This document shows, piece by piece, positions 1 to 64,000 of a DNA stretch of 64,000 nt. The notes beneath the pieces were generated by a model, which saw only the letters and a list, made by a program, of their open reading frames with translations, was not told where the DNA came from and did not search any database. This stretch comes from an uncultured Bacteroidales bacterium (GTDB taxonomy: Bacteria > Bacteroidota > Bacteroidia > Bacteroidales > Paludibacteraceae), in the NCBI GenBank assembly GCA_902765485.1, contig CACWZZ010000007.1, positions 57,233-121,232 on the forward strand, given 5' to 3'. Every line of letters starts with the position of its first letter. Position 1 is the first letter of the stretch. Made by a program: the position numbers and the translations under genes.

Positions 1-103
1 GGCTCTGAATGGCATTATTATCTGCGGGGGCAGAGTAATTCTGTGCGTGCGCACCAAAACTTACAAGGGCCAATATGGCAAATATCAAAAGTCTTGTTTT
101 CAT
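1..103 (-). CDS. N-terminus of a secreted protein (partial)
   Basis: Only the first 34 codons are inside the window; the gene runs leftward off the edge. They begin with ATG at 103 and read MKTRLLIFAILALVSFGAHA followed by QNYSAP. This is a classic Sec signal peptide: two basic residues, a hydrophobic core, and an AHA cleavage site before Gln. The start lies 13 nt downstream of the stop codon of the 2256-residue secreted protein on the same strand, so the two are probably co-transcribed. Nothing of the mature domain is visible, so no function can be given. Confidence 0.7.
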   Translation of the reverse strand, partial: MKTRLLIFAILALVSFGAHAQNYSAPADNNAIQS

Positions 104-115
104 GTCTGTAGTCCT

Positions 116-3100
116 TTATTTTACTCTTGTTCCGTGAATACTATACATCTCGCCATCGCGGACGATATATAAAATGCCGTCAATCATTACTTTGCGCGTT
201 TTGTCTTTTGAGAAACCATCGGAGGTCTGGTCCAGATTGGTCGTAACGGCTTGGATGTCCACCTCCAACAAGAAGCGATCATTGAACGTACCTTTCTCCA
301 GGAATACTTCATAATCATCCAAAGCGAGGTTGGTACGGGTCTGTGCATAGGTATCTATGAGAGTAACCGTTCCGCTGAAATCGCTTGGCATGGAGAAGGT
401 ATAGGTACCTCTCTTGCGAGTAATAACGCCTACGGGCACGGTCGTGCTCTCAATCGGCATAACGCTGACACCGCAATCATACGCGCCGGCGTAAGCATAG
501 ATGTTCGGCAGATTGGCATTGGTCGCCTTGTAAAGGTCTTCATTCAATACAAAGTCTGCGGAGGCATTTTCCTGCAATACAACATAGGTTCTATCCGCCA
601 TTTCACCGTTGTAGTTCAGATCAAGTTCTATGTTGTAGTTCTTCTTGTCCGTTTCTATGCGGCGCGGAGCTAAAGCAGACGGAACGGAAGCTCCTGTCCA
701 AGTAATCTTACCTGCCCATTGAACCATCACCGCATGGCTTGCCAAAAATTGTGTTGCACCAGCGGAACCGTTCTGGACGCATGTAGTCGGCGTTAATGAA
801 TTCGATGATGCCGTCCATGAGTAATAACTAAATATAGTTGCTCCGCCTTCTAAAGTCGTAGCGGATAGTTCGGAATCGTGTAAACTACCGGTACCTACAA
901 TGCGCCAGTTGGAGTCTGTGATCTTGTGATTGCGTGGATTAGCAACATTATTCCGGATGTCTTGCGCGAAGAAGCGGTCAATACGGCAGGGGATCGAATC
1001 CAAAGTAATCTCTTTGTTTGTTTGCGCCAATGTACCTACTGTAACAGTAGAGGGGAAATAGAGGTACAATTCAGAAATTGCTTTCCCATCCACGCTCCAT
1101 CTTTTATCACTTCCATTCTGCAATCCTCTGTCCAGAGCTACCATATACCCCTCATACGCTTTCATGGTGTTTTCTGCTTCCACGCTGCTATTCGGGTCCA
1201 TGGTCTCCCAGAATGTGTCGGTGTCTTGGAACCAACCAATCTGTGCGCGTTTAGCTCCATTATAGCGACGGATGATATAGTCTTCTCCATAAGTACCAAA
1301 TCCGAACATATCTTTTAACTTGACATCGAATGGGAAAGATATCCAATAGAGTGATTTCTCTGTACTGTTTTTAGTTCCATCTGTCAAGTGGGTTTTGTTA
1401 AATTGCAATACGCCATATACGTTCTTTACTTCGGTCAGTTCGGAATTTTCTGTGAAGTTTAATTGTACTGCGGCTGCTTGTCCTACGCGTAGCAACATCA
1501 CGTCCGCGTCAAGAGGAATAGTGCCGTTAACACCTACACTCGGTTTCCATGCTTTAATCAAGTGGTTGTTTTTGAAATCATATACCAGCCGCATGGCTTG
1601 TTTGCCGTCTGCTCCGGTTGCATCAATCAAGGTCTCAGACGTACTCCCTGTTCCCACAAAGTACTGCCTATTGCCGTTGATCTCCGCTTCCAGTCTATAC
1701 TTGGCTCGCGTTATGGCTTTTACGTCCAGCATATAGATCCAGTTTTCTTGGTCTATGAATGCAGCGGTATCGCTTGTCAGTGTAGTTCCGTCACCTCCAT
1801 TCTCTTTGAAAATCTTATCGGGATCTGTATCCCGGATATACAGATACGTCGCTACATTCGACCCTCCGATGTAGGAACGGCTGACCGCATTGGTGGTGGT
1901 ATCATATTCGAAGCGCGTGTTCGCTGCTTGTTGAATTGTACCATAAGCATCGGCATTGATGTCTCCTGCTTTTTCTTCCGTCAGGGCTGAATTGTATTGG
2001 TTAGCGATGCAGAACTTCACGCTGCCGTTCGGTATATACCGGCAGAAATATGCATTGTAGCCGGCTTTGGAATAATTGGTCGGGTGCATGGTGTTGTCGT
2101 CTTGTTTGTATGCTACCCATCCGCCGTCTGCCCAGTCGGTACGGACATAGTAATTGCCGTTATAAGCCCCCAGGTTTTCATAACTCAAGGTGTACGTGCC
2201 ACTGGATTTCGTCTGTGTGATTTTGAATGTATAGACATCGGCATCCAAAGAAGAGATTGCGTCACCTGTTAGCTCAACATCCGAGGCTACCCAAGTAATC
2301 GTTCCATCACTGGCGATGTTACTTACTTTCTCTGCGCTCAAAGTAGCCGTTTTTTCGGTAGCGTTGGTCACAAAGAAACTAACTGTATCCAGACGCGTAC
2401 CATCCACTGTCAGACGCGGAATAACATCTGAATAAACATTTGTCTTTTCTGCGTCTTTCGTAGTGCGCAGACCGTTATACTTGATTCGGAAATCGCCTGT
2501 CGCTAACGGATAGGACACTTTGACATAGAGTTTACCGTCCGTTTCGCATTTCAGTTTAAAGACATAGTCTCCGTTGGAAATCAGTTTGATATTGGTTTTG
2601 CCTTTGTCTGGTTCGAAGTACCACCAATTATCAAGGTTCGAGTTGATGGAGCCTGTGTTGCCATAGAAGGTGCCGGCGTATGACACTCCGTTCACGGTGC
2701 CTTGGTCGTAGCCTACTAATTCAAACTTGGCATCCGCGGCACCACTTACATGGAAGGTAGCTTCGTATGTATCCCTGCTGCCCGGAGTGGCGGTAATAAA
2801 CGGTATGGTTTGTTGCAGGTTCAGTCCCTGTCCGTCATATATACGCAGCCGGTATCCCGCTTCCGCGTCGTTGTACTTCATCCAATAACCGTTGTTGTAA
2901 TATGGGACAGAATTATTGTTCAATTTTGCAGTAACATAGTTCTCAGGCACGAACATATTCATTTCCGGATAGAAATCACCACGGTAAATCGCTTTACATT
3001 CGTTGAAATTAGCATAATTATTTCTATTTCCTTGATCCGTAAAAGCAATAAAATTCTTGGTATTGGAGATACCTGGGGTGGATGAGTAGTCGTAGTACCA

Positions 3101-6100
3101 TATATCCGTTTCCGCAATGCGTGTCATGGCATGTCCTCCACTCAGAATGTCTTTTGACCCACTACCATTGTTCGCATTCCAATACGAACCACTATAGAAA
3201 TACACATGAGGTGTGTAATTTTGCCAACCATCATTTTTGGCTGCTGACAAGTCCAGATATACAATTCCTTCGTTGGTAAAGGTGGCAGTCAGGGTACCGC
3301 CATCGGCAGTTGCTGTTGCTCTGGAGGAGGCACTGGTCGGATTTTCCACAACTACACCTCCTGTCGCTACCCATTCTTTGAAGCGGTAGCCTGCATCGGC
3401 GGTAGCGGAGATGTCTGTCGGCATGTAGCGACCTAATTCCGTAATTGCTGCGGTCGCATTGCTGATAGTACCATGCTCTCCGGCAGTAATGCTACCTACG
3501 GTATATTTCGTATCCGCAGGGTGGGTGATTGTCAGACTTGGAGCCGCTGTGTTGATATTAGTCAATGTGAATACATAAGCGCCCAATTTGTCGGATGTGT
3601 TGGTGGAAATAACATCTGCGGCATTGTTGTTTTCCGTTAATTCCGTGGTGGCATCAAGTGTAATGTCTGCATTGCTGTTAGATGAAGAAGTTCTGAACCA
3701 CTGGTCTGTGGAGACGCGATAGATACGGAAGTACTGTGCGTCTCCTGTACTTGCGCCGTACGCATAGGTGGCGGAGGTACCCTCTACCTCAAACGGGTAT
3801 TTATATAAATCGCCCTCGGTCCAGTTCTCTGAACCGTTCAGATAGCCGCGCAAGTACCATTCCGCAAAAGGCGTAGCGCGTCCTGCGGATTCGCCTGTGC
3901 CCTTGGCGTAGTAGTAACCGTTCGTAATCGAGATGGCGGAGATAGCATTAGAGCCGTTATCGCTGAAGACCACTTGGTTCCAATCGGCTTGTGCGCTCTT
4001 ATCATCGCCTTCGCCATTATTATCTGTATAGTAAGTAAATGTATAGTAATTAGCGCCTTGGTAGGTCATGGTGCTTGTGGCTTCAGTTTGAGAGGACGCG
4101 CTGGAACCGTTGTTGGAGAACACAGCTGTCACCTTATTCCAGCCGAATGGTTTGGCGAAATGCACGGTCTTGCTGTCGCGGTTGGTGTAAACCGCAGTAA
4201 TCGTGGTGCTACGCGTTGCATTGAAAGTGATGCTTCGGGTGGTGGTGCTTCCGGAGGTGATAGAGATAGCATCATCTATTGCCCAGTAAGCGAACTTCTT
4301 GCCTGTCGGAGCAGCGGCTGCCGTGACAGTTGCTGTCTGACTGGACGCTTTGGCGGTAACGCTTGCAACATCACCATTTACTACGGTAACGGTGTTCTCT
4401 AACTCGGTCGGAGCAACGCTAATCGTTACTGCCGAAGTGCCTTGCACGAAACTGTAGAGGTTGCCGTTCTTGGAAAGCGATACAGAACCGCTTTCATCTG
4501 CTGCGCTGACAGCAATAGAATAGCCTGCTGCCGGTACCACGGTAAACGAGCCGGTGCTTTTGTAGTTGACAGATTCGGATTTACCGGAGAAAACGCAGTG
4601 TGCCTCAGCCTCGTCCGGATAAGTAACCGTATAGGAGGTATAAGTGTAGTTTGCCGTCAGCGTAGAAGCGGCAGAAGCGGTAATACTAATCGGGTTGGCG
4701 GTTAACGCATCATCTGTAGTCATGTTGTCGCCCAGTGTCCAGTTCACGAAGTCATAGCCTGGAATCTCCGGCACATTGACCGCTTCTGCGCGAGTCGTGT
4801 TGGCTGTGACGGTATGTGAGGTCTGGTCGTATTCCGCGTCGGGAATGAAGGAGTCTCCTACTTTGGCTTTGACAGTTACCGTGCTGGTCGGGTGAACAAC
4901 GAACGATTCGGTAACAGAGTTCAATTCCGTTCCGCTGCAAGTACTACCTGCGCGGAAAGTTGCCTTTACATAGTATGTTCCGGCAGCATTTGGAGCGGGG
5001 AAAGTAACTGTGTGCGCGCCGGAAGAAGGATCGGCAGAGAAAGTAACGCCTGCCACCTCAGAGGTACATCCGCTATTCGAATAGAGTCCCCAGCAGATAA
5101 CCGTAGTGCCGGAGGGTACAGGTGAGATAGACGGTGTGATTGTGATGTCCGGATGTTCATTCTGTACGGCATAAGTCGGCGAGATCGATATGCCGGTTAA
5201 TTCCGACTTGGTCCAATGGGCATAGAGGTTAAAGGTGCCGTTGTTATCGGAAGTCAGATTAGATACGGATTGTCCGTCGGTATATACAACATTGCCGTCG
5301 GAAGCTGTAGCCCATCCGTCAAAGTGGTATCCGTCGCGGACAAACGTATTTGTAGTCAGGTTTTGCGCTGCATCGTATGTAAACGCCTGATTGCTCATCG
5401 TACCTGTTGCGTCTTCATGATTTTTATTGAATACAACAGAATAGGTGTTGGGGGTATATATGGCATACACAGCGAGATTGCCGGACAAGGTTGTTGAATA
5501 AGTGTTGCCGGTTCCTAATTGTGAACCATCTCCTGTGTTGCCTGTGTTCCACTCCTTCCAAGTATAACCGGTGCTGGCACTTTGTTTGGTCAAAGTAACA
5601 GATGTTCCTGCCGCCAAATATCCGTCTTCCAATGCAGGCGAAATAGACGGTGCACTTGCTGCCGCGGACGGGTATGCGCCCGTAGTAACGGTATGCTTTG
5701 TCGGGTAAGTAACGGATAGTGTCTTTGCTGAAAAGTTAAACAAGAAAGTATAATTGCCGGTAACATCGGCGTTAATGGTCATATTACCACCCTCATTGGA
5801 TAATGTGTTGGAAGGAGAAGATGAGCCTCGTTCATAAGTTTGACCATTACCATAATACACATCATTAACAACGGCTTTAAATGTATGATTTCCTTTGTCA
5901 AGTGTAAAGCTAGCTGTATATCCTGTTGCATCGGATCCCGAGAAATTGTAAGTTGAAGATGCTGTCCAACCATTGAAGTCGCCCAAAACTGCATAAATAG
6001 GTGCCACCGTCTTGAAATAAATTTTACTACTAGTGGCATTATTAGCACTATAATTGGAGTTATTATTATTTCGTGCTTCTACTTCTATTTCATATGTTGT

Positions 6101-6886
6101 ACCGGTAGTACTTGATGCTTTAAAAGTATGAGAACTACTAGAAGAAAAATCACGTAATTGAGTCTGTGATCCATCATTCACTTTATACCAATATTTGTAT
6201 TCTTTTGTAGGAGCATTATCAGCTGTTACTGCACTTGTAGCACTTGCGTCCAAAATAATATTAGCACCATTTGCCACTAAATATGGATTTTCTGATGTGC
6301 CACCACCACCATATATCATGCAAGATGAATTCTTTGAAATAGTAGCCGATGCCATATCTGGCACGTAGCATTTCCAAGCAGGGTTCCATTGATCCCAATA
6401 ATTATATTTGTCTGAAGGCAAATAGAAACAGTTGTCATGATTATAAGAGCGTGAACTACAGCCTATACGATAAGAATAGTTATGTTGTGTTCCACAATTA
6501 CCAGCACATCTCAAAGCCTGCATAAAACGAACATAGTCATTATTTGTAATCGCATAGTACACATTTGTTCCTTCAATCTGTGTTGCGCAGAACTCTCCAA
6601 TAATCTTATCGTTATTATCGGAGTCTTCGTAATACATTTTGATTTTATATGATAAAGACGCTTGATCTTTTCTCCATCCTTCAGTAGTGGAACCGTTAGA
6701 GATGTCAAGATAAATCACCTTTCCATTTCCGTATTCGGAAGATGCTCCCCACATCTGTCCGACTCCGAGGGTGAGTAGGGCAGTTAACAAGACAAGAAAC
6801 CGACGGGATACCGACGAGATACCGCCGATTCCACAATGTGATTTGATAAAAGAATGTATGTTTTTCATAATGTTAATATTTTTCAT
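116..6886 (-). CDS. Giant secreted multidomain repeat protein with InlB-type repeats and C-terminal tail
   Basis: This is a 2256-residue exported protein. The signal peptide (hydrophobic run LVLLTALLTLGVG, then QMWGA) starts at either of two close Met codons. Around residue 300 a module beginning AVLGDFNGW looks like a CBM48/starch-binding E-set fold. Residues ~400-570 hold InlB/Listeria-Bacteroides type beta repeats (DGYHFDGWATA, then LYAHWT), and divergent copies continue to ~900. Further aromatic-rich, possibly carbohydrate-binding modules follow (for example HFAKPFGWNKV). The last 27 residues, RKVMIDGILYIVRDGEMYS plus IHGTRVK, match tails on three other secreted proteins in this window, suggesting a sorting signal. 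A surface glycan-binding or adhesion role is inferred. No catalytic motif was recognised. Confidence 0.85.
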   Translation of the reverse strand: MKNINIMKNIHSFIKSHCGIGGISSVSRRFLVLLTALLTLGVGQMWGASSEYGNGKVIYLDISNGSTTEGWRKDQASLSYKIKMYYEDSDNNDKIIGEFCATQIEGTNVYYAITNNDYVRFMQALRCAGNCGTQHNYSYRIGCSSRSYNHDNCFYLPSDKYNYWDQWNPAWKCYVPDMASATISKNSSCMIYGGGGTSENPYLVANGANIILDASATSAVTADNAPTKEYKYWYKVNDGSQTQLRDFSSSSSHTFKASSTTGTTYEIEVEARNNNNSNYSANNATSSKIYFKTVAPIYAVLGDFNGWTASSTYNFSGSDATGYTASFTLDKGNHTFKAVVNDVYYGNGQTYERGSSSPSNTLSNEGGNMTINADVTGNYTFLFNFSAKTLSVTYPTKHTVTTGAYPSAAASAPSISPALEDGYLAAGTSVTLTKQSASTGYTWKEWNTGNTGDGSQLGTGNTYSTTLSGNLAVYAIYTPNTYSVVFNKNHEDATGTMSNQAFTYDAAQNLTTNTFVRDGYHFDGWATASDGNVVYTDGQSVSNLTSDNNGTFNLYAHWTKSELTGISISPTYAVQNEHPDITITPSISPVPSGTTVICWGLYSNSGCTSEVAGVTFSADPSSGAHTVTFPAPNAAGTYYVKATFRAGSTCSGTELNSVTESFVVHPTSTVTVKAKVGDSFIPDAEYDQTSHTVTANTTRAEAVNVPEIPGYDFVNWTLGDNMTTDDALTANPISITASAASTLTANYTYTSYTVTYPDEAEAHCVFSGKSESVNYKSTGSFTVVPAAGYSIAVSAADESGSVSLSKNGNLYSFVQGTSAVTISVAPTELENTVTVVNGDVASVTAKASSQTATVTAAAAPTGKKFAYWAIDDAISITSGSTTTRSITFNATRSTTITAVYTNRDSKTVHFAKPFGWNKVTAVFSNNGSSASSQTEATSTMTYQGANYYTFTYYTDNNGEGDDKSAQADWNQVVFSDNGSNAISAISITNGYYYAKGTGESAGRATPFAEWYLRGYLNGSENWTEGDLYKYPFEVEGTSATYAYGASTGDAQYFRIYRVSTDQWFRTSSSNSNADITLDATTELTENNNAADVISTNTSDKLGAYVFTLTNINTAAPSLTITHPADTKYTVGSITAGEHGTISNATAAITELGRYMPTDISATADAGYRFKEWVATGGVVVENPTSASSRATATADGGTLTATFTNEGIVYLDLSAAKNDGWQNYTPHVYFYSGSYWNANNGSGSKDILSGGHAMTRIAETDIWYYDYSSTPGISNTKNFIAFTDQGNRNNYANFNECKAIYRGDFYPEMNMFVPENYVTAKLNNNSVPYYNNGYWMKYNDAEAGYRLRIYDGQGLNLQQTIPFITATPGSRDTYEATFHVSGAADAKFELVGYDQGTVNGVSYAGTFYGNTGSINSNLDNWWYFEPDKGKTNIKLISNGDYVFKLKCETDGKLYVKVSYPLATGDFRIKYNGLRTTKDAEKTNVYSDVIPRLTVDGTRLDTVSFFVTNATEKTATLSAEKVSNIASDGTITWVASDVELTGDAISSLDADVYTFKITQTKSSGTYTLSYENLGAYNGNYYVRTDWADGGWVAYKQDDNTMHPTNYSKAGYNAYFCRYIPNGSVKFCIANQYNSALTEEKAGDINADAYGTIQQAANTRFEYDTTTNAVSRSYIGGSNVATYLYIRDTDPDKIFKENGGDGTTLTSDTAAFIDQENWIYMLDVKAITRAKYRLEAEINGNRQYFVGTGSTSETLIDATGADGKQAMRLVYDFKNNHLIKAWKPSVGVNGTIPLDADVMLLRVGQAAAVQLNFTENSELTEVKNVYGVLQFNKTHLTDGTKNSTEKSLYWISFPFDVKLKDMFGFGTYGEDYIIRRYNGAKRAQIGWFQDTDTFWETMDPNSSVEAENTMKAYEGYMVALDRGLQNGSDKRWSVDGKAISELYLYFPSTVTVGTLAQTNKEITLDSIPCRIDRFFAQDIRNNVANPRNHKITDSNWRIVGTGSLHDSELSATTLEGGATIFSYYSWTASSNSLTPTTCVQNGSAGATQFLASHAVMVQWAGKITWTGASVPSALAPRRIETDKKNYNIELDLNYNGEMADRTYVVLQENASADFVLNEDLYKATNANLPNIYAYAGAYDCGVSVMPIESTTVPVGVITRKRGTYTFSMPSDFSGTVTLIDTYAQTRTNLALDDYEVFLEKGTFNDRFLLEVDIQAVTTNLDQTSDGFSKDKTRKVMIDGILYIVRDGEMYSIHGTRVK

Positions 6887-6947
6887 GATTTATATATAGT
6901 GTTTTTATATATTTGGTGTTTTGTGTGTCGGTTTTAAGGAGTTCTAT

Positions 6948-7014
6948 GTTCGCTCAGCGAACTCGCGCGGCGCACTTACTCCTTGACTGTCCACCGGACA
7001 CTCTGCGGTGCGCC
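6948..7014. repeat. Two inverted repeats in the gap upstream of the giant gene
   Basis: Between the giant gene and the small-RNA terminator there is no convincing gene. Two palindromes stand out: GTTCGCT/AGCGAAC (arms 6948-6954 and 6956-6962) and a longer-range GGCGCAC/GTGCGCC pair (6969-6975 with 7008-7014). No U-tract follows either, so they are not obvious terminators. They could be part of the 5' leader of the giant gene. Confidence 0.4.
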
Positions 7015-7065
7015 TTTTCCGCTTCACAGTCTTCTCTCGGTCATTTTTGGTTGATTGACACGCAT

Positions 7066-7101
7066 GAAAAAAGCGTGAAAATCAATTAGTCTTTCACGCT
7101 C
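7066..7101 (-). terminator. Rho-independent terminator of candidate small RNA
   Basis: Read on the minus strand, GCGTGAAA (7099-7092) pairs perfectly with TTTCACGC (7080-7073) around a ~10-nt loop and is followed directly by six Ts (7072-7067). This is a textbook intrinsic terminator. No protein gene precedes it on the minus strand, only the candidate RNA. Confidence 0.8.
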
Positions 7102-7396
7102 CCATAGGCCTTCGCAATGCCTGTTACCAGAAGAAAAACAACCGAATTCCACGCCGAATATGCAAACCGGAATTGCGCGCTAAGAAACGCACAAAAACAG
7201 GAATTACACATCCCGAGGACATTCATTAGTTGTTGTTCGCTCTGTACAAAAAGTTGCGAAGTTCTTGGGAGTCGCAAACAACGTCAATAAACGTCTTTTA
7301 ATATGTCTTATTCCACCCCTTTTGAGAGACATTTCCCTCCGGCGTGGGTGCTTGCTTAATAGGTAACATGCGCAAAGTGCGCGCACATTCTAAAAA
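7066..7396 (-). ncRNA. Candidate structured small RNA, ~330 nt
   Basis: A consensus promoter (7402-7433) and an intrinsic terminator (7066-7101) on the minus strand bracket ~330 nt without a credible protein gene. The interval folds locally: ATGTCT...AGACAT brackets a small domain near 7310-7345, and TTGCGA...TCGCAA forms another hairpin near 7252-7275. A 63-codon open frame exists but has no start context, hydrophobic pattern or recognisable family. I could not match the tmRNA, RNase P (no GAGGAAAGTCC core) or SRP signatures. It could be a 6S-type RNA or an undescribed regulator. Confidence 0.5.
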
Positions 7397-7401
7397 GCCC
7401 A

Positions 7402-7433
7402 CAAAATTACTGCTAAAATTTTGAATTTGCAAA
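7402..7433 (-). promoter_or_regulatory. Bacteroidota-type promoter for the candidate small RNA
   Basis: On the minus strand a TTTGC -33 element (7433-7429) is followed after an AT-rich spacer by GCAG and the -7 element TAATTTTG (7409-7402). The GCAGTAATTTTG core is identical to the one driving both tRNA genes on this strand. Confidence 0.7.
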
Positions 7434-7474
7434 TTTTTCCACAAAAAAAGTGTAAAAATCTACATTTTTACATG

Positions 7475-7511
7475 AAAAAGGGAGATTCCGTACTTCGAAA
7501 TCTCCCTTTTT
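7475..7511 (-). terminator. Intrinsic terminator after glgP
   Basis: A 13-bp perfect stem (AAAAAGGGAGATT at 7475-7487 with its complement at 7499-7511) has A and T tracts on both flanks, so it could work in either direction. It lies 20 nt past the glgP stop codon. Confidence 0.85.
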
Positions 7512-7530
7512 AGGATATCTAGGATACTAA

Positions 7531-10086
7531 TTAGATCCAGCGCACGTAGCAGAAGTCCATGCGGTGAGGCAGAAGCTCGTTCTGCGGATACATACGCAGA
7601 CCGAATTTCATGCCGCCGGCATAATCCAACTGATACACGTTCTCGAAGAACAAGTGGCTGCCTTCGCTCTTGACCAGTTTCAACGGCTCTACTTCGTAGA
7701 GTTTGTCGTTGTTGTGGGTCGAAGTGCGGATGGCTACGAGTTCAACGCCGATGCCCTTGTCGTTCAGACCGTGCGTGTCCAGTTCTACCTGTATCAGAAC
7801 CTTGTCGCCTACATTGAGGTTTTGCAGGTTTTCTGATTTGTAAACCACCTCTATCTCGTCCCAATGCTCTACTATGTTCTCTTTCCATGCCGCGATCTCT
7901 TTGGCTACCTTGTAGTGGTCCGCCATCAGCAGGTTGTGACGTTTAGCCAGTTTGAAATAGAACTTGCTGAAATAGTCGTCGATCATACGTTTCATAGTGA
8001 AACGCGGGGTGATTTTGGTCACCGAGTTCTTGATATACTGGATCCATTCGGGGCTGAAGCCCTTGCTGTTCTTCGCGTAGTAAAGCGGAATAATCTCGCT
8101 CTCTAACATCTGGTAGATAGTAGCCGCGTCGAGCTGGTCCTGGTGAGCCTGGTTCTCGTAGGTCCGGTGCTCGGTCAAAGCCCAACCGGCTTTCTCTACG
8201 TAACCCTCGTACCACCAACCGTCTTTGACGGAGAAGTTGAGCACGCCGTTCATCTGTGCTTTCTCGCCGGACGTACCGGAAGCCTCCAGCGGACGGGTCG
8301 GTGTGTTCAGCCAGATATCGACACCGCTGATGAGACGTTTAGCCAGACGCATATCGTAGTTCTCGAGGAAGATGATCTTACCGAGGAACTGTGGCATTCG
8401 GCTGATCTCGATGATTCGTTTGATCAGACCCTGACCGCCTCCGTCTGCCGGGTGCGCCTTACCGGAGAAGAGGAACTGAACCGGATAATTGGGGTTGTTT
8501 ACCAACTTATCCAGACGCTCCAGATCGGTGAAAAGCAGGTGGGCACGTTTGTACGTCGCGAAACGGCGACCGAAACCGATGATCAGGTTGTTCGGGTTCA
8601 TCTCGTTCAGCGCGCGGACGATACGAGCCGGATCTCCCTGAGTCTTCATCCAGTCCTCACGGAATTTCTCCTTGATATAGTCCATCATCTTGCGCTTCAA
8701 GCTCATGCGCGTGTTCCAGATCACCTCGTAGGGAATGTCGTTGTACGGCTTCCACATCTCAAGGTTCGACTGGTCGCTCATCCACTCTTTCGGCAGATAT
8801 TTGCGGTAGATGTCTTTCCATTCGTGTGCGGCCCAGGTCGGCATATGAACGCCGTTGGTCACATAGTCCACATGCAACTCCTCCGGGAAATAACCGGGCC
8901 ATACGGGGCTGAACATCTTCTTCGATACCTCGCCGTGAAGCCAGCTCACGCCGTTGGCCTCCTGGCACGTGTTCAGCGCGAAAACGCTCATCGAGAATTT
9001 CTCCGTGTTGTCGTCCGGATTGACGCGGCCCATGCCGATCAGGTCATGCCATTCGATGCCTAATTTGCCGGCATACTCGCTCATGTATTTGTAGAACAAG
9101 CCCTCCTCGAAATAGTCGTGACCGGCAGGAACCGGGGTATGGCAGGTGTAGAGACCCGATGCGCGCACTATTTCCTTGGCCTGGTTGAAGGTCAGACCTT
9201 CCTCTTGTACCAAGTCCACCAGACGCTGCAATCCCATGAGCGCTGCGTGACCCTCGTTACAATGATATACATCTTTCTTGATGCCCAGTTTCTTCAGCGC
9301 TAACATACCACCGATACCCAGCAAAATCTCTTGCTTGATACGGTTCTCCCAGTCGCCGCCGTAGAGCTGGTGGGTGATCTGACGATCCCATTCGCTGTTC
9401 AGCTCGTTGTCAGTATCCAGCAGATACAGGTTCATACGACCTACAGCCACTTGCCACAGATAAGCCTTCACCACGCGACCCGGATAAGGCACCTCGACGA
9501 TCATGTTCGAGCCGTCTTCCTCCTTCACCTGGGTAATAGGCAGGTTGCTGAAGTTCTGCGCCTCGTAGTTCGCGATCTGCTGTCCTTCCGGACTCAGCGT
9601 CTGCGTGAAATAACCGTAGCGGTACAGGAAACCGATCGCCGTCATATCGACGTTGCAATCCGATGCCTCCTTGATATAATCGCCCGCGAGAATACCCAGA
9701 CCGCCTGAATAAATCTTCAGCACATGGCTCAGACCGTACTCCATTGAGAAATAGGCGATCGTCGGTTTTTTCTTGTCCTTCGGGGTGTCCATGTAAGCGC
9801 GGAACTCGGCATAGACATCGTTCAGCTGCTTCATGAATTTGGCGTCTTTCGTCAACTCCACCATCCGGTCGTAACTCAGAATGTTCAGCAGTACAACCGG
9901 GTTTGAATCCGCGCGATGCCATGCTTCGTTATCAATGTAACGGAACAAATCTTTGGCATCTGCATTCCAACTCCACCAGAGGTTGTAGGCTAACTCTTGC
10001 AGTTTGCTCAGTTCAGCCGGCAGAGTAGCATGGATATTACATTCCATCCACTGCGGCTGGTTGACATTACTTACTTTTACTTTCAT
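7531..10086 (-). CDS. glgP: Alpha-glucan (glycogen/maltodextrin) phosphorylase
   Basis: An 851-residue GT35 phosphorylase that releases glucose-1-phosphate from alpha-1,4-glucan ends in the cytoplasm. It is of the longer bacterial/archaeal subtype: an N-terminal DUF3417-like domain (residues ~14-125, [13 protein letters not shown]) precedes the catalytic domain. The pyridoxal-phosphate signature [14 protein letters not shown] is intact at residues 601-614, with K609 as the expected PLP lysine. The length is normal for the family. The gene is monocistronic, with its own promoter (10178-10210) and a strong terminator. It belongs functionally with the GH57, GT4, debranching and GH13 genes elsewhere in the window. 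Confidence 0.96.
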
Positions 10087-10177
10087 GTGTATATATTTTT
10101 ATTGAATTATTGTCTTTTTGACACACATTTTACCGGGCTTCCCGGTACATCCGGGAGGTCTAGTAGTGAAAAACGCC

Positions 10178-10210
10178 GCAAAATTACTGTTTTTTTTTGA
10201 AATATGCAAA
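10178..10210 (-). promoter_or_regulatory. glgP promoter, overlapping a divergent promoter
   Basis: Minus strand: TTGCATATTTC (-33 region), an A-tract, ACAG, then TAATTTTGC (-7, 10186-10178). It shares its -33 segment with the plus-strand promoter of the neighbouring RNase gene, so RNA polymerase cannot occupy both at once. Confidence 0.75.
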
Positions 10211-10227
10211 AAATTTTGTAATTTTGC
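10196..10227 (+). promoter_or_regulatory. Promoter of the RNase R-type gene
   Basis: Plus strand: TTTG (10196-10199) and TAATTTTG (10219-10226) with 19 nt between them. A start site near 10233 leaves a leader of ~35 nt. The promoter position supports translation beginning at 10267 rather than at a lost upstream domain. Confidence 0.7.
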
Positions 10228-10266
10228 ACCTGATATTATGATTTTGTGTACTTTAATTGACAATCT

Positions 10267-11712
10267 ATGATAGACGAAAAAGAAATTCTGCGCCGTAGAG
10301 ACATGCGCGAGGTCTTCACTTTTACCATCGATCCGGCGGATGCAAAAGACTTCGACGACGCCCTTTCCTTCGAGGAAATGGAGGACGGTTTGCTCCGAAT
10401 CGGAGTTCACATCGCCGATGTGTCGCACTATGTGAAACCGGGAACAAAGACTGATGACGATGCGTACAAGCGCGGAACCTCAATCTACCTCGTGGACCGC
10501 GTTATTCCGATGTTGCCCGAAGAGCTGTGCAACGACCTCTGTTCCCTCCGGCCGGGCGAAGACAAACTCTGTATGTCCGTTATTTTTACTATGGATCGTG
10601 ACGCGCGCGTGCTCAAGCACAAGATCTGCCGCACCGTCATTCGCTCCGACGCGCGACTCAATTATGACGAAGCGCAGCAGATAATTGAGACAAATATGCA
10701 GCAAAGTTCCTCTCAACTACGTAAACGAGACGTAAACGACACGGAAACGACACGTAAACGACACGTAAACGGGATAGGAGAACAACGGGAGGAAAACAGC
10801 ACCTTAGCGGAGGCTATAGCGACCCTGAACAATCTTGCCGCCAAGCTGCGCGCAGAGCGGATCGCCAACGGAGCGCTCACTATTGAGCAGGACGAGATAC
10901 GTTTTCGTCTCGACGAGCACCACCATCCCGTGGAGATCTATTTCGAGCAACCCAACGAAGCGCACCATCTCATAGAGGAGTTTATGCTGCTGGCGAACCG
11001 TACGGTCGCTCGTGAAGCCGGTTCAGGACGACCGTTCGTCTATCGTGTGCACGACCTGCCCGACCAAGAGAAACTGGAAGCCGTCAAGACTTTTAAACGC
11101 AAAATGGGCTCGCGCGTCTCTCCGCAAACGATTGATCTGCTGACGATTAGGGCGCAAGCCAAAGCCGTGTACTCGACCTATAATATCGGTCACTACGGAC
11201 TCGCGTTCACCCATTACACCCATTTCACTTCGCCCATCCGCCGATACCCCGACCTGATGGTGCATCGTCTGGTGGAGAAATATATCCTGACCGGCAAAAA
11301 ATTGTCCCTCAGCCGCGAAGAACTCGAAATGATGTGCGAACATTGCTCCGCTTGCGAACAGGACGCTACGCAGGCGGAACGGGACTCGATCAAGATGTTC
11401 CAAGCCCTCTGGATGGCGGATCATATAGGAGAAACGCTCGCGGGGCATATATCCGGCGTGACTGATTTCGGGCTGTTTATACAACTCGACGAATCCCGTT
11501 GCGAAGGACTTGTGCACATCTCCCAAATCAGCCAAAACGGCGAATATTGGCAGTACGACGAGAAAAACTATCGACTCGTTTGCGAAGGACGTCCCGCCTA
11601 TACCATCGGAGACCCCGTGATGGTCAAAGTCATCCGCGCAGACGTCAATAAGGGACAAATTGACTTCGAATTAGTAGAAAATAACGCCTTGGAAAACATA
11701 AATGACAAATAA
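10267..11712 (+). CDS. rnr: RNase R/II-family exoribonuclease lacking the N-terminal domains
   Basis: The 481 residues begin almost exactly at the RNB catalytic domain (FTFTIDPADAKDFDDALSF, residues ~19-37, with the metal-binding Asp residues present). They continue through the RNB core (HYTHFTSPIRRYPDLMVHR) and end with an S1 domain (~residues 395-475, GVTDFGLFIQLDE). Bacteroidales RNase R is usually over 700 residues, with a winged helix and cold-shock domains in front. Here an in-frame TGA lies three codons upstream of the ATG and a promoter sits just before it, so the short form looks genuine. A ~35-residue insertion near residue 150 is encoded by an 11-nt tandem repeat. Possible roles are RNA turnover or rRNA quality control. 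Confidence 0.88.
   Translation: MIDEKEILRRRDMREVFTFTIDPADAKDFDDALSFEEMEDGLLRIGVHIADVSHYVKPGTKTDDDAYKRGTSIYLVDRVIPMLPEELCNDLCSLRPGEDKLCMSVIFTMDRDARVLKHKICRTVIRSDARLNYDEAQQIIETNMQQSSSQLRKRDVNDTETTRKRHVNGIGEQREENSTLAEAIATLNNLAAKLRAERIANGALTIEQDEIRFRLDEHHHPVEIYFEQPNEAHHLIEEFMLLANRTVAREAGSGRPFVYRVHDLPDQEKLEAVKTFKRKMGSRVSPQTIDLLTIRAQAKAVYSTYNIGHYGLAFTHYTHFTSPIRRYPDLMVHRLVEKYILTGKKLSLSREELEMMCEHCSACEQDATQAERDSIKMFQALWMADHIGETLAGHISGVTDFGLFIQLDESRCEGLVHISQISQNGEYWQYDEKNYRLVCEGRPAYTIGDPVMVKVIRADVNKGQIDFELVENNALENINDK
10720..10774 (+). repeat. 11-nt tandem repeat (5 units) inside the RNase gene
   Basis: Five head-to-tail units of CGTAAACGACA with 0-2 changes each lie inside the catalytic domain, at a place where the family normally has only a short variable loop. 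Because 55 nt is not a multiple of three, the flanking non-repeat bases must restore the frame. Confidence 0.85.
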
Positions 11713-11713
11713 A

Positions 11714-11746
11714 TTTGCACAAATGCAAATTTTTACGTACCTTTGC
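11714..11746 (+). promoter_or_regulatory. Promoter of the barrel-like secreted protein gene
   Basis: TTTG (11714-11717), a 20-nt spacer and TACCTTTG (11738-11745) sit directly after the RNase stop codon. The predicted start site (~11752) lies downstream of an earlier in-frame ATG at 11702, which fixes translation to the ATG at 11765. Confidence 0.8.
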
Positions 11747-11764
11747 AGACGATTTGACACAGCC

Positions 11765-12511
11765 ATGAGGAAATTATTCGTTTTCATAGTACTCTTTTGC
11801 GTTTCTCTCTCTTGCGCGCACGCGGAAACCATATTATTACGCACAGGTGCGCGCGTGAAAGGAACGATCGTCTTCCAGAACGAGGAAGTGGTCATTGTGC
11901 GTGATGCAGAGGGCGCGCGATTCCAATACCCGCGGGCCGATGTGCAGGAGATTCTATCCGACGAAGCGGAGAAAAACGATTCTGCCCAACCGTCCGAAAC
12001 CACCGAAACCCAAGAGATCACGACCTCCAAGAAAGCTTCTATCCTTTTGGAGATAGCCGGCGGAGCATCTGTTATACCTTTGCAGTCTGCCGGTGGAGCA
12101 GTCTCGGCGGATCTGCTCGTCGGATCGCACCATATAGGGGACAAACATATCTTCATTGGAGGCGGTTTGGGCTACCACGGTGTATTCCTCGGAGCGGAGA
12201 AATATAATTTCCTGCCTATTCAGGTGGCGCTCCGAATGCCTATGATAGAGGCGAAACACGCGCCCGTTTTCGGTTTCGGCATCGGGTATGGCGTTGCGCT
12301 CAGCAAGGATTACCTCGGAGGTATTTATGCCGGAGTAGATTTAGGTTACCGCTGCCAACTCAATCCCAAGACCGCAATCGCATTGGAAGCTTTTGCGAAT
12401 TTCCAGCAGGCGCAAGTGCCGGTTACGACGGAGATTGAAGGACTGCCGTTTACCAGCAAATCCGGACGCAACATCGTGGCTACAGGACTCAAATTAGCGC
12501 TATATTTCTAA
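11765..12511 (+). CDS. Secreted/outer-membrane beta-barrel-like protein
   Basis: A 248-residue exported protein. The start at 11765 is chosen because it gives a clean signal peptide (MRKLFVFIVLFCVSLSCAHA) and follows the promoter. The first ~45 mature residues (ILLRTGARVKGTIVFQNEE) resemble the small SH3-like domain often found on Bacteroidota periplasmic proteins. A hydrophilic linker follows. From ~residue 95 onward, alternating Gly/aromatic strands (FIGGGLGYHGVFLG, YAGVDLGYRCQL) end in a terminal aromatic residue (ALYF), typical of an eight-strand-type outer-membrane barrel. No specific family was recognised, and function is unknown. Confidence 0.75.
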   Translation: MRKLFVFIVLFCVSLSCAHAETILLRTGARVKGTIVFQNEEVVIVRDAEGARFQYPRADVQEILSDEAEKNDSAQPSETTETQEITTSKKASILLEIAGGASVIPLQSAGGAVSADLLVGSHHIGDKHIFIGGGLGYHGVFLGAEKYNFLPIQVALRMPMIEAKHAPVFGFGIGYGVALSKDYLGGIYAGVDLGYRCQLNPKTAIALEAFANFQQAQVPVTTEIEGLPFTSKSGRNIVATGLKLALYF

Positions 12512-12533
12512 AATATTCATTAATCATTAATCA

Positions 12534-12713
12534 TTGAAAAAGCAACCCCGCGAATATAAAGTCTCCATCTTGCTCAACGAGAGCGAAGTGCGGATACTGG
12601 ATCGCTTCTGCGAGAAATACGGCGTCTCCAATAGAAGCCGCCTTATCCGCGAGACCCTTATGCGCGCGATACTCAAGAAAATAGATAGCGACCAGCCGAC
12701 ACTCTTTGATTAA
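12534..12713 (+). CDS. Small ribbon-helix-helix-like DNA-binding protein (TTG start)
   Basis: A 59-residue frame beginning KKQPREYKVSILLNESEVR after a TTG start. A basic beta-strand (YKVSILLNE) is followed by two helices with the motif NRSRLIRETLMRAILKKID, and the protein ends in PTLFD. This matches the ribbon-helix-helix pattern of small conserved Bacteroidota regulators. There is no ATG. The TTG lies at the end of a TTAATCA repeat spacer, 22 nt after the preceding stop. A bidirectional terminator follows. Targets are unknown, and autoregulation or a housekeeping role beside rpoD is possible. Confidence 0.7.
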   Translation: MKKQPREYKVSILLNESEVRILDRFCEKYGVSNRSRLIRETLMRAILKKIDSDQPTLFD

Positions 12714-12766
12714 TCAATCCTCAAATCTTCAAATCTTCAAATCTTCAAATCCTCAAATCTTCAAAT
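12714..12766 (+). repeat. 8-nt tandem repeat (TCAAATCT) in the gap
   Basis: About six units of TCAAATCT fill the space between the stop codon of the RHH-like gene and the terminator. No gene or promoter is visible within it. Confidence 0.85.
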
Positions 12767-12767
12767 A

Positions 12768-12793
12768 AAAAAACCTCCCATCGGGAGGCTTTT
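12768..12793. terminator. Bidirectional terminator between RHH gene and rpoD
   Basis: CCTCCC (12774-12779) and GGGAGG (12783-12788) form a tight hairpin with an A7 run on one side and a T5 run on the other. It serves both convergent genes. Confidence 0.85.
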
Positions 12794-12796
12794 TCA

Positions 12797-13657
12797 TTAA
12801 CCAAGGTAAGTCATCAAGATGTGACTACGTTGACCGGAATTCAGTTTGCGGATTGCTTTCTCTTTGATCTGACGCACGCGCTCGCGGGTAAGATGCAGCT
12901 CATCGCCGATCTCCTCCAGCGTCTTTTCCGGCGTGCCGATGCCGAAGAACTTACGCAAGATGTCTGCCTCACGCGGGGTGAGTGTAGCTAACGCGCGGTT
13001 GATCTCGGTGGAGAGCGACTCATTGATGAGACCACGGTCCGCATTTGGCGAATCTTCGTTGACCATTACGTCGATCAGACTGTTGTCTTCTCCCTCTACA
13101 AACGGCGCATCGACACTCACGTGACGACCAGACATCTTCAGCGTCTCTGCAATCTTGTCAACCGGCATGTCCAGTGCTTCCGCTAACTCTTCCGCACTCG
13201 GTCTGCGCTCGTGCTCTTGCTCGAAACGCTGCAAAGCCTTGTTGATCTTGTTCATCGAACCGACTTGGTTCAACGGCAGACGGACAATACGGCTCTGCTC
13301 TGCCAATGCTTGGAGGATCGATTGGCGAATCCACCATACAGCGTAGGAAATGAACTTGAATCCACGAGTCTCGTCGAATTTCTCTGCTGCCTTGATCAGT
13401 CCTAAGTTGCCTTCGTTAATCAAATCCGGCAAACTCAATCCTTGATTCTGATACTGCTTGGCTACAGATACTACAAAGCGTAGGTTACTTCTGACCAGTT
13501 CTTCCAACGCTGCGCGGTCTCCATTACGGATGCGACCGGCCAACTCTACCTCTCGGTCAACCGAAATCAACTCCTCACGACCGATCTCTTGCAGATACTT
13601 GTCGAGACTTGCCGACTCACGATTGGTGATTGATTTTGTGATTTTTAATTGACGCAT
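12797..13657 (-). CDS. rpoD: Primary sigma-70 factor RpoD (short Bacteroidota type)
   Basis: A 286-residue sigma factor that directs RNA polymerase to housekeeping promoters. It has region 1.2 ([17 protein letters not shown]), region 2 ([32 protein letters not shown]), region 3, and a full region 4 helix-turn-helix ([20 protein letters not shown], near residue 245). There is no region 1.1 or long non-conserved insert, as is usual in Bacteroidota. This is the factor expected to read the TTTG/TAnnTTTG promoters seen across the window. Its own upstream region is AT-rich with no clear consensus promoter. Confidence 0.96.
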
Positions 13658-13732
13658 ATATAATATTGCTATTATATTCTTATATAATGGGGACCCCGAC
13701 GCAAACCAAGCCGAAGGCTGTTTGCGGCGAAG

Positions 13733-13806
13733 TGATCCGGTCGGGATTCGAACCCGAGACCCACAGCTTAGAAGGCTGTTGCTCTATCCAGCTGAGCTAC
13801 CGGACC
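13733..13806 (-). tRNA. tRNA-Arg (anticodon TCT)
   Basis: Minus-strand cloverleaf: acceptor GGTCCGG/CCGGATC, D arm GCTC...GAGC, anticodon stem ACAGC/GCTGT with loop CTTCTAA (anticodon TCT, reading AGA), and T arm CGGGTTCGAATCCCG. CCA is not encoded. Confidence 0.95.
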
Positions 13807-13821
13807 GCGCGCAAAAAGCGC

Positions 13822-13853
13822 GCAAAATTACTGCTTTTTTTTCATATACGCAA
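13822..13853 (-). promoter_or_regulatory. tRNA-Arg promoter
   Basis: TTGCGTATATG, an A-tract, GCAG and TAATTTTGC (-7) are read on the minus strand. The -7 element lies ~16 nt before the tRNA 5' end. Confidence 0.8.
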
Positions 13854-13889
13854 GTAATTTCGTATTTTTTTTGCTTTTAGGGCACCTTT

Positions 13890-14204
13890 TTAGAGCAAAT
13901 TGTCAAAAAGTTGTGCCAAATCTTGCTTGCGGCACGCGCCTACATGACGATTTACCAACTCGCCGTTCTGGAAGAACAGCATCGTTGGAATGTTCATAAT
14001 CCCGTACTCCTCGCAGGTGTCAGGATTGTCATCCACATTCAACTTGCCTACCACTACTTTGCCTTCGTATTCGTTCGAGAGTTCCTCGAGGATCGGCAGC
14101 ATCATTTTGCAAGGACCACACCATGCAGCCCAAAAATCTACTACTACCGGTTTGCCTGACGCAATCACATCCTTGATGTTAGCGTCCGTGATTTCTACTG
14201 TCAT
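13890..14204 (-). CDS. trxA: Thioredoxin
   Basis: A 104-residue cytoplasmic thioredoxin. The redox motif WCGPC is at residues 28-32, preceded by VVDFWAA, and the cis-proline is in NIPTMLFF (P73). The length is standard. The start codon overlaps the stop of the Clp ATPase gene as ATGA, so the two are translationally coupled. Pairing a thiol reductant with an unfoldase suggests a shared protein-quality role, which is inference. Confidence 0.96.
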   Translation of the reverse strand: MTVEITDANIKDVIASGKPVVVDFWAAWCGPCKMMLPILEELSNEYEGKVVVGKLNVDDNPDTCEEYGIMNIPTMLFFQNGELVNRHVGACRKQDLAQLFDNLL

Positions 14205-16474
14205 AATGATATATTTTTGATGGTTATTTTTTTCTGATTAGGTCTGCGCAGCAGGATATCTGTCAGCGGATCCTCCAAATACGTCTGCACAGCGCGTTTC
14301 ACAGGACGAGCACCATTCTTGGTGTCAAAACTCTTCTCTACCAGCTGCTTGATCGCTTCCGGCGATACACTCAACTGATGCCCTTGCGCTTTCAGTCGCT
14401 CTTGCAGCAACCCTACTTCGATCCGAACGATCTTCTCAATCGTTTCGCGACTCAGCGGTTCAAACGTGACGATACTGTCGATACGGTTCACAAACTCCGG
14501 CGGGAACTGTTTCTGCAATGCTTTGAGCAACATGTCATGCGAACGCTTGCTATCCATCGCTTCTGCCCCGAATCCGATGCCGTTGCCGAACTCCTGCAAC
14601 TGTCTTGTGCCTACGTTGCTGGTCAGCACGATAATCGTGTTTCGGAAATCCACGATATGTCCCTGACGGTCGGTCAATCGCCCTTCGTCCAGCACTTGAA
14701 GCAGCACATTGAAGATATCCGGATGGGCTTTCTCTATCTCGTCGAAGAGCACGATCGAGTAGGGTTTGCGCCGCACGGCCTCGGTCAGCTTGCCGCCGTC
14801 CTCATGAGCCACATACCCCGGAGGCGCACCTACCAGCAGACTCACTGTGTGCTTCTCCATATATTCGCTCATGTCGAACCGGATCAAGGCATCCTTGCTG
14901 CCGAACATCTCTTCCGCCAGACATTGCGCCAGATACGTTTTGCCGACGCCCGTCTGCCCAAGGAAGAAGAATGTGCCGATCGGTCGTTTCGGGTCTCTCA
15001 ATCCCAAACGGCTGCGCTGGATAGCGCGAACCACGGTATCTACCGCCTGATCCTGACCGATCACTTTCTTCCGCAGCGTGTCGCCCATCGTGCGCAGACG
15101 TTCGGTCTCACCCGTCGCCACGCGCTGAACGGGCACACCGCTCATCATGCTCACTACGCCGGCTACATCGTCCGTCGTGATCTCGTACGGCGCTTCACCC
15201 AGAGTACCGATCGCTTTCTGCCGCGCATGACTCCGTGCACCTACTTCGTCCATCACGTCGATCGCTTTGTCAGGGAAAGCGCGGTCGGTGATATAGCGTT
15301 CGCTCAGGTTCACGCACGCGCGCACTACTTCCTCTGTATAGACCACATGGTGGTATTCCGCATAGTGCTCTTTCAGCTGCTCCAGGATGTTAATCGTCTC
15401 TTCGGTCGTGGTCGGACGTACTTGCACTTTCTGGAACCGACGCTCCAACGCACCGTCTTTCTCAATCGATTTGGCATACTCGGCAGTCGTCGTAGCACCG
15501 ATACATTGTACTTCGCCTCGCGCCAAAGCGGGCTTCAGTATGTTTGCAGCGTCCAGCGATCCGGACGCGTTACCGGCTCCGATCAGCGTGTGGATCTCAT
15601 CGATGAAAAGGATCACCTCAGGATGGGTCTCCAACTCTGTGATCACTTGTTTCATGCGCTCCTCAAACTGACCGCGGTACGTCGTACCGGCTACCATCGA
15701 AGCGATATCCAGCGTCACGATGCGTTTGCCGCGCAGCGCACCCGCTTCATTGCTCTTGATACGCAATGCCAATCCTTCTACTATAGCCGATTTGCCGACA
15801 CCTGGTTCACCGATCAGGATGGGGTTGTTCTTCTTGCGCCGGCTCAGGATCTGAACCACGCGCTCGATCTCTACCTCGCGACCCACTACCGGGTCTAACT
15901 TGCCTTCCTCGGCTTGGCGGGTCAAGTCATGTCCGTATTTGTCCAACGCCGTAGTGGCATTGCCTTTGCGGCTGCCGCGCTGAGGCTGCCAACCGCTGTC
16001 GTTCACGTCGCCCATCGACTCCGAACCGTCCTTTGGCATCTCCGTCGAATAATGAGGCTGACCGTATAAATCAACCAATTGACCATAACTGATACCCCAT
16101 TTCTCCTCCAGATAACAAGCGGCTCGGTTGATCTGTTCGCGCATGATGGCTAATAGCAGGTGAGCGGAATTGATCACCTCGGTCTGATACTCGCGGCTGA
16201 TTCCCTCCGCAATCCGCAAAATGCGCTCCACTTGAGCGCTGCGGGTCACCGGCTCTGCCAGCGTATGTTTCTCTATGCGCAACGATTTGTCCAACTGGTC
16301 TTTCGCCTCTTCCGGCGCAAACTCCGCCTGACGGAGTAACTCATACGCAGAGCCTTCGCCCAAACGAATGATCGCTAGCAGCAGATGCTCGGCTTCCACC
16401 GTCGTACATCTTAACCGCTCTGCCTCGTCGTGCGCGTAATATAATATCTTATTTAAATTTTGCGTTACTTGCAT
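14201..16474 (-). CDS. clpC: ClpA/ClpC-type AAA+ unfoldase, without middle domain
   Basis: A 757-residue Hsp100 ATPase that unfolds substrates for ClpP. It has an N-terminal double Clp-N repeat (residues ~1-145), AAA1 with Walker A GEPGVGKS (222-229), and AAA2 with Walker A GQTGVGKT (506-513). A ClpP-docking IGF loop lies near residue 630 (NGIGFG). The coiled M domain/UVR region that ClpC carries between the AAA modules is absent: ARSHARQKAIGTL runs within a few residues into the AAA2 lead-in. The architecture is therefore ClpA-like, although Bacteroidota homologues are usually called ClpC. Without the M domain, McsB/MecA-style adaptor control is unlikely. Confidence 0.9.
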   Translation of the reverse strand: MQVTQNLNKILYYAHDEAERLRCTTVEAEHLLLAIIRLGEGSAYELLRQAEFAPEEAKDQLDKSLRIEKHTLAEPVTRSAQVERILRIAEGISREYQTEVINSAHLLLAIMREQINRAACYLEEKWGISYGQLVDLYGQPHYSTEMPKDGSESMGDVNDSGWQPQRGSRKGNATTALDKYGHDLTRQAEEGKLDPVVGREVEIERVVQILSRRKKNNPILIGEPGVGKSAIVEGLALRIKSNEAGALRGKRIVTLDIASMVAGTTYRGQFEERMKQVITELETHPEVILFIDEIHTLIGAGNASGSLDAANILKPALARGEVQCIGATTTAEYAKSIEKDGALERRFQKVQVRPTTTEETINILEQLKEHYAEYHHVVYTEEVVRACVNLSERYITDRAFPDKAIDVMDEVGARSHARQKAIGTLGEAPYEITTDDVAGVVSMMSGVPVQRVATGETERLRTMGDTLRKKVIGQDQAVDTVVRAIQRSRLGLRDPKRPIGTFFFLGQTGVGKTYLAQCLAEEMFGSKDALIRFDMSEYMEKHTVSLLVGAPPGYVAHEDGGKLTEAVRRKPYSIVLFDEIEKAHPDIFNVLLQVLDEGRLTDRQGHIVDFRNTIIVLTSNVGTRQLQEFGNGIGFGAEAMDSKRSHDMLLKALQKQFPPEFVNRIDSIVTFEPLSRETIEKIVRIEVGLLQERLKAQGHQLSVSPEAIKQLVEKSFDTKNGARPVKRAVQTYLEDPLTDILLRRPNQKKITIKNISL

Positions 16475-16540
16475 GTCTATCTCTACAGCAAAAATCGTGC
16501 TAATCTGTTTTTGTCAGTCTCCGTCTGCCAAAATGGCAAT

Positions 16541-16572
16541 AATTCTCAATTCTCAATTCTCAATTCTCAATT
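16541..16572. repeat. 7-nt tandem repeat (CAATTCT) providing the porin stop codon
   Basis: Four units of CAATTCT lie between clp and the porin. On the minus strand the array reads AATTGAG repeatedly, and the porin's last codon and TGA stop (16567-16572) fall inside it. Its ending is therefore set by the repeat. Confidence 0.85.
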
Positions 16573-18537
16573 ATAAAAGTGCCATGCTATTCCTGCTCGG
16601 AACACATCCCGATTGGTCGGATAACCCGGCATGGTCAGGTAATTCGTGTTGCTTTTCATAAATAAATGGTTTAGGTGTTGGTAGTGCGCGAAGAAGCGCA
16701 AACGGATGGACCGCACATAGAAACTGGCATATACGTTCATCCATGGATAATTGCCCACATTCGTCTCTTGCTGGGTGGCAAACAGGCCTGTGCTCGGGCA
16801 TAAAACCGGCGCATGGTAGCGCGTGAAATAACGCAGATCGACTCCAATCTGGGCGTCCAAGGCTCGAAACCATGTGCCGTGATAATACAGCCGGTGTTGC
16901 AAAATGACCAGCGGAACCGGCATCACGCTGTCATTAGTCGATACCTGAAGCACCGCGCGGTTCTCCAGATTGATCCACGGAGTGGTCAGATCCAACCCTG
17001 CATCACCCGTGATGATTTGGACATTGCCGTTGAACTGGCGCGGCTTCCAGTCCGTGGCAGAGATATAAATAGGATGCGTCTGGTTCTCGAAACTGAAATC
17101 AATCCGCGGCTTCAGCCATTTATAGAGGTAACTCACCGTCGCGCCACCCATAAACCGGTACGTGAACCCGAAATCGTTCTCCCACCGCAAATGGTTGGAG
17201 TTGAAATGGTTCAGATACCAACTGGGCTTCTCGCTCTTGGCGTAAGCTCGCGCAGAGATCTCCAACGGATATTTGCCTGCCATAAACCGTGTCTGCAACT
17301 TACCATGCACATCAAACTCACCGATCTTGTAACCCAATACGCACACTTGCCCCTCTACATGATACCGCACGTTCGCTCCGCTGTGTTTGTGAATCGCGCC
17401 GCCGACGAAGGTATTGTTCGTCCATCGGTAATTGAAGATACTGTCTGCTCTGCCGGGCATCACGCCGCCGACGCTCAGCGTGTCTTGCAAAAACCGCTGA
17501 CATTCGTTCATAGCAAAAGCCGTGATACCGAATTTCAACTTCGTGTTGTACGCTTCGCAGAATGTCACCGCAATCGTGTTCCGGATTGTCAGCACGTCCG
17601 TCGAGTCATTCGTCTTTCTCGTGTCGTAATAGGTTGTGTCGTAGAACCCTTGGTTGGCGGTTTTCTCGATATAGCGCCTGTTGGAGTTATTGGTTTCGAA
17701 AATATGACTAAAAGTCATCAGCGGCACATATTCCACTTTGATGGTGTCTTTCTTTACCCGCCGACCGTCTTCAATCACCATAATCGAGTCGTGATACTCA
17801 CGCGGATTGGCAATCGAATATTGGTTGTGCAAGTAGCCGCTCAAATACCGATACCCGATCATGGCATTCATTCGAACCGGCAAATCTTCGGAACTCAGAC
17901 TGCTACTTAACTGACTCACATCCTGAATTCCGCCGTTGTTGAACGAACTCAAACGGCTCCAGCCGAACGCGCCATGCATGCTGTAGTGCGCGCCCGTGTA
18001 ACTGCCCCAGACGCTGCCGCGGAATAACTTACCTGCCGTATTGGCATAGTGACCCATCGAACTCAGGTAGTCCATCTCCAGCCCTAAGTTCAGTCGCTTG
18101 CCGATATTGCCGGTGAAAAGAAAATCTATGTCGTTCTCCTCGTGCCCGGACACAAATCCTTTCTTGTATGCTACCGTGGAGAAAGGCGTCGTAGTATTGA
18201 AAAATCGTTGCTGCTGAGGTGTCACAACGTACGGCGTCAGACTCCATGCGAACGGATCGTCGATCGTCTTCAGCCGATCTTGCACCACGCGGCTCTCGAT
18301 CGGCGAAACCAACACGTTGCCGTTCGTCGCACTACTGATCGAATAGAGTTGCTGCACGTCCACGTCGTGGTAATTCAACACCGTCGTGTCCTTGAATTCG
18401 ATCGTATCGGCGACAGCGGTATAACCCGGCATTTGCCAGGTTCGTACCACCGTCTTCGTACGGAGCGGCTTGGCAGCGGCCACAAGGGTCGCTGCCAACA
18501 GCACTAATACTATGAATAACCGTCTTCTCACTCGCAT
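16567..18537 (-). CDS. Putative outer-membrane porin (Bacteroidota PF14121 type)
   Basis: A 656-residue exported protein with signal peptide RLFIVLVLLAATLVAAA. It has a ~100-residue N-terminal region and then a long series of amphipathic strands, with phrases typical of Bacteroidota putative porins: YKKGFVSGHEENDIDFLFTG, NLGLEMDYLSSMGHYANT, GAHYSMHGAFGWSR. The C-terminus is IAWHFYN, where an aromatic strand end is expected; the extra Asn comes from the neighbouring tandem repeat. Likely role: diffusion channel or outer-membrane barrel. It is separated from the upstream GH57 gene by only a 29-nt G-rich palindrome. Confidence 0.82.
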   Translation of the reverse strand: MRVRRRLFIVLVLLAATLVAAAKPLRTKTVVRTWQMPGYTAVADTIEFKDTTVLNYHDVDVQQLYSISSATNGNVLVSPIESRVVQDRLKTIDDPFAWSLTPYVVTPQQQRFFNTTTPFSTVAYKKGFVSGHEENDIDFLFTGNIGKRLNLGLEMDYLSSMGHYANTAGKLFRGSVWGSYTGAHYSMHGAFGWSRLSSFNNGGIQDVSQLSSSLSSEDLPVRMNAMIGYRYLSGYLHNQYSIANPREYHDSIMVIEDGRRVKKDTIKVEYVPLMTFSHIFETNNSNRRYIEKTANQGFYDTTYYDTRKTNDSTDVLTIRNTIAVTFCEAYNTKLKFGITAFAMNECQRFLQDTLSVGGVMPGRADSIFNYRWTNNTFVGGAIHKHSGANVRYHVEGQVCVLGYKIGEFDVHGKLQTRFMAGKYPLEISARAYAKSEKPSWYLNHFNSNHLRWENDFGFTYRFMGGATVSYLYKWLKPRIDFSFENQTHPIYISATDWKPRQFNGNVQIITGDAGLDLTTPWINLENRAVLQVSTNDSVMPVPLVILQHRLYYHGTWFRALDAQIGVDLRYFTRYHAPVLCPSTGLFATQQETNVGNYPWMNVYASFYVRSIRLRFFAHYQHLNHLFMKSNTNYLTMPGYPTNRDVFRAGIAWHFYN

Positions 18538-18540
18538 AAC

Positions 18541-18569
18541 TCCTCCCCTTGGGGGGAGGTCGGGTGGGG
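18541..18569. repeat. G-rich palindromic element, intergenic copy 1
   Basis: CTCCCC/GGGGAG-type arms followed by a GGG-T-GGGG tail occupy nearly the whole gap between GH57 and the porin. This is a slightly shortened member of the 32-nt family found at 19892, 23369, 25931, 29390 and 47351. Confidence 0.8.
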
Positions 18570-18572
18570 TTT

Positions 18573-19841
18573 TTATTTCTTCGCTTTCTTCAGTTTCGCC
18601 TGAAGAGCCTGAATCTCCTCCTCCTGATTGCGGATCGTCTTCAGCAACTCGTTCAACTCTTCGTTCTCGATGGTCGTCGGGTATTGCTCCTCTACGGTCT
18701 GCAGGAAATCAGACAGGATATTCATATAGTTGATGAACGCGTCGTAAGCGGACTCAAACTGCGTCTCACCCTGATCAATATGGTTCATGTAGTGTACGTA
18801 GTTCACGTCCTGCAATCTCAACCAGTTGGTCTTCAGGTTCTTGTCCTGGCACAGATGCACGCGCTCGGTCACGGCGTACAGTTTGTTCAATGCCTCTTGC
18901 TGCAAGTCGTTACCGGTATAGACGCTCAGATCCTTTGCCTCACCGCTCCATGTCAACGGATACGGACTTGACAGCACATCCTCTGCTGCCAGTTTCTTCG
19001 CTGCTTCAGCAGGAGTCATGAAGCCCATCTCGCGCTCCAGCACATAGTACGGCAGCGCTTTCAGGAAATCGAAGATACCGCTTCCGGCGTTCTGACGAAT
19101 ACCGAAAGTCTCGGCTCCAACCCAGATATTGATGATGTCTTCTCCCTCCGGCAGGGCTTGTGACTGGTTCGCATATTTCTCTGCGTCGATCGGGAAATTG
19201 CCCCATCCCGGATCCGAGAAATGGAAACTCAACTCGTCGCTCAGACCGGTGTTGCGAAGCAGCACTTTCATCTTCGGTGCACCCGCAGACTGATACATCT
19301 TGTTCGGCGTCTTCCAGCTGATCACATGCTTCGCGCCTTCCGTCAGAATGGTCTTGTAACCCATCTTGTTCAGGTTGTAAGCCAACTCGTCGGTGTACAG
19401 CAACTCCGTGTTCCAAACGGTCTGTGCTTTCACGCCGAGGATCGACTCCAGCAACTCGCCTTGACGTTTCAACTGGCTCTTGAACTCATCGGCATTGTAC
19501 TCCGACGCCAGCGAATAACTGTACGGAGTAGCGAGGAACTCAACGGCTTTCGTGGCTGCCAACTCTTTCAGAATATCAATCATCTCCGGGTTGAACTGCT
19601 CGAACATCTCGATCATCGTTCCGCTGATACTCAGCGCGCAGTGGAACTTGCCTTTACTCAGGCTGATCATGTCTTTCAATGTCTGGCAAAGAGGCAGATA
19701 AGACGTCTCTACCAACCAGTTTACGTGTTCTTCGGTCGCCATGTCGTCGTAGTAGTAATGATCATGACCGATTTCAAAGAAACGATAGCGCTTCAGACGA
19801 TAAGGAGCATGCATCTGGAAGCAAAAACATATATTTTTCAT
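18573..19841 (-). CDS. Glycoside hydrolase family 57 alpha-glucan enzyme
   Basis: A 422-residue cytoplasmic GH57 protein, without a signal peptide. The N-terminus MKNICFCFQMHAPYRLKRYR carries the HAPYRL signature of the family, and WNTELLYTDE (residues 143-152) carries the likely catalytic Glu. The C-terminus is a charged helix (IRNQEEEIQALQAKLKKAKK) suited to a coiled coil. GH57 members are alpha-amylases, 4-alpha-glucanotransferases or branching enzymes. Next to a GT4 synthase and a debranching enzyme, it probably remodels intracellular glycogen. It is transcribed after the GT4 gene, with a G-rich palindrome between them. Confidence 0.9.
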   Translation of the reverse strand: MKNICFCFQMHAPYRLKRYRFFEIGHDHYYYDDMATEEHVNWLVETSYLPLCQTLKDMISLSKGKFHCALSISGTMIEMFEQFNPEMIDILKELAATKAVEFLATPYSYSLASEYNADEFKSQLKRQGELLESILGVKAQTVWNTELLYTDELAYNLNKMGYKTILTEGAKHVISWKTPNKMYQSAGAPKMKVLLRNTGLSDELSFHFSDPGWGNFPIDAEKYANQSQALPEGEDIINIWVGAETFGIRQNAGSGIFDFLKALPYYVLEREMGFMTPAEAAKKLAAEDVLSSPYPLTWSGEAKDLSVYTGNDLQQEALNKLYAVTERVHLCQDKNLKTNWLRLQDVNYVHYMNHIDQGETQFESAYDAFINYMNILSDFLQTVEEQYPTTIENEELNELLKTIRNQEEEIQALQAKLKKAKK

Positions 19842-19891
19842 ATCTTTAAAAATTATCTGTTTTGAATTGTTTTTTCTCCCTCCCGTTTTTT

Positions 19892-19923
19892 CTCCCTCCT
19901 TTGAGGGGAGGGTTGGGGTGGGG
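19892..19923. repeat. G-rich palindromic element, intergenic copy 2
   Basis: A full 32-nt copy: arm CTCCCTCC, loop TTTGA, arm GGGGAGGG, then GGGG-T-GGGG. It ends on the base before the stop codon of the GT4 gene (19924). Confidence 0.85.
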
Positions 19924-21180
19924 TTACTTATTGATTACCATATCGTAAATCTTACGCACCTTGAGTCCTGCGTCGGACCATTTGATGTTGTTGACTTCAG
20001 CCATTCCGAGTTCGTGCAGGCTCTTGTACATCGCCGGATATTTGACGATTGCGTAGATCGCGTCTGCCATCGCATCGATGTCCCAGTAATCGGTCTTGAT
20101 TGCGTGTTGCAGGATCTCTGCGCAGCCGGACTGATGACTGATGATGGACGGACAGCCGACCTGCATCGCCTCCAACGGACTGATACCAAACGGCTCACTC
20201 ACACTCGGCATGATATAGACGTCGCTCATCGCTAGCATCTCTTGTACCTGCTTGCCGCGCATAAAGCCCGGGAAGTGGAACTTGTCCGCGATACCGAGTT
20301 TGGCTACGAGGTCAATCATCTCTGCCATCTTGTCGCCGCTACCGGCCATCACAAAACGAACGCCGTTCGTCTTGCTCAGCACGCGTGCTGCGGCTTCCAC
20401 GAAGTACTCCGGTCCTTTCTGCATCGTGATACGGCCCAGGAAAGTAACCAACTTGTCTTTCCGCTCCGGCTTGGAGAACTCCTCCGGATGAGCCAGCGGC
20501 TCAACGGCATTGTGAACCGTGCTCACCTTGCGCGGGTCGATTCCGTATTTCTCGATCACAGTACGACGCGTCAGGTTACTAACGCAAATGATATGGTCCG
20601 CTTCGTCCATTCCGCGTTTCTCGATGGCATAAACCGTCGGGTTCACATTGCCGCGGCTGCGGTCGAAATCGGTTGCGTGGACGTGGATCACAAGCGGCTT
20701 GCCGCTGATATGTTTGGCGAACACACCTGCCGGATAAGTCAACCAGTCGTGGCTGTGGATAATATCGAAATCCAGACTGTGCGCCAGCACGGAAGCGACT
20801 GCTTCATAGTTACCGATCTCTTCGATCAGGTTGTCCGGATAGCGGCCCGAGAAACCGACGCAACCTAAATCGTCTGTGCCGATACGGCGGTAGTCATAAC
20901 GGATGCCGTCGCGCAGGTGGTAATACTCCTCCGGGCTCATCTTGCCTTCCATCCGTTGCTTCACGTAGTCGTAATTGACATCTTTCCACACGATGGGCAC
21001 GCTGTTAGCGCCGATGATACGCAAGAAACTCTGATCCTCGTCGCCCCACGGCTTTGGAATGACGAACGTGATATGCATGTCTTCCTGTTGAGCCATGCCG
21101 CGGGTCAAACCGTAACTGGCGGTTCCTAAACCTCCTAAGATATGAGGGGGAAACTCCCAACCGAACATTAGTGCTTTCAT
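19924..21180 (-). CDS. GT4-family glycogen synthase-like glycosyltransferase
   Basis: A 418-residue GT-B fold enzyme. It starts MKALMFGWEFPPHILGGLGT, a glycogen/starch synthase-like N-terminus with the GGLG nucleotide-sugar loop. The C-terminal Rossmann half contains VTFLGRITMQKGPEYFVEAA and the EX7E-type motif MPSVSEPFGISPLEAMQVG. The substrate is probably UDP- or ADP-glucose and the product alpha-1,4-glucan. Its ATG overlaps the end of the debranching-enzyme gene by four bases (ATGA), and GH57 follows. This gives an operon of debranching enzyme, synthase and GH57. Confidence 0.9.
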   Translation of the reverse strand: MKALMFGWEFPPHILGGLGTASYGLTRGMAQQEDMHITFVIPKPWGDEDQSFLRIIGANSVPIVWKDVNYDYVKQRMEGKMSPEEYYHLRDGIRYDYRRIGTDDLGCVGFSGRYPDNLIEEIGNYEAVASVLAHSLDFDIIHSHDWLTYPAGVFAKHISGKPLVIHVHATDFDRSRGNVNPTVYAIEKRGMDEADHIICVSNLTRRTVIEKYGIDPRKVSTVHNAVEPLAHPEEFSKPERKDKLVTFLGRITMQKGPEYFVEAAARVLSKTNGVRFVMAGSGDKMAEMIDLVAKLGIADKFHFPGFMRGKQVQEMLAMSDVYIMPSVSEPFGISPLEAMQVGCPSIISHQSGCAEILQHAIKTDYWDIDAMADAIYAIVKYPAMYKSLHELGMAEVNNIKWSDAGLKVRKIYDMVINK

Positions 21181-23153
21181 AATTCTGCCTCCTTCTTTTC
21201 TTGTTCAGCTTCAGCCTGCTTATACTTCTTCAGCGTGTCCATGACGCTGATCACAGCCGCTACGCTCGGAGCGTAACTCATACCGCCGTGGCCTTTGTAC
21301 GGCGGGTTGCCGTCGTACATCTCGTTCAGCGTACCGATCGTCAACTGATCCATCTCGGCTTCGAAACCGACCAACAGACGCTCCATGAAACTGATTCCGC
21401 TGTATTTATATACGTTCATGTACGCACGCGCATAAGCCGCAATCGTGAACGGCCATACAGGACCGTTGTGGAAATTGCGGTCGCGCTCCTGCTGACCGCC
21501 GCGGTAGATCGGACGGTAGTCGCCGCTCTTCGGACTCAGAGTTCGCAAACCCTTCGGAGTCAGCAGCTCTTTCGTACAGATATCTACCACAGCCTTCTGC
21601 TGTTTCTTGTCCAGCGGGCTGTAAGGCAGTCCGGCTGCCCAGATCTGGTTCGGACGTACCTCGCGGTTCTCGTAGTTATCGATCACGAAATCATTCAGAT
21701 AAACACCATTCCAGAATACTTTCACGAATGCATCTTTGGTGATCTCGGCTTGGTATTCCATCAGGTCGGCACTCGTCTCTTTGCCCATCTCGCGCAGCAT
21801 CTCTGCCGTGAACCGCATCGCGTTGTACCACAGGGCGTTGATCTCTACCACATACCCCGTTCGCGGAGTGATCGGCCAACCGTTCTCGGTTGCGTTCATC
21901 CAGGTCGCAGGACGCTGTCTGCCGTCCACCCAGAGCAAGCCGTTCTGGTGCAGTTTGGCACGCGGATGGTTCTGCTTGCGATACCAAGTGATGATCTCTT
22001 GGCATAACTGACCGTACAACTCGGCTGCCTCGCGTACCGTATATTTATGCGCGTATTTCTGCGCAGCACGGATAAACCACAGCAACGCGTCTGGCTCGTC
22101 CATTCCGGTCATCTTGATGTCGTGGATCTTGCCTGCCATGAACTTCTGTATCTCGTCGATTGCCGTCTTGTTGATGATCGCGTCCCAGTATTCCGGACGG
22201 TCGATATCCAGCGTACAACTCGGCGTAGCGAAGAATGTGTTACGCGCGTCGGCGTGGAACCACGGGAAACCGGCTAACAAGTAACATTTGTCGCCTTCGC
22301 GCTTGTAGAACTGACTCGCGCTGTTCTTCAGCGTAGAGAACATGTCCTCGCGGCGGTTTCTACGCGCCAGCTCTTTCTTCCAGGTCGCCTTCAGAGTGCT
22401 TGTCTTGCATTCCGTCACACCGGCGGCGAAAATGATACTCTCGCCTTTCTTCATCGGCAGCTCGAAATAACCCGGAACCAGCAGATCCTCCTTGAATGCA
22501 TAGCCGCGTTCACGCTCTTTGCGGTACTCAATGTCTTTGTACCATTGCGGATCGTGGTGATACTCAACGGCTTTGCTGAACTGCATGTACAGATTCGGGA
22601 AACCCGGGTACATCCGGTTGAAACGACCGTTCTCGCACTCGTCCATGTTCGGATTAGCTAACGGGTTCTCGTGCGTCAACTCGTTCACGCTGCGGAAAGC
22701 CAGGAACGGACGGAAACGCAATACCGTCGGACTGCCGCTCTCTAACAGCGTGTAACGAATCAGCACACGCGGCTCGAAACTAACCAGCAAACGCTCTTTC
22801 TCCAATACCATCGCACCCACGCGGTAAACGGTCTTGGAAATCAATTCGCAGTCAAACTCGCGAATGTACTTGTGTCCGTTCGGGCTGAAATGGTTCTCGC
22901 CGTACTCGTGCAGACCTAGATTGAACTCTGCACCGTGTTGGATAACTGTCTCGTCCAAAGAACTCAGCAGCACAAAATTGTCCTCGCTGATCTCCGGAAT
23001 TGGCATCACCAACTGACCGTGGTATTTACGTGTGTTGCAATCCACCAGAGTGGTAGAGTTGTACACACCTGCACGGTTTGTCCGAATCATCTCTTTCTGG
23101 AGCGACCGCTCCAGATTAACAAGTACTGTCTTGTCAAAATTCAGATAACTCAT
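21177..23153 (-). CDS. Glycogen debranching enzyme (amylo-alpha-1,6-glucosidase)
   Basis: A 658-residue cytoplasmic protein with an N-terminal glycogen-debranching domain (residues 1-~260, NRAGVYNSTTLVDCNTRKYHG). It is followed by a six-hairpin glucosidase domain with LLWVDGRQRPATWMNATENG (near residue 400) and PRTGYVVEINALWYNAM. The C-terminus GGMSYAPSVAAVISVMDTL is typical. It removes alpha-1,6 branch glucose during glycogen breakdown. As the first gene of the operon with GT4 and GH57, it sets the group as a glycogen metabolism unit. Confidence 0.93.
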   Translation of the reverse strand: MSYLNFDKTVLVNLERSLQKEMIRTNRAGVYNSTTLVDCNTRKYHGQLVMPIPEISEDNFVLLSSLDETVIQHGAEFNLGLHEYGENHFSPNGHKYIREFDCELISKTVYRVGAMVLEKERLLVSFEPRVLIRYTLLESGSPTVLRFRPFLAFRSVNELTHENPLANPNMDECENGRFNRMYPGFPNLYMQFSKAVEYHHDPQWYKDIEYRKERERGYAFKEDLLVPGYFELPMKKGESIIFAAGVTECKTSTLKATWKKELARRNRREDMFSTLKNSASQFYKREGDKCYLLAGFPWFHADARNTFFATPSCTLDIDRPEYWDAIINKTAIDEIQKFMAGKIHDIKMTGMDEPDALLWFIRAAQKYAHKYTVREAAELYGQLCQEIITWYRKQNHPRAKLHQNGLLWVDGRQRPATWMNATENGWPITPRTGYVVEINALWYNAMRFTAEMLREMGKETSADLMEYQAEITKDAFVKVFWNGVYLNDFVIDNYENREVRPNQIWAAGLPYSPLDKKQQKAVVDICTKELLTPKGLRTLSPKSGDYRPIYRGGQQERDRNFHNGPVWPFTIAAYARAYMNVYKYSGISFMERLLVGFEAEMDQLTIGTLNEMYDGNPPYKGHGGMSYAPSVAAVISVMDTLKKYKQAEAEQEKKEAEL

Positions 23154-23223
23154 GATTTGTGATTTAATATTAAGTAATTTATGTTGTTTTGTAATTTTCT
23201 TTCTCTCTTTTTTCTTTTTTTGT

Positions 23224-23243
23224 ATCCGCCTATCTTGGCGGAT
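23224..23243. repeat. 20-nt dispersed palindrome (family B), copy 1
   Basis: ATCCGCC and GGCGGAT arms around a 6-nt centre, in the manC-debranching enzyme gap. The same palindrome recurs at 34309, 38858 and 55147. Confidence 0.85.
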
Positions 23244-23276
23244 CTCTTTTGTCTTTGTCTTAGTTTTTGTTTTTTC

Positions 23277-23368
23277 CCTTGCGCCCTCGCGCCCTCTGCC
23301 CTCGCGCCCTCTTTCCTTGCGTTCTCGCGCTCCGCGTTGTTCTGTGCTCGCGCCCTCTGTGCGCGAGT
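23277..23368. repeat. Degenerate GC-rich repeat (CGCGCCCTCT)
   Basis: An irregular array of CTCGCGCCCTCT-like units (at least four) fills most of the 264-nt gap between manC and the debranching enzyme. It runs into a G-rich palindromic element. No gene was seen. Confidence 0.7.
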
Positions 23369-23400
23369 CTCCCTCCCTTGAGGGGAGGGGCGGGGCGGGG
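23369..23400. repeat. G-rich palindromic element, intergenic copy 3
   Basis: A full 32-nt copy: arm CTCCCTCCC, loop TTGA, arm GGGGAGGG, then GCGGGGCGGGG. It lies 17 nt past the manC stop codon. Confidence 0.85.
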
Positions 23401-23417
23401 TTATTAGGCCGGGGTTC

Positions 23418-24614
23418 TTACAGCTCGCTCACAAACTGCTTGATCCGCTGCTCCTCGCGCTTCTTGCAAACCAGCAGCTTTCCGTCCTGCTCCACGATGA
23501 TCATGTCCTCCACGCCTTGCACGATAGCCGTCTTGCCTTGCTCCAGCACAACGATATTTCCCTTCGCGTCGTAGAAATGTGTCTCGCTGTGCAGACTCAC
23601 GTTGCCGTTTTCGTCTTTCTCGCTCAACTCGTACAAGCTGCCCCATGTGCCCAAATCGCTCCATCCGAAACTGCTCGGAATGACGAACACATTATTGGCT
23701 TTCTCCATGATGCCGTAGTCGATACTGATGCTCGGACATTTGGGGAACATCTCTTCGATGAACTTCTCCTCTTTCTCGGTTCCCATCAGCAACTCCCCTT
23801 CGCGGAAATGGTCTGCCACTTGTGGCAGCAGATACCGGAATGCCTCGCTGATCGTCTGCAAATTCCAGATGAAGATACCGCTGTTCCACAGAAAATCTCC
23901 GCTCTCCAGAAACACTTTCGCCATCTCCAGATTCGGCTTCTCCGTAAACGTCTTCACCGGATAAATCCCTTCTGACGGCTGATGGCTGATGTCTGATGGC
24001 TTCAAAAATTGAATGTATCCGTATCCCGTCTCCGGCCGTGTCGGTTGCATGCCAAGCGTACAGATCGCTTTGTTCCGGCTCACGAAATCAAACGCTTTAC
24101 GGATCGTGTCGCGGAATTTCTCTTCTTCCAAAATCAAATGGTCACTTGCCGCCACCACGATATTCGCCTGCATCTCCGGCTTACTCCAGTCGATGTCCAA
24201 ATAATTGGGCAACTGCGATGTCTCCGATCCGCCTTTCACTTTCCCGTCCTTGGTATAGCCTTGCTCAGACGTGTAACCATAGGCGCGTTGAAGACATAAC
24301 GCCCTAATACGCGCAGTCGCGTACGCGATACAAGGAGCCGTATTCCTGCGTGCTGGCTCGCACAAGATCTGACCTTCATTCAAATCAGGTATCTGCTCCA
24401 AAATCAAACGCTTGTAAGCCACGTTCGTCACAATGAACACATTCTCAATCGGCACCAAAGGCCTGAAACGGTCCACCGTCATCTGCAGCAAACTTCTACC
24501 CGTTCCGAAAAAGTCCAAAAACTGTTTCGGCTTCTCTTCCCTGCTGTACGGCCAGAAACGACTTCCCACGCCCCCGGCCATTATTACGCAATAATTGTTT
24601 TTCTTTTCTGTCAT
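23418..24614 (-). CDS. manC: Mannose-1-phosphate guanylyltransferase
   Basis: Makes GDP-mannose from mannose-1-phosphate and GTP. The nucleotidyltransferase loop VIMAGGVGSRFWPYSREEKP is at the N-terminus. FLWNSGIFIW, SFGWSDLGTWGSLYEL and VLEQGKTAIVQGVEDMIIVE follow as in the family. I start at 24614 (MTEKKNNYC); the in-frame ATG at 24656 lies inside a 21-nt palindrome and adds only 14 atypical residues. At 398 residues it is the monofunctional form, without a phosphomannose isomerase domain. A short insertion (SDISHQPSEG) is coded by four 7-nt GCCATCA-like units near 23973-24000. Confidence 0.93.
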   Translation of the reverse strand: MTEKKNNYCVIMAGGVGSRFWPYSREEKPKQFLDFFGTGRSLLQMTVDRFRPLVPIENVFIVTNVAYKRLILEQIPDLNEGQILCEPARRNTAPCIAYATARIRALCLQRAYGYTSEQGYTKDGKVKGGSETSQLPNYLDIDWSKPEMQANIVVAASDHLILEEEKFRDTIRKAFDFVSRNKAICTLGMQPTRPETGYGYIQFLKPSDISHQPSEGIYPVKTFTEKPNLEMAKVFLESGDFLWNSGIFIWNLQTISEAFRYLLPQVADHFREGELLMGTEKEEKFIEEMFPKCPSISIDYGIMEKANNVFVIPSSFGWSDLGTWGSLYELSEKDENGNVSLHSETHFYDAKGNIVVLEQGKTAIVQGVEDMIIVEQDGKLLVCKKREEQRIKQFVSEL

Positions 24615-24652
24615 TTTTTTTTGTGTTTTTATAGTATCTTTTGGTATTATAT

Positions 24653-24673
24653 ACATAGTATATAATACTATGT
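24653..24673. repeat. 21-nt palindrome upstream of manC
   Basis: ACATAGTAT and ATACTATGT flank a 3-nt centre. This perfect 9-bp palindrome just upstream of the manC coding region could be an operator or a leader hairpin. Confidence 0.6.
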
Positions 24674-24693
24674 GTGTTGATCTGCTTTAATTA

Positions 24694-24743
24694 GTGCGTG
24701 GTAAGTGCGTGATAAGTGTGTGATAAGTGCGAGATAAGTGCGT
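24694..24743. repeat. 11-nt tandem repeat (GTGCGTGATAA)
   Basis: Four to five units of GTGCGTGATAA with single changes lie in the 386-nt divergent gap between manC and gldD. Similar arrays recur at 34473 and 56255. The rest of the gap (24744-24900) holds imperfect GCATATC-CC repeats and no gene. Confidence 0.85.
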
Positions 24744-24980
24744 CATTTTCGTGGTTGTTTGCTGGTTCTTGCTATCTCCCTGCATATCTCCGCGTATCCT
24801 CCGCATATCCCTTGCAGCCCCCACCTGCATATCCCGTCTCTTCACTTCCCCTCTCTGGCACATCTGCTTACGCTATTTACAGAATACGGGCACAAAGTTA
24901 CAACATTTTTTTGATATATGCAAGCGCGCGCGTACTTTTTTATTAAAAAAGCACTTTTTTGCCTCAAAAATAAACTTCTT

Positions 24981-25023
24981 TCAACTTTCAACTTTCAACT
25001 TTCAACTTTTATTTGTAACTTTG
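24981..25023 (+). promoter_or_regulatory. gldD promoter with a heptamer array in the -33 region
   Basis: The -7 element TAACTTTG (25016-25023) is clear, but the expected -33 position is filled by four units of TCAACTT (24981-25008) with no TTTG. The array either replaced or substitutes for the upstream promoter element. Confidence 0.55.
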
Positions 25024-25042
25024 CACCATAAATTGGAATAAT

Positions 25043-25726
25043 ATGGGCTTTCGGCAAAGAAACATCTTACAGCAAAGCGGTCTTACAGCAAAGCGGTCCT
25101 ACAGTTTTAGCGGTCTTACAGCGCTAGCGGTCTGTGCTTTGGCGCTCTTTTTGTGTGTCTCGTGCAGCGCTCCCACCTCCCCGCGTCCGTACGGCTATTA
25201 CCGTATCACCACGCCCGACACCGCCTATACGGACTTTCAACTATCAACTATCAACTCTCAACTCTCAACTCCCCCTTCAGGGGGCTGGGGGGCTTACCCA
25301 TACACCTTTTCTGTCTCCAGAAACGCCATCATCCAACCCCAAGAGAAAGAGAACGAACGCTACTGGATCAACCTCTATTACCCGTCCTTGAACGCCACAA
25401 TCCATTGTTCGTACAAACCTGTGCATAACAATCTGCGCGAACTCACCAACGATGCGCTGGAGTTTGTCTATCGCAACGCCTCCTTCGCAACCGCTATACC
25501 CGAACAAGACTACTCCCATCCGGAGGCGAACGTCTATGGAGTACTCTTCGATTTGGAGGGAAACACAGCCTCGTCCTGCCAGTTTTTTGTGACCGATTCC
25601 ACCCGCCATTTCTTCCGGGCTTCGGTCTATTGCAACTGTCCGCCGAACGCCGATTCCCTCGCCCCTGTCTATCAATACCTCCGCACGGACATCATCAAAA
25701 TGGTTGAAACTTTCCAATGGCAATGA
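25043..25726 (+). CDS. gldD: Gliding-motility/type IX secretion lipoprotein GldD
   Basis: A 227-residue lipoprotein with hydrophobic segment ALAVCALALFLCVSC and the lipidated Cys near residue 43. The mature part follows the GldD pattern closely: YGYYRITTPDTAY, PYTFSVSRNAII, WINLYYPSLNATIHCSYKPV, VYGVLFDLEGNTASSCQFFV and TDSTRHFFRASVY. GldD is a cell-envelope component needed for gliding and linked to type IX secretion. Two repeat insertions are visible: a 16-nt repeat (CTTACAGCAAAGCGGT type) codes the N-terminal region, and five 7-nt TATCAAC units plus a truncated G-rich element (25235-25294) code a linker between the first two motifs. Confidence 0.88.
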   Translation: MGFRQRNILQQSGLTAKRSYSFSGLTALAVCALALFLCVSCSAPTSPRPYGYYRITTPDTAYTDFQLSTINSQLSTPPSGGWGAYPYTFSVSRNAIIQPQEKENERYWINLYYPSLNATIHCSYKPVHNNLRELTNDALEFVYRNASFATAIPEQDYSHPEANVYGVLFDLEGNTASSCQFFVTDSTRHFFRASVYCNCPPNADSLAPVYQYLRTDIIKMVETFQWQ

Positions 25727-26976
25727 AAAAAGAGCTCGAAATATCGAAATGTCGATCTCTCGAAATATCGGGAAAATCCCTCGCTCTTCTCCTCGATCCC
25801 GAGAAAGCAGACCTCGCCGCGCTTCCGATCACTTCGGAAGTCCACCCCGACTACATCTTCGTAGGCGGCTCCACCGGCGGCGACACCACTCCCTTCGTCC
25901 GTGCTTTGCGGGAAAAACTGGCAACCCTTTCTCCCTCCCTGCGGGGGAGGGATGGGGAGGGGCTTCCCATTGTCCTTTTTCCCGGATCGGCTGCCCAATT
26001 CACACCCGAAGCAGATGCCATTCTATACCTCTCTTTGTTGTCCGGAAATAACCCCGAATACCTTGTAGGTCAACATATTAAGTCTGCGCAAGCAATCCAT
26101 CACTCGTCCGTCGAAGTGATCCCGACCGGATATGTTCTGATTGACGGTGGGGTAGAGACTTCCACTATGCGCGTAACAAACACCAAACCGCTCTCTCCGA
26201 CCGACATAGACACGATCGTCAATACCTGTATCGCAGCCGAACTGATGGGTAAAAAAGCCATCTATCTTGAAGCCGGATCCGGCGCAAAGACACCCGTCTC
26301 GCCAGAGATCATCCGATCCGTCCGCGCGAACACCTCTGTCACACTCATCGTTGGCGGCGGCATCCGCACGCCCGAAGCGATGAACGCAGCTTATGCCGCC
26401 GGAGCGGACATAGTGGTCATAGGCAACCATTTCGAGTCCCATCCGGAATCCCTTGCGGACTTTGTCCGCCCTAGTTCAACTAGTTCTTCTAGTTTGTCTA
26501 GTTTGACTAGTTCTTCTAGTTCAACTAGTTCGACTAGTCCCTCTACCGACGAGCGCTTCATGGCGTTAGCCATAGAAGAAGCGCGTAAAGCTCTGAAAGC
26601 CGACGAAATCCCCATCGGATGTGTGATCGTCTCGCAGGGGCAGATCATCGGTCGCGGACATAACCTCACCGAGACCCTCGCAGATGTCACGGCGCACGCC
26701 GAGATACAAGCCATCACAGCCGCGTCGCAGACTCTCGGTGGTAAGTACCTGCCGGACGCTACCCTCTATGTCACGGTCGAACCGTGCGCCATGTGCGCAG
26801 GTGCCATCGGATGGGCGCAGATAAGCCGCATCGTCTATGGCGCTCCCGATCCCAAAAGAGGCTTTCAGACGTACGCTCCGCGAGCCTTCCACCCCAAAGC
26901 AAAAACCACTTCCGGCGTCCTCGAAACGGAGTGCCGCGCACTAATACAAGAATTTTTTAAATCCAAAAGATCATGA
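25717..26976 (+). CDS. Fusion: geranylgeranylglyceryl phosphate synthase + tRNA adenosine deaminase
   Basis: 419 residues joining two normally separate enzymes. Residues ~15-250 are a group II GGGP synthase, which joins a prenyl diphosphate to sn-glycerol-1-phosphate: LALLLDPEKA, YIFVGGSTGG, LYLSLLSGNNPEYLVGQH, VIPTGYVLIDGG, IYLEAGSGAKTPV and LIVGGGIRTPE. Residues ~278-419 are a complete TadA-type deaminase that makes inosine-34 in tRNA, with zinc motifs HAEI (~327) and PCAMCAG (~359). Residues ~253-276 between them are only Ser/Thr/Leu, coded by eight 9-nt CTAGTTNNN units. A G-rich palindromic element adds SPSLRGRDGEGLP near residue 72. It overlaps gldD by 10 nt and the HD gene by 4 nt. Confidence 0.9.
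   Translation: MAMKKELEISKCRSLEISGKSLALLLDPEKADLAALPITSEVHPDYIFVGGSTGGDTTPFVRALREKLATLSPSLRGRDGEGLPIVLFPGSAAQFTPEADAILYLSLLSGNNPEYLVGQHIKSAQAIHHSSVEVIPTGYVLIDGGVETSTMRVTNTKPLSPTDIDTIVNTCIAAELMGKKAIYLEAGSGAKTPVSPEIIRSVRANTSVTLIVGGGIRTPEAMNAAYAAGADIVVIGNHFESHPESLADFVRPSSTSSSSLSSLTSSSSSTSSTSPSTDERFMALAIEEARKALKADEIPIGCVIVSQGQIIGRGHNLTETLADVTAHAEIQAITAASQTLGGKYLPDATLYVTVEPCAMCAGAIGWAQISRIVYGAPDPKRGFQTYAPRAFHPKAKTTSGVLETECRALIQEFFKSKRS
25931..25962 (+). repeat. G-rich palindromic element inside the GGGP synthase domain
   Basis: A full 32-nt copy with arm CTCCCTCCC, loop TGCG, arm GGGGAGGG, then ATGGGGAGGGG. It is translated as PSLRGRDGEGL between strand motifs that are adjacent in ordinary homologues. 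Confidence 0.88.
26471..26542 (+). repeat. 9-nt tandem repeat (CTAGTTNNN x8) coding a linker
   Basis: Eight exact 9-nt units beginning CTAGTT (the last is CTAGTC). They are read as CT-AGT-TNN, giving Ser-Ser-Thr/Ser/Leu triplets with no stop codon. The length of 72 nt keeps the frame. Confidence 0.92.
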
Positions 26977-28868
26977 ATAAATGGTTTAATGTCACTCTCT
27001 TGAGTAACAAAACGACCCAAACAGTCCTCCGATTAAGCATTTTCGCGGTTCTGGCTGTCGTCTGCGTGCTCATGTTCCCGCGCTATAACAACGCCTTCCG
27101 TTACCATTACGAAGTCGGCAAACCCTGGGGATATGCTGCGCTAACCGCAGATTTTGACTTCCCCATCTACAAGACCGATGCGCAACTCCAGACGGACCAG
27201 CAGCAACTCCTCTCTACCTTCGCGCCCTATTTCAAATACATCCCTCGCGTACAACGTGAAGTGAAAGTGGTGCCTTTGGAGGCAATGGAGTGGCTTCAGA
27301 AAGAGGGCTACTCGCGCATTACCATCAACCAGACGAAATATCCCGTCTCCGAACTCTATACGCCTAAGTCCGCTTATGCCAAGTTCGGCTATGATTGCGC
27401 CATCAACTTGGAACTCGATACCGCCAGAACGGAAGATATGCGCTCCAAATTGTTAGCTACGATCTCTCCCACACAAGGAATGGTACAGAAAGGCGAAAAG
27501 ATCATAGACAAAGGAGAAATCGTTACGGAGCGCAATTACCAGATCCTGCATTCCCTGCGGCGGGCGTACGAAGATGAATCGCTCGGACATCGCCAGCGCA
27601 CGCTCTCGATCTTCGGAGAAGCTATTCTGGTGATGCTTTTCCTCTGTCTCTTTGTGGTCTATCTCTATGTTTTCCGGGTGGCTTATCTCCGTTCGCTCTC
27701 TACCGTCTCGTTCTTCTGCCTCCAGATGTTTATCGTCATCGCTCTGGCGTGTCTGGCGTTGCGGTTTAACCTCTCGGTCTATCTCATCCCCTTTGCGTGG
27801 GTACCGATCCTGACGCGCGTCTTCTTTGATTCGCGCACAGCCCTCTTCCTCCATTTCACGACGATCCTGATTACCTCGATCATAGTACCTGCTCCGGTGG
27901 AGTTCTTCTTCATCCAGATTGTCGTGGGAATGGTGGCTGTCTCGTCGCTCTCCGACATGACCCGTCGCGCGCAGTTGGTACAAACGGCTGCATGGATCTT
28001 CTTTGCCCAGTCGGTCGCTTATACAGCACTGTCGTTCGCGCAAGCCGGACTATGGTCCTCCATTGATCCGTGGATGTACCTCTATTTCGCGATCTGCGGG
28101 CTGCTCACGGTCGGTTGCTACGGCTTGATCTATATGTTTGAGAAAATGTTCCGCTTCATCTCTTCCATCACCTTGGTCGAACTGACGGATATCAACTCCG
28201 AACTGCTCCATACACTCGCGGAACGCGCTCCCGGCACTTTCCAGCACTCCATGCAAGTCTCTAATCTTGCTGCCGAAGCAGCCAAAGCGATCGGCGCTAA
28301 CGCCCTCCTCGTGCGTACTGGTGCGCTCTACCATGATATAGGCAAAATGACCGATCCGATCTACTACGTAGAGAACCAGATCGGAGCGGAAAATCCGTTG
28401 CTCAAAATGGATCCCAGAGACGCAGCACAAGTGGTCATGGCGCACGTCACCGAAGGAGAACGAATCGCACGCAAGAACCACCTGCCCGAAGTGGTGATCA
28501 ATTTCATCACAACCCACCATGGTACGTCGCTCGTGCGCTATTTCTATAACACGTACTGCAACGCCCATCCGGGCGAACAAGTGGACGAAACGCTCTTCCG
28601 CTACCCGGGCTCCAAACCTTCGACCAAAGAAGGAGCGATCCTAATGATGGCAGACGCGATCGAAGCGCGTTCGCGCAGCCTCAAGGAATATACCGAAACG
28701 TCCATCGCGGAAGCGGTCAACCAGATGATAGACGCCCAAATAGCGGACGGACAATTTGCCGAAACGCCGCTCTCCTTCAAGGATGTAGAGGATATCCGCC
28801 GCGTCTTCATCTCCCGCCTCGTCGCCATCAATCATCATCGTATCTCATACCCCGCCCTCAATAAATAG
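26973..28868 (+). CDS. PgpH-type membrane HD phosphodiesterase (7TM-HD family)
   Basis: 631 residues. One N-terminal membrane segment (LSIFAVLAVVCVLMFPRY) is followed by an extracytoplasmic ~200-residue domain (VQKGEKIIDKGEIVTERNYQ, as in 7TMR-HDED). Six to seven membrane helices (residues ~215-400) and a C-terminal HD domain come next (TFQHSMQVSNLAAEAAKAIG, ALYHDIGKM near residue 450, NFITTHHGT). Characterised relatives hydrolyse cyclic di-AMP, so a signalling role in envelope or osmotic control is likely. It overlaps the TadA fusion by ATGA, so the two are co-translated. Confidence 0.92.
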   Translation: MNKWFNVTLLSNKTTQTVLRLSIFAVLAVVCVLMFPRYNNAFRYHYEVGKPWGYAALTADFDFPIYKTDAQLQTDQQQLLSTFAPYFKYIPRVQREVKVVPLEAMEWLQKEGYSRITINQTKYPVSELYTPKSAYAKFGYDCAINLELDTARTEDMRSKLLATISPTQGMVQKGEKIIDKGEIVTERNYQILHSLRRAYEDESLGHRQRTLSIFGEAILVMLFLCLFVVYLYVFRVAYLRSLSTVSFFCLQMFIVIALACLALRFNLSVYLIPFAWVPILTRVFFDSRTALFLHFTTILITSIIVPAPVEFFFIQIVVGMVAVSSLSDMTRRAQLVQTAAWIFFAQSVAYTALSFAQAGLWSSIDPWMYLYFAICGLLTVGCYGLIYMFEKMFRFISSITLVELTDINSELLHTLAERAPGTFQHSMQVSNLAAEAAKAIGANALLVRTGALYHDIGKMTDPIYYVENQIGAENPLLKMDPRDAAQVVMAHVTEGERIARKNHLPEVVINFITTHHGTSLVRYFYNTYCNAHPGEQVDETLFRYPGSKPSTKEGAILMMADAIEARSRSLKEYTETSIAEAVNQMIDAQIADGQFAETPLSFKDVEDIRRVFISRLVAINHHRISYPALNK

Positions 28869-28869
28869 C

Positions 28870-28889
28870 ATCGACCATGCATGGGCGAT
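28870..28889. repeat. 20-nt palindrome (family C), copy 1
   Basis: ATCGACCATG followed by CATGGGCGAT, one base after the HD gene stop codon. A perfect copy lies at 53860, directly against the ackA stop codon. Confidence 0.8.
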
Positions 28890-28935
28890 CTAAATGGCTA
28901 AATGAAAAAATAAATGGTACATGGTAAATGACCAA

Positions 28936-30036
28936 ATGAATAAATTGTTTCTCGCTCCCATGGAGGACGTCACGGATCCAGCCTTCCGTGCGCTCTGCAA
29001 GCGCTACGGAGCCGATCGTGTCTATACCGAGTTCGTCAATGCCGACGCGCTCGTGCGGGACATCGCTTCTACCACCCGCAAGCTGACCATCCACGACGCC
29101 GAGCGTCCCGTAGCCATTCAAATCTACGGACGCGAACCCGAAGCGATGGCAGACGCCGCACGTATCGTCGAACAAGCGCATCCCGACTTCATAGACATCA
29201 ACTTCGGCTGCCCGGTCAAGAAAGTGGCAGGCAAAGGAGCCGGAGCAGGGCTCCTAAAGGACGTACCCAAAATGCTGGAGATCACCCGCGCGGTCGTCAA
29301 TGCCGTCCATACACCCGTTACCGCCAAAACCCGCCTCGGATGGGATGAGTCCGATCTCCTTCCCCGCGTCAATCCGCTCGGACTCAATACTCCCTCCCTT
29401 GAAGGGAGGGCAGGGGAGGGGTTCTTCATCGTCGATTTGGCTGAAGCCCTCCAAGACTGCGGCATCCAAGAACTTGCGATCCACGGTCGCACGCGTTCGC
29501 AGATGTACCGAGGCGAAGCCGATTGGACCCTCATCGGAGAAGTGAAAAACAATCCGCGCATGCGCATACCTATTATAGGGAATGGAGATGTCTCCACCCC
29601 CGAACGCGCCAAAGAGTGTTTCGACCGTTACGGCGTGGACGCCATCATGGTCGGAAGGGCTACTTTCGGTGCACCCTGGCTCTTTGCCGAAATGAAAGCC
29701 GTATTGGATCCTTCTTTCCCCCCCTTGAGGGGTGAAGAGCTCTGCTCGATCGAGCGTCCGGTGGACGGTCGTAGAACAAATCAGGGGGTTATTATCCCCC
29801 TCTCTATGGCGGACAAAGTCGCCGTCCTCAAAGAACACGTCCTCGCTTCCATCGCGTGGTGTGGCAACGACGAACGCAAAGGTATCGTGCATTCCCGTCG
29901 TCATTTTGCGGCTTCGCCTGTCTTCAAAGGCCTCGCGGACTTCAAACAAACCCGTATAGCCCTCCTCCGCGCCGAAACCGTCGCAGAGGTCTTCGCTATC
30001 ATGGATAATATCGTCGCCCATTGGGGCGACAACTAG
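28936..30036 (+). CDS. dusB: tRNA-dihydrouridine synthase (DusB type)
   Basis: An FMN-dependent enzyme that reduces specific uridines in tRNA. It starts MNKLFLAPMEDVTDPAFRAL. The catalytic loop NFGCPVKKV has C92, and HGRTRSQMYRGEADW and IIGNGDV follow. I start at 28936 rather than 28921 because family members begin at this motif. Two insertions are repeat-derived. One is NTPSLEGRAGEGF at ~residue 152, from a full G-rich palindromic element. The other is a ~25-residue stretch (SFPPLRGEELCSIERPVDG region, 29710-29800) that begins with a partial copy. The TAG stop lies inside a CTAG-type tandem repeat. Confidence 0.93.
   Translation: MNKLFLAPMEDVTDPAFRALCKRYGADRVYTEFVNADALVRDIASTTRKLTIHDAERPVAIQIYGREPEAMADAARIVEQAHPDFIDINFGCPVKKVAGKGAGAGLLKDVPKMLEITRAVVNAVHTPVTAKTRLGWDESDLLPRVNPLGLNTPSLEGRAGEGFFIVDLAEALQDCGIQELAIHGRTRSQMYRGEADWTLIGEVKNNPRMRIPIIGNGDVSTPERAKECFDRYGVDAIMVGRATFGAPWLFAEMKAVLDPSFPPLRGEELCSIERPVDGRRTNQGVIIPLSMADKVAVLKEHVLASIAWCGNDERKGIVHSRRHFAASPVFKGLADFKQTRIALLRAETVAEVFAIMDNIVAHWGDN
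29390..29421 (+). repeat. G-rich palindromic element inside dus
   Basis: A full 32-nt copy with arm CTCCCTCCC, loop TTGA, arm AGGGAGGG, then CAGGGGAGGGG. It is read in the same frame as in the GGGP synthase and parC, giving PSLEGRAGEGF. Confidence 0.9.
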
Positions 30037-30077
30037 ATAAACTAGTTATACTAGTTGAACTAGATCTACTAGATAAC
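30033..30077 (+). repeat. 9-nt tandem repeat (CTAGWTNNN x5) spanning the dus stop codon
   Basis: Five 9-nt units of the same family as at 26471. Here the phase is C-TAG, so the first unit provides the TAG stop codon of dus. The array then fills the gap to the transporter gene. Confidence 0.9.
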
Positions 30078-30081
30078 AACA

Positions 30082-31065
30082 ATGAGAAAATTCTTCGATT
30101 CCAACGCCCTCTGGCTATCGATGCTCATCGGAGCCGTCGGCTATAAACTGTTCCTGCCGCTGGCGCCCACGCTGCCGTGGCTGATCTTCTTTATGCTCTT
30201 TTTTACGTTCTGCAAAGTGAATCCGCTGGACCTCCGTCTCCATAAATGGCATTGGGCGGTGCTCTTTGCGCAACTCTTCTTCAGTTTTGCTACGTATGCC
30301 GGAGTGCTCTGTCTGACCCATAACAAGATCCTCGCGCAAGGTCTGCTGATGTGTTTTATCATGCCGACTGCCACCGCGGCGCCTATTATAGCCGGCAAAT
30401 TAGGCGGTTCGATCCAAAACCTGACGACCTTCACACTCCTCTCTAATTTCGCTACAGCAATCATCGTCCCCGCTACCTTTCCGCTCATCAATCCGGCGGC
30501 AGACATGACGTTCTTACCTGCTTTTCTTTTGATTCTTTCGCGCGTAGCGCCGCTTCTCCTCGGACCGTTCTTTGCTGCCTGGCTCCTCCGTCTCATCTAT
30601 AAATGGCGGACGAAGAAAGACTTCGTTCTGTCCAAGCAGGCTGCACAAGTTCCTTTCTACCTCTGGGTCGCCTCTATCGTCGTCCTTATGGCAGTTGTGA
30701 CCAACACCACAATCTCCAATTTCCAATTTCAAATCTCAAATATACTAATTTTATTAGTATCGTCTTTCTTCGCCTGCCTTATCCAGTTCGGGCTTGGCAA
30801 ACTCATCGGCTGGTGTCTGCCTGCTGCCAGCAAAGGAACGGACTATCAGGATGTGCTCATCAACCCGGCGGCGGCTCCTACAACCATGGCTGGCGTCTCC
30901 TCCATTACTGCCGGACAGGCTTTCGGACAAAAGAACACTTCTCTCGGCGTCTGGATGGCAAATACGTACCTCGATCCCATGGCTTCTTTGGGAGCGGCAG
31001 CGTATATTATTTGGCAAAATATCTTCAATTCTGTCCAATTAACTATCGCCGCGCATAAAAAATGA
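30082..31065 (+). CDS. BASS/BART-superfamily transporter (bile acid:sodium symporter-like)
   Basis: A 327-residue integral membrane protein with about nine to ten hydrophobic helices and no signal peptide. It has two inverted-topology halves and the polar crossover motifs MPTATAAPIIAGKLGGS and NPAAAPTTMAGVSSITAG, typical of the BASS fold. The substrate is not evident; organic anions or pantoate-like compounds are possible. Between helices, SNFQFQISN is coded by 7-nt TCCAATT units (30714-30743), another in-frame tandem repeat. Confidence 0.78.
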   Translation: MRKFFDSNALWLSMLIGAVGYKLFLPLAPTLPWLIFFMLFFTFCKVNPLDLRLHKWHWAVLFAQLFFSFATYAGVLCLTHNKILAQGLLMCFIMPTATAAPIIAGKLGGSIQNLTTFTLLSNFATAIIVPATFPLINPAADMTFLPAFLLILSRVAPLLLGPFFAAWLLRLIYKWRTKKDFVLSKQAAQVPFYLWVASIVVLMAVVTNTTISNFQFQISNILILLVSSFFACLIQFGLGKLIGWCLPAASKGTDYQDVLINPAAAPTTMAGVSSITAGQAFGQKNTSLGVWMANTYLDPMASLGAAAYIIWQNIFNSVQLTIAAHKK

Positions 31066-31073
31066 ATTTTTTA

Positions 31074-31106
31074 TTTGCATATTCGAAAAAAATGTAGTAC
31101 CTTTGT
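31074..31106 (+). promoter_or_regulatory. Promoter of the toxin-antitoxin pair
   Basis: TTTGCATATTCG (-33 region), an A-tract, GTAG and TACCTTTG (-7, 31098-31105). The start site is near 31112, giving a leader of about 18 nt. Confidence 0.8.
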
Positions 31107-31129
31107 GCCCGAAATCAAAAATACATCTT

Positions 31130-31267
31130 ATGGAAAGATCGTCTTACACTGTTGATGAGTTGCGTGCAAGCGTAGAAGAGGGTACGCGTCAGATCGAGAG
31201 TGGTCAGTATTATACTGATGCACAGGTGGATAGGATGTTAGAACTTCATCACCGCCAGTTAGCATGA
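31130..31267 (+). CDS. Antitoxin of a ParE/RelE-type module
   Basis: 45 residues beginning MERSSYTVDELRASVEEGTR, rich in acidic and polar residues and ending in the helix DAQVDRMLELHHRQLA. It lies directly before a ParE-like toxin, overlapping it as ATGA, and behind a strong promoter: the classic order of an antitoxin. It is shorter than usual antitoxins, so DNA binding may rely on a dimer or the complex. No named family was recognised. Confidence 0.75.
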   Translation: MERSSYTVDELRASVEEGTRQIESGQYYTDAQVDRMLELHHRQLA

Positions 31268-31575
31268 GGCAAGTCCTTTGGTCAGAGAGAGCTTTTGCAC
31301 GTCGTCAAGCAATAGAGGATTACATTCTCTATTCTTTTGGCTATGCTGCTTATGCGGACTATGTGGAGGCGGTTAATGAATGGAAAAATGTAGTACGTGA
31401 GAACCCTTGTGTCGGTGCTGTGGAGCCTTTGTTGGAGGGCGGACGTAAGGAGTACAGAAGTGTGGTGATAGCCAACCTGACAAAGTGTATTTATTATGTT
31501 GAGGATGACTGTATTATGATTGCAGACTGGTGGGATACTCGCCGTTCAATAGTTCAACTGAAGCAGAATTTGTAG
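31264..31575 (+). CDS. ParE/RelE-superfamily toxin
   Basis: 103 residues beginning VLWSERAFARRQAIEDYILY. The core is typical of ParE-type toxins: an N-terminal strand and helix hairpin, then LLEGGRKEYRSVVIANLTKC, IYYVEDDCIMIADWWDTRR. The R-x-V...Y-x-V pattern followed by a D/W-rich last strand fits the fold. The target would be gyrase (ParE-like) or ribosome-bound mRNA (RelE-like), and the sequence does not decide which. It is coupled to the antitoxin by a 4-nt overlap. Confidence 0.85.
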   Translation: MRQVLWSERAFARRQAIEDYILYSFGYAAYADYVEAVNEWKNVVRENPCVGAVEPLLEGGRKEYRSVVIANLTKCIYYVEDDCIMIADWWDTRRSIVQLKQNL

Positions 31576-31645
31576 ATATTATCAAAATGTCAATATAAAT
31601 TAACATTATTAATTAACTTTTTTGTTTAACTAAAATCATTAAAAC

Positions 31646-34258
31646 ATGAAGAAAATCTTTTCTTTTTTGGCTGCTGTGCTTTTCGCAGGCAGCATGATGG
31701 CTGCTGATGCCACGATGACAAAAGGCACCAACGGCTATGATGATTTCACAGTCAATGGTAAACCGGCTGTGAAAATCGGCACAGGCTCCAAAGGTGGTGA
31801 CATGTCCGTTACCGTTGGGGCAGGCGCTACCTCTCTTACAGTTTACGCTGCTGCATGGAAAGGAGTATCAGGTCTGTCTCTGAACATTACTGCTCCTGAA
31901 GGCGTGACCATTACTCCGGCTTCTATCAACCTTGCGGCTGAAGAGAATTTTACAGGTTCCGAAAAAGCATTTACGGTTGCTGACGAGAGTGCTTACAAGT
32001 TTGACTTTGTCATTTCCGGTGCTGATGCAGAGGCAACCTTTACCTTTACCACCTCTATCGCAAAGCGTTTCTTGATGTGGGGCGCTACTTATGAGGCCGT
32101 CGAAGGCGGCGAGCCCGTTGAACCGACCCCGACAGAGCTTCAGGCTGTAAGTGACTCTACTACTTGGGATTTCTCCAAGATCACTGCCAATACCGCAAAT
32201 GCACTCTATGGCAACGATGGTATTCAACTGACTGACGAATCAACGCCGAGCAAGAATGACGAAGTGATCTATGCTGACTATTCAGCTGATTTCATGACTA
32301 TTGGCGAAGACTTCAATAAAGCTGCTATCGCTTTCAAAGGTGAGTATCCTATTCGCAAGAACAAATACTGCCAGGCTGGTACGCTTCATTTCAAGGCAGA
32401 TGTTGCCGGAACAATCGTAGTTAAGTTCTCCGATACCGGTTCGTCCGCAAGCGCAACGGCTGTTAAACGTTACCTCGTAGTAAACGGTGTGCAGACCGAG
32501 GAATGGACATCTCGCGAGAATAATGGTGAGACTCCTTACGACGCTCAACTCAATGTGGTTTCGGGCAAAATCGCAGTTCCGGCAGGCGACGTTACCATTA
32601 CCGGTTCTTCCGCTATCGTGGTTTACTATATTACCTTCGTTCCTGCACAGGAAGACGAACCGGTTGTTGTTCCTGCTGACACCCTCACTTGTGCTGCCGC
32701 TGCTGAGCTCGCTCTTAATGGTAACACCGAGGAGAAAATCATCAAGGGGTATGTTACAGAGATTGTTGAGGCTTGGAGCTCCTTCAAGAACGTATCCTTC
32801 TGGATGGCTGACGCTGCTGACGGCGGCCAGGTATTCGAGGCATTCCGTGTAAACTGCGAGACCGAGGCTGAGGCTCCGATCGTTGGTGACCTCGTTTGGG
32901 TAAAGGGTAACTTAACTGCTTACACCAAGAACGGCGTTACTATCGCAGAGACCACAAAGGGCGGTTCGTTCGGTATTATCGAGGCTGTTGAGCGTCCGGT
33001 CGTTGAGCCCGCTGTTAACCTCGGCGCAAAGACCATCGCTGAGTTCCTTGAACTTAAGAACACCAAGGATACTTGCATTCTTACTGGTATTGTAGCGAAC
33101 CTGACGAACACCACTTATGGTAACTACGATCTCGTTGAACTGAATAACGCAGAGGTATCGGTAGCTATTTACGGAACTCTCACACCGGAAGGTGCTTCCC
33201 AACAGTTCGAGTCTCTCAATGTAGCAGAAGGTGATACCCTGACCGTTAAGGCTATTTATCGTGAGTATAACGGTCAACCGCAACCGAAGAATGTTATCTT
33301 CGTTGAGGTAAAGAAAGCTGCTGTTGAGCCGGGCGAGACGATTGAACTCGCATTCACTGACGGTGGCGTAGATAACCGCTACTATGCTAATTATGGCTCT
33401 ACCGACATCCAACTCTACAATATTCCTGTAGTGGGTGGTCAACTCCAGGGCGACGGCGACTTCCTCCAACTCGAGGTCTATCCTGCTGATCCGAACGACA
33501 TCTCCGGCGAGTATTCGATCGAGGATGAAGGACTGGATGATTACTATACTTACCTCATGCGAGTTAATGGAACCGACACGACAGAGATTGAATTCGTTTC
33601 CGGTAGTATTACGGTCAGTGTCCAGAACCCTGATAAAGAGACCAGCTCCGCTGACCTTACTGTTCAAGGTCAACTGATGACCGCTGAGGGTAATGTTTAC
33701 GTAATCAACTCTACGCTGAAGGTTTACTACAACTTCACCATCTCCGAGGACGAGAAGTATAAGTTTGATGAGGCAGAGGCTGAGTTCAATTATAACTTCG
33801 ATACGTATCAAATCCTGCCGACCGGCAGCGATATTGCCGTAGGTGTTTTGGCTCAGACAGACGAAGCAATGATTGTTGCTATGATCGTTCTGCCGGAAGG
33901 TCAAACCGAGTTGGTAGCAGGTGAGTATGCAGTATCCGTTATGCCGATGTATGGTACTGTAATGGCAGGTCAGTACACAGCTGAAGGACCGCAACCGTCA
34001 TATGCAATGACGCCTGCTGATCAAAAGCTCTGGTACCTCGTTTCCGGTAAAGTTACCGTAGAAGGAGATGGCTCTATCGTAATCGACGCTCTCAACTCGA
34101 ACGGCAAGGCTATCAAGTCCACGCTGAACCACCTCCAGGGTGAGGGTATCGACGAGGTCAACGCAGCTGTTAAGGCTACCAAGACCCTCAAGAACGGTCA
34201 GCTCATCATCGAGAAAGCCGGCGTTCGTTACAACGCACAAGGCGCTGTAATCCGCTAA
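31646..34258 (+). CDS. Secreted protein with OB-fold-like modules and C-terminal tail
   Basis: 870 residues. The signal peptide KIFSFLAAVLFAGSMMA is nearly the same as that of the 1253-residue protein at 35083, so the two are paralogues in export and leader. Residues ~340-450 (IIKGYVTEIVEAWSSFKN, then GDLVWVKGNLTAYTKNG) and ~455-560 (CILTGIVANLTNTTYGNYD) look like DUF6359/OB-type domains. Later beta-rich repeats (~565-830) show no catalytic motif. The final ~30 residues (TKTLKNGQLIIEKAGVRYN, then AQGAVIR) form the tail shared with three other secreted proteins. A surface or extracellular role is inferred. Confidence 0.82.
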   Translation: MKKIFSFLAAVLFAGSMMAADATMTKGTNGYDDFTVNGKPAVKIGTGSKGGDMSVTVGAGATSLTVYAAAWKGVSGLSLNITAPEGVTITPASINLAAEENFTGSEKAFTVADESAYKFDFVISGADAEATFTFTTSIAKRFLMWGATYEAVEGGEPVEPTPTELQAVSDSTTWDFSKITANTANALYGNDGIQLTDESTPSKNDEVIYADYSADFMTIGEDFNKAAIAFKGEYPIRKNKYCQAGTLHFKADVAGTIVVKFSDTGSSASATAVKRYLVVNGVQTEEWTSRENNGETPYDAQLNVVSGKIAVPAGDVTITGSSAIVVYYITFVPAQEDEPVVVPADTLTCAAAAELALNGNTEEKIIKGYVTEIVEAWSSFKNVSFWMADAADGGQVFEAFRVNCETEAEAPIVGDLVWVKGNLTAYTKNGVTIAETTKGGSFGIIEAVERPVVEPAVNLGAKTIAEFLELKNTKDTCILTGIVANLTNTTYGNYDLVELNNAEVSVAIYGTLTPEGASQQFESLNVAEGDTLTVKAIYREYNGQPQPKNVIFVEVKKAAVEPGETIELAFTDGGVDNRYYANYGSTDIQLYNIPVVGGQLQGDGDFLQLEVYPADPNDISGEYSIEDEGLDDYYTYLMRVNGTDTTEIEFVSGSITVSVQNPDKETSSADLTVQGQLMTAEGNVYVINSTLKVYYNFTISEDEKYKFDEAEAEFNYNFDTYQILPTGSDIAVGVLAQTDEAMIVAMIVLPEGQTELVAGEYAVSVMPMYGTVMAGQYTAEGPQPSYAMTPADQKLWYLVSGKVTVEGDGSIVIDALNSNGKAIKSTLNHLQGEGIDEVNAAVKATKTLKNGQLIIEKAGVRYNAQGAVIR

Positions 34259-34308
34259 TAATCATTGTGCATTTCTCGCGCATCATTGCGCGAGCCACAA
34301 CAATAGTC

Positions 34309-34328
34309 ATCCGCCAACCCTGGCGGAT
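34309..34328. repeat. 20-nt dispersed palindrome (family B), copy 2
   Basis: ATCCGCCA and TGGCGGAT arms around a 4-nt centre, 50 nt after the stop codon of the 870-residue protein and just before its terminator. Confidence 0.88.
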
Positions 34329-34334
34329 CCGGAA

Positions 34335-34365
34335 GGAGGGTGTGTCGCAAGACACATCCTCTTTT
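34335..34365 (+). terminator. Intrinsic terminator after the 870-residue protein gene
   Basis: GGAGGGTGTGTC, loop GCAA, GACACATCCTCT, then TTTTG. The stem is about 12 bp with one wobble. Confidence 0.82.
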
Positions 34366-34527
34366 GTTTCTTTATCCCCGCATCCTCTTTTGTTTCTTTA
34401 TCTCCGCCTCCTCTTTCCTTCCCCTTTCACCTTCCCCTTTCACCTTTCACTTTTCACCTTTTTCCTTTCAAAAGGGGGTGATAAGGGGGTGATTAGGGGG
34501 TTATTACGGGGTGATTAGGGGGATATT
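34355..34527. repeat. Tandem repeats: 26-nt duplication, CCTTTCA array and 11-nt array
   Basis: A 26-nt unit starting CATCCTCTTTTGTTTC is duplicated with one change (34355-34406), copying the terminator tail. A pyrimidine-rich CCTTTCA array follows. Then come five 11-nt units of AGGGGGTGATT type (34473-34527). No gene lies between 34259 and 34644. Confidence 0.85.
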
Positions 34528-34605
34528 CGTGACTCATTGCCGAGGCTCTGACAAGCAATATAGCCTCATCAAATACCCGAAAATACAAAAAATATCATTT
34601 TTCTC

Positions 34606-34637
34606 TTGCATATTCCAAAAATTATTACTAATTTTGC
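34606..34637 (+). promoter_or_regulatory. Promoter of the DUF4160-remnant/DUF2442 pair
   Basis: TTGCATATTCC (-33), an A-rich spacer and TAATTTTG (-7, 34629-34636). The ATG at 34645 is only 8 nt further, so the transcript would have almost no leader. Confidence 0.75.
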
Positions 34638-34644
34638 AGGCAAA

Positions 34645-34779
34645 ATGGATGAACTAACAATAGTAACCAAAAATCAACGTACCGTGCCTACACTGTTCAA
34701 TATATTCGGATTGATCTATCAGGAAGATATAATTGCTAAATGGAATGAGTATCATGGACAAGAAAATCAAAACGATTGA
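34645..34779 (+). pseudogene. Internally deleted DUF4160 protein remnant
   Basis: 44 codons. RTVPTLFNIFGLI resembles the N-terminus of DUF4160 proteins (PTISxFYGI), and YQEDIIAKWNEYHGQEN resembles their extreme C-terminus (HQDELxxDWNLCQ). The ~45-residue middle carrying the conserved HPPHxHA motif is missing. DUF4160 genes commonly precede DUF2442 genes, and a DUF2442-like gene overlaps the end of this one. It is probably a decayed partner with promoter and start retained. A functional mini-protein cannot be excluded. Confidence 0.55.
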
Positions 34780-35020
34780 TTTTGTAGATGGGATGATTCT
34801 CACTACAACGACAGATGGCAAAATATACTGCCGTCCGATTGATGTCTTTCCTTTACTGAGCAGAGCAAGCGATGAGGAGCGGCGCGCCTATACAATAGGT
34901 AAGTTCGGCGACGATGTGCGCTGGGAAGCGATAGATGAAGATATTCATATTTCTAGCTTGACGAAATATCTATATACCGGAAGTCCGCACACATTTTCGT
35001 CGGCGACTGAAATGGCATAG
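34754..35020 (+). CDS. DUF2442-family protein
   Basis: 88 residues beginning MDKKIKTIDFVDGMILTTTT. The short beta-rich N-terminus (KIKTIDFVDGMILTTTTDG) and the following DVFPLLSRASDEER, then FGDDVRWEAIDEDIHISSL, fit the DUF2442 pattern of a small domain found with DUF4160 partners, possibly toxin-antitoxin-like. Alternative starts at 34745 or 34733 add 3-7 residues. It overlaps the truncated DUF4160 frame, so it is likely co-transcribed from the promoter at 34606. Confidence 0.7.
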   Translation: MDKKIKTIDFVDGMILTTTTDGKIYCRPIDVFPLLSRASDEERRAYTIGKFGDDVRWEAIDEDIHISSLTKYLYTGSPHTFSSATEMA

Positions 35021-35082
35021 AAACACAAGTATAACTATTATACTTTTTATTAACTAACATTATTAACTAAAATCAAAGTATC

Positions 35083-38000
35083 ATGAGAAAGATTCTTTCT
35101 TTTTTGACTGCAATTCTATTTGCAGGAAGCATGATGGCAGAGGTCGGAGAGGTATTCTATACCTTTGTTCCGCAAAAGCCCTCTAAGGGAGCTGTTTCGG
35201 ATTACACCAAAACAGGCGTCCAGACCATCGATGACATGACTTGGACTGTACCGGGCAACCAGTATGGAACAGGAACGCTTCGTCTCGGAGGTAAATCTAT
35301 TGATGCAGTAGATCGCACCATTACCGGTCAAACCGCAATGGGCGATGCTATTTCGCAAATCGTTATTACTCACGCTGGAGTAACTTCGGACAACTTGAAA
35401 CTGAATTCTGTTAAAGTAACAGTTGCTTCGGACGCTGCTTTCTCCGCTGATGTGGAGACCGTAACGCTTGCTTCCGGCACGGATTTTACCATTGCTAAAA
35501 ACGCAGAAGGAACGATTACGTTAACCCCGGCAAATGACTTTTGGGCAAAAGATTCGTATTATAAGTTTGATTTCAATATTACGAATGCCAATAGTTCCAA
35601 CTATGCTTGGGTGTTAAATAAGATTGAGTTCTATTCCTATGCAGCAGGCGGAGAAACTCCTTCTACTATCAAAACCCTCTATTGCAAGGTAGCTCAAGAC
35701 TGGTGGAAAGCAGACGGCGCAGCTGTTGGTGTTTACGCTTTTGCTGATGGCGATGTGAAAAATGCAGAGTGGCCGGGCGTTCGTATGACCGCAGTTGAAG
35801 GCGAGGCTGACCTCTGGAAGATTGATTTGGACGTTAACGCATACGAGAAAATCATCTTCACACGTGTAAACGCTTCCGGTGACATTGCAGACTGGGGTGC
35901 AAAGACCGCAGATTTGGAGATTCCGGCAGACAAAGACCTCTACACCATTACTTCTACTGCTGCCGTTTGGGGTGACCCGGGCGTTGCAGGCGAGTGGTCC
36001 GTTTATGGCGAAGAGCCGGTTGTAGTAGAGCCGACGCTGGCTAACGGATTCTATCTCATCGGTAAGATCAACGGCGTTGAAGGCTGGACTGCTGCAGATC
36101 TGAGCGCTGCCCGCAAGTTTGAGGGCAACCCGGAGAACAATGCAGAGTTCGTGCTGACCGCTACTCTCGCAGAGGGTGACGAGATCAAAGTTGTTAATGT
36201 CCTGAATGACGCTATTACTGCTTGGTATCCTGCAGGCGACAACTATGTTATAGACGCTGCACATGCAGGCGAGAAAGACATCTATTTCCGTCCCGACCTA
36301 CAAGGCGGTGAGGACTGGTTCGGCGCTTGCATCTATATTGCTGCTAACGAAGAGCCGCAACCCGTTGAGGTTGACTTTACGAAACCTTTCACGCTGCTGT
36401 TTAATGGTACTGGCGTAAGTGGATCGGATAATTCCAATGCTTATGCTGCAGAAGTTGATGCTATCTTCACAGCTGAAACGAAGGGCTATGTTGCTTCCGT
36501 AGAAACAGCAGAGAAAGTTTTTGCAGGTCGTCCGATAGCAGATGACAACTCCAGCCTTAAATTCGGAACCTCTTCCGTAAAAGGAACGTTAGCGTTCACA
36601 CTGGCTCAAGAAATTGAGGTCGATTCTATTATTGTAAACGCTACCCAATACGGCAAAGGTGCAGCAGAAGTGACAGTAAATGGCGTTAAGTTTGACTTGA
36701 CCGCAGGCAATAAAGTTCCGACGGATTGCAAGATTACTCCGGAAGGCAAAGTATCTGCTATTACGATTGCTCAAACCGGTAGCGAGCGTATCTATCTGCG
36801 CTATGTGAAAGTTTACCCGAAGCAGGCAGGCGAAGAGCCGGTAGTAGAGCCGGCTAAGTTCTATATCACCGGTGACTCCGCACTCGTTGTGAACGCCGGT
36901 CTGGACAAAGCGAAAGCTTGGAATCCGGATGCTATCAAGTCCACCGAGACCAGCTATAAGCTCAACCTCGCTGCAGGCGACTACAAACTGAAAGTGGTTG
37001 TAGGCGAAGGCGAGGCTGCTCAATGGAAGGGCTTTGACGCGCTGACGACTACAGCTGACGGCTTGACCGCTGACGAAGATGGCAACATCTGCTTTACATT
37101 GGCAGAGGCTGGCGAAGTAAACGTACACTATGACGGCGAGTTCTTCTTCCTAACCGGCGACTTCTATGTTGCTCCGGTTGTGGTTAAGTATTACCTCAAG
37201 AACAACTGGGGTAGCGAAGCATGGACTTGGAAAGAGATGACGGATTTGGGCGATGGTACCTATATGCTATACAACGTAGTAGTAGGTGGCGAAGGTGTTA
37301 ACCGTAATACCGCAGAGAGTGACGAAGGTGCTTCTTGGTTCGCTTGGGCAGATATCGAGACATTTGATGCATCCTATGAGCCTGCAACTATTGGTGCTCT
37401 GGATACCGTAGTTATCTATTTCGATCCTGAGGCTGTAAACAGCTTTACGGGTGCAAACGGCATGAGCGCTCAGATCCTCGGCAAGTACGTTGCTCCGGTT
37501 GAAGAGGGTTGCGACTGGGAGAACATTGAGTTCCTCGGTGGACCTGCTGAAAATGCAAACCAATTCAAAGTTTGCAAACCTGAGAATGTAGGTGTTGTTA
37601 ATATCCAAAATCCGAATTGGAGTGAGAAGACCCAAATGGGTATTTACATGACCTTCCCAAGTGCAGCCTTTGGCGAGATCTCGCTGGATGAGGCTCTGTA
37701 CGAGAAACAAGGTGCAGGTATCCTGTTCTTCCTCTCAGCGTTCACAGCTCAAGAGACAGAGTTTGTTGTTAACTGCGATGGCAACGATCTTGTTATTACC
37801 GTTTACAATGCACTCGGCGGTGCTCCTGAGCTTAACTACTACATGAAGAACAACTGGGATGCAGGTGCTGACGACTGGACTTGGAAAGCAATGACCAAGG
37901 ACGGCGAGACCTACAAACTGGAGAATGTAGTATTCGGCGGCACGGGTGTCAACTACAACACCGCAGAGTCCGACGAAGGTGCAGCATGGGTTTCGGTTGC

Positions 38001-38844
38001 TGATATTGCCGGTGCCGCTATCGCTGCAAAAGACACAGTAACCTTCGTTCTCGATCCTACAGCAGGTACAGTAACCGCTACCTTGATCGGCAAGTACGTT
38101 GATCCTAATCCGGGTGAGCATACTTATACCGTAGCAGGCAGCTCGGAGATAGCATTCGGTACCACTTGGGATCCGGCAAATGCTGCTAACGACATGGAGA
38201 TGAACGATGATGGTATTTATGTTTGGGAGAGAACAGAATTGACTCTTCCGGCAGGCACCATTAAGTTCAAGGTATGCGAGGACCACGCATGGACTGTAGC
38301 ATATCCGACACAGGATTATGAACTGGCAATTTCTGAGGCAGGTATCTATACCATTTGGATTCATTTCGACCCGGCTAATGGTAATGCGGTAACTGCTGGA
38401 GCTACCAAGACCGGCGACGCAGTAGTAACTATTGACTATTACCTCGTAGGCTCTGTCAAAGGTTGGGAAGCAAAAGCAGAGAACATCTTCACTCTCAACG
38501 CAGAGGCTGGAGAAGGCATAGAGGAGTATGTGATCGAGACCACTCTTGAAGTAGGCGAAGGTCTGAAAGTTCTGAGCTCTACAGGTACTTGGTATCCTGA
38601 AGGAATGGGCAACGAGTATGTTGTTGACCAGAACCATGCAGGCACGACCACCATTTACTTCCGTCCTGCAGGCAATGCAGAGTGGGAGGCATTCGGTGGC
38701 TACATGTATGTAGTTCCGACCGGAACGACCGGTATCGACGCTATCGATGCAAATGCACCGGCAGTGAAGGTTCTCCGCAACGGTCAGATCTTCATCATCA
38801 AGGGCGACAAGACCTACAATGTAATGGGCGCAATCGTTCGTTAA
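35083..38844 (+). CDS. Large secreted carbohydrate-binding-like protein with C-terminal tail
   Basis: 1253 residues with signal peptide KILSFLTAILFAGSMMA. After a beta-sandwich N-domain, residues ~200-310 (TLYCKVAQDWWKADGAAVGV, then NAEWPGVRMTAV) look like a CBM26-type starch-binding module. Two SusE/F-like modules (FYLIGKINGVEGWTAADLSA; DYYLVGSVKGWEAKAENIF) lie near ~325 and ~1120. A duplicated ~115-residue unit occurs at ~705 and ~920 (KNNW...WTWK, then NTAESDEGA). An X25-like module (VAGSSEIAFGTTWDP) is at ~1010. The last ~27 residues (VKVLRNGQIFIIKGDKTYN, then VMGAIVR) are the shared tail. Surface starch or glycan capture is the best inference. Confidence 0.83.
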   Translation: MRKILSFLTAILFAGSMMAEVGEVFYTFVPQKPSKGAVSDYTKTGVQTIDDMTWTVPGNQYGTGTLRLGGKSIDAVDRTITGQTAMGDAISQIVITHAGVTSDNLKLNSVKVTVASDAAFSADVETVTLASGTDFTIAKNAEGTITLTPANDFWAKDSYYKFDFNITNANSSNYAWVLNKIEFYSYAAGGETPSTIKTLYCKVAQDWWKADGAAVGVYAFADGDVKNAEWPGVRMTAVEGEADLWKIDLDVNAYEKIIFTRVNASGDIADWGAKTADLEIPADKDLYTITSTAAVWGDPGVAGEWSVYGEEPVVVEPTLANGFYLIGKINGVEGWTAADLSAARKFEGNPENNAEFVLTATLAEGDEIKVVNVLNDAITAWYPAGDNYVIDAAHAGEKDIYFRPDLQGGEDWFGACIYIAANEEPQPVEVDFTKPFTLLFNGTGVSGSDNSNAYAAEVDAIFTAETKGYVASVETAEKVFAGRPIADDNSSLKFGTSSVKGTLAFTLAQEIEVDSIIVNATQYGKGAAEVTVNGVKFDLTAGNKVPTDCKITPEGKVSAITIAQTGSERIYLRYVKVYPKQAGEEPVVEPAKFYITGDSALVVNAGLDKAKAWNPDAIKSTETSYKLNLAAGDYKLKVVVGEGEAAQWKGFDALTTTADGLTADEDGNICFTLAEAGEVNVHYDGEFFFLTGDFYVAPVVVKYYLKNNWGSEAWTWKEMTDLGDGTYMLYNVVVGGEGVNRNTAESDEGASWFAWADIETFDASYEPATIGALDTVVIYFDPEAVNSFTGANGMSAQILGKYVAPVEEGCDWENIEFLGGPAENANQFKVCKPENVGVVNIQNPNWSEKTQMGIYMTFPSAAFGEISLDEALYEKQGAGILFFLSAFTAQETEFVVNCDGNDLVITVYNALGGAPELNYYMKNNWDAGADDWTWKAMTKDGETYKLENVVFGGTGVNYNTAESDEGAAWVSVADIAGAAIAAKDTVTFVLDPTAGTVTATLIGKYVDPNPGEHTYTVAGSSEIAFGTTWDPANAANDMEMNDDGIYVWERTELTLPAGTIKFKVCEDHAWTVAYPTQDYELAISEAGIYTIWIHFDPANGNAVTAGATKTGDAVVTIDYYLVGSVKGWEAKAENIFTLNAEAGEGIEEYVIETTLEVGEGLKVLSSTGTWYPEGMGNEYVVDQNHAGTTTIYFRPAGNAEWEAFGGYMYVVPTGTTGIDAIDANAPAVKVLRNGQIFIIKGDKTYNVMGAIVR

Positions 38845-38857
38845 GAGCGATAGACCC

Positions 38858-38877
38858 ATCCGCCAAGCACGGCGGAT
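38858..38877. repeat. 20-nt dispersed palindrome (family B), copy 3
   Basis: ATCCGCC and GGCGGAT arms around AAGCAC, 13 nt after the stop codon and immediately before the terminator. The arrangement matches copy 2 after the paralogous gene. Confidence 0.88.
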
Positions 38878-38882
38878 ACAAG

Positions 38883-38914
38883 AAGAGGGGCATCCTTTCG
38901 GGTGCCCCTCTTTT
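38883..38914 (+). terminator. Intrinsic terminator after the 1253-residue protein gene
   Basis: AAGAGGGGCA, a ~10-nt loop, TGCCCCTCTT, then TTG. A 10-bp GC-rich stem followed by Ts. Confidence 0.88.
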
Positions 38915-38991
38915 GTTCTAATTGTACTGTTCTTGTGCTCTTCTCGGAACATGGTCCCGTGATGGTCCTGTTCTAAACCGTATATTCTCGC

Positions 38992-40422
38992 CTATTTAGT
39001 TGCTTCCAAGATAAGTGGTGCTATTTCTGTGTTGTCGTGCCATCCGCTGAACTTCTCCGCGCCCGCGCCTATCGCGAAAATAGGAACGGCGTGTGCGCTA
39101 TGCGCGCGCGTGGTCCAACCCACTTTCGCTTTTTTATTCAGCAGAGCAATGCCCGCGTCGCCTAAAGCATTGATGGTTTTGTACATGGTCTCGGTGTCTT
39201 TGCTCTTGTGCTTGCAGGCTTTCTTGTAGAGGGCTTTCAGTTCTTTCTCTTCGTCTGCGCTGATCTCTACGCTGGTCCAGAAACCTAAGTTTTCGGTGTA
39301 GATCTGCTTCACTGCCTCCCATTGGTGTTTCTTGTTGTTTTTGAAGAGTTGCGTGAACATATCGCTGAGCACCCACGCGGAGCATTTCTGGTTTTGCAGC
39401 ACGTCCAGATGAAGCGTGTAGTCGCTGTTGCCGAGCGCGAGTCCGCCTGTCTCATGGTCGGCGGTGACGATGATGAGTGTCTCATCGGGGTGGGCTTTGT
39501 AGAACTCAAATGCTACACGCATCGCTTCATCCATGTCCCATGTCTCGCCGAAGGCGGTAGCTGCGTCGTCGCCATGGCAGGCGTAGTCGATCATTCCGCC
39601 CTCTACCATCATAAAGAACTTCTCATACCGATTGTCGAGGAAGGGGATTGCCGTGCTGACGATCTGCGCGAGGGTCAGGTCGCCCTCCTTGCGGTCGATG
39701 GCGTACGGCAGGTTATCGCCGTGCTTGGCTCCCTGGTCGTCGGTTTTCTGGACAAGGATCATTTTCTCCACTTTGGGTTTGCCCGGCATGGTGCTCTGCG
39801 GCGCATCGTCCGCCAGCAGTTGCTGCGCTTCTTCGTAGCCGTGAGCGATGGTGTAGCCCGCTTTCTCGGCAAGGCGGTAGAGGTTCTCCGGCTTGTCGTC
39901 GTGCTTGCCCTGCGGGTGGTGGAAACCGGCTCCGCCGAAGAAATCAAAATCCGAACGAGCCAGCTGCTGACCGATTTTGTAATACTTGTTGCGTTTCTCC
40001 ACATGCGCATAGAACGCCGCCGGCGTAGCATGGTCGATGGCTACGGTTGTCATGATACCTATTCCCCAACCTTTGTCTTTCAGTTTCTCTGCAATCGTCG
40101 TGACATGGATGGTGTCTTCGTTCATGCCGAGCATGCCGTTTTTGGTCTTCTTTCCGGTCGCCAGACAAGTACCGGCAGCGGCGGAGTCCGTGATGCCGTT
40201 GCTCTTGGAGTACGTGGACGCGTGACCCGAATAGGGGAAGGTGGTCATGAGCGTCTGCACGCGCCCTAAAGGCTCGCCGTTGATAGCAGAGCGGTACATC
40301 TCTGCGCCTAACACTTGGTTGCTTCCCATGCCGTCGCCGATGAAGTAAAACACATACTTGGCTTGGCTAAAAGAGTACAGCGTACATAGTACGGTGCACA
40401 AGATTAAAATAAGTCGTTTCAT
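38992..40422 (-). CDS. phoA: Secreted alkaline phosphatase
   Basis: A 476-residue exported phosphomonoesterase with signal peptide RLILILCTVLCTLYSFSQA. Metal site 1 is in YFIGDGMG (D30). The phosphorylated Ser is in NGITDSAAAGTC (S80), followed by KTKNGMLG. The other zinc ligands are in MMVEGGMIDYACHGDD and VTADHETGG, and the last is in RAHSAHAVPIFAIG near the C-terminus. It releases phosphate from organic phosphates in the periplasm or outside. No Pho-box-like site was recognised. It is followed on the same strand by nothing, facing the secreted protein gene. Confidence 0.94.
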   Translation of the reverse strand: MKRLILILCTVLCTLYSFSQAKYVFYFIGDGMGSNQVLGAEMYRSAINGEPLGRVQTLMTTFPYSGHASTYSKSNGITDSAAAGTCLATGKKTKNGMLGMNEDTIHVTTIAEKLKDKGWGIGIMTTVAIDHATPAAFYAHVEKRNKYYKIGQQLARSDFDFFGGAGFHHPQGKHDDKPENLYRLAEKAGYTIAHGYEEAQQLLADDAPQSTMPGKPKVEKMILVQKTDDQGAKHGDNLPYAIDRKEGDLTLAQIVSTAIPFLDNRYEKFFMMVEGGMIDYACHGDDAATAFGETWDMDEAMRVAFEFYKAHPDETLIIVTADHETGGLALGNSDYTLHLDVLQNQKCSAWVLSDMFTQLFKNNKKHQWEAVKQIYTENLGFWTSVEISADEEKELKALYKKACKHKSKDTETMYKTINALGDAGIALLNKKAKVGWTTRAHSAHAVPIFAIGAGAEKFSGWHDNTEIAPLILEATK

Positions 40423-40432
40423 ATAGGTGAAA

Positions 40433-41263
40433 TTATTTTTTTGTTTTCTTTTTCTTGTCGGCTTCCCGCTGCGCAGTCTTGCGTGCGGTCTGTCGCTGGC
40501 GTTTGCGTTTGCGCGCTTCGCGCCGCTTCTCCGCTTGGTGCGCCTCTCGTTCCTCCAAGGTCATGTGGGGCGGCGGCTCGATGCCCTGTTCGCGCAGACG
40601 CTGGTCCTGGATCTCTTGCTGGTGCTCGATCATCCGCTCTTTCTCTTCGCGGATAAGGGCGGTCACTTCCTGTTGGGAGAGTTGCTCGTGCGCAAGCAGG
40701 TCCTCGTAGATCAGCAGCGTTGCCCACGCGTCCGTAGAAGCGTATCGCGCCTGCTCCGGCGTGAGGTGGCTGTTCTCCCAATTGGTCAGCTGCTGGGTCT
40801 TGGAGATCTTCTTGCCAAAACAGATGGCGAAGAGTTTCTGCAAGCCCATGTCGAAAATGCCGTATTGGGTCACCATCTTCTGTATGTCGATGCAGTTGGC
40901 GGGCGTGAAATTGCGCCTGCGCCGCAAGCCGTTGATGTCGTCCTTGAACGCCAGCCCCACTTTGCAGACCGTCTCGTCGGCGAAGAAATCCGCCAACTCC
41001 TGCGGCATGCCGATATGGATCAGACGGAAGAGATAGCACCGCTCGTGACTCGCGATCTGGACCAGAGCAGTGGGGTAGTGGACGCCTCTCTGGAAACTAG
41101 GACGCGCCTCGGTGTCCACGCCCACAGTCTTTTGTGTACGCAGATACGCTACCGCTTCGGCTACTTGCTCCTCTTGGTCCACCACGACCACTTCGCCTTC
41201 GAACGCCGCAATCGGCATCCATTGCAGCAGGTCCTTATTGATATGATGCGTCTGATATCTCAT
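40433..41263 (-). CDS. DEDDy 3'-5' exonuclease (RNase D-like domain)
   Basis: 276 residues from the ATG at 41263 (MRYQTHHINKDLLQWMPIAA). The exonuclease motifs are all present: VGVDTEARPS (Exo I), AFKDDINGLRR (Exo II) and ARYASTDAWATLLIYEDLL (Exo III with Y...D). The C-terminal ~80 residues are a highly charged Lys/Arg/Glu helix (HQAEKRREARKRKRQRQTAR) without an HRDC domain. It may bind nucleic acid. The gene starts inside the 3' end of the DUF5063 gene (29-nt overlap), so it is coupled to that gene. The substrate, RNA or DNA, is not decided. Confidence 0.9.
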   Translation of the reverse strand: MRYQTHHINKDLLQWMPIAAFEGEVVVVDQEEQVAEAVAYLRTQKTVGVDTEARPSFQRGVHYPTALVQIASHERCYLFRLIHIGMPQELADFFADETVCKVGLAFKDDINGLRRRRNFTPANCIDIQKMVTQYGIFDMGLQKLFAICFGKKISKTQQLTNWENSHLTPEQARYASTDAWATLLIYEDLLAHEQLSQQEVTALIREEKERMIEHQQEIQDQRLREQGIEPPPHMTLEEREAHQAEKRREARKRKRQRQTARKTAQREADKKKKTKK

Positions 41264-41747
41264 GCAATGCGCGTAAAACAGATAATACCTTTCTTCCCCA
41301 ATGATCGTAGAACGCCTGGCGGCAGAGCACCACCGCATCGTTCATGATCGCTTCTTCGCCTGTCTGAAAAGCTGCCGCCATGTCTTTCAGCTCCTGGTAG
41401 ATGTCCGCCAGCCCCTCCGATATATAGGCTGTCTGCACCTCGTCGGTGTAGATCCCCTGATCCACAAACACATCCAGATAGGCGTCGTCCTGACCCAAGA
41501 ACTCCCTGATCCCCACGAGCGCAAAATTGTAATCCTCTTCGGTGACAAACCGCTGCGGCTCGTCCTCCATCATCGTCTCTGTCTCTTCCAACAACCGCGC
41601 CCGGAGGTACAACACCGGCAACAAACGCAACATCTGTTCCCGCCATTCCTCCCGCTCGTGCTCATTGATTTTCTCGATCAACAAGCAGGTCTGAACCGCG
41701 GCGGTTACAAAAGCAACTGTACTGTCTTGATAAATATATTGTTTCAT
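41235..41747 (-). CDS. DUF5063 domain protein
   Basis: 170 residues starting KQYIYQDSTVAFVTAAVQTC. It is entirely alpha-helical in appearance (LLIEKINEHEREEWREQMLR, VTEEDYNFALVGIREFLGQD, ISEGLADIYQELKDMAAAFQ), as in Bacteroidota DUF5063 proteins of unknown function. I chose the ATG at 41747 because an upstream in-frame ATG (41768) lies only two bases past the -7 element, before the expected transcript start. It is co-transcribed with the DEDDy exonuclease, an association worth noting for function. Confidence 0.85.
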   Translation of the reverse strand: MKQYIYQDSTVAFVTAAVQTCLLIEKINEHEREEWREQMLRLLPVLYLRARLLEETETMMEDEPQRFVTEEDYNFALVGIREFLGQDDAYLDVFVDQGIYTDEVQTAYISEGLADIYQELKDMAAAFQTGEEAIMNDAVVLCRQAFYDHWGRKVLSVLRALHEISDASYQ

Positions 41748-41769
41748 CCGTTCTTTAAGAAAAATCATG

Positions 41770-41800
41770 CAAAGGTAAAGAAAAATTTTGATATATGCAA
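41770..41800 (-). promoter_or_regulatory. Promoter of the DUF5063-exonuclease operon
   Basis: Minus strand: TTGCATATATC (-33) and TACCTTTG (-7, 41777-41770). It shares the TATATGCAA core with the divergent promoter. Confidence 0.8.
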
Positions 41801-41818
41801 GAATTTTAGTAACTTTGC
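41787..41818 (+). promoter_or_regulatory. Divergent promoter of the coiled-coil protein/upp operon
   Basis: TTTG (41787-41790), 19 nt, then TAACTTTG (41810-41817). It overlaps the -33 region of the opposite promoter. Confidence 0.8.
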
Positions 41819-41872
41819 GCCAAAATTCCGAAATCGGGACATTAATAACATAATTTAAATAATTCAAACGAG

Positions 41873-42514
41873 ATGAAAAAGATTCTTTTTATTGCCTTTA
41901 TGGCACTTGGGATGAGCGCGATGGCGCAACATGTAACTCCGCTGTCTATTGAGATTGCAGACATGAAGTTGGATTCGCTTCGTACGCTGTATGTGGCCGA
42001 GCCGACGATGTATCGCGCGGCATTGGAAGTGGTAGCCCAGAATCTGGCTAAGAATGCCGAGGAGATCAAGGCGGCTAAGGCGGTGCTCAAAGTGGAGCAA
42101 GCGCACGCCAAAGAGATGGGTAATTCCCTGAAAGAAGCTACCAAAATGACCGCTTCGCTGAAGAAACTGTATGCCAAAGAAGAGAGCGAACTCAAATCGA
42201 TGCAGAAAGTGGTTGAGAAGCAGCAGAAGACCCTCAACAAGCAGAAAGAGTTGAACCAGGAGACTCGCGACAACTACCTGCAGATTCTGGAGAAACAGCA
42301 GAAGGAGCTGGGTTATTCGATCCGCGAAGTAGCAGACCGTCAGCGCGCTATCTCTGATATGGAGACGACCCTGCAGAATGGTCAGACCCGCCTGCAATCG
42401 TACATCCAGGAGACCCAGCAGAAGGCAACGGAGTTGGCGCAACTGGAGGCTCAACTCAAAGAGCGCACCGCTACCCTCAAAGCAGAACAGAAATCCGCTA
42501 AATCCATGCAATAA
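41873..42514 (+). CDS. Secreted coiled-coil protein
   Basis: 213 residues with signal peptide KILFIAFMALGMSAMA before QHVTPL. The mature chain from ~residue 50 to the end is one long heptad-rich helix (LKVEQAHAKEMGNSLKEATK, QKVVEKQQKTLNKQKELNQE, LQNGQTRLQSYIQETQQKAT) with no other domain. It is probably a periplasmic coiled-coil or filament-like spacer protein. It sits one base before upp in the same transcript, but no functional link to pyrimidine salvage is evident. Confidence 0.78.
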   Translation: MKKILFIAFMALGMSAMAQHVTPLSIEIADMKLDSLRTLYVAEPTMYRAALEVVAQNLAKNAEEIKAAKAVLKVEQAHAKEMGNSLKEATKMTASLKKLYAKEESELKSMQKVVEKQQKTLNKQKELNQETRDNYLQILEKQQKELGYSIREVADRQRAISDMETTLQNGQTRLQSYIQETQQKATELAQLEAQLKERTATLKAEQKSAKSMQ

Positions 42515-42515
42515 T

Positions 42516-43172
42516 ATGAAAGTTATCAATCTCTCGGAGCAAAACAGTGTCCTCAATAATTTCCTGCGCGAGATTCGCGACGTGGATATCCAAAAGGACA
42601 GCCTCCGTTTTCGTCGTAACATAGAGCGCATTGGCGAAGTGATGGCAATCGAAATGAGCAAGTCGCTTGCTTATGAACCGACCGATGTGCAGACTCCTCT
42701 GGGGATTGCGAAAGTGAATACAATCGCCGAACCGATGGTCTTGGCGACCATCCTGCGTGCTGGTCTGCCCCTCTACCAAGGCTTCCTGAATATCTTCGAC
42801 CATGCGGAGAATGCGTTCCTGAGCGCTTACCGCCGCGTGAATGAGAAAGGTGAACTGGAGATCGTGGCGGAGTATATGGCGGCTCCTTCAATAGAGGGCA
42901 AAACGCTGGTGATTGCAGACCCGATGCTGGCTACCGGCATGTCCATGGAGAGCAGTTTTATCGCGCTCTGCAAACATGGTCAGCCGCGCCACACCCACCT
43001 CTGCTGCACCATCGGTACACCCCAGGCGGTGGAGTACCTGCGTAAGGCGCTTGGCGATCGCGAAGATGTCACCCTCTGGTGCGCTGCGATTGATCCGATC
43101 CTGAACGAGAAGAAATATATTGTTCCCGGTCTCGGAGACGCAGGAGATTTATGCTTCGGAGAGAAATTGTAA
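42516..43172 (+). CDS. upp: Uracil phosphoribosyltransferase
   Basis: 218 residues, making UMP from uracil and PRPP in pyrimidine salvage. The PRPP-binding loop VIADPMLATGMSMESS is at residues ~132-147, preceded by ILRAGLPLYQG. The C-terminal uracil-binding PGLGDAGDLCFG is intact. The start at 42516 follows the coiled-coil gene stop by one base. Its end overlaps the vanZ-like gene by 22 nt. Confidence 0.95.
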   Translation: MKVINLSEQNSVLNNFLREIRDVDIQKDSLRFRRNIERIGEVMAIEMSKSLAYEPTDVQTPLGIAKVNTIAEPMVLATILRAGLPLYQGFLNIFDHAENAFLSAYRRVNEKGELEIVAEYMAAPSIEGKTLVIADPMLATGMSMESSFIALCKHGQPRHTHLCCTIGTPQAVEYLRKALGDREDVTLWCAAIDPILNEKKYIVPGLGDAGDLCFGEKL

Positions 43173-43522
43173 CATACATACCGGCCGTGCTTGTCACGGT
43201 CGGTATTGCTATTCTCAGCCTCATGGAGAGCAACTACGTGCCTCGTTCCTTGAGCGCGCAGGACAAGCTTCTCCATGGAGCGATGTATCTGTTTCTGGCG
43301 GTCAGCTGGATGGCACCGGTAGCGAGAACATTTCCTTCCCGTTTCATGCCCTATCTGTGGGTGTGGAGCGGAGTAGTCGTTTATGGCGCCCTCATGGAGA
43401 TCCTGCAGCGTTTCTGTACGCTCACGCGCTCCGGCGAGATGGCGGACCTCTATGCCGACATGCTCGGCGCCCTCGTCGGCGTCGCCCTCGTCGCCATAAT
43501 ATGCAAACTCAGTACTAAATAA
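43151..43522 (+). CDS. VanZ-like membrane protein
   Basis: 123 residues with four predicted membrane helices: TYIPAVLVTVGIAILSLM, LLHGAMYLFLAVSWMAPV, FMPYLWVWSGVVVYGALMEI and LYADMLGALVGVALVAII. The DKLLHGAMYLFLA and EILQRFC...GEMADLYADMLGA motifs are characteristic of VanZ-family proteins of unclear function. It overlaps upp. The TAA stop is the first triplet of a TTCTCAA tandem-repeat spacer leading into dprA. Confidence 0.85.
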   Translation: MLRREIVTYIPAVLVTVGIAILSLMESNYVPRSLSAQDKLLHGAMYLFLAVSWMAPVARTFPSRFMPYLWVWSGVVVYGALMEILQRFCTLTRSGEMADLYADMLGALVGVALVAIICKLSTK

Positions 43523-43550
43523 TTCTCAACTCTCAATTATCAATTCTCCA
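43520..43550. repeat. 7-nt tandem repeat spacer (TCTCAAT) between vanZ-like gene and dprA
   Basis: About four units of TCTCAA(T/C) begin inside the VanZ stop codon (TAATTCTCAA) and end 13 nt before the dprA homology. A near-identical spacer lies between parC and maf. Confidence 0.85.
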
Positions 43551-43562
43551 TTCACACATGAC

Positions 43563-44615
43563 ATTGCTCTCTCGCTGCTGTTCCGCAATCGTCTGCGGCA
43601 GGCATTGCAGCTGGTGAGCCGCTTCGGTTCAGCCGAAGAGGCTTGGCGTGCCATAGACGAACCCGAAATGGAGGCTTGTCTTCGTCGTGCGCAGCAGGAG
43701 ACGGAGTGGATTGAGGAGCATGGTATTCGCGTCTGGACGCTGGAGGATGAGGACTATCCGTATCGCCTTCGCCAATGTCCGGACAAACCGCTGCTGCTCT
43801 ATGGCAAAGGCAATCTGCATCCTTCGGATGGGCATATCGTCTCTATCGTCGGCACGCGGCAACCGACCCAGCGGGGCAAGGAACTGACGGAAGCGTTGGT
43901 ACGCCAACTGCATGAGCAGCTGGACTCCGTCACAATCGTCAGCGGAGGCGCTTACGGCATTGACATCACGGCGCATAGAGCCGCAATACAATATGGTATT
44001 CCCACCATCATCGTCCCTGCGCACGGGCTCGATCGCATCTATCCTTACCAGCATCGACCGGAAGCAATCGCTTCGCTCGAACATGGAGGAATTCTGACCG
44101 AGTTCACTTCCGGCACAGAGCCTCTCGCGGGCTTCTTTGTCCAGCGAAACCGTATCGTCGCAGGCTTGGCGGACGCGGTGGTGGTCGTTGAGTCTCGCGA
44201 AAGAGGCGGCAGCCTTATCACGGCGCAGATGGCGGTGGATTACGACCGCGACTTGTTCGCTTTTCCCGGACGTCCGACCGACCTCTCTTCTGCCGGATGT
44301 AATAAACTGATTCGTTCCAACAAAGCATCACTCATCACTTCGGCGGACGACCTGATAGATGCCATGCAATGGACCAAACGCACTGCCGTCGCTCAACCCG
44401 TTCAGACGGAGATCATCGGCTTGCGGGAAGACCTCTCGCCAACCCAGCAAAACATCCTGCAAAAACTGCAAGAAGCGGAGGAAGGAATGCATATCAATCT
44501 TCTGGTCATGGAGACCGAGAGACCCTATAGCGAAGTCTCTTCGGATCTGGTTATGCTCGAGTTACAGGGACTCGTTCGTTCGCTACCCGGCGGAATTTAT
44601 CGCTTTGTACGATAA
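43563..44615 (+). CDS. dprA: DNA-processing protein DprA
   Basis: A single-stranded DNA-binding protein that loads RecA during DNA uptake. The Rossmann-type core is complete: VSIVGTRQPTQRGKELT, VSGGAYGIDITAHRAA, VPAHGLDRIYP, QRNRIVAGLADAVVVVES and GGSLITAQMA. A C-terminal winged-helix segment follows (LSPTQQNILQKLQEAEEGMH). Family-like sequence begins at codon 43563 (IALSLLFRNRLRQALQLVSR), but there is no ATG in frame. The usable starts are ATT at 43563 or TTG at 43605. The ATG at 43558 is out of frame. The N-terminal HhH glycine loop looks degraded (FRNRL). Confidence 0.88.
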   Translation: MALSLLFRNRLRQALQLVSRFGSAEEAWRAIDEPEMEACLRRAQQETEWIEEHGIRVWTLEDEDYPYRLRQCPDKPLLLYGKGNLHPSDGHIVSIVGTRQPTQRGKELTEALVRQLHEQLDSVTIVSGGAYGIDITAHRAAIQYGIPTIIVPAHGLDRIYPYQHRPEAIASLEHGGILTEFTSGTEPLAGFFVQRNRIVAGLADAVVVVESRERGGSLITAQMAVDYDRDLFAFPGRPTDLSSAGCNKLIRSNKASLITSADDLIDAMQWTKRTAVAQPVQTEIIGLREDLSPTQQNILQKLQEAEEGMHINLLVMETERPYSEVSSDLVMLELQGLVRSLPGGIYRFVR

Positions 44616-44629
44616 AAAAGAAGAAAAAG

Positions 44630-44662
44630 TTTGCATATTTGCAAATTTTTTTGTACCTTTGC
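44630..44662 (+). promoter_or_regulatory. Promoter of the small membrane protein/parC operon
   Basis: TTTGCATATTTG (-33 region from 44630) and TACCTTTG (-7, 44654-44661), followed by a ~25-nt leader. Confidence 0.8.
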
Positions 44663-44692
44663 AGCCGCAAATTAAAAGAATCACATAATATT

Positions 44693-44857
44693 ATGGAAAA
44701 TTTCAAAAAGTATCTGGGAGTTTTTCTCCTTTTGTTAGGTGTGGTATTCCTTATTATTTATAGAGTGGCTCTTCCGTATAACTCATTGTTGGTCACAGCA
44801 ATGGTATGCGAAGTAGTGGGTATCCTCGCCTATATCTTCATCAATAGGAAGGCATAA
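44693..44857 (+). CDS. Small two-helix membrane protein
   Basis: 54 residues from the ATG at 44693. Two hydrophobic helices (YLGVFLLLLGVVFLIIYRVA and LLVTAMVCEVVGILAYIFI) are joined by LPYNS, and the protein ends NRKA. This is the pattern of a small conserved Bacteroidota inner-membrane protein. It is five bases upstream of parC and behind a strong promoter, so it is transcribed with it. Function unknown. Confidence 0.75.
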   Translation: MENFKKYLGVFLLLLGVVFLIIYRVALPYNSLLVTAMVCEVVGILAYIFINRKA

Positions 44858-44862
44858 TCCGA

Positions 44863-47457
44863 ATGGCAGGTCAAGGTGGATTCAATGATGCGGTAAAGTA
44901 TCACTTGACGGGCATGTACCAGGACTGGTTCCTGGACTATGCTTCGTATGTGATACTGGAGCGTGCTGTGCCGGCGATTGAGGATGGTCTCAAGCCCGTG
45001 CAGCGCCGTATTCTGCATGCCATGAAGACCGTCGATGATGGCAAGTATAACAAGGTTGCCAATATCGTCGGTCAGACCATGCAGTACCACCCGCACGGAG
45101 ACGCGTCCATCGGAGATGCGCTTGTCCAGCTTGGCCAGAAAGATCTGCTCATTGACTGCCAAGGTAACTGGGGAAACATCTTGACAGGCGACGGAGCCGC
45201 TGCTCCTCGTTATATCGAGGCGCGGCTTTCTAAGTTCGCTCTCGAGACCGTCTTCAATGCCAAGACGACCGAGTGGATGAAGTCCTATGACGGACGCAAG
45301 AACGAACCGATCCACCTGCCTATTAAATTCCCTTTGCTCCTCGCGCAAGGCGTGGAGGGTATCGCGGTCGGCTTGAACTCCAAGATCCTGCCGCATAACT
45401 TCAACGAACTATGCGACGCGTCGCTGGCTTACCTGCGGGGACAGGAGTTCCAACTCTTCCCGGATTTCCCGACGGGGGGTGTTATTGATGTCACCAAGTA
45501 CAACGATGGCGAACGCGGAGGTTCGGTGAAGATTCGTGCCCGCATCCAGAAAGCGGACGACAACAAGACCCTTGTTATCACCGAGATACCTTTCGGTACC
45601 ACTACCTCCAAAATCATCGAGACCATTCTCAAGGCGGCGCAGAAAGGTAAGATCAAGATCCGGAAGATCGATGATTTTACTGCCGACACGGCTCGTATCG
45701 TTGTGCAACTGGCGCCCGGCTCGTCTTCCGACAAAGCCATCGATGCGCTCTATGCCTTCACGGACTGTGAAGTCAATATCAGCCCGAACTGCTGCGTGGT
45801 GGAGAACAAAAAACCGATCTTCACTTCCGTCAGCAATCTCCTCCGCCTCTCTACCGACAACACCAAAGCCCTCCTCAAATGGGAGCTGGAGATAGAGAAA
45901 GGCGAACTGGAGGAGAAGTATTTCTATACCTCGCTGGAGAAAATCTTCATTGAGAACCGCATCTATAAGCAGGAAGGCTATGAGAACGCTCCCAACAAAG
46001 AGAAACTGATCGCTTTTGTGGATGAAGCGCTCACACCGTTCAAACCCCAACTCATTCGGGAGGTTCACTCCGAGGATATCGAGAAACTGTTCGAGATCCG
46101 GATGATCCGTATCACAAAATTCGACTCCAAGAAAGCGGACGAACTGATGAAGGAACTGGAGAAGAAGATCAAGGCGTGCGTCAAGAATCTCAACCACCTC
46201 ACCGACTATACCATCGCGTGGTTCGAAATGCTCAAATCCAAATACGGCGAGGCGTATCCGCGTCGTACCGAGGTGCGCAACTTCGGCGCAATCAACGTCA
46301 AAGCCGTTGTGGAGAACAATGAGAAACTCTATATCAACCGCGAGGAAGGATTTATCGGAACGGGACTGAAGAAAGATGAGTTCCTCTTCAACTGCTCCGA
46401 TATAGACGACATCATCGTTTTCCATAAGGACGGTAAATACAAGGTCATGAAGGTGGCGGAGAAACTCTTCATCGGTACCGACATCCTCCATATCGCGGTC
46501 TTCCAGCGCGGCGACGAACGCACCGTGTACAATGTCGTCTATCGCGACGGCAAGAAGGGCACGTATTTCATGAAGCGTTTCAATATCACCGGTGTCACGC
46601 GAGACAAAGAATATGACCTCACCCAAGGTACACCCGGGTCCAAAGTCATTTATTTCACCGCGAACCCCAACGGCGAAGCCGAAGTAATCAAGGTGACGCT
46701 CAAACCCCAGCTGCATCTCAAGAAACTGGAGGTCTGCAAAGATCTATCCGAGTTGGCGGTCAAATCGCGTACGGCACGAGGCAATGTATTGACGAAATTC
46801 GAAGTCAAATCGATTACCCTCAAGCAGAAAGGACATTCTACCCTCGGCGGACGTAAGGTCTGGTTCGATGCCGATGTGCTACGCGTCAACTATGACGAGC
46901 ACGGTCTGTACCTCGGCGAGTTCAACGACGAAGATCGCATCCTCGTCCTCCAGAACGATGGTACGTATTATACCACCTCCTTTGACCTCACCGCCCATTT
47001 CGAAGATAATATCCTGCGCATCGAGAAACTTGATCCGGAGAAAGTGTGGTCGCTCATCCAGTGGAATGGCGAACTCAAATACTACTACGGCAAGCGTTTC
47101 CGTCTGGACGACGCGCAAGCCAAAGTCCAGTCCTTCCTCGGTGACGACAAAGACTCGCGCATAGCGGTACTCTCCGATCGCGCAGAAGCGACCTTCCGCG
47201 TTACTTTCGCGGACGACAAACACGAACCGATGGATATTCTCATGGAGGAGTTTATTGACGAGAAATCGCCTAAAGCAAAAGGTAAGCGTGTCACGACCCT
47301 CGAAGTGGCTTCTATTGAAGATATCACCCCGGAGCCTGAGGTGTCTCCTGCCCCCTCCCTTGAGGGGAGGGACGGGGAGGGGTTACCATCTCTTGACATT
47401 GAGGGTGTCCCCATGACCTTTGAGAAACCCGCTGACACCCAGTTGGACCTCTTTTAA
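44863..47457 (+). CDS. parC: DNA topoisomerase IV subunit A (ParC/GyrA-like)
   Basis: An 864-residue type IIA topoisomerase subunit. The breakage-reunion domain begins near residue 15 (YASYVILERAVPAIEDGLKP, QYHPHGDASIG). The DNA-linking tyrosine is Y117 in APRYIEARLS. The tower and coiled-coil follow, and the C-terminal half has degenerate beta-pinwheel strands (FNITGVTRDKEYDL, KSITLKQKGHSTLGGRKVW). The catalytic core matches Bacteroidota ParC rather than GyrA. At ~residue 830 a G-rich palindromic element adds APSLEGRDGEGLPSLD to the disordered tail, where it should be harmless. parE is not in the window. Confidence 0.93.
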   Translation: MAGQGGFNDAVKYHLTGMYQDWFLDYASYVILERAVPAIEDGLKPVQRRILHAMKTVDDGKYNKVANIVGQTMQYHPHGDASIGDALVQLGQKDLLIDCQGNWGNILTGDGAAAPRYIEARLSKFALETVFNAKTTEWMKSYDGRKNEPIHLPIKFPLLLAQGVEGIAVGLNSKILPHNFNELCDASLAYLRGQEFQLFPDFPTGGVIDVTKYNDGERGGSVKIRARIQKADDNKTLVITEIPFGTTTSKIIETILKAAQKGKIKIRKIDDFTADTARIVVQLAPGSSSDKAIDALYAFTDCEVNISPNCCVVENKKPIFTSVSNLLRLSTDNTKALLKWELEIEKGELEEKYFYTSLEKIFIENRIYKQEGYENAPNKEKLIAFVDEALTPFKPQLIREVHSEDIEKLFEIRMIRITKFDSKKADELMKELEKKIKACVKNLNHLTDYTIAWFEMLKSKYGEAYPRRTEVRNFGAINVKAVVENNEKLYINREEGFIGTGLKKDEFLFNCSDIDDIIVFHKDGKYKVMKVAEKLFIGTDILHIAVFQRGDERTVYNVVYRDGKKGTYFMKRFNITGVTRDKEYDLTQGTPGSKVIYFTANPNGEAEVIKVTLKPQLHLKKLEVCKDLSELAVKSRTARGNVLTKFEVKSITLKQKGHSTLGGRKVWFDADVLRVNYDEHGLYLGEFNDEDRILVLQNDGTYYTTSFDLTAHFEDNILRIEKLDPEKVWSLIQWNGELKYYYGKRFRLDDAQAKVQSFLGDDKDSRIAVLSDRAEATFRVTFADDKHEPMDILMEEFIDEKSPKAKGKRVTTLEVASIEDITPEPEVSPAPSLEGRDGEGLPSLDIEGVPMTFEKPADTQLDLF
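47351..47382 (+). repeat. G-rich palindromic element inside parC
   Basis: CCCCTCCC, loop TTGA, GGGGAGGG, then ACGGGGAGGGG. It is read as PSLEGRDGEGL, the same frame and orientation as in dus and GGGP synthase. Confidence 0.9.
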
Positions 47458-47458
47458 A

Positions 47459-47491
47459 TAATTCTCAATTATCAATTCTCAATTCTCAATT
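47459..47491. repeat. 7-nt tandem repeat spacer (CAATTCT) between parC and maf
   Basis: Four units of TCTCAATTA/CAATTCT start one base after the parC stop and run into the first codon of maf (ATT at 47489). Confidence 0.88.
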
Positions 47492-48109
47492 ATATTAGGC
47501 TCTCAAAGCCCTCGCCGTCGCGAACTGCTCGCAGGCTTGGACATTCCCTTCACCGCGGTCTCTATTGATGCAGACGAATCGTTCCCGCGGGATCTGAAGG
47601 AGGGAGATATACCTTATTATATATCGCGTGCGAAAGCGCGCGCGTATGCGTCGCAACTGACCGACTCACAACTCCTCATTACCTCCGACACCATCGTCTG
47701 GGCGGATGGCAAAATGCTCGGCAAACCTCATGACGAGACCGAAGCCTTCGCCATGCTCCGTTCCCTCTCCGGCAAGACCCACCAGGTCTATACCGCCGTC
47801 ACTTTCGCGGAAAAGGAGGCTCTCGGAATCTCGGAATCTCGATGTGCCGATATATCGGAAAAAAAAGAATCGCAACTGGTTTTAATGACGGAGGTGGATA
47901 AAACGGACGTCACCTTCAAAGAACTGACCGACGAAGAAATCCGTTATTATATAGACCGCTATAAACCCTTTGACAAAGCAGGTGCCTATGGCATTCAGGA
48001 GTGGATAGGTTATATAGGTTGCACCGCCATTCGCGGCTCCTATTTCAACGTCATGGGCTTCCCCGTCCATCTCGTCTATCAATATCTCCGCTCCCGCGGA
48101 CTGCTATAA
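47489..48109 (+). CDS. maf: Maf-type nucleotide pyrophosphatase with apparent non-ATG start
   Basis: Maf proteins hydrolyse non-canonical or modified nucleoside triphosphates. The essential N-terminal signature is ILGSQSPRRRELLAGLDIPF. It is encoded from 47489, but no ATG, GTG or TTG precedes it in frame; the codons are ATT-ATA-TTA directly at the end of the repeat spacer. Starting at the first TTG (47537) would delete the SPRR motif. Later motifs are intact (SDTIVWADGKMLGKP, YTAVTF, FDKAGAYGIQEW, GSYFNVMGFPVHLVY). A ~20-residue insertion (GISESRCADISEKKE) is coded by ATCTCGGAA repeats. Confidence 0.85.
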   Translation: MILGSQSPRRRELLAGLDIPFTAVSIDADESFPRDLKEGDIPYYISRAKARAYASQLTDSQLLITSDTIVWADGKMLGKPHDETEAFAMLRSLSGKTHQVYTAVTFAEKEALGISESRCADISEKKESQLVLMTEVDKTDVTFKELTDEEIRYYIDRYKPFDKAGAYGIQEWIGYIGCTAIRGSYFNVMGFPVHLVYQYLRSRGLL

Positions 48110-48186
48110 TCCAATATACGACCTCAAAACCGTCATGTTTTTTTTGCACAAAATGACCTGCACAAAAACGAATTTTTTTTAAACTC

Positions 48187-48218
48187 TTGCATATATGAAA
48201 AAAAAGCAGTAATTTTGC
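48187..48218 (+). promoter_or_regulatory. Consensus promoter of the 48-kb structured RNA
   Basis: TTGCATATATG, an A8 tract, GCAG and TAATTTTG (-7, 48210-48217). It is the closest match in the window to the promoters of the tRNA and tmRNA genes. Confidence 0.85.
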
Positions 48219-48223
48219 AACGT

Positions 48224-48585
48224 CAAACAATAATGTTTGACAGACAGGAGTGTTATGTTAGGAGTGTTATCTCCCAGAGAACCGCTGAATGGACGGTTAA
48301 CTGATGGCTAAATAACCATCGCAGGCTGGCGTCAAATTTGCAAAAAAAATGACATAATGATACGCGCAAAGCGTTGCGCTATAACATATTAATTTTAAAG
48401 AAGCGTTTGCTTTCGCTCTTAACATTGAAAACTTAGGAACTTTTCAAAAATGATAAACGAGACGATTGCAAATAGTTTCCGCGTTTATTGCGTGGAGCAC
48501 TATCTGCATACTTGTTTATCTCGGTTTCCTAAGACCATCAATGTTGAGTGTGTGGCATAGCAGCCTCACGCTTTTGTTTTTATTA
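48224..48585 (+). ncRNA. Candidate structured RNA (~350 nt), 6S-like long hairpin plus switch-like 5' domain
   Basis: A consensus promoter upstream and a terminator-like hairpin (GTGTGTGGC with GCCTCACGC, then TTTTGTTTTT, 48550-48585) bracket a non-coding interval. Near the 3' end a long interrupted hairpin pairs AACATTGA (48421) with TCAATGTT (48538), CTTAGGAAC with GTTTCCTAAG, GATAAAC with GTTTATC, GCAAATAGT with ACTATCTGC, and CCGCG with CGTGG. This is the extended-stem layout of 6S RNA. The 5' part has GTTTGAC (48235-48241), able to pair either with GTCAAAC (48222-48228) or with GTCAAA (48331-48336). Three small hairpins lie between. No RNase P or SRP signature was seen. Confidence 0.6.
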
Positions 48586-48625
48586 GCGCTTTGGAAGAGG
48601 CATACAAAGCAAAATACGTAATGTT

Positions 48626-48841
48626 ATGTCTTCAGAAAATGTTTGGGTAATCGTAGCCCTTATTGGTATTTTCTATTTATGCCGTGAATTAAACTGCTGG
48701 TATCTGAAAATCAATGATCGTAAGAAACAAATGGATCAAATGATTGAGAATCAGAAAGAAATTATCACTCTTCTCAAAAACGCCGAGGAGAAAAGAACAG
48801 TTCAAAAAGAACCGGATTCAGAAAATAATAATCCACAATAA
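48626..48841 (+). CDS. Small membrane-anchored coiled-coil protein
   Basis: 71 residues: one N-terminal membrane helix (VWVIVALIGIFYLCREL), then a short helix KKQMDQMIENQKEIITLLKN and a polar tail rich in Asn/Glu. No family was recognised. It starts the AT-richer 48.6-51 kb block and lies 6 nt upstream of the next small secreted protein, so the block is probably one operon. Confidence 0.65.
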   Translation: MSSENVWVIVALIGIFYLCRELNCWYLKINDRKKQMDQMIENQKEIITLLKNAEEKRTVQKEPDSENNNPQ

Positions 48842-48847
48842 TACATT

Positions 48848-49219
48848 ATGAAAAATAGATCTATTTTAACTTTAATTTTGGTATTTATACCATTACTGAT
48901 ATATGCGGAAGAGACGCCTATATCACTTGTGGCGCTAAAACAGAATGGGCAAAGTCAAGTTTATAATATCAATGACTACCCGCGTCTGACAATAAGAAAT
49001 GTAAATGGAAATCCCTCTTTCTATATCAAAGACAAGCAAAACATCACTACTAACGATGTGCGCACTTGCATTTTTAAAACCGTTGAAACTAATGATATTG
49101 AAGTTGTGATTACGGACGAGACTAACAATCAAAAGATTAGAAAGTACGTCAAAAACGGTACTCTTTATATTGAGTACAACGGCATTTTTTACACAGCTAC
49201 AGGGCAGCGTATTAAATAA
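48848..49219 (+). CDS. Small secreted protein with shared C-terminal tail
   Basis: 123 residues. The signal peptide (SILTLILVFIPLLIYA) is followed by a short beta-rich domain (ISLVALKQNGQSQVYNINDY) and the tail KIRKYVKNGTLYIEYNGIFY plus TATGQRIK. The tail aligns with the ends of the three large secreted proteins: K-x-x-x-N/D-G-x-L/I-x-I, then Y-x-x-x-G-x-x-I/V-K/R at the very end. This is almost the smallest protein that could carry such a tail. Function unknown. Confidence 0.72.
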   Translation: MKNRSILTLILVFIPLLIYAEETPISLVALKQNGQSQVYNINDYPRLTIRNVNGNPSFYIKDKQNITTNDVRTCIFKTVETNDIEVVITDETNNQKIRKYVKNGTLYIEYNGIFYTATGQRIK

Positions 49220-49239
49220 CAATTCTAAAAAACACTAAT

Positions 49240-50478
49240 ATGAAAAGAAATCTTACAGTTGTCATTGTTTTACTAATGGCACTCAGCACTATAAGTGCTC
49301 AACAGTATCTGTACTTATGGAAGGCAGACGGCTCTCACGTATCTTATCTCGTTACAGATATTGATAGCATTGGATTCTATGCTCCGTTTTATATTGTGAA
49401 CTTAACGGCAGAAGGAAAAGGAACCGTTAGCGGAAGCGGAGAATATGGAAAAGGAGAAACCGCGACCCTTGTTGCCACAGCAAACAAAGGTTATACGTTC
49501 ACGCAATGGTCGGATGGAAACACAGATAATCCTCGTACCGTCCTTTTAAATGACAATCTAACCCTGACAGCAACTTTCAGTCTTGCAGCAAGTGCATTCA
49601 GCGTAAGCCCGACTACTAAAGTGATGTTTTCTCCCGGGAACTTGCAATATCATGCTAATTTAGGATCACATTTGTGCGCAGATGGTACTACTCAAAATGG
49701 AACTTGGCGTTTCGCCGAACACCAATGGGACATGGTAGGTTATGGGTATGGTCAGGGAGGGGCCGCATATGATAATATTATAGGTGGAACTATAGAGGGA
49801 AGTAGCAATAACGGTAGTACTAAAGCTTGGAAAGATTTATTTTGCTGGGGAACAAGTGGGTGGAAAAGTGGTGCAAATGCATCTTTCCCAGAGGCTGTTA
49901 GCGAGTACTATTACGATTATTACATAGGAGGGAATCCTAACTATGATTTCTCAGGTTACTATGCTTATGCGGACTGGGGTGTTTATAATCAAATAGGCGA
50001 TGATGCCCCAGGCACGTGGCGTACGATGACAAAAGATGAGTGGGAGTATCTTTTTCAAGAACGTCCCAACGCACTCAATAAATACGGCGCAGCAAGAGTG
50101 AACGGAATAACCGGTGTTGTTATTTTACCTGACGACTGGACGTTGCCAAATGGCTGTAGTTTTACTGCTGGAATGACGAATGCGAATGATTACAAGGATT
50201 GGGGGCAAGTTAATAATGTATATGTTGGCACACAATGGGAACTGATGGAGTCTAACGGAGCAATCTTCCTGCCGGCAAGTGGTTTTAGAAGTGGTAATTC
50301 CGCCAATACTTCTAATATCATCGCACAACGTGTTGGAGCAGCGGGATATTATTGGTCATCAACAGTTTACAATGAAAGCTCCGTTTATGGTCTCTCTTTC
50401 AGCAGCAATGCTCTGTATTCTCAAGCACATCTGTCTCGTGGTTCTGGGCGAGCAGTAAGATTAGTAGTAAATTTATAA
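49240..50478 (+). CDS. Secreted FISUMP/C-type-lectin-like protein with InlB-like repeat
   Basis: 412 residues. The signal peptide (LTVVIVLLMALSTISA) leads to a short N-segment and one divergent InlB-type repeat (GEYGKGETATLVATANKGYT, FTQWSDGN, LTATF; residues ~60-113). A ~290-residue FISUMP/C-lectin-like domain follows: VMFSPGNLQYHANLG, WRFAEHQWDMVGYGY, TWRTMTKDEWEYLFQERPNA, IFLPASGFRSG. The end GYYWSSTVYNESSVYGLSF...GRAVRLVVNL is the segment that varies in diversity-generating retroelement targets of this fold. No reverse transcriptase or template repeat lies in the window. Likely surface-exposed ligand binding. Confidence 0.8.
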   Translation: MKRNLTVVIVLLMALSTISAQQYLYLWKADGSHVSYLVTDIDSIGFYAPFYIVNLTAEGKGTVSGSGEYGKGETATLVATANKGYTFTQWSDGNTDNPRTVLLNDNLTLTATFSLAASAFSVSPTTKVMFSPGNLQYHANLGSHLCADGTTQNGTWRFAEHQWDMVGYGYGQGGAAYDNIIGGTIEGSSNNGSTKAWKDLFCWGTSGWKSGANASFPEAVSEYYYDYYIGGNPNYDFSGYYAYADWGVYNQIGDDAPGTWRTMTKDEWEYLFQERPNALNKYGAARVNGITGVVILPDDWTLPNGCSFTAGMTNANDYKDWGQVNNVYVGTQWELMESNGAIFLPASGFRSGNSANTSNIIAQRVGAAGYYWSSTVYNESSVYGLSFSSNALYSQAHLSRGSGRAVRLVVNL

Positions 50479-50536
50479 ACAATTTATCATATTATTTTAC
50501 CGATGAGACGATGGGATATAACTGTCACCAAAAGAG

Positions 50537-50947
50537 ATGAAAAAGATAGTATTGTTTTTAATCGCATTCTGCATGGCTTCATGTTTTAGTGATATCAATT
50601 TAACTGAGCATGAAAAACGTGTAAAAGAGGCAAAAGAGTATCTTTCGGCAGACGTGGCTCTTTCGAATAAACAAGGTGCCGGAACAAAAGTGGACGAAGG
50701 AACGAAATTGTTATCTATAGTTTTTGATGGTCAAAATGTTATTTATACATATGAAATTGATGAAAGTTATTTTACGATTAGTCAATTAAAAACCATTCAA
50801 AGCGAATTTGAGAAGGAACAGAGGAAAGAGTTTTATTCAAATAAAGAATTAGCCGAAATACGATATTATCTTTCAGTACTTGAAGGTACTGCTATTTATA
50901 ACTACGTTGGTAGCAAAACAAAACAAGTTATGACAATCAGAATGTAA
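50537..50947 (+). CDS. Predicted lipoprotein of unknown function
   Basis: 136 residues. The leader KKIVLFLIAFCMASC ends in a lipobox with Cys16. The mature part is charged and mixed alpha/beta (LTEHEKRVKEAKEYLSADVA, LLSIVFDGQNVIYTYEIDES, EFEKEQRKEFYSNKELAEIR). No family was recognised. The pattern of a short mature domain that handles Tyr/Glu-rich strands resembles small immunity-like or envelope lipoproteins, but this is not evidence of function. It is the last gene of the accessory block before an inverted-repeat remnant. Confidence 0.65.
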   Translation: MKKIVLFLIAFCMASCFSDINLTEHEKRVKEAKEYLSADVALSNKQGAGTKVDEGTKLLSIVFDGQNVIYTYEIDESYFTISQLKTIQSEFEKEQRKEFYSNKELAEIRYYLSVLEGTAIYNYVGSKTKQVMTIRM

Positions 50948-50960
50948 ATAAAATCATTAG

Positions 50961-51069
50961 TGTCCACTTAAAAACCAAAGATGTCTTTTTTTAATCGTTG
51001 ATATATAGTCTATTACGGAGACAATTTAAGCGCGACGATTTGTTTTTTGTCTATTTTTTTTAGTGGACA
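50961..51069. mobile_element. MITE-like or decayed IS remnant with terminal inverted repeats
   Basis: TGTCCACTTAAAAA (50961-50974) and its near-perfect inverse TTTTTAGTGGACA (ending 51069) flank a ~109-bp AT-rich core without a gene. This is the size and form of a MITE or an internally deleted insertion sequence. A target-site duplication is not clear. Confidence 0.5.
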
Positions 51070-51113
51070 GTAGTGAAATAAAATAGCCAATACCCATAGT
51101 AATCATGGGATAT

Positions 51114-51137
51114 GAGAGTGCTTCGGCACTCTTTTTT
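51114..51137. terminator. Intrinsic terminator at the accessory block/ubiA boundary
   Basis: GAGAGTGC, loop TTCG, GCACTC, then T6. A stable UUCG-type tetraloop terminator placed between convergent genes. Confidence 0.88.
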
Positions 51138-51165
51138 ATAGAGGGGGAGGGAGTGGAAATTCTAC

Positions 51166-52125
51166 CTACATCCCCCTTGCAATAACGAAACTATACAGCA
51201 TCCCGATCAGCATCGTGAATTTGACCACCTGCTGGCAGGTCTTGTAGTCGCTTGGGATCTTCGCCGCCCAGAGAAGCCATAGCGTACATGCTAGCGGCGT
51301 TACAATACCCAATACGATATACCGTGTGCTGAGGCTGGACCAACCGGTTGGGAAAGGCAATACGTGCCACCACAGATGTCCGATGATGGCTAACGTGCTG
51401 ACAATCAACGCCGTCACGAATACTTTCGTCCATTTATCGCCCCACACAACGGGCAGCGAATGGCATTCCAACTCGCGGTCACCCATCTGGTCCTGCATGT
51501 CTTTGATGATCTCGCGGACCCAAGTCAGCAGAAACGCAAAGAGCGCAAAACCTCCTGTCCATGCATAGAGGTCATGCGGCAGGGTGGTGTATGCCAAAAT
51601 AGTGCCATATCGCAGTTGCAGGATCGCCACATTCGCCATGCCAACGATCATTGGAGTCAGAGCCGCCAGCAGCGCAATAATCACATTGCCGACCATGAAA
51701 AGCCGTTTGTAACTGCTCGAATAGAACCACAGCAAACCCGGTATGATGACAAACAAAATGCCTAATGTCCAACTTCGCAGCAACCCTGCAGCCGCAATGC
51801 CGCAAACAATGCCGATACCGCTCAGCGCGATACTCAACCGCATCGCTGCGGGCTTGCTCACGCTCCGCGTCACAACCACCTCGTCCGGGCGGTTGATTCG
51901 GTCGATCTTGACGTCGAAATAGTCATTGATGACATACCCGCCGGCGGCGATCAACACCGTCGCCAGCATGATAAGCACCAATAGGTACCACGGCAGCTGC
52001 TCACCGAAAGCCGCTTGGTCCAAAATAGGTGTAGCCACCCATTTCTCCATCAGCCATACGAGTGCCGCGAGGAACAACAAGTTTCCCCCCCGCACCAATT
52101 TCGCTATGTCTCTGATTCGTTCCAA
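51166..52125 (-). CDS. ubiA: UbiA-family prenyltransferase (GGGP geranylgeranyltransferase-like)
   Basis: A 319-residue membrane enzyme with eight to nine helices. The first Asp-rich motif is NDYFDVKIDRINRPDEVV (residues 67-84) and the second is IIKDMQDQMGDRELE near residue 215. Both match the subfamily annotated as geranylgeranylglycerol-phosphate geranylgeranyltransferase. It adds a second prenyl chain to GGGP. Together with the GGGP synthase domain at 25717 it would supply both committed steps of archaeal-type diether lipid precursors. In other Bacteroidales this gene is often close to maf, which lies 3 kb away here, across the accessory block. Confidence 0.88.
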   Translation of the reverse strand: MERIRDIAKLVRGGNLLFLAALVWLMEKWVATPILDQAAFGEQLPWYLLVLIMLATVLIAAGGYVINDYFDVKIDRINRPDEVVVTRSVSKPAAMRLSIALSGIGIVCGIAAAGLLRSWTLGILFVIIPGLLWFYSSSYKRLFMVGNVIIALLAALTPMIVGMANVAILQLRYGTILAYTTLPHDLYAWTGGFALFAFLLTWVREIIKDMQDQMGDRELECHSLPVVWGDKWTKVFVTALIVSTLAIIGHLWWHVLPFPTGWSSLSTRYIVLGIVTPLACTLWLLWAAKIPSDYKTCQQVVKFTMLIGMLYSFVIARGM

Positions 52126-52130
52126 TTCTC

Positions 52131-52163
52131 AAATTTCAAATGTCAAATTTCAAATCTTCAAAT
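52131..52163. repeat. 7-8-nt tandem repeat (TCAAATT) upstream of ubiA
   Basis: About five units of TCAAATT/TCAAATCT fill the gap between the GH13 terminator hairpin and the ubiA start codon. Confidence 0.85.
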
Positions 52164-52194
52164 GCTCAAAATCCGAAACTATCGGATTTTGAGC
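52164..52194 (-). terminator. Hairpin overlapping the end of the GH13 gene
   Basis: A perfect 12-bp stem (GCTCAAAATCCG, 52164-52175, with its complement at 52183-52194). One arm is the last codons of the amylase and the loop contains its TAG stop. A weak T content follows, so termination is likely but not certain. Confidence 0.6.
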
Positions 52195-53822
52195 ACCACT
52201 CCTTTCCAAGCCTGCAGGGTCATTTCGATCGGGTTGTCTGCCGTCCATGTCAGTGGCATCTTCTCGCCCCGAAGCAGGTCGGTCGCCGTCGCTTTCGGCT
52301 TCTCGTCCATGCCCAGATAGACGAAGGCGTCATTCGGAATCCGCACTTTGATCTGTTGCTCACGGTCGTGGAAATTGACGACCACCAGCAGCGTCTCGCC
52401 TTTGATGTAACGGATGAATGCAAATTGTTTATGCTTGTCGAATCCTTCGCCCTGCGCGTAAGTGATGTCGTACATCTTGCCCTTCTGAATGGCTTTGTCG
52501 TCGCGCGCCAAGGTCAGCAGCCGCTGGTAGAAATCGCGTAACTCGCGCTGCGCGTCATTCAGCTTGCCGCCGTCGAACTTACCTTTGTTCGCCCATGCCT
52601 GCATGCTCTTCACGCCCCAGTAGTCGAAGATGGTCGTCCGGCCGTCGATGCCGCTGAAACCTTCCATATCCATGCCTCGTTCGCCTAATTCCTGACCGGA
52701 ATAGATCATCACCGGACATTGATTCAGCGTCGCTGCCACTACCATCGCAGGCTCGGCGCAACGACCGCTGCCGCAGAAGAAACCGCTTGCGATACGTTGC
52801 TCGTCGTGGTTCTCCAGAAAATAAAGCATATGCTTCAGCCGCTCGTCGCCATGCTGCATCCATTGGGCGGTGATACCCTCTGCCGGCCAACTCTTGCTCG
52901 TCACGCCGCGCAGGTAGTCGTACATGCCCACTTTGTCGTACAGGTAATCAAAACCGGCGTCCAGATAAGCGTTGTACTGATTCGGATCGTAACATTCGCC
53001 GATAAAAAGGAACTTCTTGTGTTTCTTCCTTACAGCGGCAATCGCCCATGCGAAGAACTCCACGGGCACCATCTCAGCCATGTCCACGCGCACGCCGTCG
53101 ATGCCTTTGTCTGCCCAGAACAGCAGAATATCGCGCATCTTGATCCACGTGTTGGGGATCGGATCAAACTGTTTCTCGCGGCCGCCTTGGTAGAACACGC
53201 CGTAGTTCAACTTGACCGTCTCGTACCAGTCGTTCTCGCTCGGATGGCTTGTGAAACAATCATTACCCGTTACTTTCGCCGGATATTCTTCATAACCCTG
53301 CAAGTCCTTGTCCATCGTGAACCGCTCACCCGGCAGGTAATAGAAGTTGTTCAGCGGCGAAAAAGCCCATTCCGGATGGTCGTTCTCGCCTAAATCTTCT
53401 ACACCCGCAGGCTTGCAAACGCTCTTGTATTCGCGGCTCACATGGTTGGGCACAAAATCAATCAGCACATCCAGTCCGGCTGCATGCGTGCGCTGAACAA
53501 GAGCCTCAAACTCCTGCATCCGCTTCGCCTCGTTCTTCGCCAGATCCGGATCCACGTCATAATAATCCGTGATCGCGTATGGCGAACCGGCAAGACCTTT
53601 GGTGATCGCAGGGTGGTTGTATTGGGCGGTCGCGTGACGGATCACACCGGTGTACCAAACGTGCGTGGCACCCAACTCCTTTATGGCATTGAGTGCACGC
53701 TCGTTGATATCCACAAACCGTCCGCAACCATTCTCTTCCTTTGTGCCGTTGTGTTTGCGTGTCTCGTTGTAGTTGCCAAACAGCCGCGGGAAGAGTTGAT
53801 AAATTATGGGTTTATTGATCAT
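52179..53822 (-). CDS. GH13 alpha-amylase-family enzyme
   Basis: A 547-residue enzyme without a signal peptide, so intracellular. The (beta/alpha)8 motifs are DVLIDFVPNHVSREY, GIDGVRVDMAEM (nucleophile D247), FLFIGECYD (acid/base E276) and FLENHDEQR (D340). A C-terminal beta domain follows (LLVVVNFHDREQQIKVRIPN). It probably hydrolyses maltodextrins or glycogen-derived oligosaccharides, serving the same pool as glgP and the debranching enzyme. It is transcribed from just beyond the ackA 3' end, with only a family-C palindrome and 37 further nt between. Confidence 0.93.
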   Translation of the reverse strand: MINKPIIYQLFPRLFGNYNETRKHNGTKEENGCGRFVDINERALNAIKELGATHVWYTGVIRHATAQYNHPAITKGLAGSPYAITDYYDVDPDLAKNEAKRMQEFEALVQRTHAAGLDVLIDFVPNHVSREYKSVCKPAGVEDLGENDHPEWAFSPLNNFYYLPGERFTMDKDLQGYEEYPAKVTGNDCFTSHPSENDWYETVKLNYGVFYQGGREKQFDPIPNTWIKMRDILLFWADKGIDGVRVDMAEMVPVEFFAWAIAAVRKKHKKFLFIGECYDPNQYNAYLDAGFDYLYDKVGMYDYLRGVTSKSWPAEGITAQWMQHGDERLKHMLYFLENHDEQRIASGFFCGSGRCAEPAMVVAATLNQCPVMIYSGQELGERGMDMEGFSGIDGRTTIFDYWGVKSMQAWANKGKFDGGKLNDAQRELRDFYQRLLTLARDDKAIQKGKMYDITYAQGEGFDKHKQFAFIRYIKGETLLVVVNFHDREQQIKVRIPNDAFVYLGMDEKPKATATDLLRGEKMPLTWTADNPIEMTLQAWKGVVLKIR

Positions 53823-53859
53823 ATATAATGTGTGTGTCTTTCTATGGTAAAATATTTGT

Positions 53860-53879
53860 ATCGACCATGCATGGTCGAT
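53860..53879. repeat. 20-nt palindrome (family C), copy 2
   Basis: A perfect palindrome, ATCGACCATG joined to CATGGTCGAT, ending on the base before the ackA stop codon. Confidence 0.88.
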
Positions 53880-55070
53880 TTAAACAAGTGCTGCGGTGTC
53901 GCTGGCGATCATCAGCTCCTCATCCGTCGGAACCAGAACAACCGTCACTTTGCTGCCTTTCTTGCTGATGATACGCTCCTCGCCGCGAACCTTGTTGGCT
54001 TCTTCGTCCAACTCGATGCCGAGGAACGACAGACCCTTCATGATCTCCGCGCGGATATACGGATCGTTCTCTCCGATACCGGCTGTAAACACCAGAATAT
54101 CAATGCCGTTCATCGCTGCAGCGTAAGCGCCGATGTATTTCTTCACGCGATAGATATACATCTTGCGTGCCAAATCCGCACGTTTGTTGCCTTCGTTGAT
54201 CGCAGCCTCGATGTCGCGGCAGTCGCTCGAAACGCCGCTCACGCCCAGCAGACCCGATTTCTTGTTTACCAGGTTGTTGAACTCAGCCGTGCTCAAGTGC
54301 TCTTTGTCCATGATAAACGTAGCTGCACCGAGATCCAAATCACCTGCGCGAGTACCCATCATAAGTCCCTCAACCGGCGTCAGACCCATACTCGTATCTA
54401 CGCTCTTGCCGTCCATCACAGCCGTGCAGCTACCGCCGCCGCCGATGTGAGCGGTCACGATCTTCTTCCCTTTCGGATCTACTCCTAAAAATTCGCATAC
54501 GCGCGCGCTCACGTAGCGGTGGCTCGTGCCGTGGAAACCGTAACGGCGAATTGCATATTTCTCGTACAGCTCGTACGGCAGCGCGTACATGTACGCGTAG
54601 TCCGGCATCGTCTGGTGGAAAGCGGTATCGAATACTGCCACTTGTGGTACACCCGGCAGAATCTTCTCAATCGCATCAATACCTTTCAGGTTAGCCGGGT
54701 TATGCAGCGGAGCAAGGTCGATACACTCGATGATCTGTTTCTTCACTTCCGGCGTAATGAGCACGGATTTGTTGAATTTCTCACCGCCGTGGACTACACG
54801 GTGACCCACAGCGTTGATCTCTTTCAGCTCTTTGATGCAACCGATCTCCGGATCCACCAACTTCTCCAAAATCAGCTCGATACCAACGGTATGTTCCGGC
54901 ATTGATTTCTCAAATTTAACCTTCTCGCCGTTCGGCAGTTTCACTTGCAGGAACGAATCCGGCAGACCGATTTTCTCGATTCCGCCTTGTGCCATCACTT
55001 CCTTGCTCTCCATCTCAAAGAGCTTATACTTGATACTACTGCTCCCGCAGTTTAATACTAATATCTTCAT
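53880..55070 (-). CDS. ackA: Acetate kinase
   Basis: 396 residues; converts acetyl phosphate plus ADP to acetate plus ATP. It opens with the phosphate-binding motif VLNCGSSSIKYKL. It contains HRVVHGGEKF, FDTAFHQTMP, YGFHGTSHRYV, AHIGGGGSCTA and FTAGIGENDPYIRAEI. Length and motifs are standard. It lies downstream of pta with a ~100-nt gap holding two palindromes. The pair gives fermentative ATP from acetyl-CoA. Confidence 0.97.
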   Translation of the reverse strand: MKILVLNCGSSSIKYKLFEMESKEVMAQGGIEKIGLPDSFLQVKLPNGEKVKFEKSMPEHTVGIELILEKLVDPEIGCIKELKEINAVGHRVVHGGEKFNKSVLITPEVKKQIIECIDLAPLHNPANLKGIDAIEKILPGVPQVAVFDTAFHQTMPDYAYMYALPYELYEKYAIRRYGFHGTSHRYVSARVCEFLGVDPKGKKIVTAHIGGGGSCTAVMDGKSVDTSMGLTPVEGLMMGTRAGDLDLGAATFIMDKEHLSTAEFNNLVNKKSGLLGVSGVSSDCRDIEAAINEGNKRADLARKMYIYRVKKYIGAYAAAMNGIDILVFTAGIGENDPYIRAEIMKGLSFLGIELDEEANKVRGEERIISKKGSKVTVVLVPTDEELMIASDTAALV

Positions 55071-55106
55071 ATGCTTTCAATTATGGTATAAAAATTCTTC
55101 TTTTGT

Positions 55107-55166
55107 GCCGGATGCCATCCGGCGTTTGTTTTCCGCCTTTCTCCGTATCCGCCAAGATTGGCGGAT
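55107..55166. repeat. Two palindromes in the pta-ackA gap (one is family B, copy 4)
   Basis: GCCGGATG-C-CATCCGGC (55107-55123) resembles an enterobacterial REP hairpin in form. ATCCGCCAA/TTGGCGGAT (55147-55166) is the fourth copy of the 20-nt palindrome. These hairpins may tune relative pta and ackA expression. Confidence 0.8.
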
Positions 55167-55172
55167 CCTCAA

Positions 55173-56171
55173 TTATTTTATTGCCTGGTTCGCCGTAATA
55201 ACGACCATTTGCACGATGTCCTGCACCTTGCATCCGCGGCTCAAGTCATTCACCGGAGCAGCAATTCCCTGCAGAATCGGACCAACGGCATCAGCGCCGC
55301 TGAAACGCTCTACCAGCTTGTAACCGATGTTACCTGCCTGCAGATCCGGGAATACCAGCACGTTCGCTTTGCCGGCTACTGCGCTACCCGGAGCTTTGGT
55401 CTTTGCCACGCTCTCGATCAAAGCTGCATCGGCTTGCAGCTCGCCGTCCAATGCCAACTCCGGTGCCATCTCTTTTGCCAGCTTTGTCGCCTCGGCTACT
55501 TTGTCCACCAACTCATGTTTTGCACTACCTTTGGTTGAGAACGAAAGCATAGCTACTCTCGGCTCGATGCCGGCGATAGCGCGCGCGGTCTCTGCCGTCG
55601 AAATAGCAATCTCTGCCAGCTGCTTTGCATCCGGATTCGGGTTCACAGCGCAGTCTGCGAACAGCAGGAATCCGTTCTCACCCAACTGCTTAGCCGGCGT
55701 GAACATCAGGAATGCACCGCTCACGATCGAGCAACCCGGTTTGGTCTTCAGGATCTGGAATGCCGGACGGATCGTGTCGGCCGTCGTGCCGCGTGCACCG
55801 GCTAACTCACCGTCTGCGTCGCCTGCCTTGATCATCAAACAACCTAAATACAACGGATCCTGAGCTTTCTTTGCCGCCTCTTCCTCCGTCATACCTTTCG
55901 CCTTGCGCAGCTCAAACAGCAGCTTCGCGTACTCCGGCATCTTCGGATCGTGAATCGGATCAACGATCTTTGCCTCTTTGATGTACTCATAACCCTTCTC
56001 GGCGGCCATACCCTTGATTTTCTCAGGGTCACCAATCAAAATAAGCTGCGCAATCTTGTCTCTCAACAAAATGTTAGCAGCTTCCAATGTTCTCGGTTCG
56101 TCGCCTTCCGGCAATACAATGCGCTGAGGATTTGCCTTCGCGCGTGCAATCATTTGATTTAAAATGTCCAT
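55173..56171 (-). CDS. pta: Phosphate acetyltransferase
   Basis: A 332-residue Pta of the short class (no N-terminal regulatory domain); acetyl-CoA plus phosphate gives acetyl phosphate. It opens QMIARAKANPQRIVLPEGDE. Family motifs include DPLYLGCLMIKAGDADGELA, GARGTTADTIRPAFQILKT, LLFADCAVNPNPDAKQLAEI, MLSFSTKGSAKHE and VFPDLQAGNIGYKLVERFSG. It is the promoter-proximal gene of the pta-ackA unit. Confidence 0.96.
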   Translation of the reverse strand: MDILNQMIARAKANPQRIVLPEGDEPRTLEAANILLRDKIAQLILIGDPEKIKGMAAEKGYEYIKEAKIVDPIHDPKMPEYAKLLFELRKAKGMTEEEAAKKAQDPLYLGCLMIKAGDADGELAGARGTTADTIRPAFQILKTKPGCSIVSGAFLMFTPAKQLGENGFLLFADCAVNPNPDAKQLAEIAISTAETARAIAGIEPRVAMLSFSTKGSAKHELVDKVAEATKLAKEMAPELALDGELQADAALIESVAKTKAPGSAVAGKANVLVFPDLQAGNIGYKLVERFSGADAVGPILQGIAAPVNDLSRGCKVQDIVQMVVITANQAIK

Positions 56172-56254
56172 AATGCTATAGTTTTATTTTTTTGTTGCTT
56201 CCTTTTGCCCCTCTGACTGTCACTTGTCTTTTTCGGGGTATTTTCGGTCCACGA

Positions 56255-56299
56255 GTGGGTGATTAGTGGGTGATTAGTGGGTGATTAGTGGGTTGTTAA
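56255..56299. repeat. 11-nt tandem repeat (GTGGGTGATTA)
   Basis: Four units of GTGGGTGATTA, the last changed to GTGGGTTGTTA, in the 337-nt divergent gap between pta and the OmpA gene. The same motif class occurs at 24694 and 34473. Confidence 0.88.
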
Positions 56300-56366
56300 G
56301 CCGACATCACCGGCACGATGGTATGACTTAAATGACTTCCTTTTAAACTGGCTCCTAAATCGACTG

Positions 56367-56397
56367 CAAATTTACGTAAAATTTTCCATATATGCAA
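56367..56397 (-). promoter_or_regulatory. pta-ackA promoter
   Basis: Minus strand: TTGCATATATGG (-33), then TAAATTTG (-7, 56374-56367). The leader is nearly 200 nt and includes the 11-nt repeat array. Confidence 0.75.
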
Positions 56398-56433
56398 TAC
56401 ATACTAAAAAAAATTATTTTTTTTCTTAAAATA

Positions 56434-56466
56434 TTTGGCTATTTCAAAAAAAAGCAGTACCTTTGC
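56434..56466 (+). promoter_or_regulatory. Promoter of the first OmpA-family gene
   Basis: TTTGGCTATTTC (-33 region), an A8 tract, GCAG and TACCTTTG (-7, 56458-56465). The leader is ~38 nt. Confidence 0.8.
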
Positions 56467-56508
56467 ACCCTGAATTGTGAATTTTTGAATTAAACAACCT
56501 CTTTTGAT

Positions 56509-58116
56509 ATGAAAAAAAGCCTTTTGCTCTTGTCGCTCTTCTGCTTTTCGGTCGCCCTCTTCGCTGCCGATAAGAAGGATGATGTGAAGGGTGCGCACCC
56601 TTACAAGGTGGAGGAAAATGAGGATGGAGTGGCTGAGGAGTATGCTCACTGGTCACTTATTCCCCATGTGGGCTTCAATGCCTACGATGGTGACTTTAAT
56701 TCGGAAATGAAGCACAATGTGTCAATCCCCAATGCAGGATTGGCGATCGAATACTCCTTTACGCCTGTATGGTCGGTCGGCGTGGACTATATGTACGATA
56801 TGTACACCGTGACAGGCAAGCCCGGAGCGGATAATGCGGACACCCTGCTCAATGGTAACATGCACAAGGTGGGCGGATATCTCTCGCTTGACCTCATGAA
56901 CCTCTTCTTCCCGAAGGCAAAAAGGAAAATCCTGGGCATTCAGCCGCTCGTCGGGGGTGGATACGCGTGGTATAGAAATAATAAGATGTATTTTGACGAC
57001 ACGCGCTATCATACCGCTTCGGTCGCCCCTGCCAGCATGGATGCCTACAAAGGATGTCTCTATCTCAATGCCGGTCTGAACGTAGAATTCAACCTCAATC
57101 GTACTATCGCGCTGGGCGTGCGCGCTACATATAATTATTTTATTAACGACTACCCCGATGGACGCGGTTATAGCGGTCCGCAGGCGCTGGCGTCGAAGAA
57201 TAATGATGGTATCGTGGACGTGACCCTCAATATGCGATTCAAACTGATGGCGGTCTCGAAGACCCACGTCAAGAATATCAACACGCTCGATACTTGGAAG
57301 AAGGAAGAGAAGTCCGAGCCGAAGTTCATCCACGACACCCTGATCCTCAAGCATGACTCGATCATCATTCGCGAAACGATCAAGCAGGTTCGCCAGAAGG
57401 AGCAGCAACGCGCATATTACATCTATTTCAATTCGGGCAAATCGAATCTGGATGACAAAGCGCTCATTACGATCCAGCAGGTGGCGGATGTCCTCGCGGA
57501 GGATTCAACGCTCTATGCGGTCGTTACCGGATACTGCGACAATACAGGTTCGTCTTCCCTCAACTTCGCTCTCGGAGACAAACGTGCGGAGAATGTGATG
57601 GACGAGTTGCGCGAAGAACACGGAGTGGGCGATAATCGTATGTACGCCATGGGACTCGGCAAACTTGTCGGACGCCGCAGTCAGGCTTCTTACGGACCTA
57701 ACAGACGTGCCGTCATACGTCTCGTGGACAAACGGACCTTCGAGCGTATGAAGAATGATCTGGATGACAAACGTGCGAACCGTATCATAGAGGAGGATAC
57801 CAAGACGGCGGAGAAAATCCCGATGCCGCTCAGCGAAAGCAGCTACAAAGAGGTGAATACAAACACCTTCAAGGAGCGCGGTAGCGAAGAAGTGATTACG
57901 GAGAAAGGCGTAACGCTCTCTAAACTCGCTCGTAAGTATTACAAAAACACCTATTGCTGGGTTTATATCTATATCGCGAATAAGGAGAAGATCCCTAATC
58001 CGAACGCTTTGGAACCGGGTATCTCGCTCACTATTCCGGAATTGACCCAACAAGAAATGCGCATTACCAAAGACCAGAGCCTCGTGCTCTACGGTAGTGC
58101 CCGCCAAGGCAAATAA
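56509..58116 (+). CDS. OmpA-family outer-membrane protein with LysM-like C-terminus
   Basis: 535 residues with signal peptide SLLLLSLFCFSVALFAA. Residues ~45-255 form an OmpA-like eight-strand barrel (WSLIPHVGFNAYDGDFNSEM, WSVGVDYMYDMYTV, VGGGYAWYRN). A linker helix leads to the OmpA peptidoglycan-binding domain at ~305-410 (YIYFNSGKSNLDDKALITIQ, VVTGYCDNTGSSSLNFALGD, NRRAVIRL). Residues ~465-510 look like a LysM (KGVTLSKLARKYYKNTYCWV, then NPNALEPGISLTIP). It anchors the outer membrane to peptidoglycan, possibly through two binding modules. Confidence 0.9.
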   Translation: MKKSLLLLSLFCFSVALFAADKKDDVKGAHPYKVEENEDGVAEEYAHWSLIPHVGFNAYDGDFNSEMKHNVSIPNAGLAIEYSFTPVWSVGVDYMYDMYTVTGKPGADNADTLLNGNMHKVGGYLSLDLMNLFFPKAKRKILGIQPLVGGGYAWYRNNKMYFDDTRYHTASVAPASMDAYKGCLYLNAGLNVEFNLNRTIALGVRATYNYFINDYPDGRGYSGPQALASKNNDGIVDVTLNMRFKLMAVSKTHVKNINTLDTWKKEEKSEPKFIHDTLILKHDSIIIRETIKQVRQKEQQRAYYIYFNSGKSNLDDKALITIQQVADVLAEDSTLYAVVTGYCDNTGSSSLNFALGDKRAENVMDELREEHGVGDNRMYAMGLGKLVGRRSQASYGPNRRAVIRLVDKRTFERMKNDLDDKRANRIIEEDTKTAEKIPMPLSESSYKEVNTNTFKERGSEEVITEKGVTLSKLARKYYKNTYCWVYIYIANKEKIPNPNALEPGISLTIPELTQQEMRITKDQSLVLYGSARQGK

Positions 58117-58129
58117 TGCCGAACGCGAA

Positions 58130-58204
58130 GGTCCCATAGCTCAGTTGGTTAGTAGCACCTGACTCATAATCAGGGGGTCCTTGGTTCAAGCCCAAGTGGG
58201 ACCA
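58130..58204 (+). tRNA. tRNA with CAT anticodon (elongator Met or Ile2)
   Basis: Acceptor GGTCCCA/TGGGACC, D arm GCTC...TAGC-like, anticodon stem CTGA with loop CTCATAA (CAT), T arm CTTGGTTCAAGCCCAAG. A standard paired acceptor end rules out the initiator. Elongator Met and lysidine-modified Ile2 cannot be told apart by eye. CCA is not encoded. Confidence 0.9.
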
Positions 58205-58247
58205 CAACAGGAGAATAGTCCCACAACTGTTCTCCTGTTGATTTTTT
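58205..58247 (+). terminator. Terminator/attenuator between tRNA and the second OmpA gene
   Basis: CAACAGGAGAA (58205-58215) and TTCTCCTGTTG (58230-58240) form an 11-bp stem followed by ATTTTTTTT. It ends the tRNA transcript only 7 nt before the next ATG (58254). That gene would therefore depend on read-through or a promoter not seen. Confidence 0.85.
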
Positions 58248-58253
58248 TTAGGA

Positions 58254-59315
58254 ATGAAGAGACTACCGCTCATATTACTCGTTTTGCTCTCTCTCTTAAT
58301 AGGAGACGCGAGCGCCTATGCGCTCACGCCTGCGCAGAAGCGCGCGAAAGCCAGAGAGAAAATGGAACGCAAACGCGAGGCGAAGAAACGCAAAGCGGAG
58401 AAAAAACGTGCCGCAAAAGCCAAGGCTGCCAAGCGAGAGCGGATAAAGGCGGGAAAACCGCTCCTCTATGTCTATTCCTACAATCTCAAAACAGGAGAAC
58501 CACTGCCTGCAACACATGTCACATTGCAGGACGTCAACGCGCGACCCAATAAGAAACCGAAAATCAACAAACCGACCGACAACAAGCGTGCCCGAGTCTC
58601 CAAGGGTCTGCCCGAAGGGCAATACTGGGCTGTCGCAGCAAAAACAGGTTACTTCACTTCCGACACCGTCCTTTTCCGCCATCGCGAAGATGAAGATACA
58701 CTCAAACTCGCGATCTATCCCGAGACGCGTCTCACGTTTACCGTTACCGATTCGCTTACTGCGCGACCCGTCACAGCGAATGTGATTGTCCGTAATAATG
58801 AGCAAAGGAAAGTAATGCAGACCACTTCCGACTCTATGCATAATGTGCTTGCGGTCCTTCTGGACGACAGAGTGCCGTTCTATACCGTCGAAGCGACTGC
58901 GGTCAACTATTTCCCTTTCCGGGATACAATCTTTGATCCCGCCCAATTCGACGGAGTGCGCATGTCGCCGAGGGAAATCAAATCCTTTGTCCTCCATAAT
59001 ATCTATTTCGCTACTGGCAAAACGCGTATCTTGGAGACTTCTGCACCTGCGCTGAACGAACTCTACCAGTTCCTCCTTTCGCGTCCTGCGCAACGGATCC
59101 GCATCGTCGGACATACGGATAATATAGGCTCGGATCGCTCGAACCAAGTCCTCTCGGAGGGACGTTGCAGAGAGGTCAAGCAAGCTATGATTGACCGGGG
59201 AATACAGCCGGAACGCATTGATGTCGAAGGACGCGGTGAACGCGACCCCATCGTCCCCAACGATACCGAAGACCACCGCCAAATGAACCGACGTGTAGAG
59301 ATAGTCCTGCAATAG
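58254..59315 (+). CDS. OmpA-family protein with basic N-terminal helix
   Basis: 353 residues. The signal peptide (LPLILLVLLSLLIGDASA) is followed by an extraordinarily basic helix (residues ~25-65, KRAKAREKMERKREAKKRKA, EKKRAAKAKAAKRER). Two beta-rich domains come next (YSYNLKTGEPLPATHVTLQD; TFTVTDSLTARPVTANVIV). A C-terminal OmpA domain ends the chain (HNIYFATGKTRILETSAPAL, IVGHTDNIGSDRSNQVLSEG, NRRVEIVLQ). It is predicted to be periplasmic and to bind peptidoglycan. The basic helix could also contact nucleic acid or anionic polymers. The 5' end lies directly behind a terminator hairpin. Confidence 0.87.
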   Translation: MKRLPLILLVLLSLLIGDASAYALTPAQKRAKAREKMERKREAKKRKAEKKRAAKAKAAKRERIKAGKPLLYVYSYNLKTGEPLPATHVTLQDVNARPNKKPKINKPTDNKRARVSKGLPEGQYWAVAAKTGYFTSDTVLFRHREDEDTLKLAIYPETRLTFTVTDSLTARPVTANVIVRNNEQRKVMQTTSDSMHNVLAVLLDDRVPFYTVEATAVNYFPFRDTIFDPAQFDGVRMSPREIKSFVLHNIYFATGKTRILETSAPALNELYQFLLSRPAQRIRIVGHTDNIGSDRSNQVLSEGRCREVKQAMIDRGIQPERIDVEGRGERDPIVPNDTEDHRQMNRRVEIVLQ

Positions 59316-59341
59316 AAAAAAACAAAAAAAATGCACTTTTA

Positions 59342-59374
59342 TTTGTGTATTCCAAAAAAAAGCAGTACCTTTGC
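59342..59374 (+). promoter_or_regulatory. tmRNA promoter
   Basis: TTTGTGTATTCC (-33), an A8 tract, GCAG and TACCTTTG (-7, 59366-59373). The start site is ~25 nt before the mature 5' end. Confidence 0.85.
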
Positions 59375-59405
59375 AGTCCCATTCGACTTTTGGGGTCGAA
59401 CGCGA

Positions 59406-59819
59406 GGGGCTATTTGGTTTTGACAGCAGGTAGAATGGTTGTGTAAGCACGCCGAGCAATGAGGCAACGCTCGTTAATCTCGCTTCAAAGCATAACTGGC
59501 AACACTTCTTATGCTCTCGCTGCCTAATCGAAGTACAGTAGATTAGCTTATTCGGGCGCAAGGCGCCTGAACGGGACGTCACTCCAAGCCGAGTCTGTGG
59601 GCTGAATGGATATAGTGGCGCAGGAATACACAGAATAGGTCTCTTTGGCTGCGCAAAAAGACTGACGGCTGACAGCTTATAGCTGAAGGCTCACATAGCA
59701 GATAAGCCGGTGGTTGGTGGCTTGGGTCTTGCCCCCGGACGAAAACGAAGGCCAAGATAAGCGTGTAGAAAGCATAAGTATTCCTTGTTTGGACACGGGT
59801 TCGACTCCCGTTAGCTCCA
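59406..59819 (+). ncRNA. ssrA: tmRNA (transfer-messenger RNA)
   Basis: Rescues stalled ribosomes. The 5' end GGGGCTATTTGGTTTTGACA pairs with the 3' end TTAGCTCC, and the T arm ACGGGTTCGACTCCCGT precedes it, giving the tRNA-like alanine-acceptor domain. The tag frame begins with resume codon GGC at 59498 and reads GNTSYALAA then TAA (59525-59527), close to the known Bacteroidales tags ending in YALAA. A degenerate 7-nt repeat (CTGACGG, CTGACAG, CTTATAG, CTGAAGG) occupies 59662-59692 in the pseudoknot region. CCA is not encoded. Confidence 0.96.
59662..59692 (+). repeat. Degenerate 7-nt repeat inside tmRNA
   Basis: Four consecutive heptamers of CTGACGG type lie in the 3' half of the tmRNA between the tag and the tRNA-like domain. 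They have the same character as heptamer arrays in protein genes and spacers of this genome. Confidence 0.7.
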
Positions 59820-59944
59820 CATGAGACTGCAACGGCAGTAAACTCGGGATGTAAAACGCAGTTTTGCAGACCGAAAAGCGTAGCATAACACGTAGCACTA
59901 TACAAGCGCAAAGCGCGCAGTCGTGCGAGTGTTAATGCAAGCGC

Positions 59945-60017
59945 GGGGCACTAGCTCATCTGGTAGAGCGTAACGTTCGCAATGTTAAGGTAAGGGGTTC
60001 GAGTCCCCTGTGCTCCA
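59945..60017 (+). tRNA. tRNA-Ala (anticodon CGC)
   Basis: Acceptor GGGGCAC/GTGCTCC with the G3:U70 wobble that marks alanine tRNAs, D arm GCTC...GAGC, anticodon stem TAACG/TGTTA with loop TTCGCAA (CGC, reading GCG), and T arm GGGGTTCGAGTCCCC. It lies ~125 nt after tmRNA. Confidence 0.93.
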
Positions 60018-60033
60018 CTTTAAAAGAAACAAT

Positions 60034-61164
60034 ATGGCGGTTGAGATTCGCGAAATACATTCCAAGCGTGAACTGAAGCAATTCATTCAGTTCGCAAATG
60101 ACTTGTACGAGGATTGCCCCTATTATTGTCCCCCTTTGTTCTTTGACGAGATGAATTGCTTCGAGCCGGAGATGAACCCTGCGCTTGAGGTCTGCGAGTA
60201 CCGGCTCTGGATGGCGTTCCGCGATAATAAACCCGTCGGACGCATCGCCGGAATCATCAACCGCAAGGCCAACGAGACATGGGGATTCAAGCATGTCCGT
60301 TTCGGATGGATGGATTTTATCGACGATATGGAGGTCAGCAAAGCGCTACTCGATACCGTCGCCGCTTGGGGCAAAGAGCGCGGAATGGACGCCCTCAACG
60401 GACCGGTCGGATTCACTGATTTTGACCACGAGGGACTGCTCCTTGAGGGATACGAATACCCCGCTGTCATGGCGTCGCTCTATAACTATCCGTATTATGT
60501 CAACCACATGGATGCCTATGGGCTGACCAAAGAAGCGGACTGGATCGAGATGCGGGTCTTCCCGCCCAAAGAGTGTCCCGAACGCCTCTCCCGCATTGCT
60601 GACATCGTCAAGCAACGCTCCCATGTACACGTGGTCAAGGTCAAGAACTCGCGCGAACTTGTTCGCCGGTTTGGTATCCAGTACATGGATGTGATCGACG
60701 AGGCGTACCAGAAGCTGTATAACTTCCAGCCTATGACGGTGGCGCAGAAGAACTACTACAAGAATATGTATTTTCCGATCCTCAACTTCGATTTCGTCAC
60801 TTTGGTGGTTAATGAGAAGGAGGAGATCGTGGGAGTCGGACTCGGAATGCCGGATATTTCGGACGCCCTGCGCAAATGCGGAGGTAAGTTGTTGCCCTTC
60901 GGCTGGTTCCATCTCCTGCGTGCGCTCAAGGCGAAACAGATGAACTCCTTCAGCTTCCTGCTGATCGCCGTCCGCCCGGACTACCAGGACAAAGGAATCA
61001 ATGCGCTCTTCTTCCAGGACCAGATACCTATTATCAACCAATATGGTATCAAGATTCTGGAGACCACCAATATCTTGGAAACGAACACCAAGAATATTGC
61101 TAACTTTACCCAGTTTGACCACATGGTCCATAAGCGCCACCGCGCGTACTTGAAGTCAATCTGA
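60034..61164 (+). CDS. GNAT-like N-acetyltransferase-fold protein
   Basis: 376 residues from the ATG at 60034 (MAVEIREIHSKRELKQFIQF), chosen because the earlier in-frame ATG (60010) lies inside the tRNA-Ala. The N-terminal half (LWMAFRDNKPVGRIAGIINR, VRFGWMDFIDD, ALLDTVAAWGKERGMDALNG) and the C-terminal half (LVVNEKEEIVGVGLGMPDIS, LLIAVRPDYQDKGINALFFQ) each look like GNAT strands, the latter with an acetyl-CoA-type loop. Proteins of this kind are conserved in Bacteroidota, but the substrate is unknown. The following Fur gene starts two bases after its stop. Confidence 0.83.
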   Translation: MAVEIREIHSKRELKQFIQFANDLYEDCPYYCPPLFFDEMNCFEPEMNPALEVCEYRLWMAFRDNKPVGRIAGIINRKANETWGFKHVRFGWMDFIDDMEVSKALLDTVAAWGKERGMDALNGPVGFTDFDHEGLLLEGYEYPAVMASLYNYPYYVNHMDAYGLTKEADWIEMRVFPPKECPERLSRIADIVKQRSHVHVVKVKNSRELVRRFGIQYMDVIDEAYQKLYNFQPMTVAQKNYYKNMYFPILNFDFVTLVVNEKEEIVGVGLGMPDISDALRKCGGKLLPFGWFHLLRALKAKQMNSFSFLLIAVRPDYQDKGINALFFQDQIPIINQYGIKILETTNILETNTKNIANFTQFDHMVHKRHRAYLKSI

Positions 61165-61166
61165 TT

Positions 61167-61634
61167 GTGAAAGAGGAAGAAGCCTTATATAAAGCCGCAT
61201 TGGAGCGCCTCGGCGCCTATATCAAGGAGCATGATATGAGAGCCTCCGTCGTGAGGGAAATGGTGTTGGCGCAGGCTTGCCTGCTGAAGCAACCCTTCAC
61301 CGCTGCCCAACTGGAAGAAGCCTGCAAAACGGAGCATATCTCCACCGGAACGGTCTATAACGCGCTCAATCTCTTTGTGGAAGCGGAGATCGTCAAGGTC
61401 TATGACCGCGGCTATGGCCAGACGGTGAAGGAATATGAATTGAATACGACCGCTTCGAAATCGCACATGCAGCTTATCTGCCGCAAATGTGGACGGAGAG
61501 CTACTTTTTATGACAAAGCGATCATGAGACTGATTACGGAGCATAAGTATCCGAATTTTAATATGCAAAACTATACGCTGGTCGTGTACGGAGAATGTAA
61601 AATATGCCGCCGGCTGGCTGTGAAAAGAAAATAA
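61167..61634 (+). CDS. Fur-family transcriptional regulator (GTG start)
   Basis: 155 residues. The N-terminal winged helix (HDMRASVVREMVLAQACLLK, FTAAQLEEACKTEHISTGTV, YNALNLFVEAEIV) matches Fur/PerR. The C-terminal dimerisation domain has LNTTASKSHMQLICRKCGRR and CKIC, providing two CxxC zinc-site pairs. The HHxHxH-type metal site is reduced to a single His near SHM. Metal or peroxide sensing therefore cannot be assigned, and it may be a divergent member. It is coupled to the GNAT-like gene. Confidence 0.85.
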   Translation: MKEEEALYKAALERLGAYIKEHDMRASVVREMVLAQACLLKQPFTAAQLEEACKTEHISTGTVYNALNLFVEAEIVKVYDRGYGQTVKEYELNTTASKSHMQLICRKCGRRATFYDKAIMRLITEHKYPNFNMQNYTLVVYGECKICRRLAVKRK

Positions 61635-61651
61635 TCCTGCGCTTTGCGCAT

Positions 61652-61725
61652 GGCCCCGTAGCTCAATTGAATAGAGTGTCAGATTCCGGTTCTGAAGGTT
61701 CTGGGTTTGAGCCCCAGCGGGGTCA
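61652..61725 (+). tRNA. tRNA-Arg (anticodon CCG)
   Basis: Acceptor GGCCCCG/CGGGGTC, D arm GCTC...GAGT, anticodon stem TCAGA/TCTGA with loop TTCCGGT (CCG, reading CGG), and T arm CTGGGTTTGAGCCCCAG. CCA is not encoded. Confidence 0.93.
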
Positions 61726-61784
61726 CAAGAGCTGAAGCTCGCACCGCAGGTGCAAATTAGTAAATTTGCCCAGCGGGGTCACAA
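61713..61784. repeat. Direct repeat of the tRNA-Arg 3' end (att-like)
   Basis: CCCAGCGGGGTCACAA at the 3' end of tRNA-Arg (61713-61728) is repeated exactly at 61769-61784, 56 bp on. The intervening 40 bp carry no gene. This is the footprint left by site-specific integration or by a small local duplication. Confidence 0.75.
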
Positions 61785-61812
61785 AAGGCAGCCATGTTTG
61801 GCTGCCTTTTTT
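61783..61812. terminator. Intrinsic terminator after tRNA-Arg
   Basis: AAAAGGCAGCCA, loop TGTT, TGGCTGCCTTTT, then TT. A strong 12-bp stem usable in both directions, shared with the convergent nuclease gene. Confidence 0.9.
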
Positions 61813-61823
61813 GTACTAGGATC

Positions 61824-63110
61824 CTAGGGTACTAGTGTCCCTAGTCTTATATCCACTACGATCGGATCATGGTCCGCATATCGGTGTTTGCTCTTGTCTT
61901 TCATCTTGTATGCGCCGTGCGAATAGTACCAGTCGGCATTGATATGCCATGGCTGCACGCGGACGATCTGTTTCGCCATACTCGGCGAAGCGAAACAGCG
62001 GTCCAGATAACCCGCTTCTCCTTTATAACTATATGAATAGTTCTTCGATCTGCCTTGCGGCAGCATGTCTTGATACCCCGCACGAATAATGGTCAGAATC
62101 GGTTGTTCCTGCGTGTAACAATTATAGTCGCCCAGCAGCAATACATCTTCGTCGCCGAACGTCTCTATGGCGCGCGGCAGCATTGCCAGCAATGAGTCGG
62201 TATTCTGCATTCGCCGCATATTGGTGTCGTACTGCGTGCGACCGGGACGTTTGGATTTGAAATGATTGACGCTGATGATAAACCGTTCCCCGGAAGCGAT
62301 CTCTTCGAAAGGAACCGCATACATGCGTGCCCGGTAATGGCTGGCGGTGTCGCTATAAGCCGACATCCATTCCGCGCATGGGCGCACACGTTCCGTATCA
62401 TAGATAAAACAGCCGCCGATGCGGTCTGCATTCTCCATCCCGATAGAGACAAACGCATACTTCTTGCCGCCTTTGTTCAGCGCTTTCAGCAACATCGCCG
62501 GAGCTTTGTCGCCCACCTGCATCTCGCATAATGCGAATATATCGGCATGCATGGCGCGCAGCGCAGAGGATAACTTCTTGGTCTTCACGGCTAATTGTTT
62601 GGGAGTCGTGCGTTTATGGGCGTAGCCGCCGAGGTCGGCGAAATAATTCTCTATATTCGCTCCCACGATCCGCAACTCCCCTTTCTTTGCCCGCTGCAAA
62701 CGGTCTTTGGGCAAATGCTTTGTGCGGATGGACTTGCCGGTCAGTAACTGCCGCTCACCGGTCACTCGCGCTTTCAACCCGCGGATGAGATCGCCTGTCC
62801 GCACGTTGTAATACCTGTTCTTGCAATGCAGCACGATACTCGCTTCGCGGTTGTGTGCACGCAGCACTTCATACATCGTGCTATCGCCGTCCGCCAAACC
62901 CACAGCGCGCTCTTCCGGACAGAAAAGCCGCTCCGGAGCTAATACCAACGAGTCATAGAAACTGCCGCAGACAAGGAGTGGAGTAGTGATCTCCACCGTC
63001 CGGTTCGTGTATCGGCTCCAATGAGCCTGAAGCGTGTCTAAAGAAACACGCTCCACCGCAATCGCGGAGAGCGTGTAGAAAAGCGCAAATAATAAAAATT
63101 TGTTTCGCAT
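61824..63110 (-). CDS. Secreted endonuclease/exonuclease/phosphatase-family nuclease
   Basis: 428 residues with signal peptide KFLLFALFYTLSAIAVERVS. An N-terminal OB-like region (residues ~25-140) precedes an EEP domain. Catalytic motifs are IVGANIENYFADLGG (Mg-binding), FALCEMQVGDKAP (Glu), ISVNHFKSKRPG (His/Lys), LLLGDYNCYTQE (D/N) and HRYADHDPIVVDI (D-H pair). The architecture is like extracellular Bacteroidota DNases. The last seven residues (RLGTLVP) and the stop are coded by a CTAG-type repeat (61817-61847), beyond the natural end of the fold. Confidence 0.88.
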   Translation of the reverse strand: MRNKFLLFALFYTLSAIAVERVSLDTLQAHWSRYTNRTVEITTPLLVCGSFYDSLVLAPERLFCPEERAVGLADGDSTMYEVLRAHNREASIVLHCKNRYYNVRTGDLIRGLKARVTGERQLLTGKSIRTKHLPKDRLQRAKKGELRIVGANIENYFADLGGYAHKRTTPKQLAVKTKKLSSALRAMHADIFALCEMQVGDKAPAMLLKALNKGGKKYAFVSIGMENADRIGGCFIYDTERVRPCAEWMSAYSDTASHYRARMYAVPFEEIASGERFIISVNHFKSKRPGRTQYDTNMRRMQNTDSLLAMLPRAIETFGDEDVLLLGDYNCYTQEQPILTIIRAGYQDMLPQGRSKNYSYSYKGEAGYLDRCFASPSMAKQIVRVQPWHINADWYYSHGAYKMKDKSKHRYADHDPIVVDIRLGTLVP

Positions 63111-63114
63111 AGTG

Positions 63115-63186
<72 letters not shown>

Positions 63187-63218
63187 ATCCATAACACCGC
63201 TTTTTTTCAAACGGGACT

Positions 63219-63250
63219 GCAAAATTACTGCTTTTTTTCGACATACGCAA
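63219..63250 (-). promoter_or_regulatory. Promoter of the initiator tRNA (and probably the nuclease)
   Basis: Minus strand: TTGCGTATGTC (-33), an A7 tract, GCAG and TAATTTTGC (-7, 63227-63219). No terminator separates the tRNA from the nuclease gene. Confidence 0.8.
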
Positions 63251-63296
63251 ATTTTTAAGCGAAAAAATGCAAAAATTATGATTTTTTAGTCTTTTG

Positions 63297-63329
63297 TTTG
63301 TATAATTCAGTTTTTTTGCGTACTTTTGC
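63297..63329 (+). promoter_or_regulatory. Promoter of the TPR gene (near-leaderless)
   Basis: TTTG (63297-63300), 20 nt, then TACTTTTG (63321-63328). The ATG is at 63333, so the transcript would begin at or within a few bases of the start codon. Confidence 0.7.
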
Positions 63330-63332
63330 AAC

Positions 63333-64000
63333 ATGAAACACAGCCGTTTTGTAAATATAGTCTTATTATCTGTGCGAATCCTATTCTTTTCTTGTAGCTG
63401 CGGCGGAGCCGCTATGTCCCTCCGTGAGGCGCAACATGTATTGGCGCAGGCGGATAGTTTGTGGCATGAAGGCAAGATGTACGGCGTGGACGAAGGCGAT
63501 AGTGCCACCCTCGCGCAAGCGTATGAGAGATTGAAGGAGTTGTCAGCATTCAGCCGTCAGAAGTCAGAATATGCGCACTCCTGCTATCATTACGGCAAAC
63601 TTCTTCGCGCCAAGGATGATCCGCCGCTGCTATGCAGGCGTTCATCGATGCCACCCATTCCCATACAAAAGACTATCATATCTTAGGAAGAGTATATAGC
63701 AATATAGGCTCTATCTGCCATCTAGCAGGCGAGTTCCAACTCTCGTATGACATGTTTGAACGCTCCGCAGATATGTTCCTCCAAAACGGAGACTCTTTAT
63801 TATATTACTATGACTTGAACAATATGGCGTTTGAGTTAGCAGAACAAGGGAAGAAGGGAGAAACACTTGCTCTGTTAAACCAAATAGAAGACACGTGCTT
63901 TTTTGATACATATCTGATCGCAAAAACATGGGAAACAAGAGCGGATGCATATCTATTCGCAAAACAATACGATTCGGCTATATATTGTGCTACTATATCC
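63333..64000 (+). pseudogene. Frameshifted TPR-repeat lipoprotein/regulator (partial)
   Basis: Frame 1 (63333-63686) gives a signal peptide or lipobox (ILFFSCSC) and the start of a TPR domain (AQADSLWHEGKMYGVDEGDS, AQAYERLKELSAFSR), then loses homology at KDDPP. From 63632 a second frame continues the same domain to the window edge: MQAFIDATHSHTKDYHILGR, YSNIGSICHLAGEFQLSYDM, FERSADMF. One missing base in CCGCCGCTGCT (63621-63631) would explain the break; adding a G restores DDPPAAMQAF. It is either a recent mutation or a sequence error. Intact relatives are Bacteroidota TPR proteins, often with a membrane helix and a LuxR-type HTH beyond. Confidence 0.75.

Follow-up and report, generated by a model that had tools for sequence, protein, structure and literature searches.

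A dispersed repeat of triplex-type architecture lies in frame within housekeeping genes of a rumen Bacteroidales, at loops whose contents are replaced between near relatives

Introduction

The described system closest in architecture to the repeat reported here is the TM-ECO (or PIT) element of E. coli, a class II intrastrand triplex motif that the main text of its description calls 'always located intergenically' and associates with local instability, and for which, according to the same account, a stable triplex in vivo in E. coli is unsupported by data (PMC4666352). Class II is defined there by a Y-R-R stem order, C-G-G, T-A-A and T-A-T triads, a stem of at least 6 and loops of 1-6 nt; the word stem 'bacteroid' is absent from that main text, which names Flexibacter litoralis for A/T-rich triplexes (PMC4666352). 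REP/RAYT elements, as reported in PMC3733652, resemble the repeat in other ways, being 20-40 nt palindromes in many copies, with sites at gene ends where the ends of the element supply stop codons and with some copies within ORFs; intragenic REPs are even found at about the same recB site in two Xanthomonas species. Rickettsia palindromic elements are likewise described as palindromic repeats within ORFs whose frame stays unbroken. A preliminary description of the present locus took the latter for the only well-known parallel, a view that does not stand given the intragenic REPs reported from several bacteria (PMC3733652) and the triplex motifs that match its architecture (PMC4666352). Among the matches listed in the open-licence literature, we found no report of triplex or palindromic repeats lying in frame in genes of Bacteroidales.

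Results

The window, i.e., the whole 64,000-nt stretch of DNA analysed, comes from a rumen Bacteroidales genome (G000) that is 83% complete. Its features relevant here, compared where possible with the near relative G085 (RUG13776, also L085), are:

18541..18570, + strand: variant copy with a CCTCCCC / GGGGAGG stem and a GGTGGGG tail; the leftward gene 18573-19841 ends with its stop codon 2 nt away
19892..19925, + strand: full copy, intergenic; its G tract abuts the leftward gene 19924-21180 at the stop codon
23369..23402, + strand: full copy, intergenic, with a third-strand mismatch (GGGGCGGGG)
25043..25726, + strand: gldD host ORF (Pfam PF25593 at residues 45-226)
25065-25132, + strand: GGTCTTACAG array in gldD
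25233-25271, + strand: 7-nt array in gldD
25269..25295, + strand: short all-C/G variant copy CTCCCCCTTCAGGGGGCTGGGGGGCTT inside gldD, also present in G085
25717..26976, + strand: host gene for a fusion of PcrB (GGGP synthase) with a cytidine/adenosine-deaminase-like domain (Pfam)
25931..25964, + strand: full copy in PcrB, peptide PSLRGRDGEGL; G085 is 33 nt shorter here
26471..26545, + strand: CTAGTTCGA 9-nt tandem array coding for the PcrB-deaminase linker; G085 has another repeat
28921..30036, + strand: dus (tRNA-dihydrouridine synthase, Pfam), host of two hypervariable loops
29390..29423, + strand: full copy in Dus loop 1, peptide PSLEGRAGEGF, common to G085
29714..29801, + strand: Dus loop 2, apparent copy remnant (29718) joined to another dispersed repeat of ~64 nt
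44863..47457, + strand: parC (DNA gyrase/topoisomerase IV subunit A family, Pfam), host gene
47351..47384, + strand: full copy in the ParC tail, peptide PSLEGRDGEGL

Searching for the 21-nt core within 3 mismatches returned five full copies on the + strand, at 19892, 23369, 25931, 29390 and 47351, the very positions given in the preliminary description, and none in 100 shuffles of the window sequence. Its lesser copies exist in altered form: the one at 18541 is a shifted variant, the one at 25270 is a shorter all-C/G variant (CTCCCCCTTCAGGGGGCTGGGGGGCTT) whose stem is too short for the seven-triad model, and the one at 29718 appears to be a copy with its tail replaced by another dispersed repeat, with a full copy at its site in relatives and the 64 nt after it recurring elsewhere. 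The peptides that it had read from three genic full copies are as listed above, in host genes that match Pfam; to these three are added 25270, which lies in the gldD ORF, and 29718, in Dus, making five copies, one of them a remnant, in four genes. The contact with stop codons that it claimed for intergenic copies is true at 19892, where the TTA of the leftward gene comes immediately after the G tract. Scanned against Rfam, the window yielded tRNAs and a tmRNA and nothing else.

That the palindrome stands in frame within real genes, and that relatives do without it at the same sites, was also borne out, e.g., by the net 33-nt difference from G085 at pcrB. G085 is without the variant copy at 18541 and has TCAATTT tandem repeats in place of the copy at 19892; the copy at 23369 is missing at the corresponding site in G088, G090 and G091 (among the rows listed); and both G085 and G090 carry CCGGAxxxT-type repeats at the ParC-tail site.

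Genome-wide, a pattern search found 42 places in G000 (43 strand hits; 0 with the reversed-pattern control), and these 43 (40 of A, 1 of C and 2 of D type) together with 11 looser ones make up the 54 copies considered below. Called genes contain 33 of the 54 (17 sense and 16 antisense, across six frames), as opposed to the exclusively intergenic location reported for the E. coli motif (PMC4666352); the calls come from a purpose-made Markov caller that registers genic copies only when they are in frame, and any gene that a copy had disrupted would be counted as an edge or a spacer. Another 20 copies were called intergenic, one of which is really within gldD. Among the 33 genic copies, 11 use the PSLEGRDGEG frame, 10 the NPSPSLPSREG-type frame and 3 each of the four others, the TGA-bearing frame being used by 3 copies only, all with a loop lacking TGA. 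The single frame and orientation attributed earlier to genic copies thus fails genome-wide. The preliminary description had named a random spread over frames and orientations as one of two findings fatal to a mobile in-frame element; both orientations and six frames are in use, two of the frames to excess, and the frame table rules out an element coding for a peptide in one phase.

Judged by its architecture, the repeat is a dispersed member of the class II intrastrand triplex motifs. A pyrimidine arm is followed by a loop and a purine arm, and then, after a turn of three bases, by another purine arm able to fold back onto the first one as a third strand; the loops of 5 and 3 nt and the at least six of seven purine-motif triads in 38 of the 40 ungapped copies (27 with seven, 11 with six) agree with the class II structure. 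At least one triad is broken in 13 of the 40 copies (copy L028 has five of seven), and two short variants fall outside the 7-nt-stem model; with free geometry, 47 of the 54 copies reach six or seven triads, the fit being picked per copy and without a control. The 3' arm has its mirror image in the G-rich tail, and the two vary together: arm A16 is paired with tail A30 in 10 of 11 copies (Fisher p 8.5e-5) and arm A20 with tail A26 in 4 of 5 (p 5.5e-5). The direct-repeat alternatives to this pairing show no association (p 0.56 and 0.63), and we rejected a direct-repeat origin of the tail. In GC-rich hairpins with a G-rich tail, picked blind to triads (65 informative, with overlapping and related entries among them), the mirror score was 58.32 against a permuted mean of 54.03, with 0 of 2000 permutations as high; with one hairpin per distinct arm (n=21), 15 of 5000 were as high. 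That is, as the sequence of the purine arm changes, the third strand changes with it, a criterion of our own that lies outside the definition in PMC4666352, and the independent changes are few since the triads covary in a few subfamilies. A G-quadruplex is possible (four G3 runs) in 18 of the 40 copies only, and we rejected it as the conserved structure. When five copies were folded, the hairpin was the best structure in four and the fifth paired its arm with its tail, the hairpin stability of the five being barely above that of shuffles (z -0.58 to -1.51).

The repeat and TM-ECO, as the latter is described in PMC4666352, have in common a C-rich stem and a loop, then two G-rich stems separated by a second loop of 3 nt; antiparallel purine triads of C-G-G interspersed with T-A-A or T-A-T; and tens of copies, with sharp copy-number differences between near relatives and local instability. 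They differ in stem length (7 here, 9 in TM-ECO) and in sequence: the TM-ECO pattern CCCTCNCCC...GGGNGAGGG...GGGNGAGGG does not fit the consensus here, CTCCCTCCCTTGAGGGGAGGGNCGGGGAGGGGTT, whose 7-nt stems are of other sequence. The repeat is of the same class as TM-ECO, but a different motif. Unlike the REP/RAYT elements of PMC3733652, it has a triplex tail and no GTAG or CGTC tag, more than half of its copies are genic, and no PF01797 gene was found in G000 or G034. The repeat does lie in frame inside ORFs, as Rickettsia palindromic elements do, yet it differs from them (taking their lengths and frame habits from general knowledge) in its ~34 nt, in using both orientations and all frames, and in that unrelated repeats occupy the same place in related species.

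The genic copies of G000 show that the frame is preserved in both orientations, and comparison with G085 shows that the contents of loops are replaced between near relatives. The two genomes are 91-94% identical. Where they hold blocks of unrelated sequence, the length difference is divisible by three in 17 of 19 coding cases (two of the 17 have equal lengths), vs. 1 of 9 other blocks. In the compared stretches, which were picked for holding copies, 9 of 14 copies lie in blocks missing from G085, 4 are common to both genomes and 1 is unresolved. The sites are mostly replaced, with varied net lengths, rather than cleanly interrupted; clean insertion with target duplication is approached at pcrB alone, the remaining blocks being replacements. 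Related species have unrelated repeats in the same loops.

Dus is an example of this turnover. Its loop 1 may be short or contain the repeat, either of two relatives of the repeat, tandem repeats, or another family; by labels given by eye (81 rows, one per genome), 37 are empty, 7 A, 4 B, 4 C, 18 tandem, 7 GGTCT and 4 other. The state of loop 1 tracks the gene's own tree weakly, with 37 state changes over the 81 genomes vs. a shuffled mean of 40.4 on a tree that is itself weak, with 29 of its 78 inner branches starred. Short loops nevertheless form clusters on this tree (19 changes vs. 26.9; 1 of 500 shuffles as low), so phylogenetic signal is not wholly lost. Eight genome pairs that are 85-94% identical differ abruptly at the loops. 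Genomes with the same loop 1 state are more alike in the flanks (1 of 500 permutations as high), a signal confined to the right flank; on the left, pairs with the same state show no greater likeness than other pairs (excess over background 0.013 vs. 0.031). No link between flank and state was found at loop 2 (80 of 500 permutations), where the classes are crude and short inserts were scored as empty (48 of 81, vs. 23 with the shortest, 19-residue segment). Recombination was rejected as the sole source of loop contents: it has some support on the right flank of loop 1 and none on the left or at loop 2.

Discussion

We favor, with modest confidence, the explanation that unconstrained DNA is overwritten by repeats, triplex-prone ones among them, and that selection retains the in-frame events. 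The repeat would be one of several families, beside the GGTCTTACAG family and tandem repeats with units of 7 to 11 nt, that overwrite spacers and protein loops in this rumen Bacteroidales genus. When single-stranded, e.g., at a replication fork, the motif may fold and stall synthesis; the resulting gap might be repaired by copying another copy of the repeat or through recombination of short tracts with the allele of a relative, either of which would exchange the loop contents, and selection would then retain only the events that leave the frame open. A triplex would, we infer, form in the cell and trigger the replacement, with repair taking the route just outlined. The same loops also hold non-triplex repeats (tandem repeats, the GGTCTTACAG family), and turnover in general can therefore be explained without triplex folding.

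This last observation, together with the link between state and right flank at loop 1, would also be expected if the palindrome were a passenger, i.e., if unconstrained loops and spacers, tandem repeats grown by slippage and interspecies homologous recombination accounted for the pattern and the triplex shape were idle. We consider this unlikely, because slippage is unable to spread a 34-nt dispersed element to 42 places and the joint change of tail and arm is left unexplained. Quite unlikely, too, is a REP-type element inserted as a unit by a tyrosine (Y1, IS200/RAYT-like) transposase, its genic copies being tolerated insertions. A short asymmetric palindrome in tens of copies, some at gene ends, fits such an element, as do the net +33 nt at pcrB, compatible with unit insertion, and the intragenic REPs already known (PMC3733652), but the consensus lacks either tag and most copy-bearing blocks are replacements of varied net length rather than insertions of a single length. 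A mobilizer was sought as PF01797 (Y1 transposase, E 0.001): there was no match in G000 (83% complete), G034 (97% complete, 56 strand hits) or G021 (63% complete, 29 hits), whereas elsewhere in the genus the match was strong in G027 (2.9e-25) and weak, at the cut-off and in frames of ~370 aa, in the high-copy G018 and G035.

A selfish coding element like those of Rickettsia, with a peptide harmless or useful in one frame, could account for the in-frame copies within many genes and for the two over-used frames (11 and 10 of 33); however, the frame table, with both orientations and all frames in use, largely refutes it, and the 20 of 54 copies called intergenic and the unrelated peptides that related genomes carry at corresponding sites leave it very improbable. 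Finally, the related genomes are mostly labeled as metagenome assemblies, and repeats cause misassembly. We nevertheless find it scarcely credible that the pattern is an assembly artefact around repeats: the element is short enough to fit within an ordinary sequencing read, the same structures recur across assemblies with many different titles, and the frame is kept in 17 of 19 coding blocks vs. 1 of 9 others.

Returning to the favored explanation, i.e., overwriting by repeats followed by selection for frame, a broader and rather doubtful reading of it is that the genus renews its protein loops genome-wide, and without targeting, through exchangeable in-frame cassettes of triplex-prone and tandem repeats. 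Such cassettes would, tentatively, overwrite loops and linkers of housekeeping enzymes between related species with no tie to phase variation or surface antigens; the enzymes possibly concerned include MurG-, MurD-, DapB-, LpxD-, TatC- and GlmS-type proteins, ParC, Dus and others. What are intergenic puzzles tied to instability in E. coli (PMC4666352) have their architectural counterpart here inside housekeeping enzymes, and the related species supply a natural set of short, filled and refilled loops. Two questions can thereby be put to the test: do triplex motifs drive replacement locally, and to what extent can proteins accommodate arbitrary peptides in their loops? Lineage-specific stretches in rumen proteins should be interpreted with caution, as they may be read-through DNA repeats. 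As to tolerance, AlphaFold modeling of Dus (30 sequences) supports the notion that its loops accept inserts: loop 2 is predicted with low confidence (blocks of pLDDT 36 and 44) and helices flank loop 1 (67 and 71). Confidence is also low over a further stretch, 97-110, so the model speaks for tolerance and nothing further.

Architecture of the repeat

An alignment of 36 copies yields the consensus CTCCCTCCC TTGAG GGGAGGG NNG GGGWGGGG TT, in which the G-rich tail is a mirror-order repeat of the 3' arm and the interruptions in the two shift jointly. Among all 40 ungapped copies, A16 is accompanied by A30 in 10 of 11 cases and A20 by A26 in 4 of 5, while, counter to this rule, tail A30 is present in 6 of the 29 copies without A16; position 28, which faces A18, carries A or T in 35 of 36 aligned copies. 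Variants that move A and its partner jointly were also found (GGGGAGG with GGTGGGG; GGGGGGA with AGGGGGG). Judged from the sequences, the G:G and A:A or A:T partners are putative triads of an antiparallel purine triplex, with seven triads in 27 of the 40 ungapped copies, six in 11 and five in 2; two short D-type copies are incompatible with a seven-triad stem. For hairpins with G-rich tails picked blind to the triads, the mirror fit exceeded that of permuted tails (0 of 2000 as high; 15 of 5000 when one hairpin was taken per distinct arm). As for the simple hairpin that the preliminary description put forward for checking, the arms do pair in folding of five sequences, but stability was not far from that of shuffles and in one sequence the arm paired with the tail instead.

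In its architecture the repeat thus matches the class II intrastrand triplex motif described by Holder et al. (PMC4666352), and the structural class is already known. That paper describes an E. coli motif whose triplex fold was demonstrated in vitro, with a stable triplex in vivo not supported, and which is associated with local instability and always intergenic; here, in contrast, 33 of 54 copies lie in called genes.

Distribution

The five full copies previously described in the window were borne out: the 21-nt core (≤3 mismatches) matched five times there and never in 100 dinucleotide shuffles. In the source genome (G000; a 2.12-Mb assembly of 41 contigs, 83% complete), 43 strand matches correspond to 42 places, since one place is counted on both strands, and the reversed-pattern control gave 0. 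At the same threshold, the core was found in 22 of the 37 genomes examined from the genus, G000 among them (1 to 56 strand matches each), and in 2 of 24 genomes outside it. An order-wide sample (≤2 mismatches) had matches in 6 of 295 genomes (29 in G000, 1 to 5 in the other five), with none in the sole other genome of the same genus or in the single genomes from two further genera of the family. These counts indicate that the repeat is largely a feature of one genus, whose species differ sharply. Copies were also present in 16 of 18 genomes picked by hand from among 80 Dus loci. The window proteins GldD and Porin_10, together with relatives found via Dus, point to rumen and gut Bacteroidales, many titled Paludibacteraceae.

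Position and frame within genes

In 260.6 kb of DNA fetched around G000 matches, where a simple Markov caller scored 88% as coding, 33 of the 54 copies fall within called genes, 20 are intergenic and 1 is at an edge; the copy at 25269, called intergenic, is actually within the gldD reading frame backed by Pfam. The three full genic copies first noted in the window share one frame and orientation, but genome-wide the genic copies occupy all six frames, sense and antisense: 11 read PSLEGRDGEG, 10 the antisense NPSPSLPSREG, and the remaining four frames have 3 each. The TGA-holding frame is used solely by three copies whose loops all lack TGA; hence, the positions of stop codons largely dictate frame use, with two readings over-represented.

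The 33 genic copies are spread over 28 genes. All 25 host genes outside the window were searched in Pfam, as were those within it, and 24 of the 25 had a match; they include (names below family level being inferred from Pfam domains) MurG-, MurD-, DapB-, LpxD-, TatC- and GlmS-type proteins, signal peptidase, RNA methyltransferases, an HflX-type GTPase, DAHP synthase with chorismate mutase, and an AcrB-type pump. Inserts are located within as well as between domain matches. Two of the loci fetched from G000 have unusual arrangements:

L014:7-4353, a single 1448-aa frame that joins an AcrB-type pump to an outer-membrane efflux protein, with a copy between both domain matches
L033:2945-3065, two opposite-orientation copies 16 nt apart within the HflX-type GTPase gene, where the relative G085 (RUG13776) has 46 nt of other sequence

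Intragenic palindromes are known from other phyla, according to PMC3733652, so that Rickettsia elements are not the only well-known parallel. As far as the papers listed in searches of the open literature show, two things are new: a triplex motif with more than half of its copies intragenic and every open frame used, and protein loops in which, from one related species to another, one repeat family takes the place of another.

Loop variation among relatives

Dus was compared in 81 loci (80 named plus the window), with loop 1 states labelled by eye: short in 37, this repeat in 7, two relatives of it in 4 each, tandem repeats in 18, the GGTCTTACAG family in 7 and something else in 4. Loop 2 showed similar variety, and PcrB and ParC the same sort of variation. 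Loop 1 forms filled by repeat classes have in common an additional DLxPxxNPL stretch. This hints at a single early event that made the loop longer, with its contents altered in later ones. On a quick Dus tree built without the loops (29 of 78 inner branches well supported), loop 1 state requires at least 37 changes versus 40.4 for shuffled labels (7 of 200 as low). Clustering is seen for the short form (19 changes versus 26.9; 1 of 500 as low) but not for the filled classes (this repeat, 6 versus 6.8; 105 of 500).

Eight pairs of relatives, 85-94% identical across loci, diverge abruptly at the loops, several of them also over 40-200 nt adjoining the loop and in the post-gene spacer. Genomes with the same loop 1 state were more alike in its flanks (1 of 500 permutations as high), a signal that comes from the right flank only, and the loop 2 test gave no signal (80 of 500). 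The flank test thus supports recombination at loop 1, through one side, and not at loop 2.

Other repeats were seen in window genes:

25065-25132, a GGTCTTACAG-type array encoding the GldD amino end, ahead of the lipobox; the true gldD start may lie further downstream
25717-26976, a PcrB-type GGGP synthase-deaminase fusion, its linker encoded by a CTAGTTCGA tandem array
29714-29777, another dispersed repeat (~64 nt), joined in Dus loop 2 to what remains of a copy and found at many sites in five related genomes

Replacement of sequence and possible mechanism

Across ~31.6 kb compared between G000 and G085, in stretches that were selected for holding copies and are no fair genome sample, identity is 91-94% outside 19 coding and 9 intergenic or partly coding divergent blocks. 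Block lengths differ by a multiple of three in 17 of the 19 coding blocks (two being of equal length and one spanning two gene ends) versus 1 of the 9 others; the two coding exceptions are L015 2171 and 4886. Nine of the 14 copies in these stretches belong to blocks missing from G085, 4 are common to both genomes, and 1 (L033 5144) has no counterpart found in G085, yet lies outside every block. Clean empty sites, originally put forward as a check, are not general in these stretches: pcrB shows a net difference of 33 nt, and in other blocks the difference takes other values, since the former sequence there gave way to new.

Our best reading, which we regard as somewhat probable, is that the repeats overwrite DNA under no constraint. 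The triplex fold, presumed to form in the cell, would help, possibly through stalling and repair, as would short-tract recombination between species, and selection would afterwards retain events that leave the frame open. Our confidence is slightly lowered because the flank signal is one-sided and the genus has matches to the Y1 transposase profile (PF01797). Such matches were present in G027, G018, G035 and further members of the genus, and none was found in G000, G034 or G021. A strong one (2.9e-25) lies at G027:C93:832-1179; this genome has only 2 strand matches of the repeat.

Several blocks contain tandem repeats in one or both genomes, implying a process wider than this repeat. Spacers with 7-, 8-, 9- and 11-nt tandem repeats are frequent in the window (e.g., 16541-16572, 24693-24743, 34473-34527 and 56254-56293), and some of their units are found again in related genomes.
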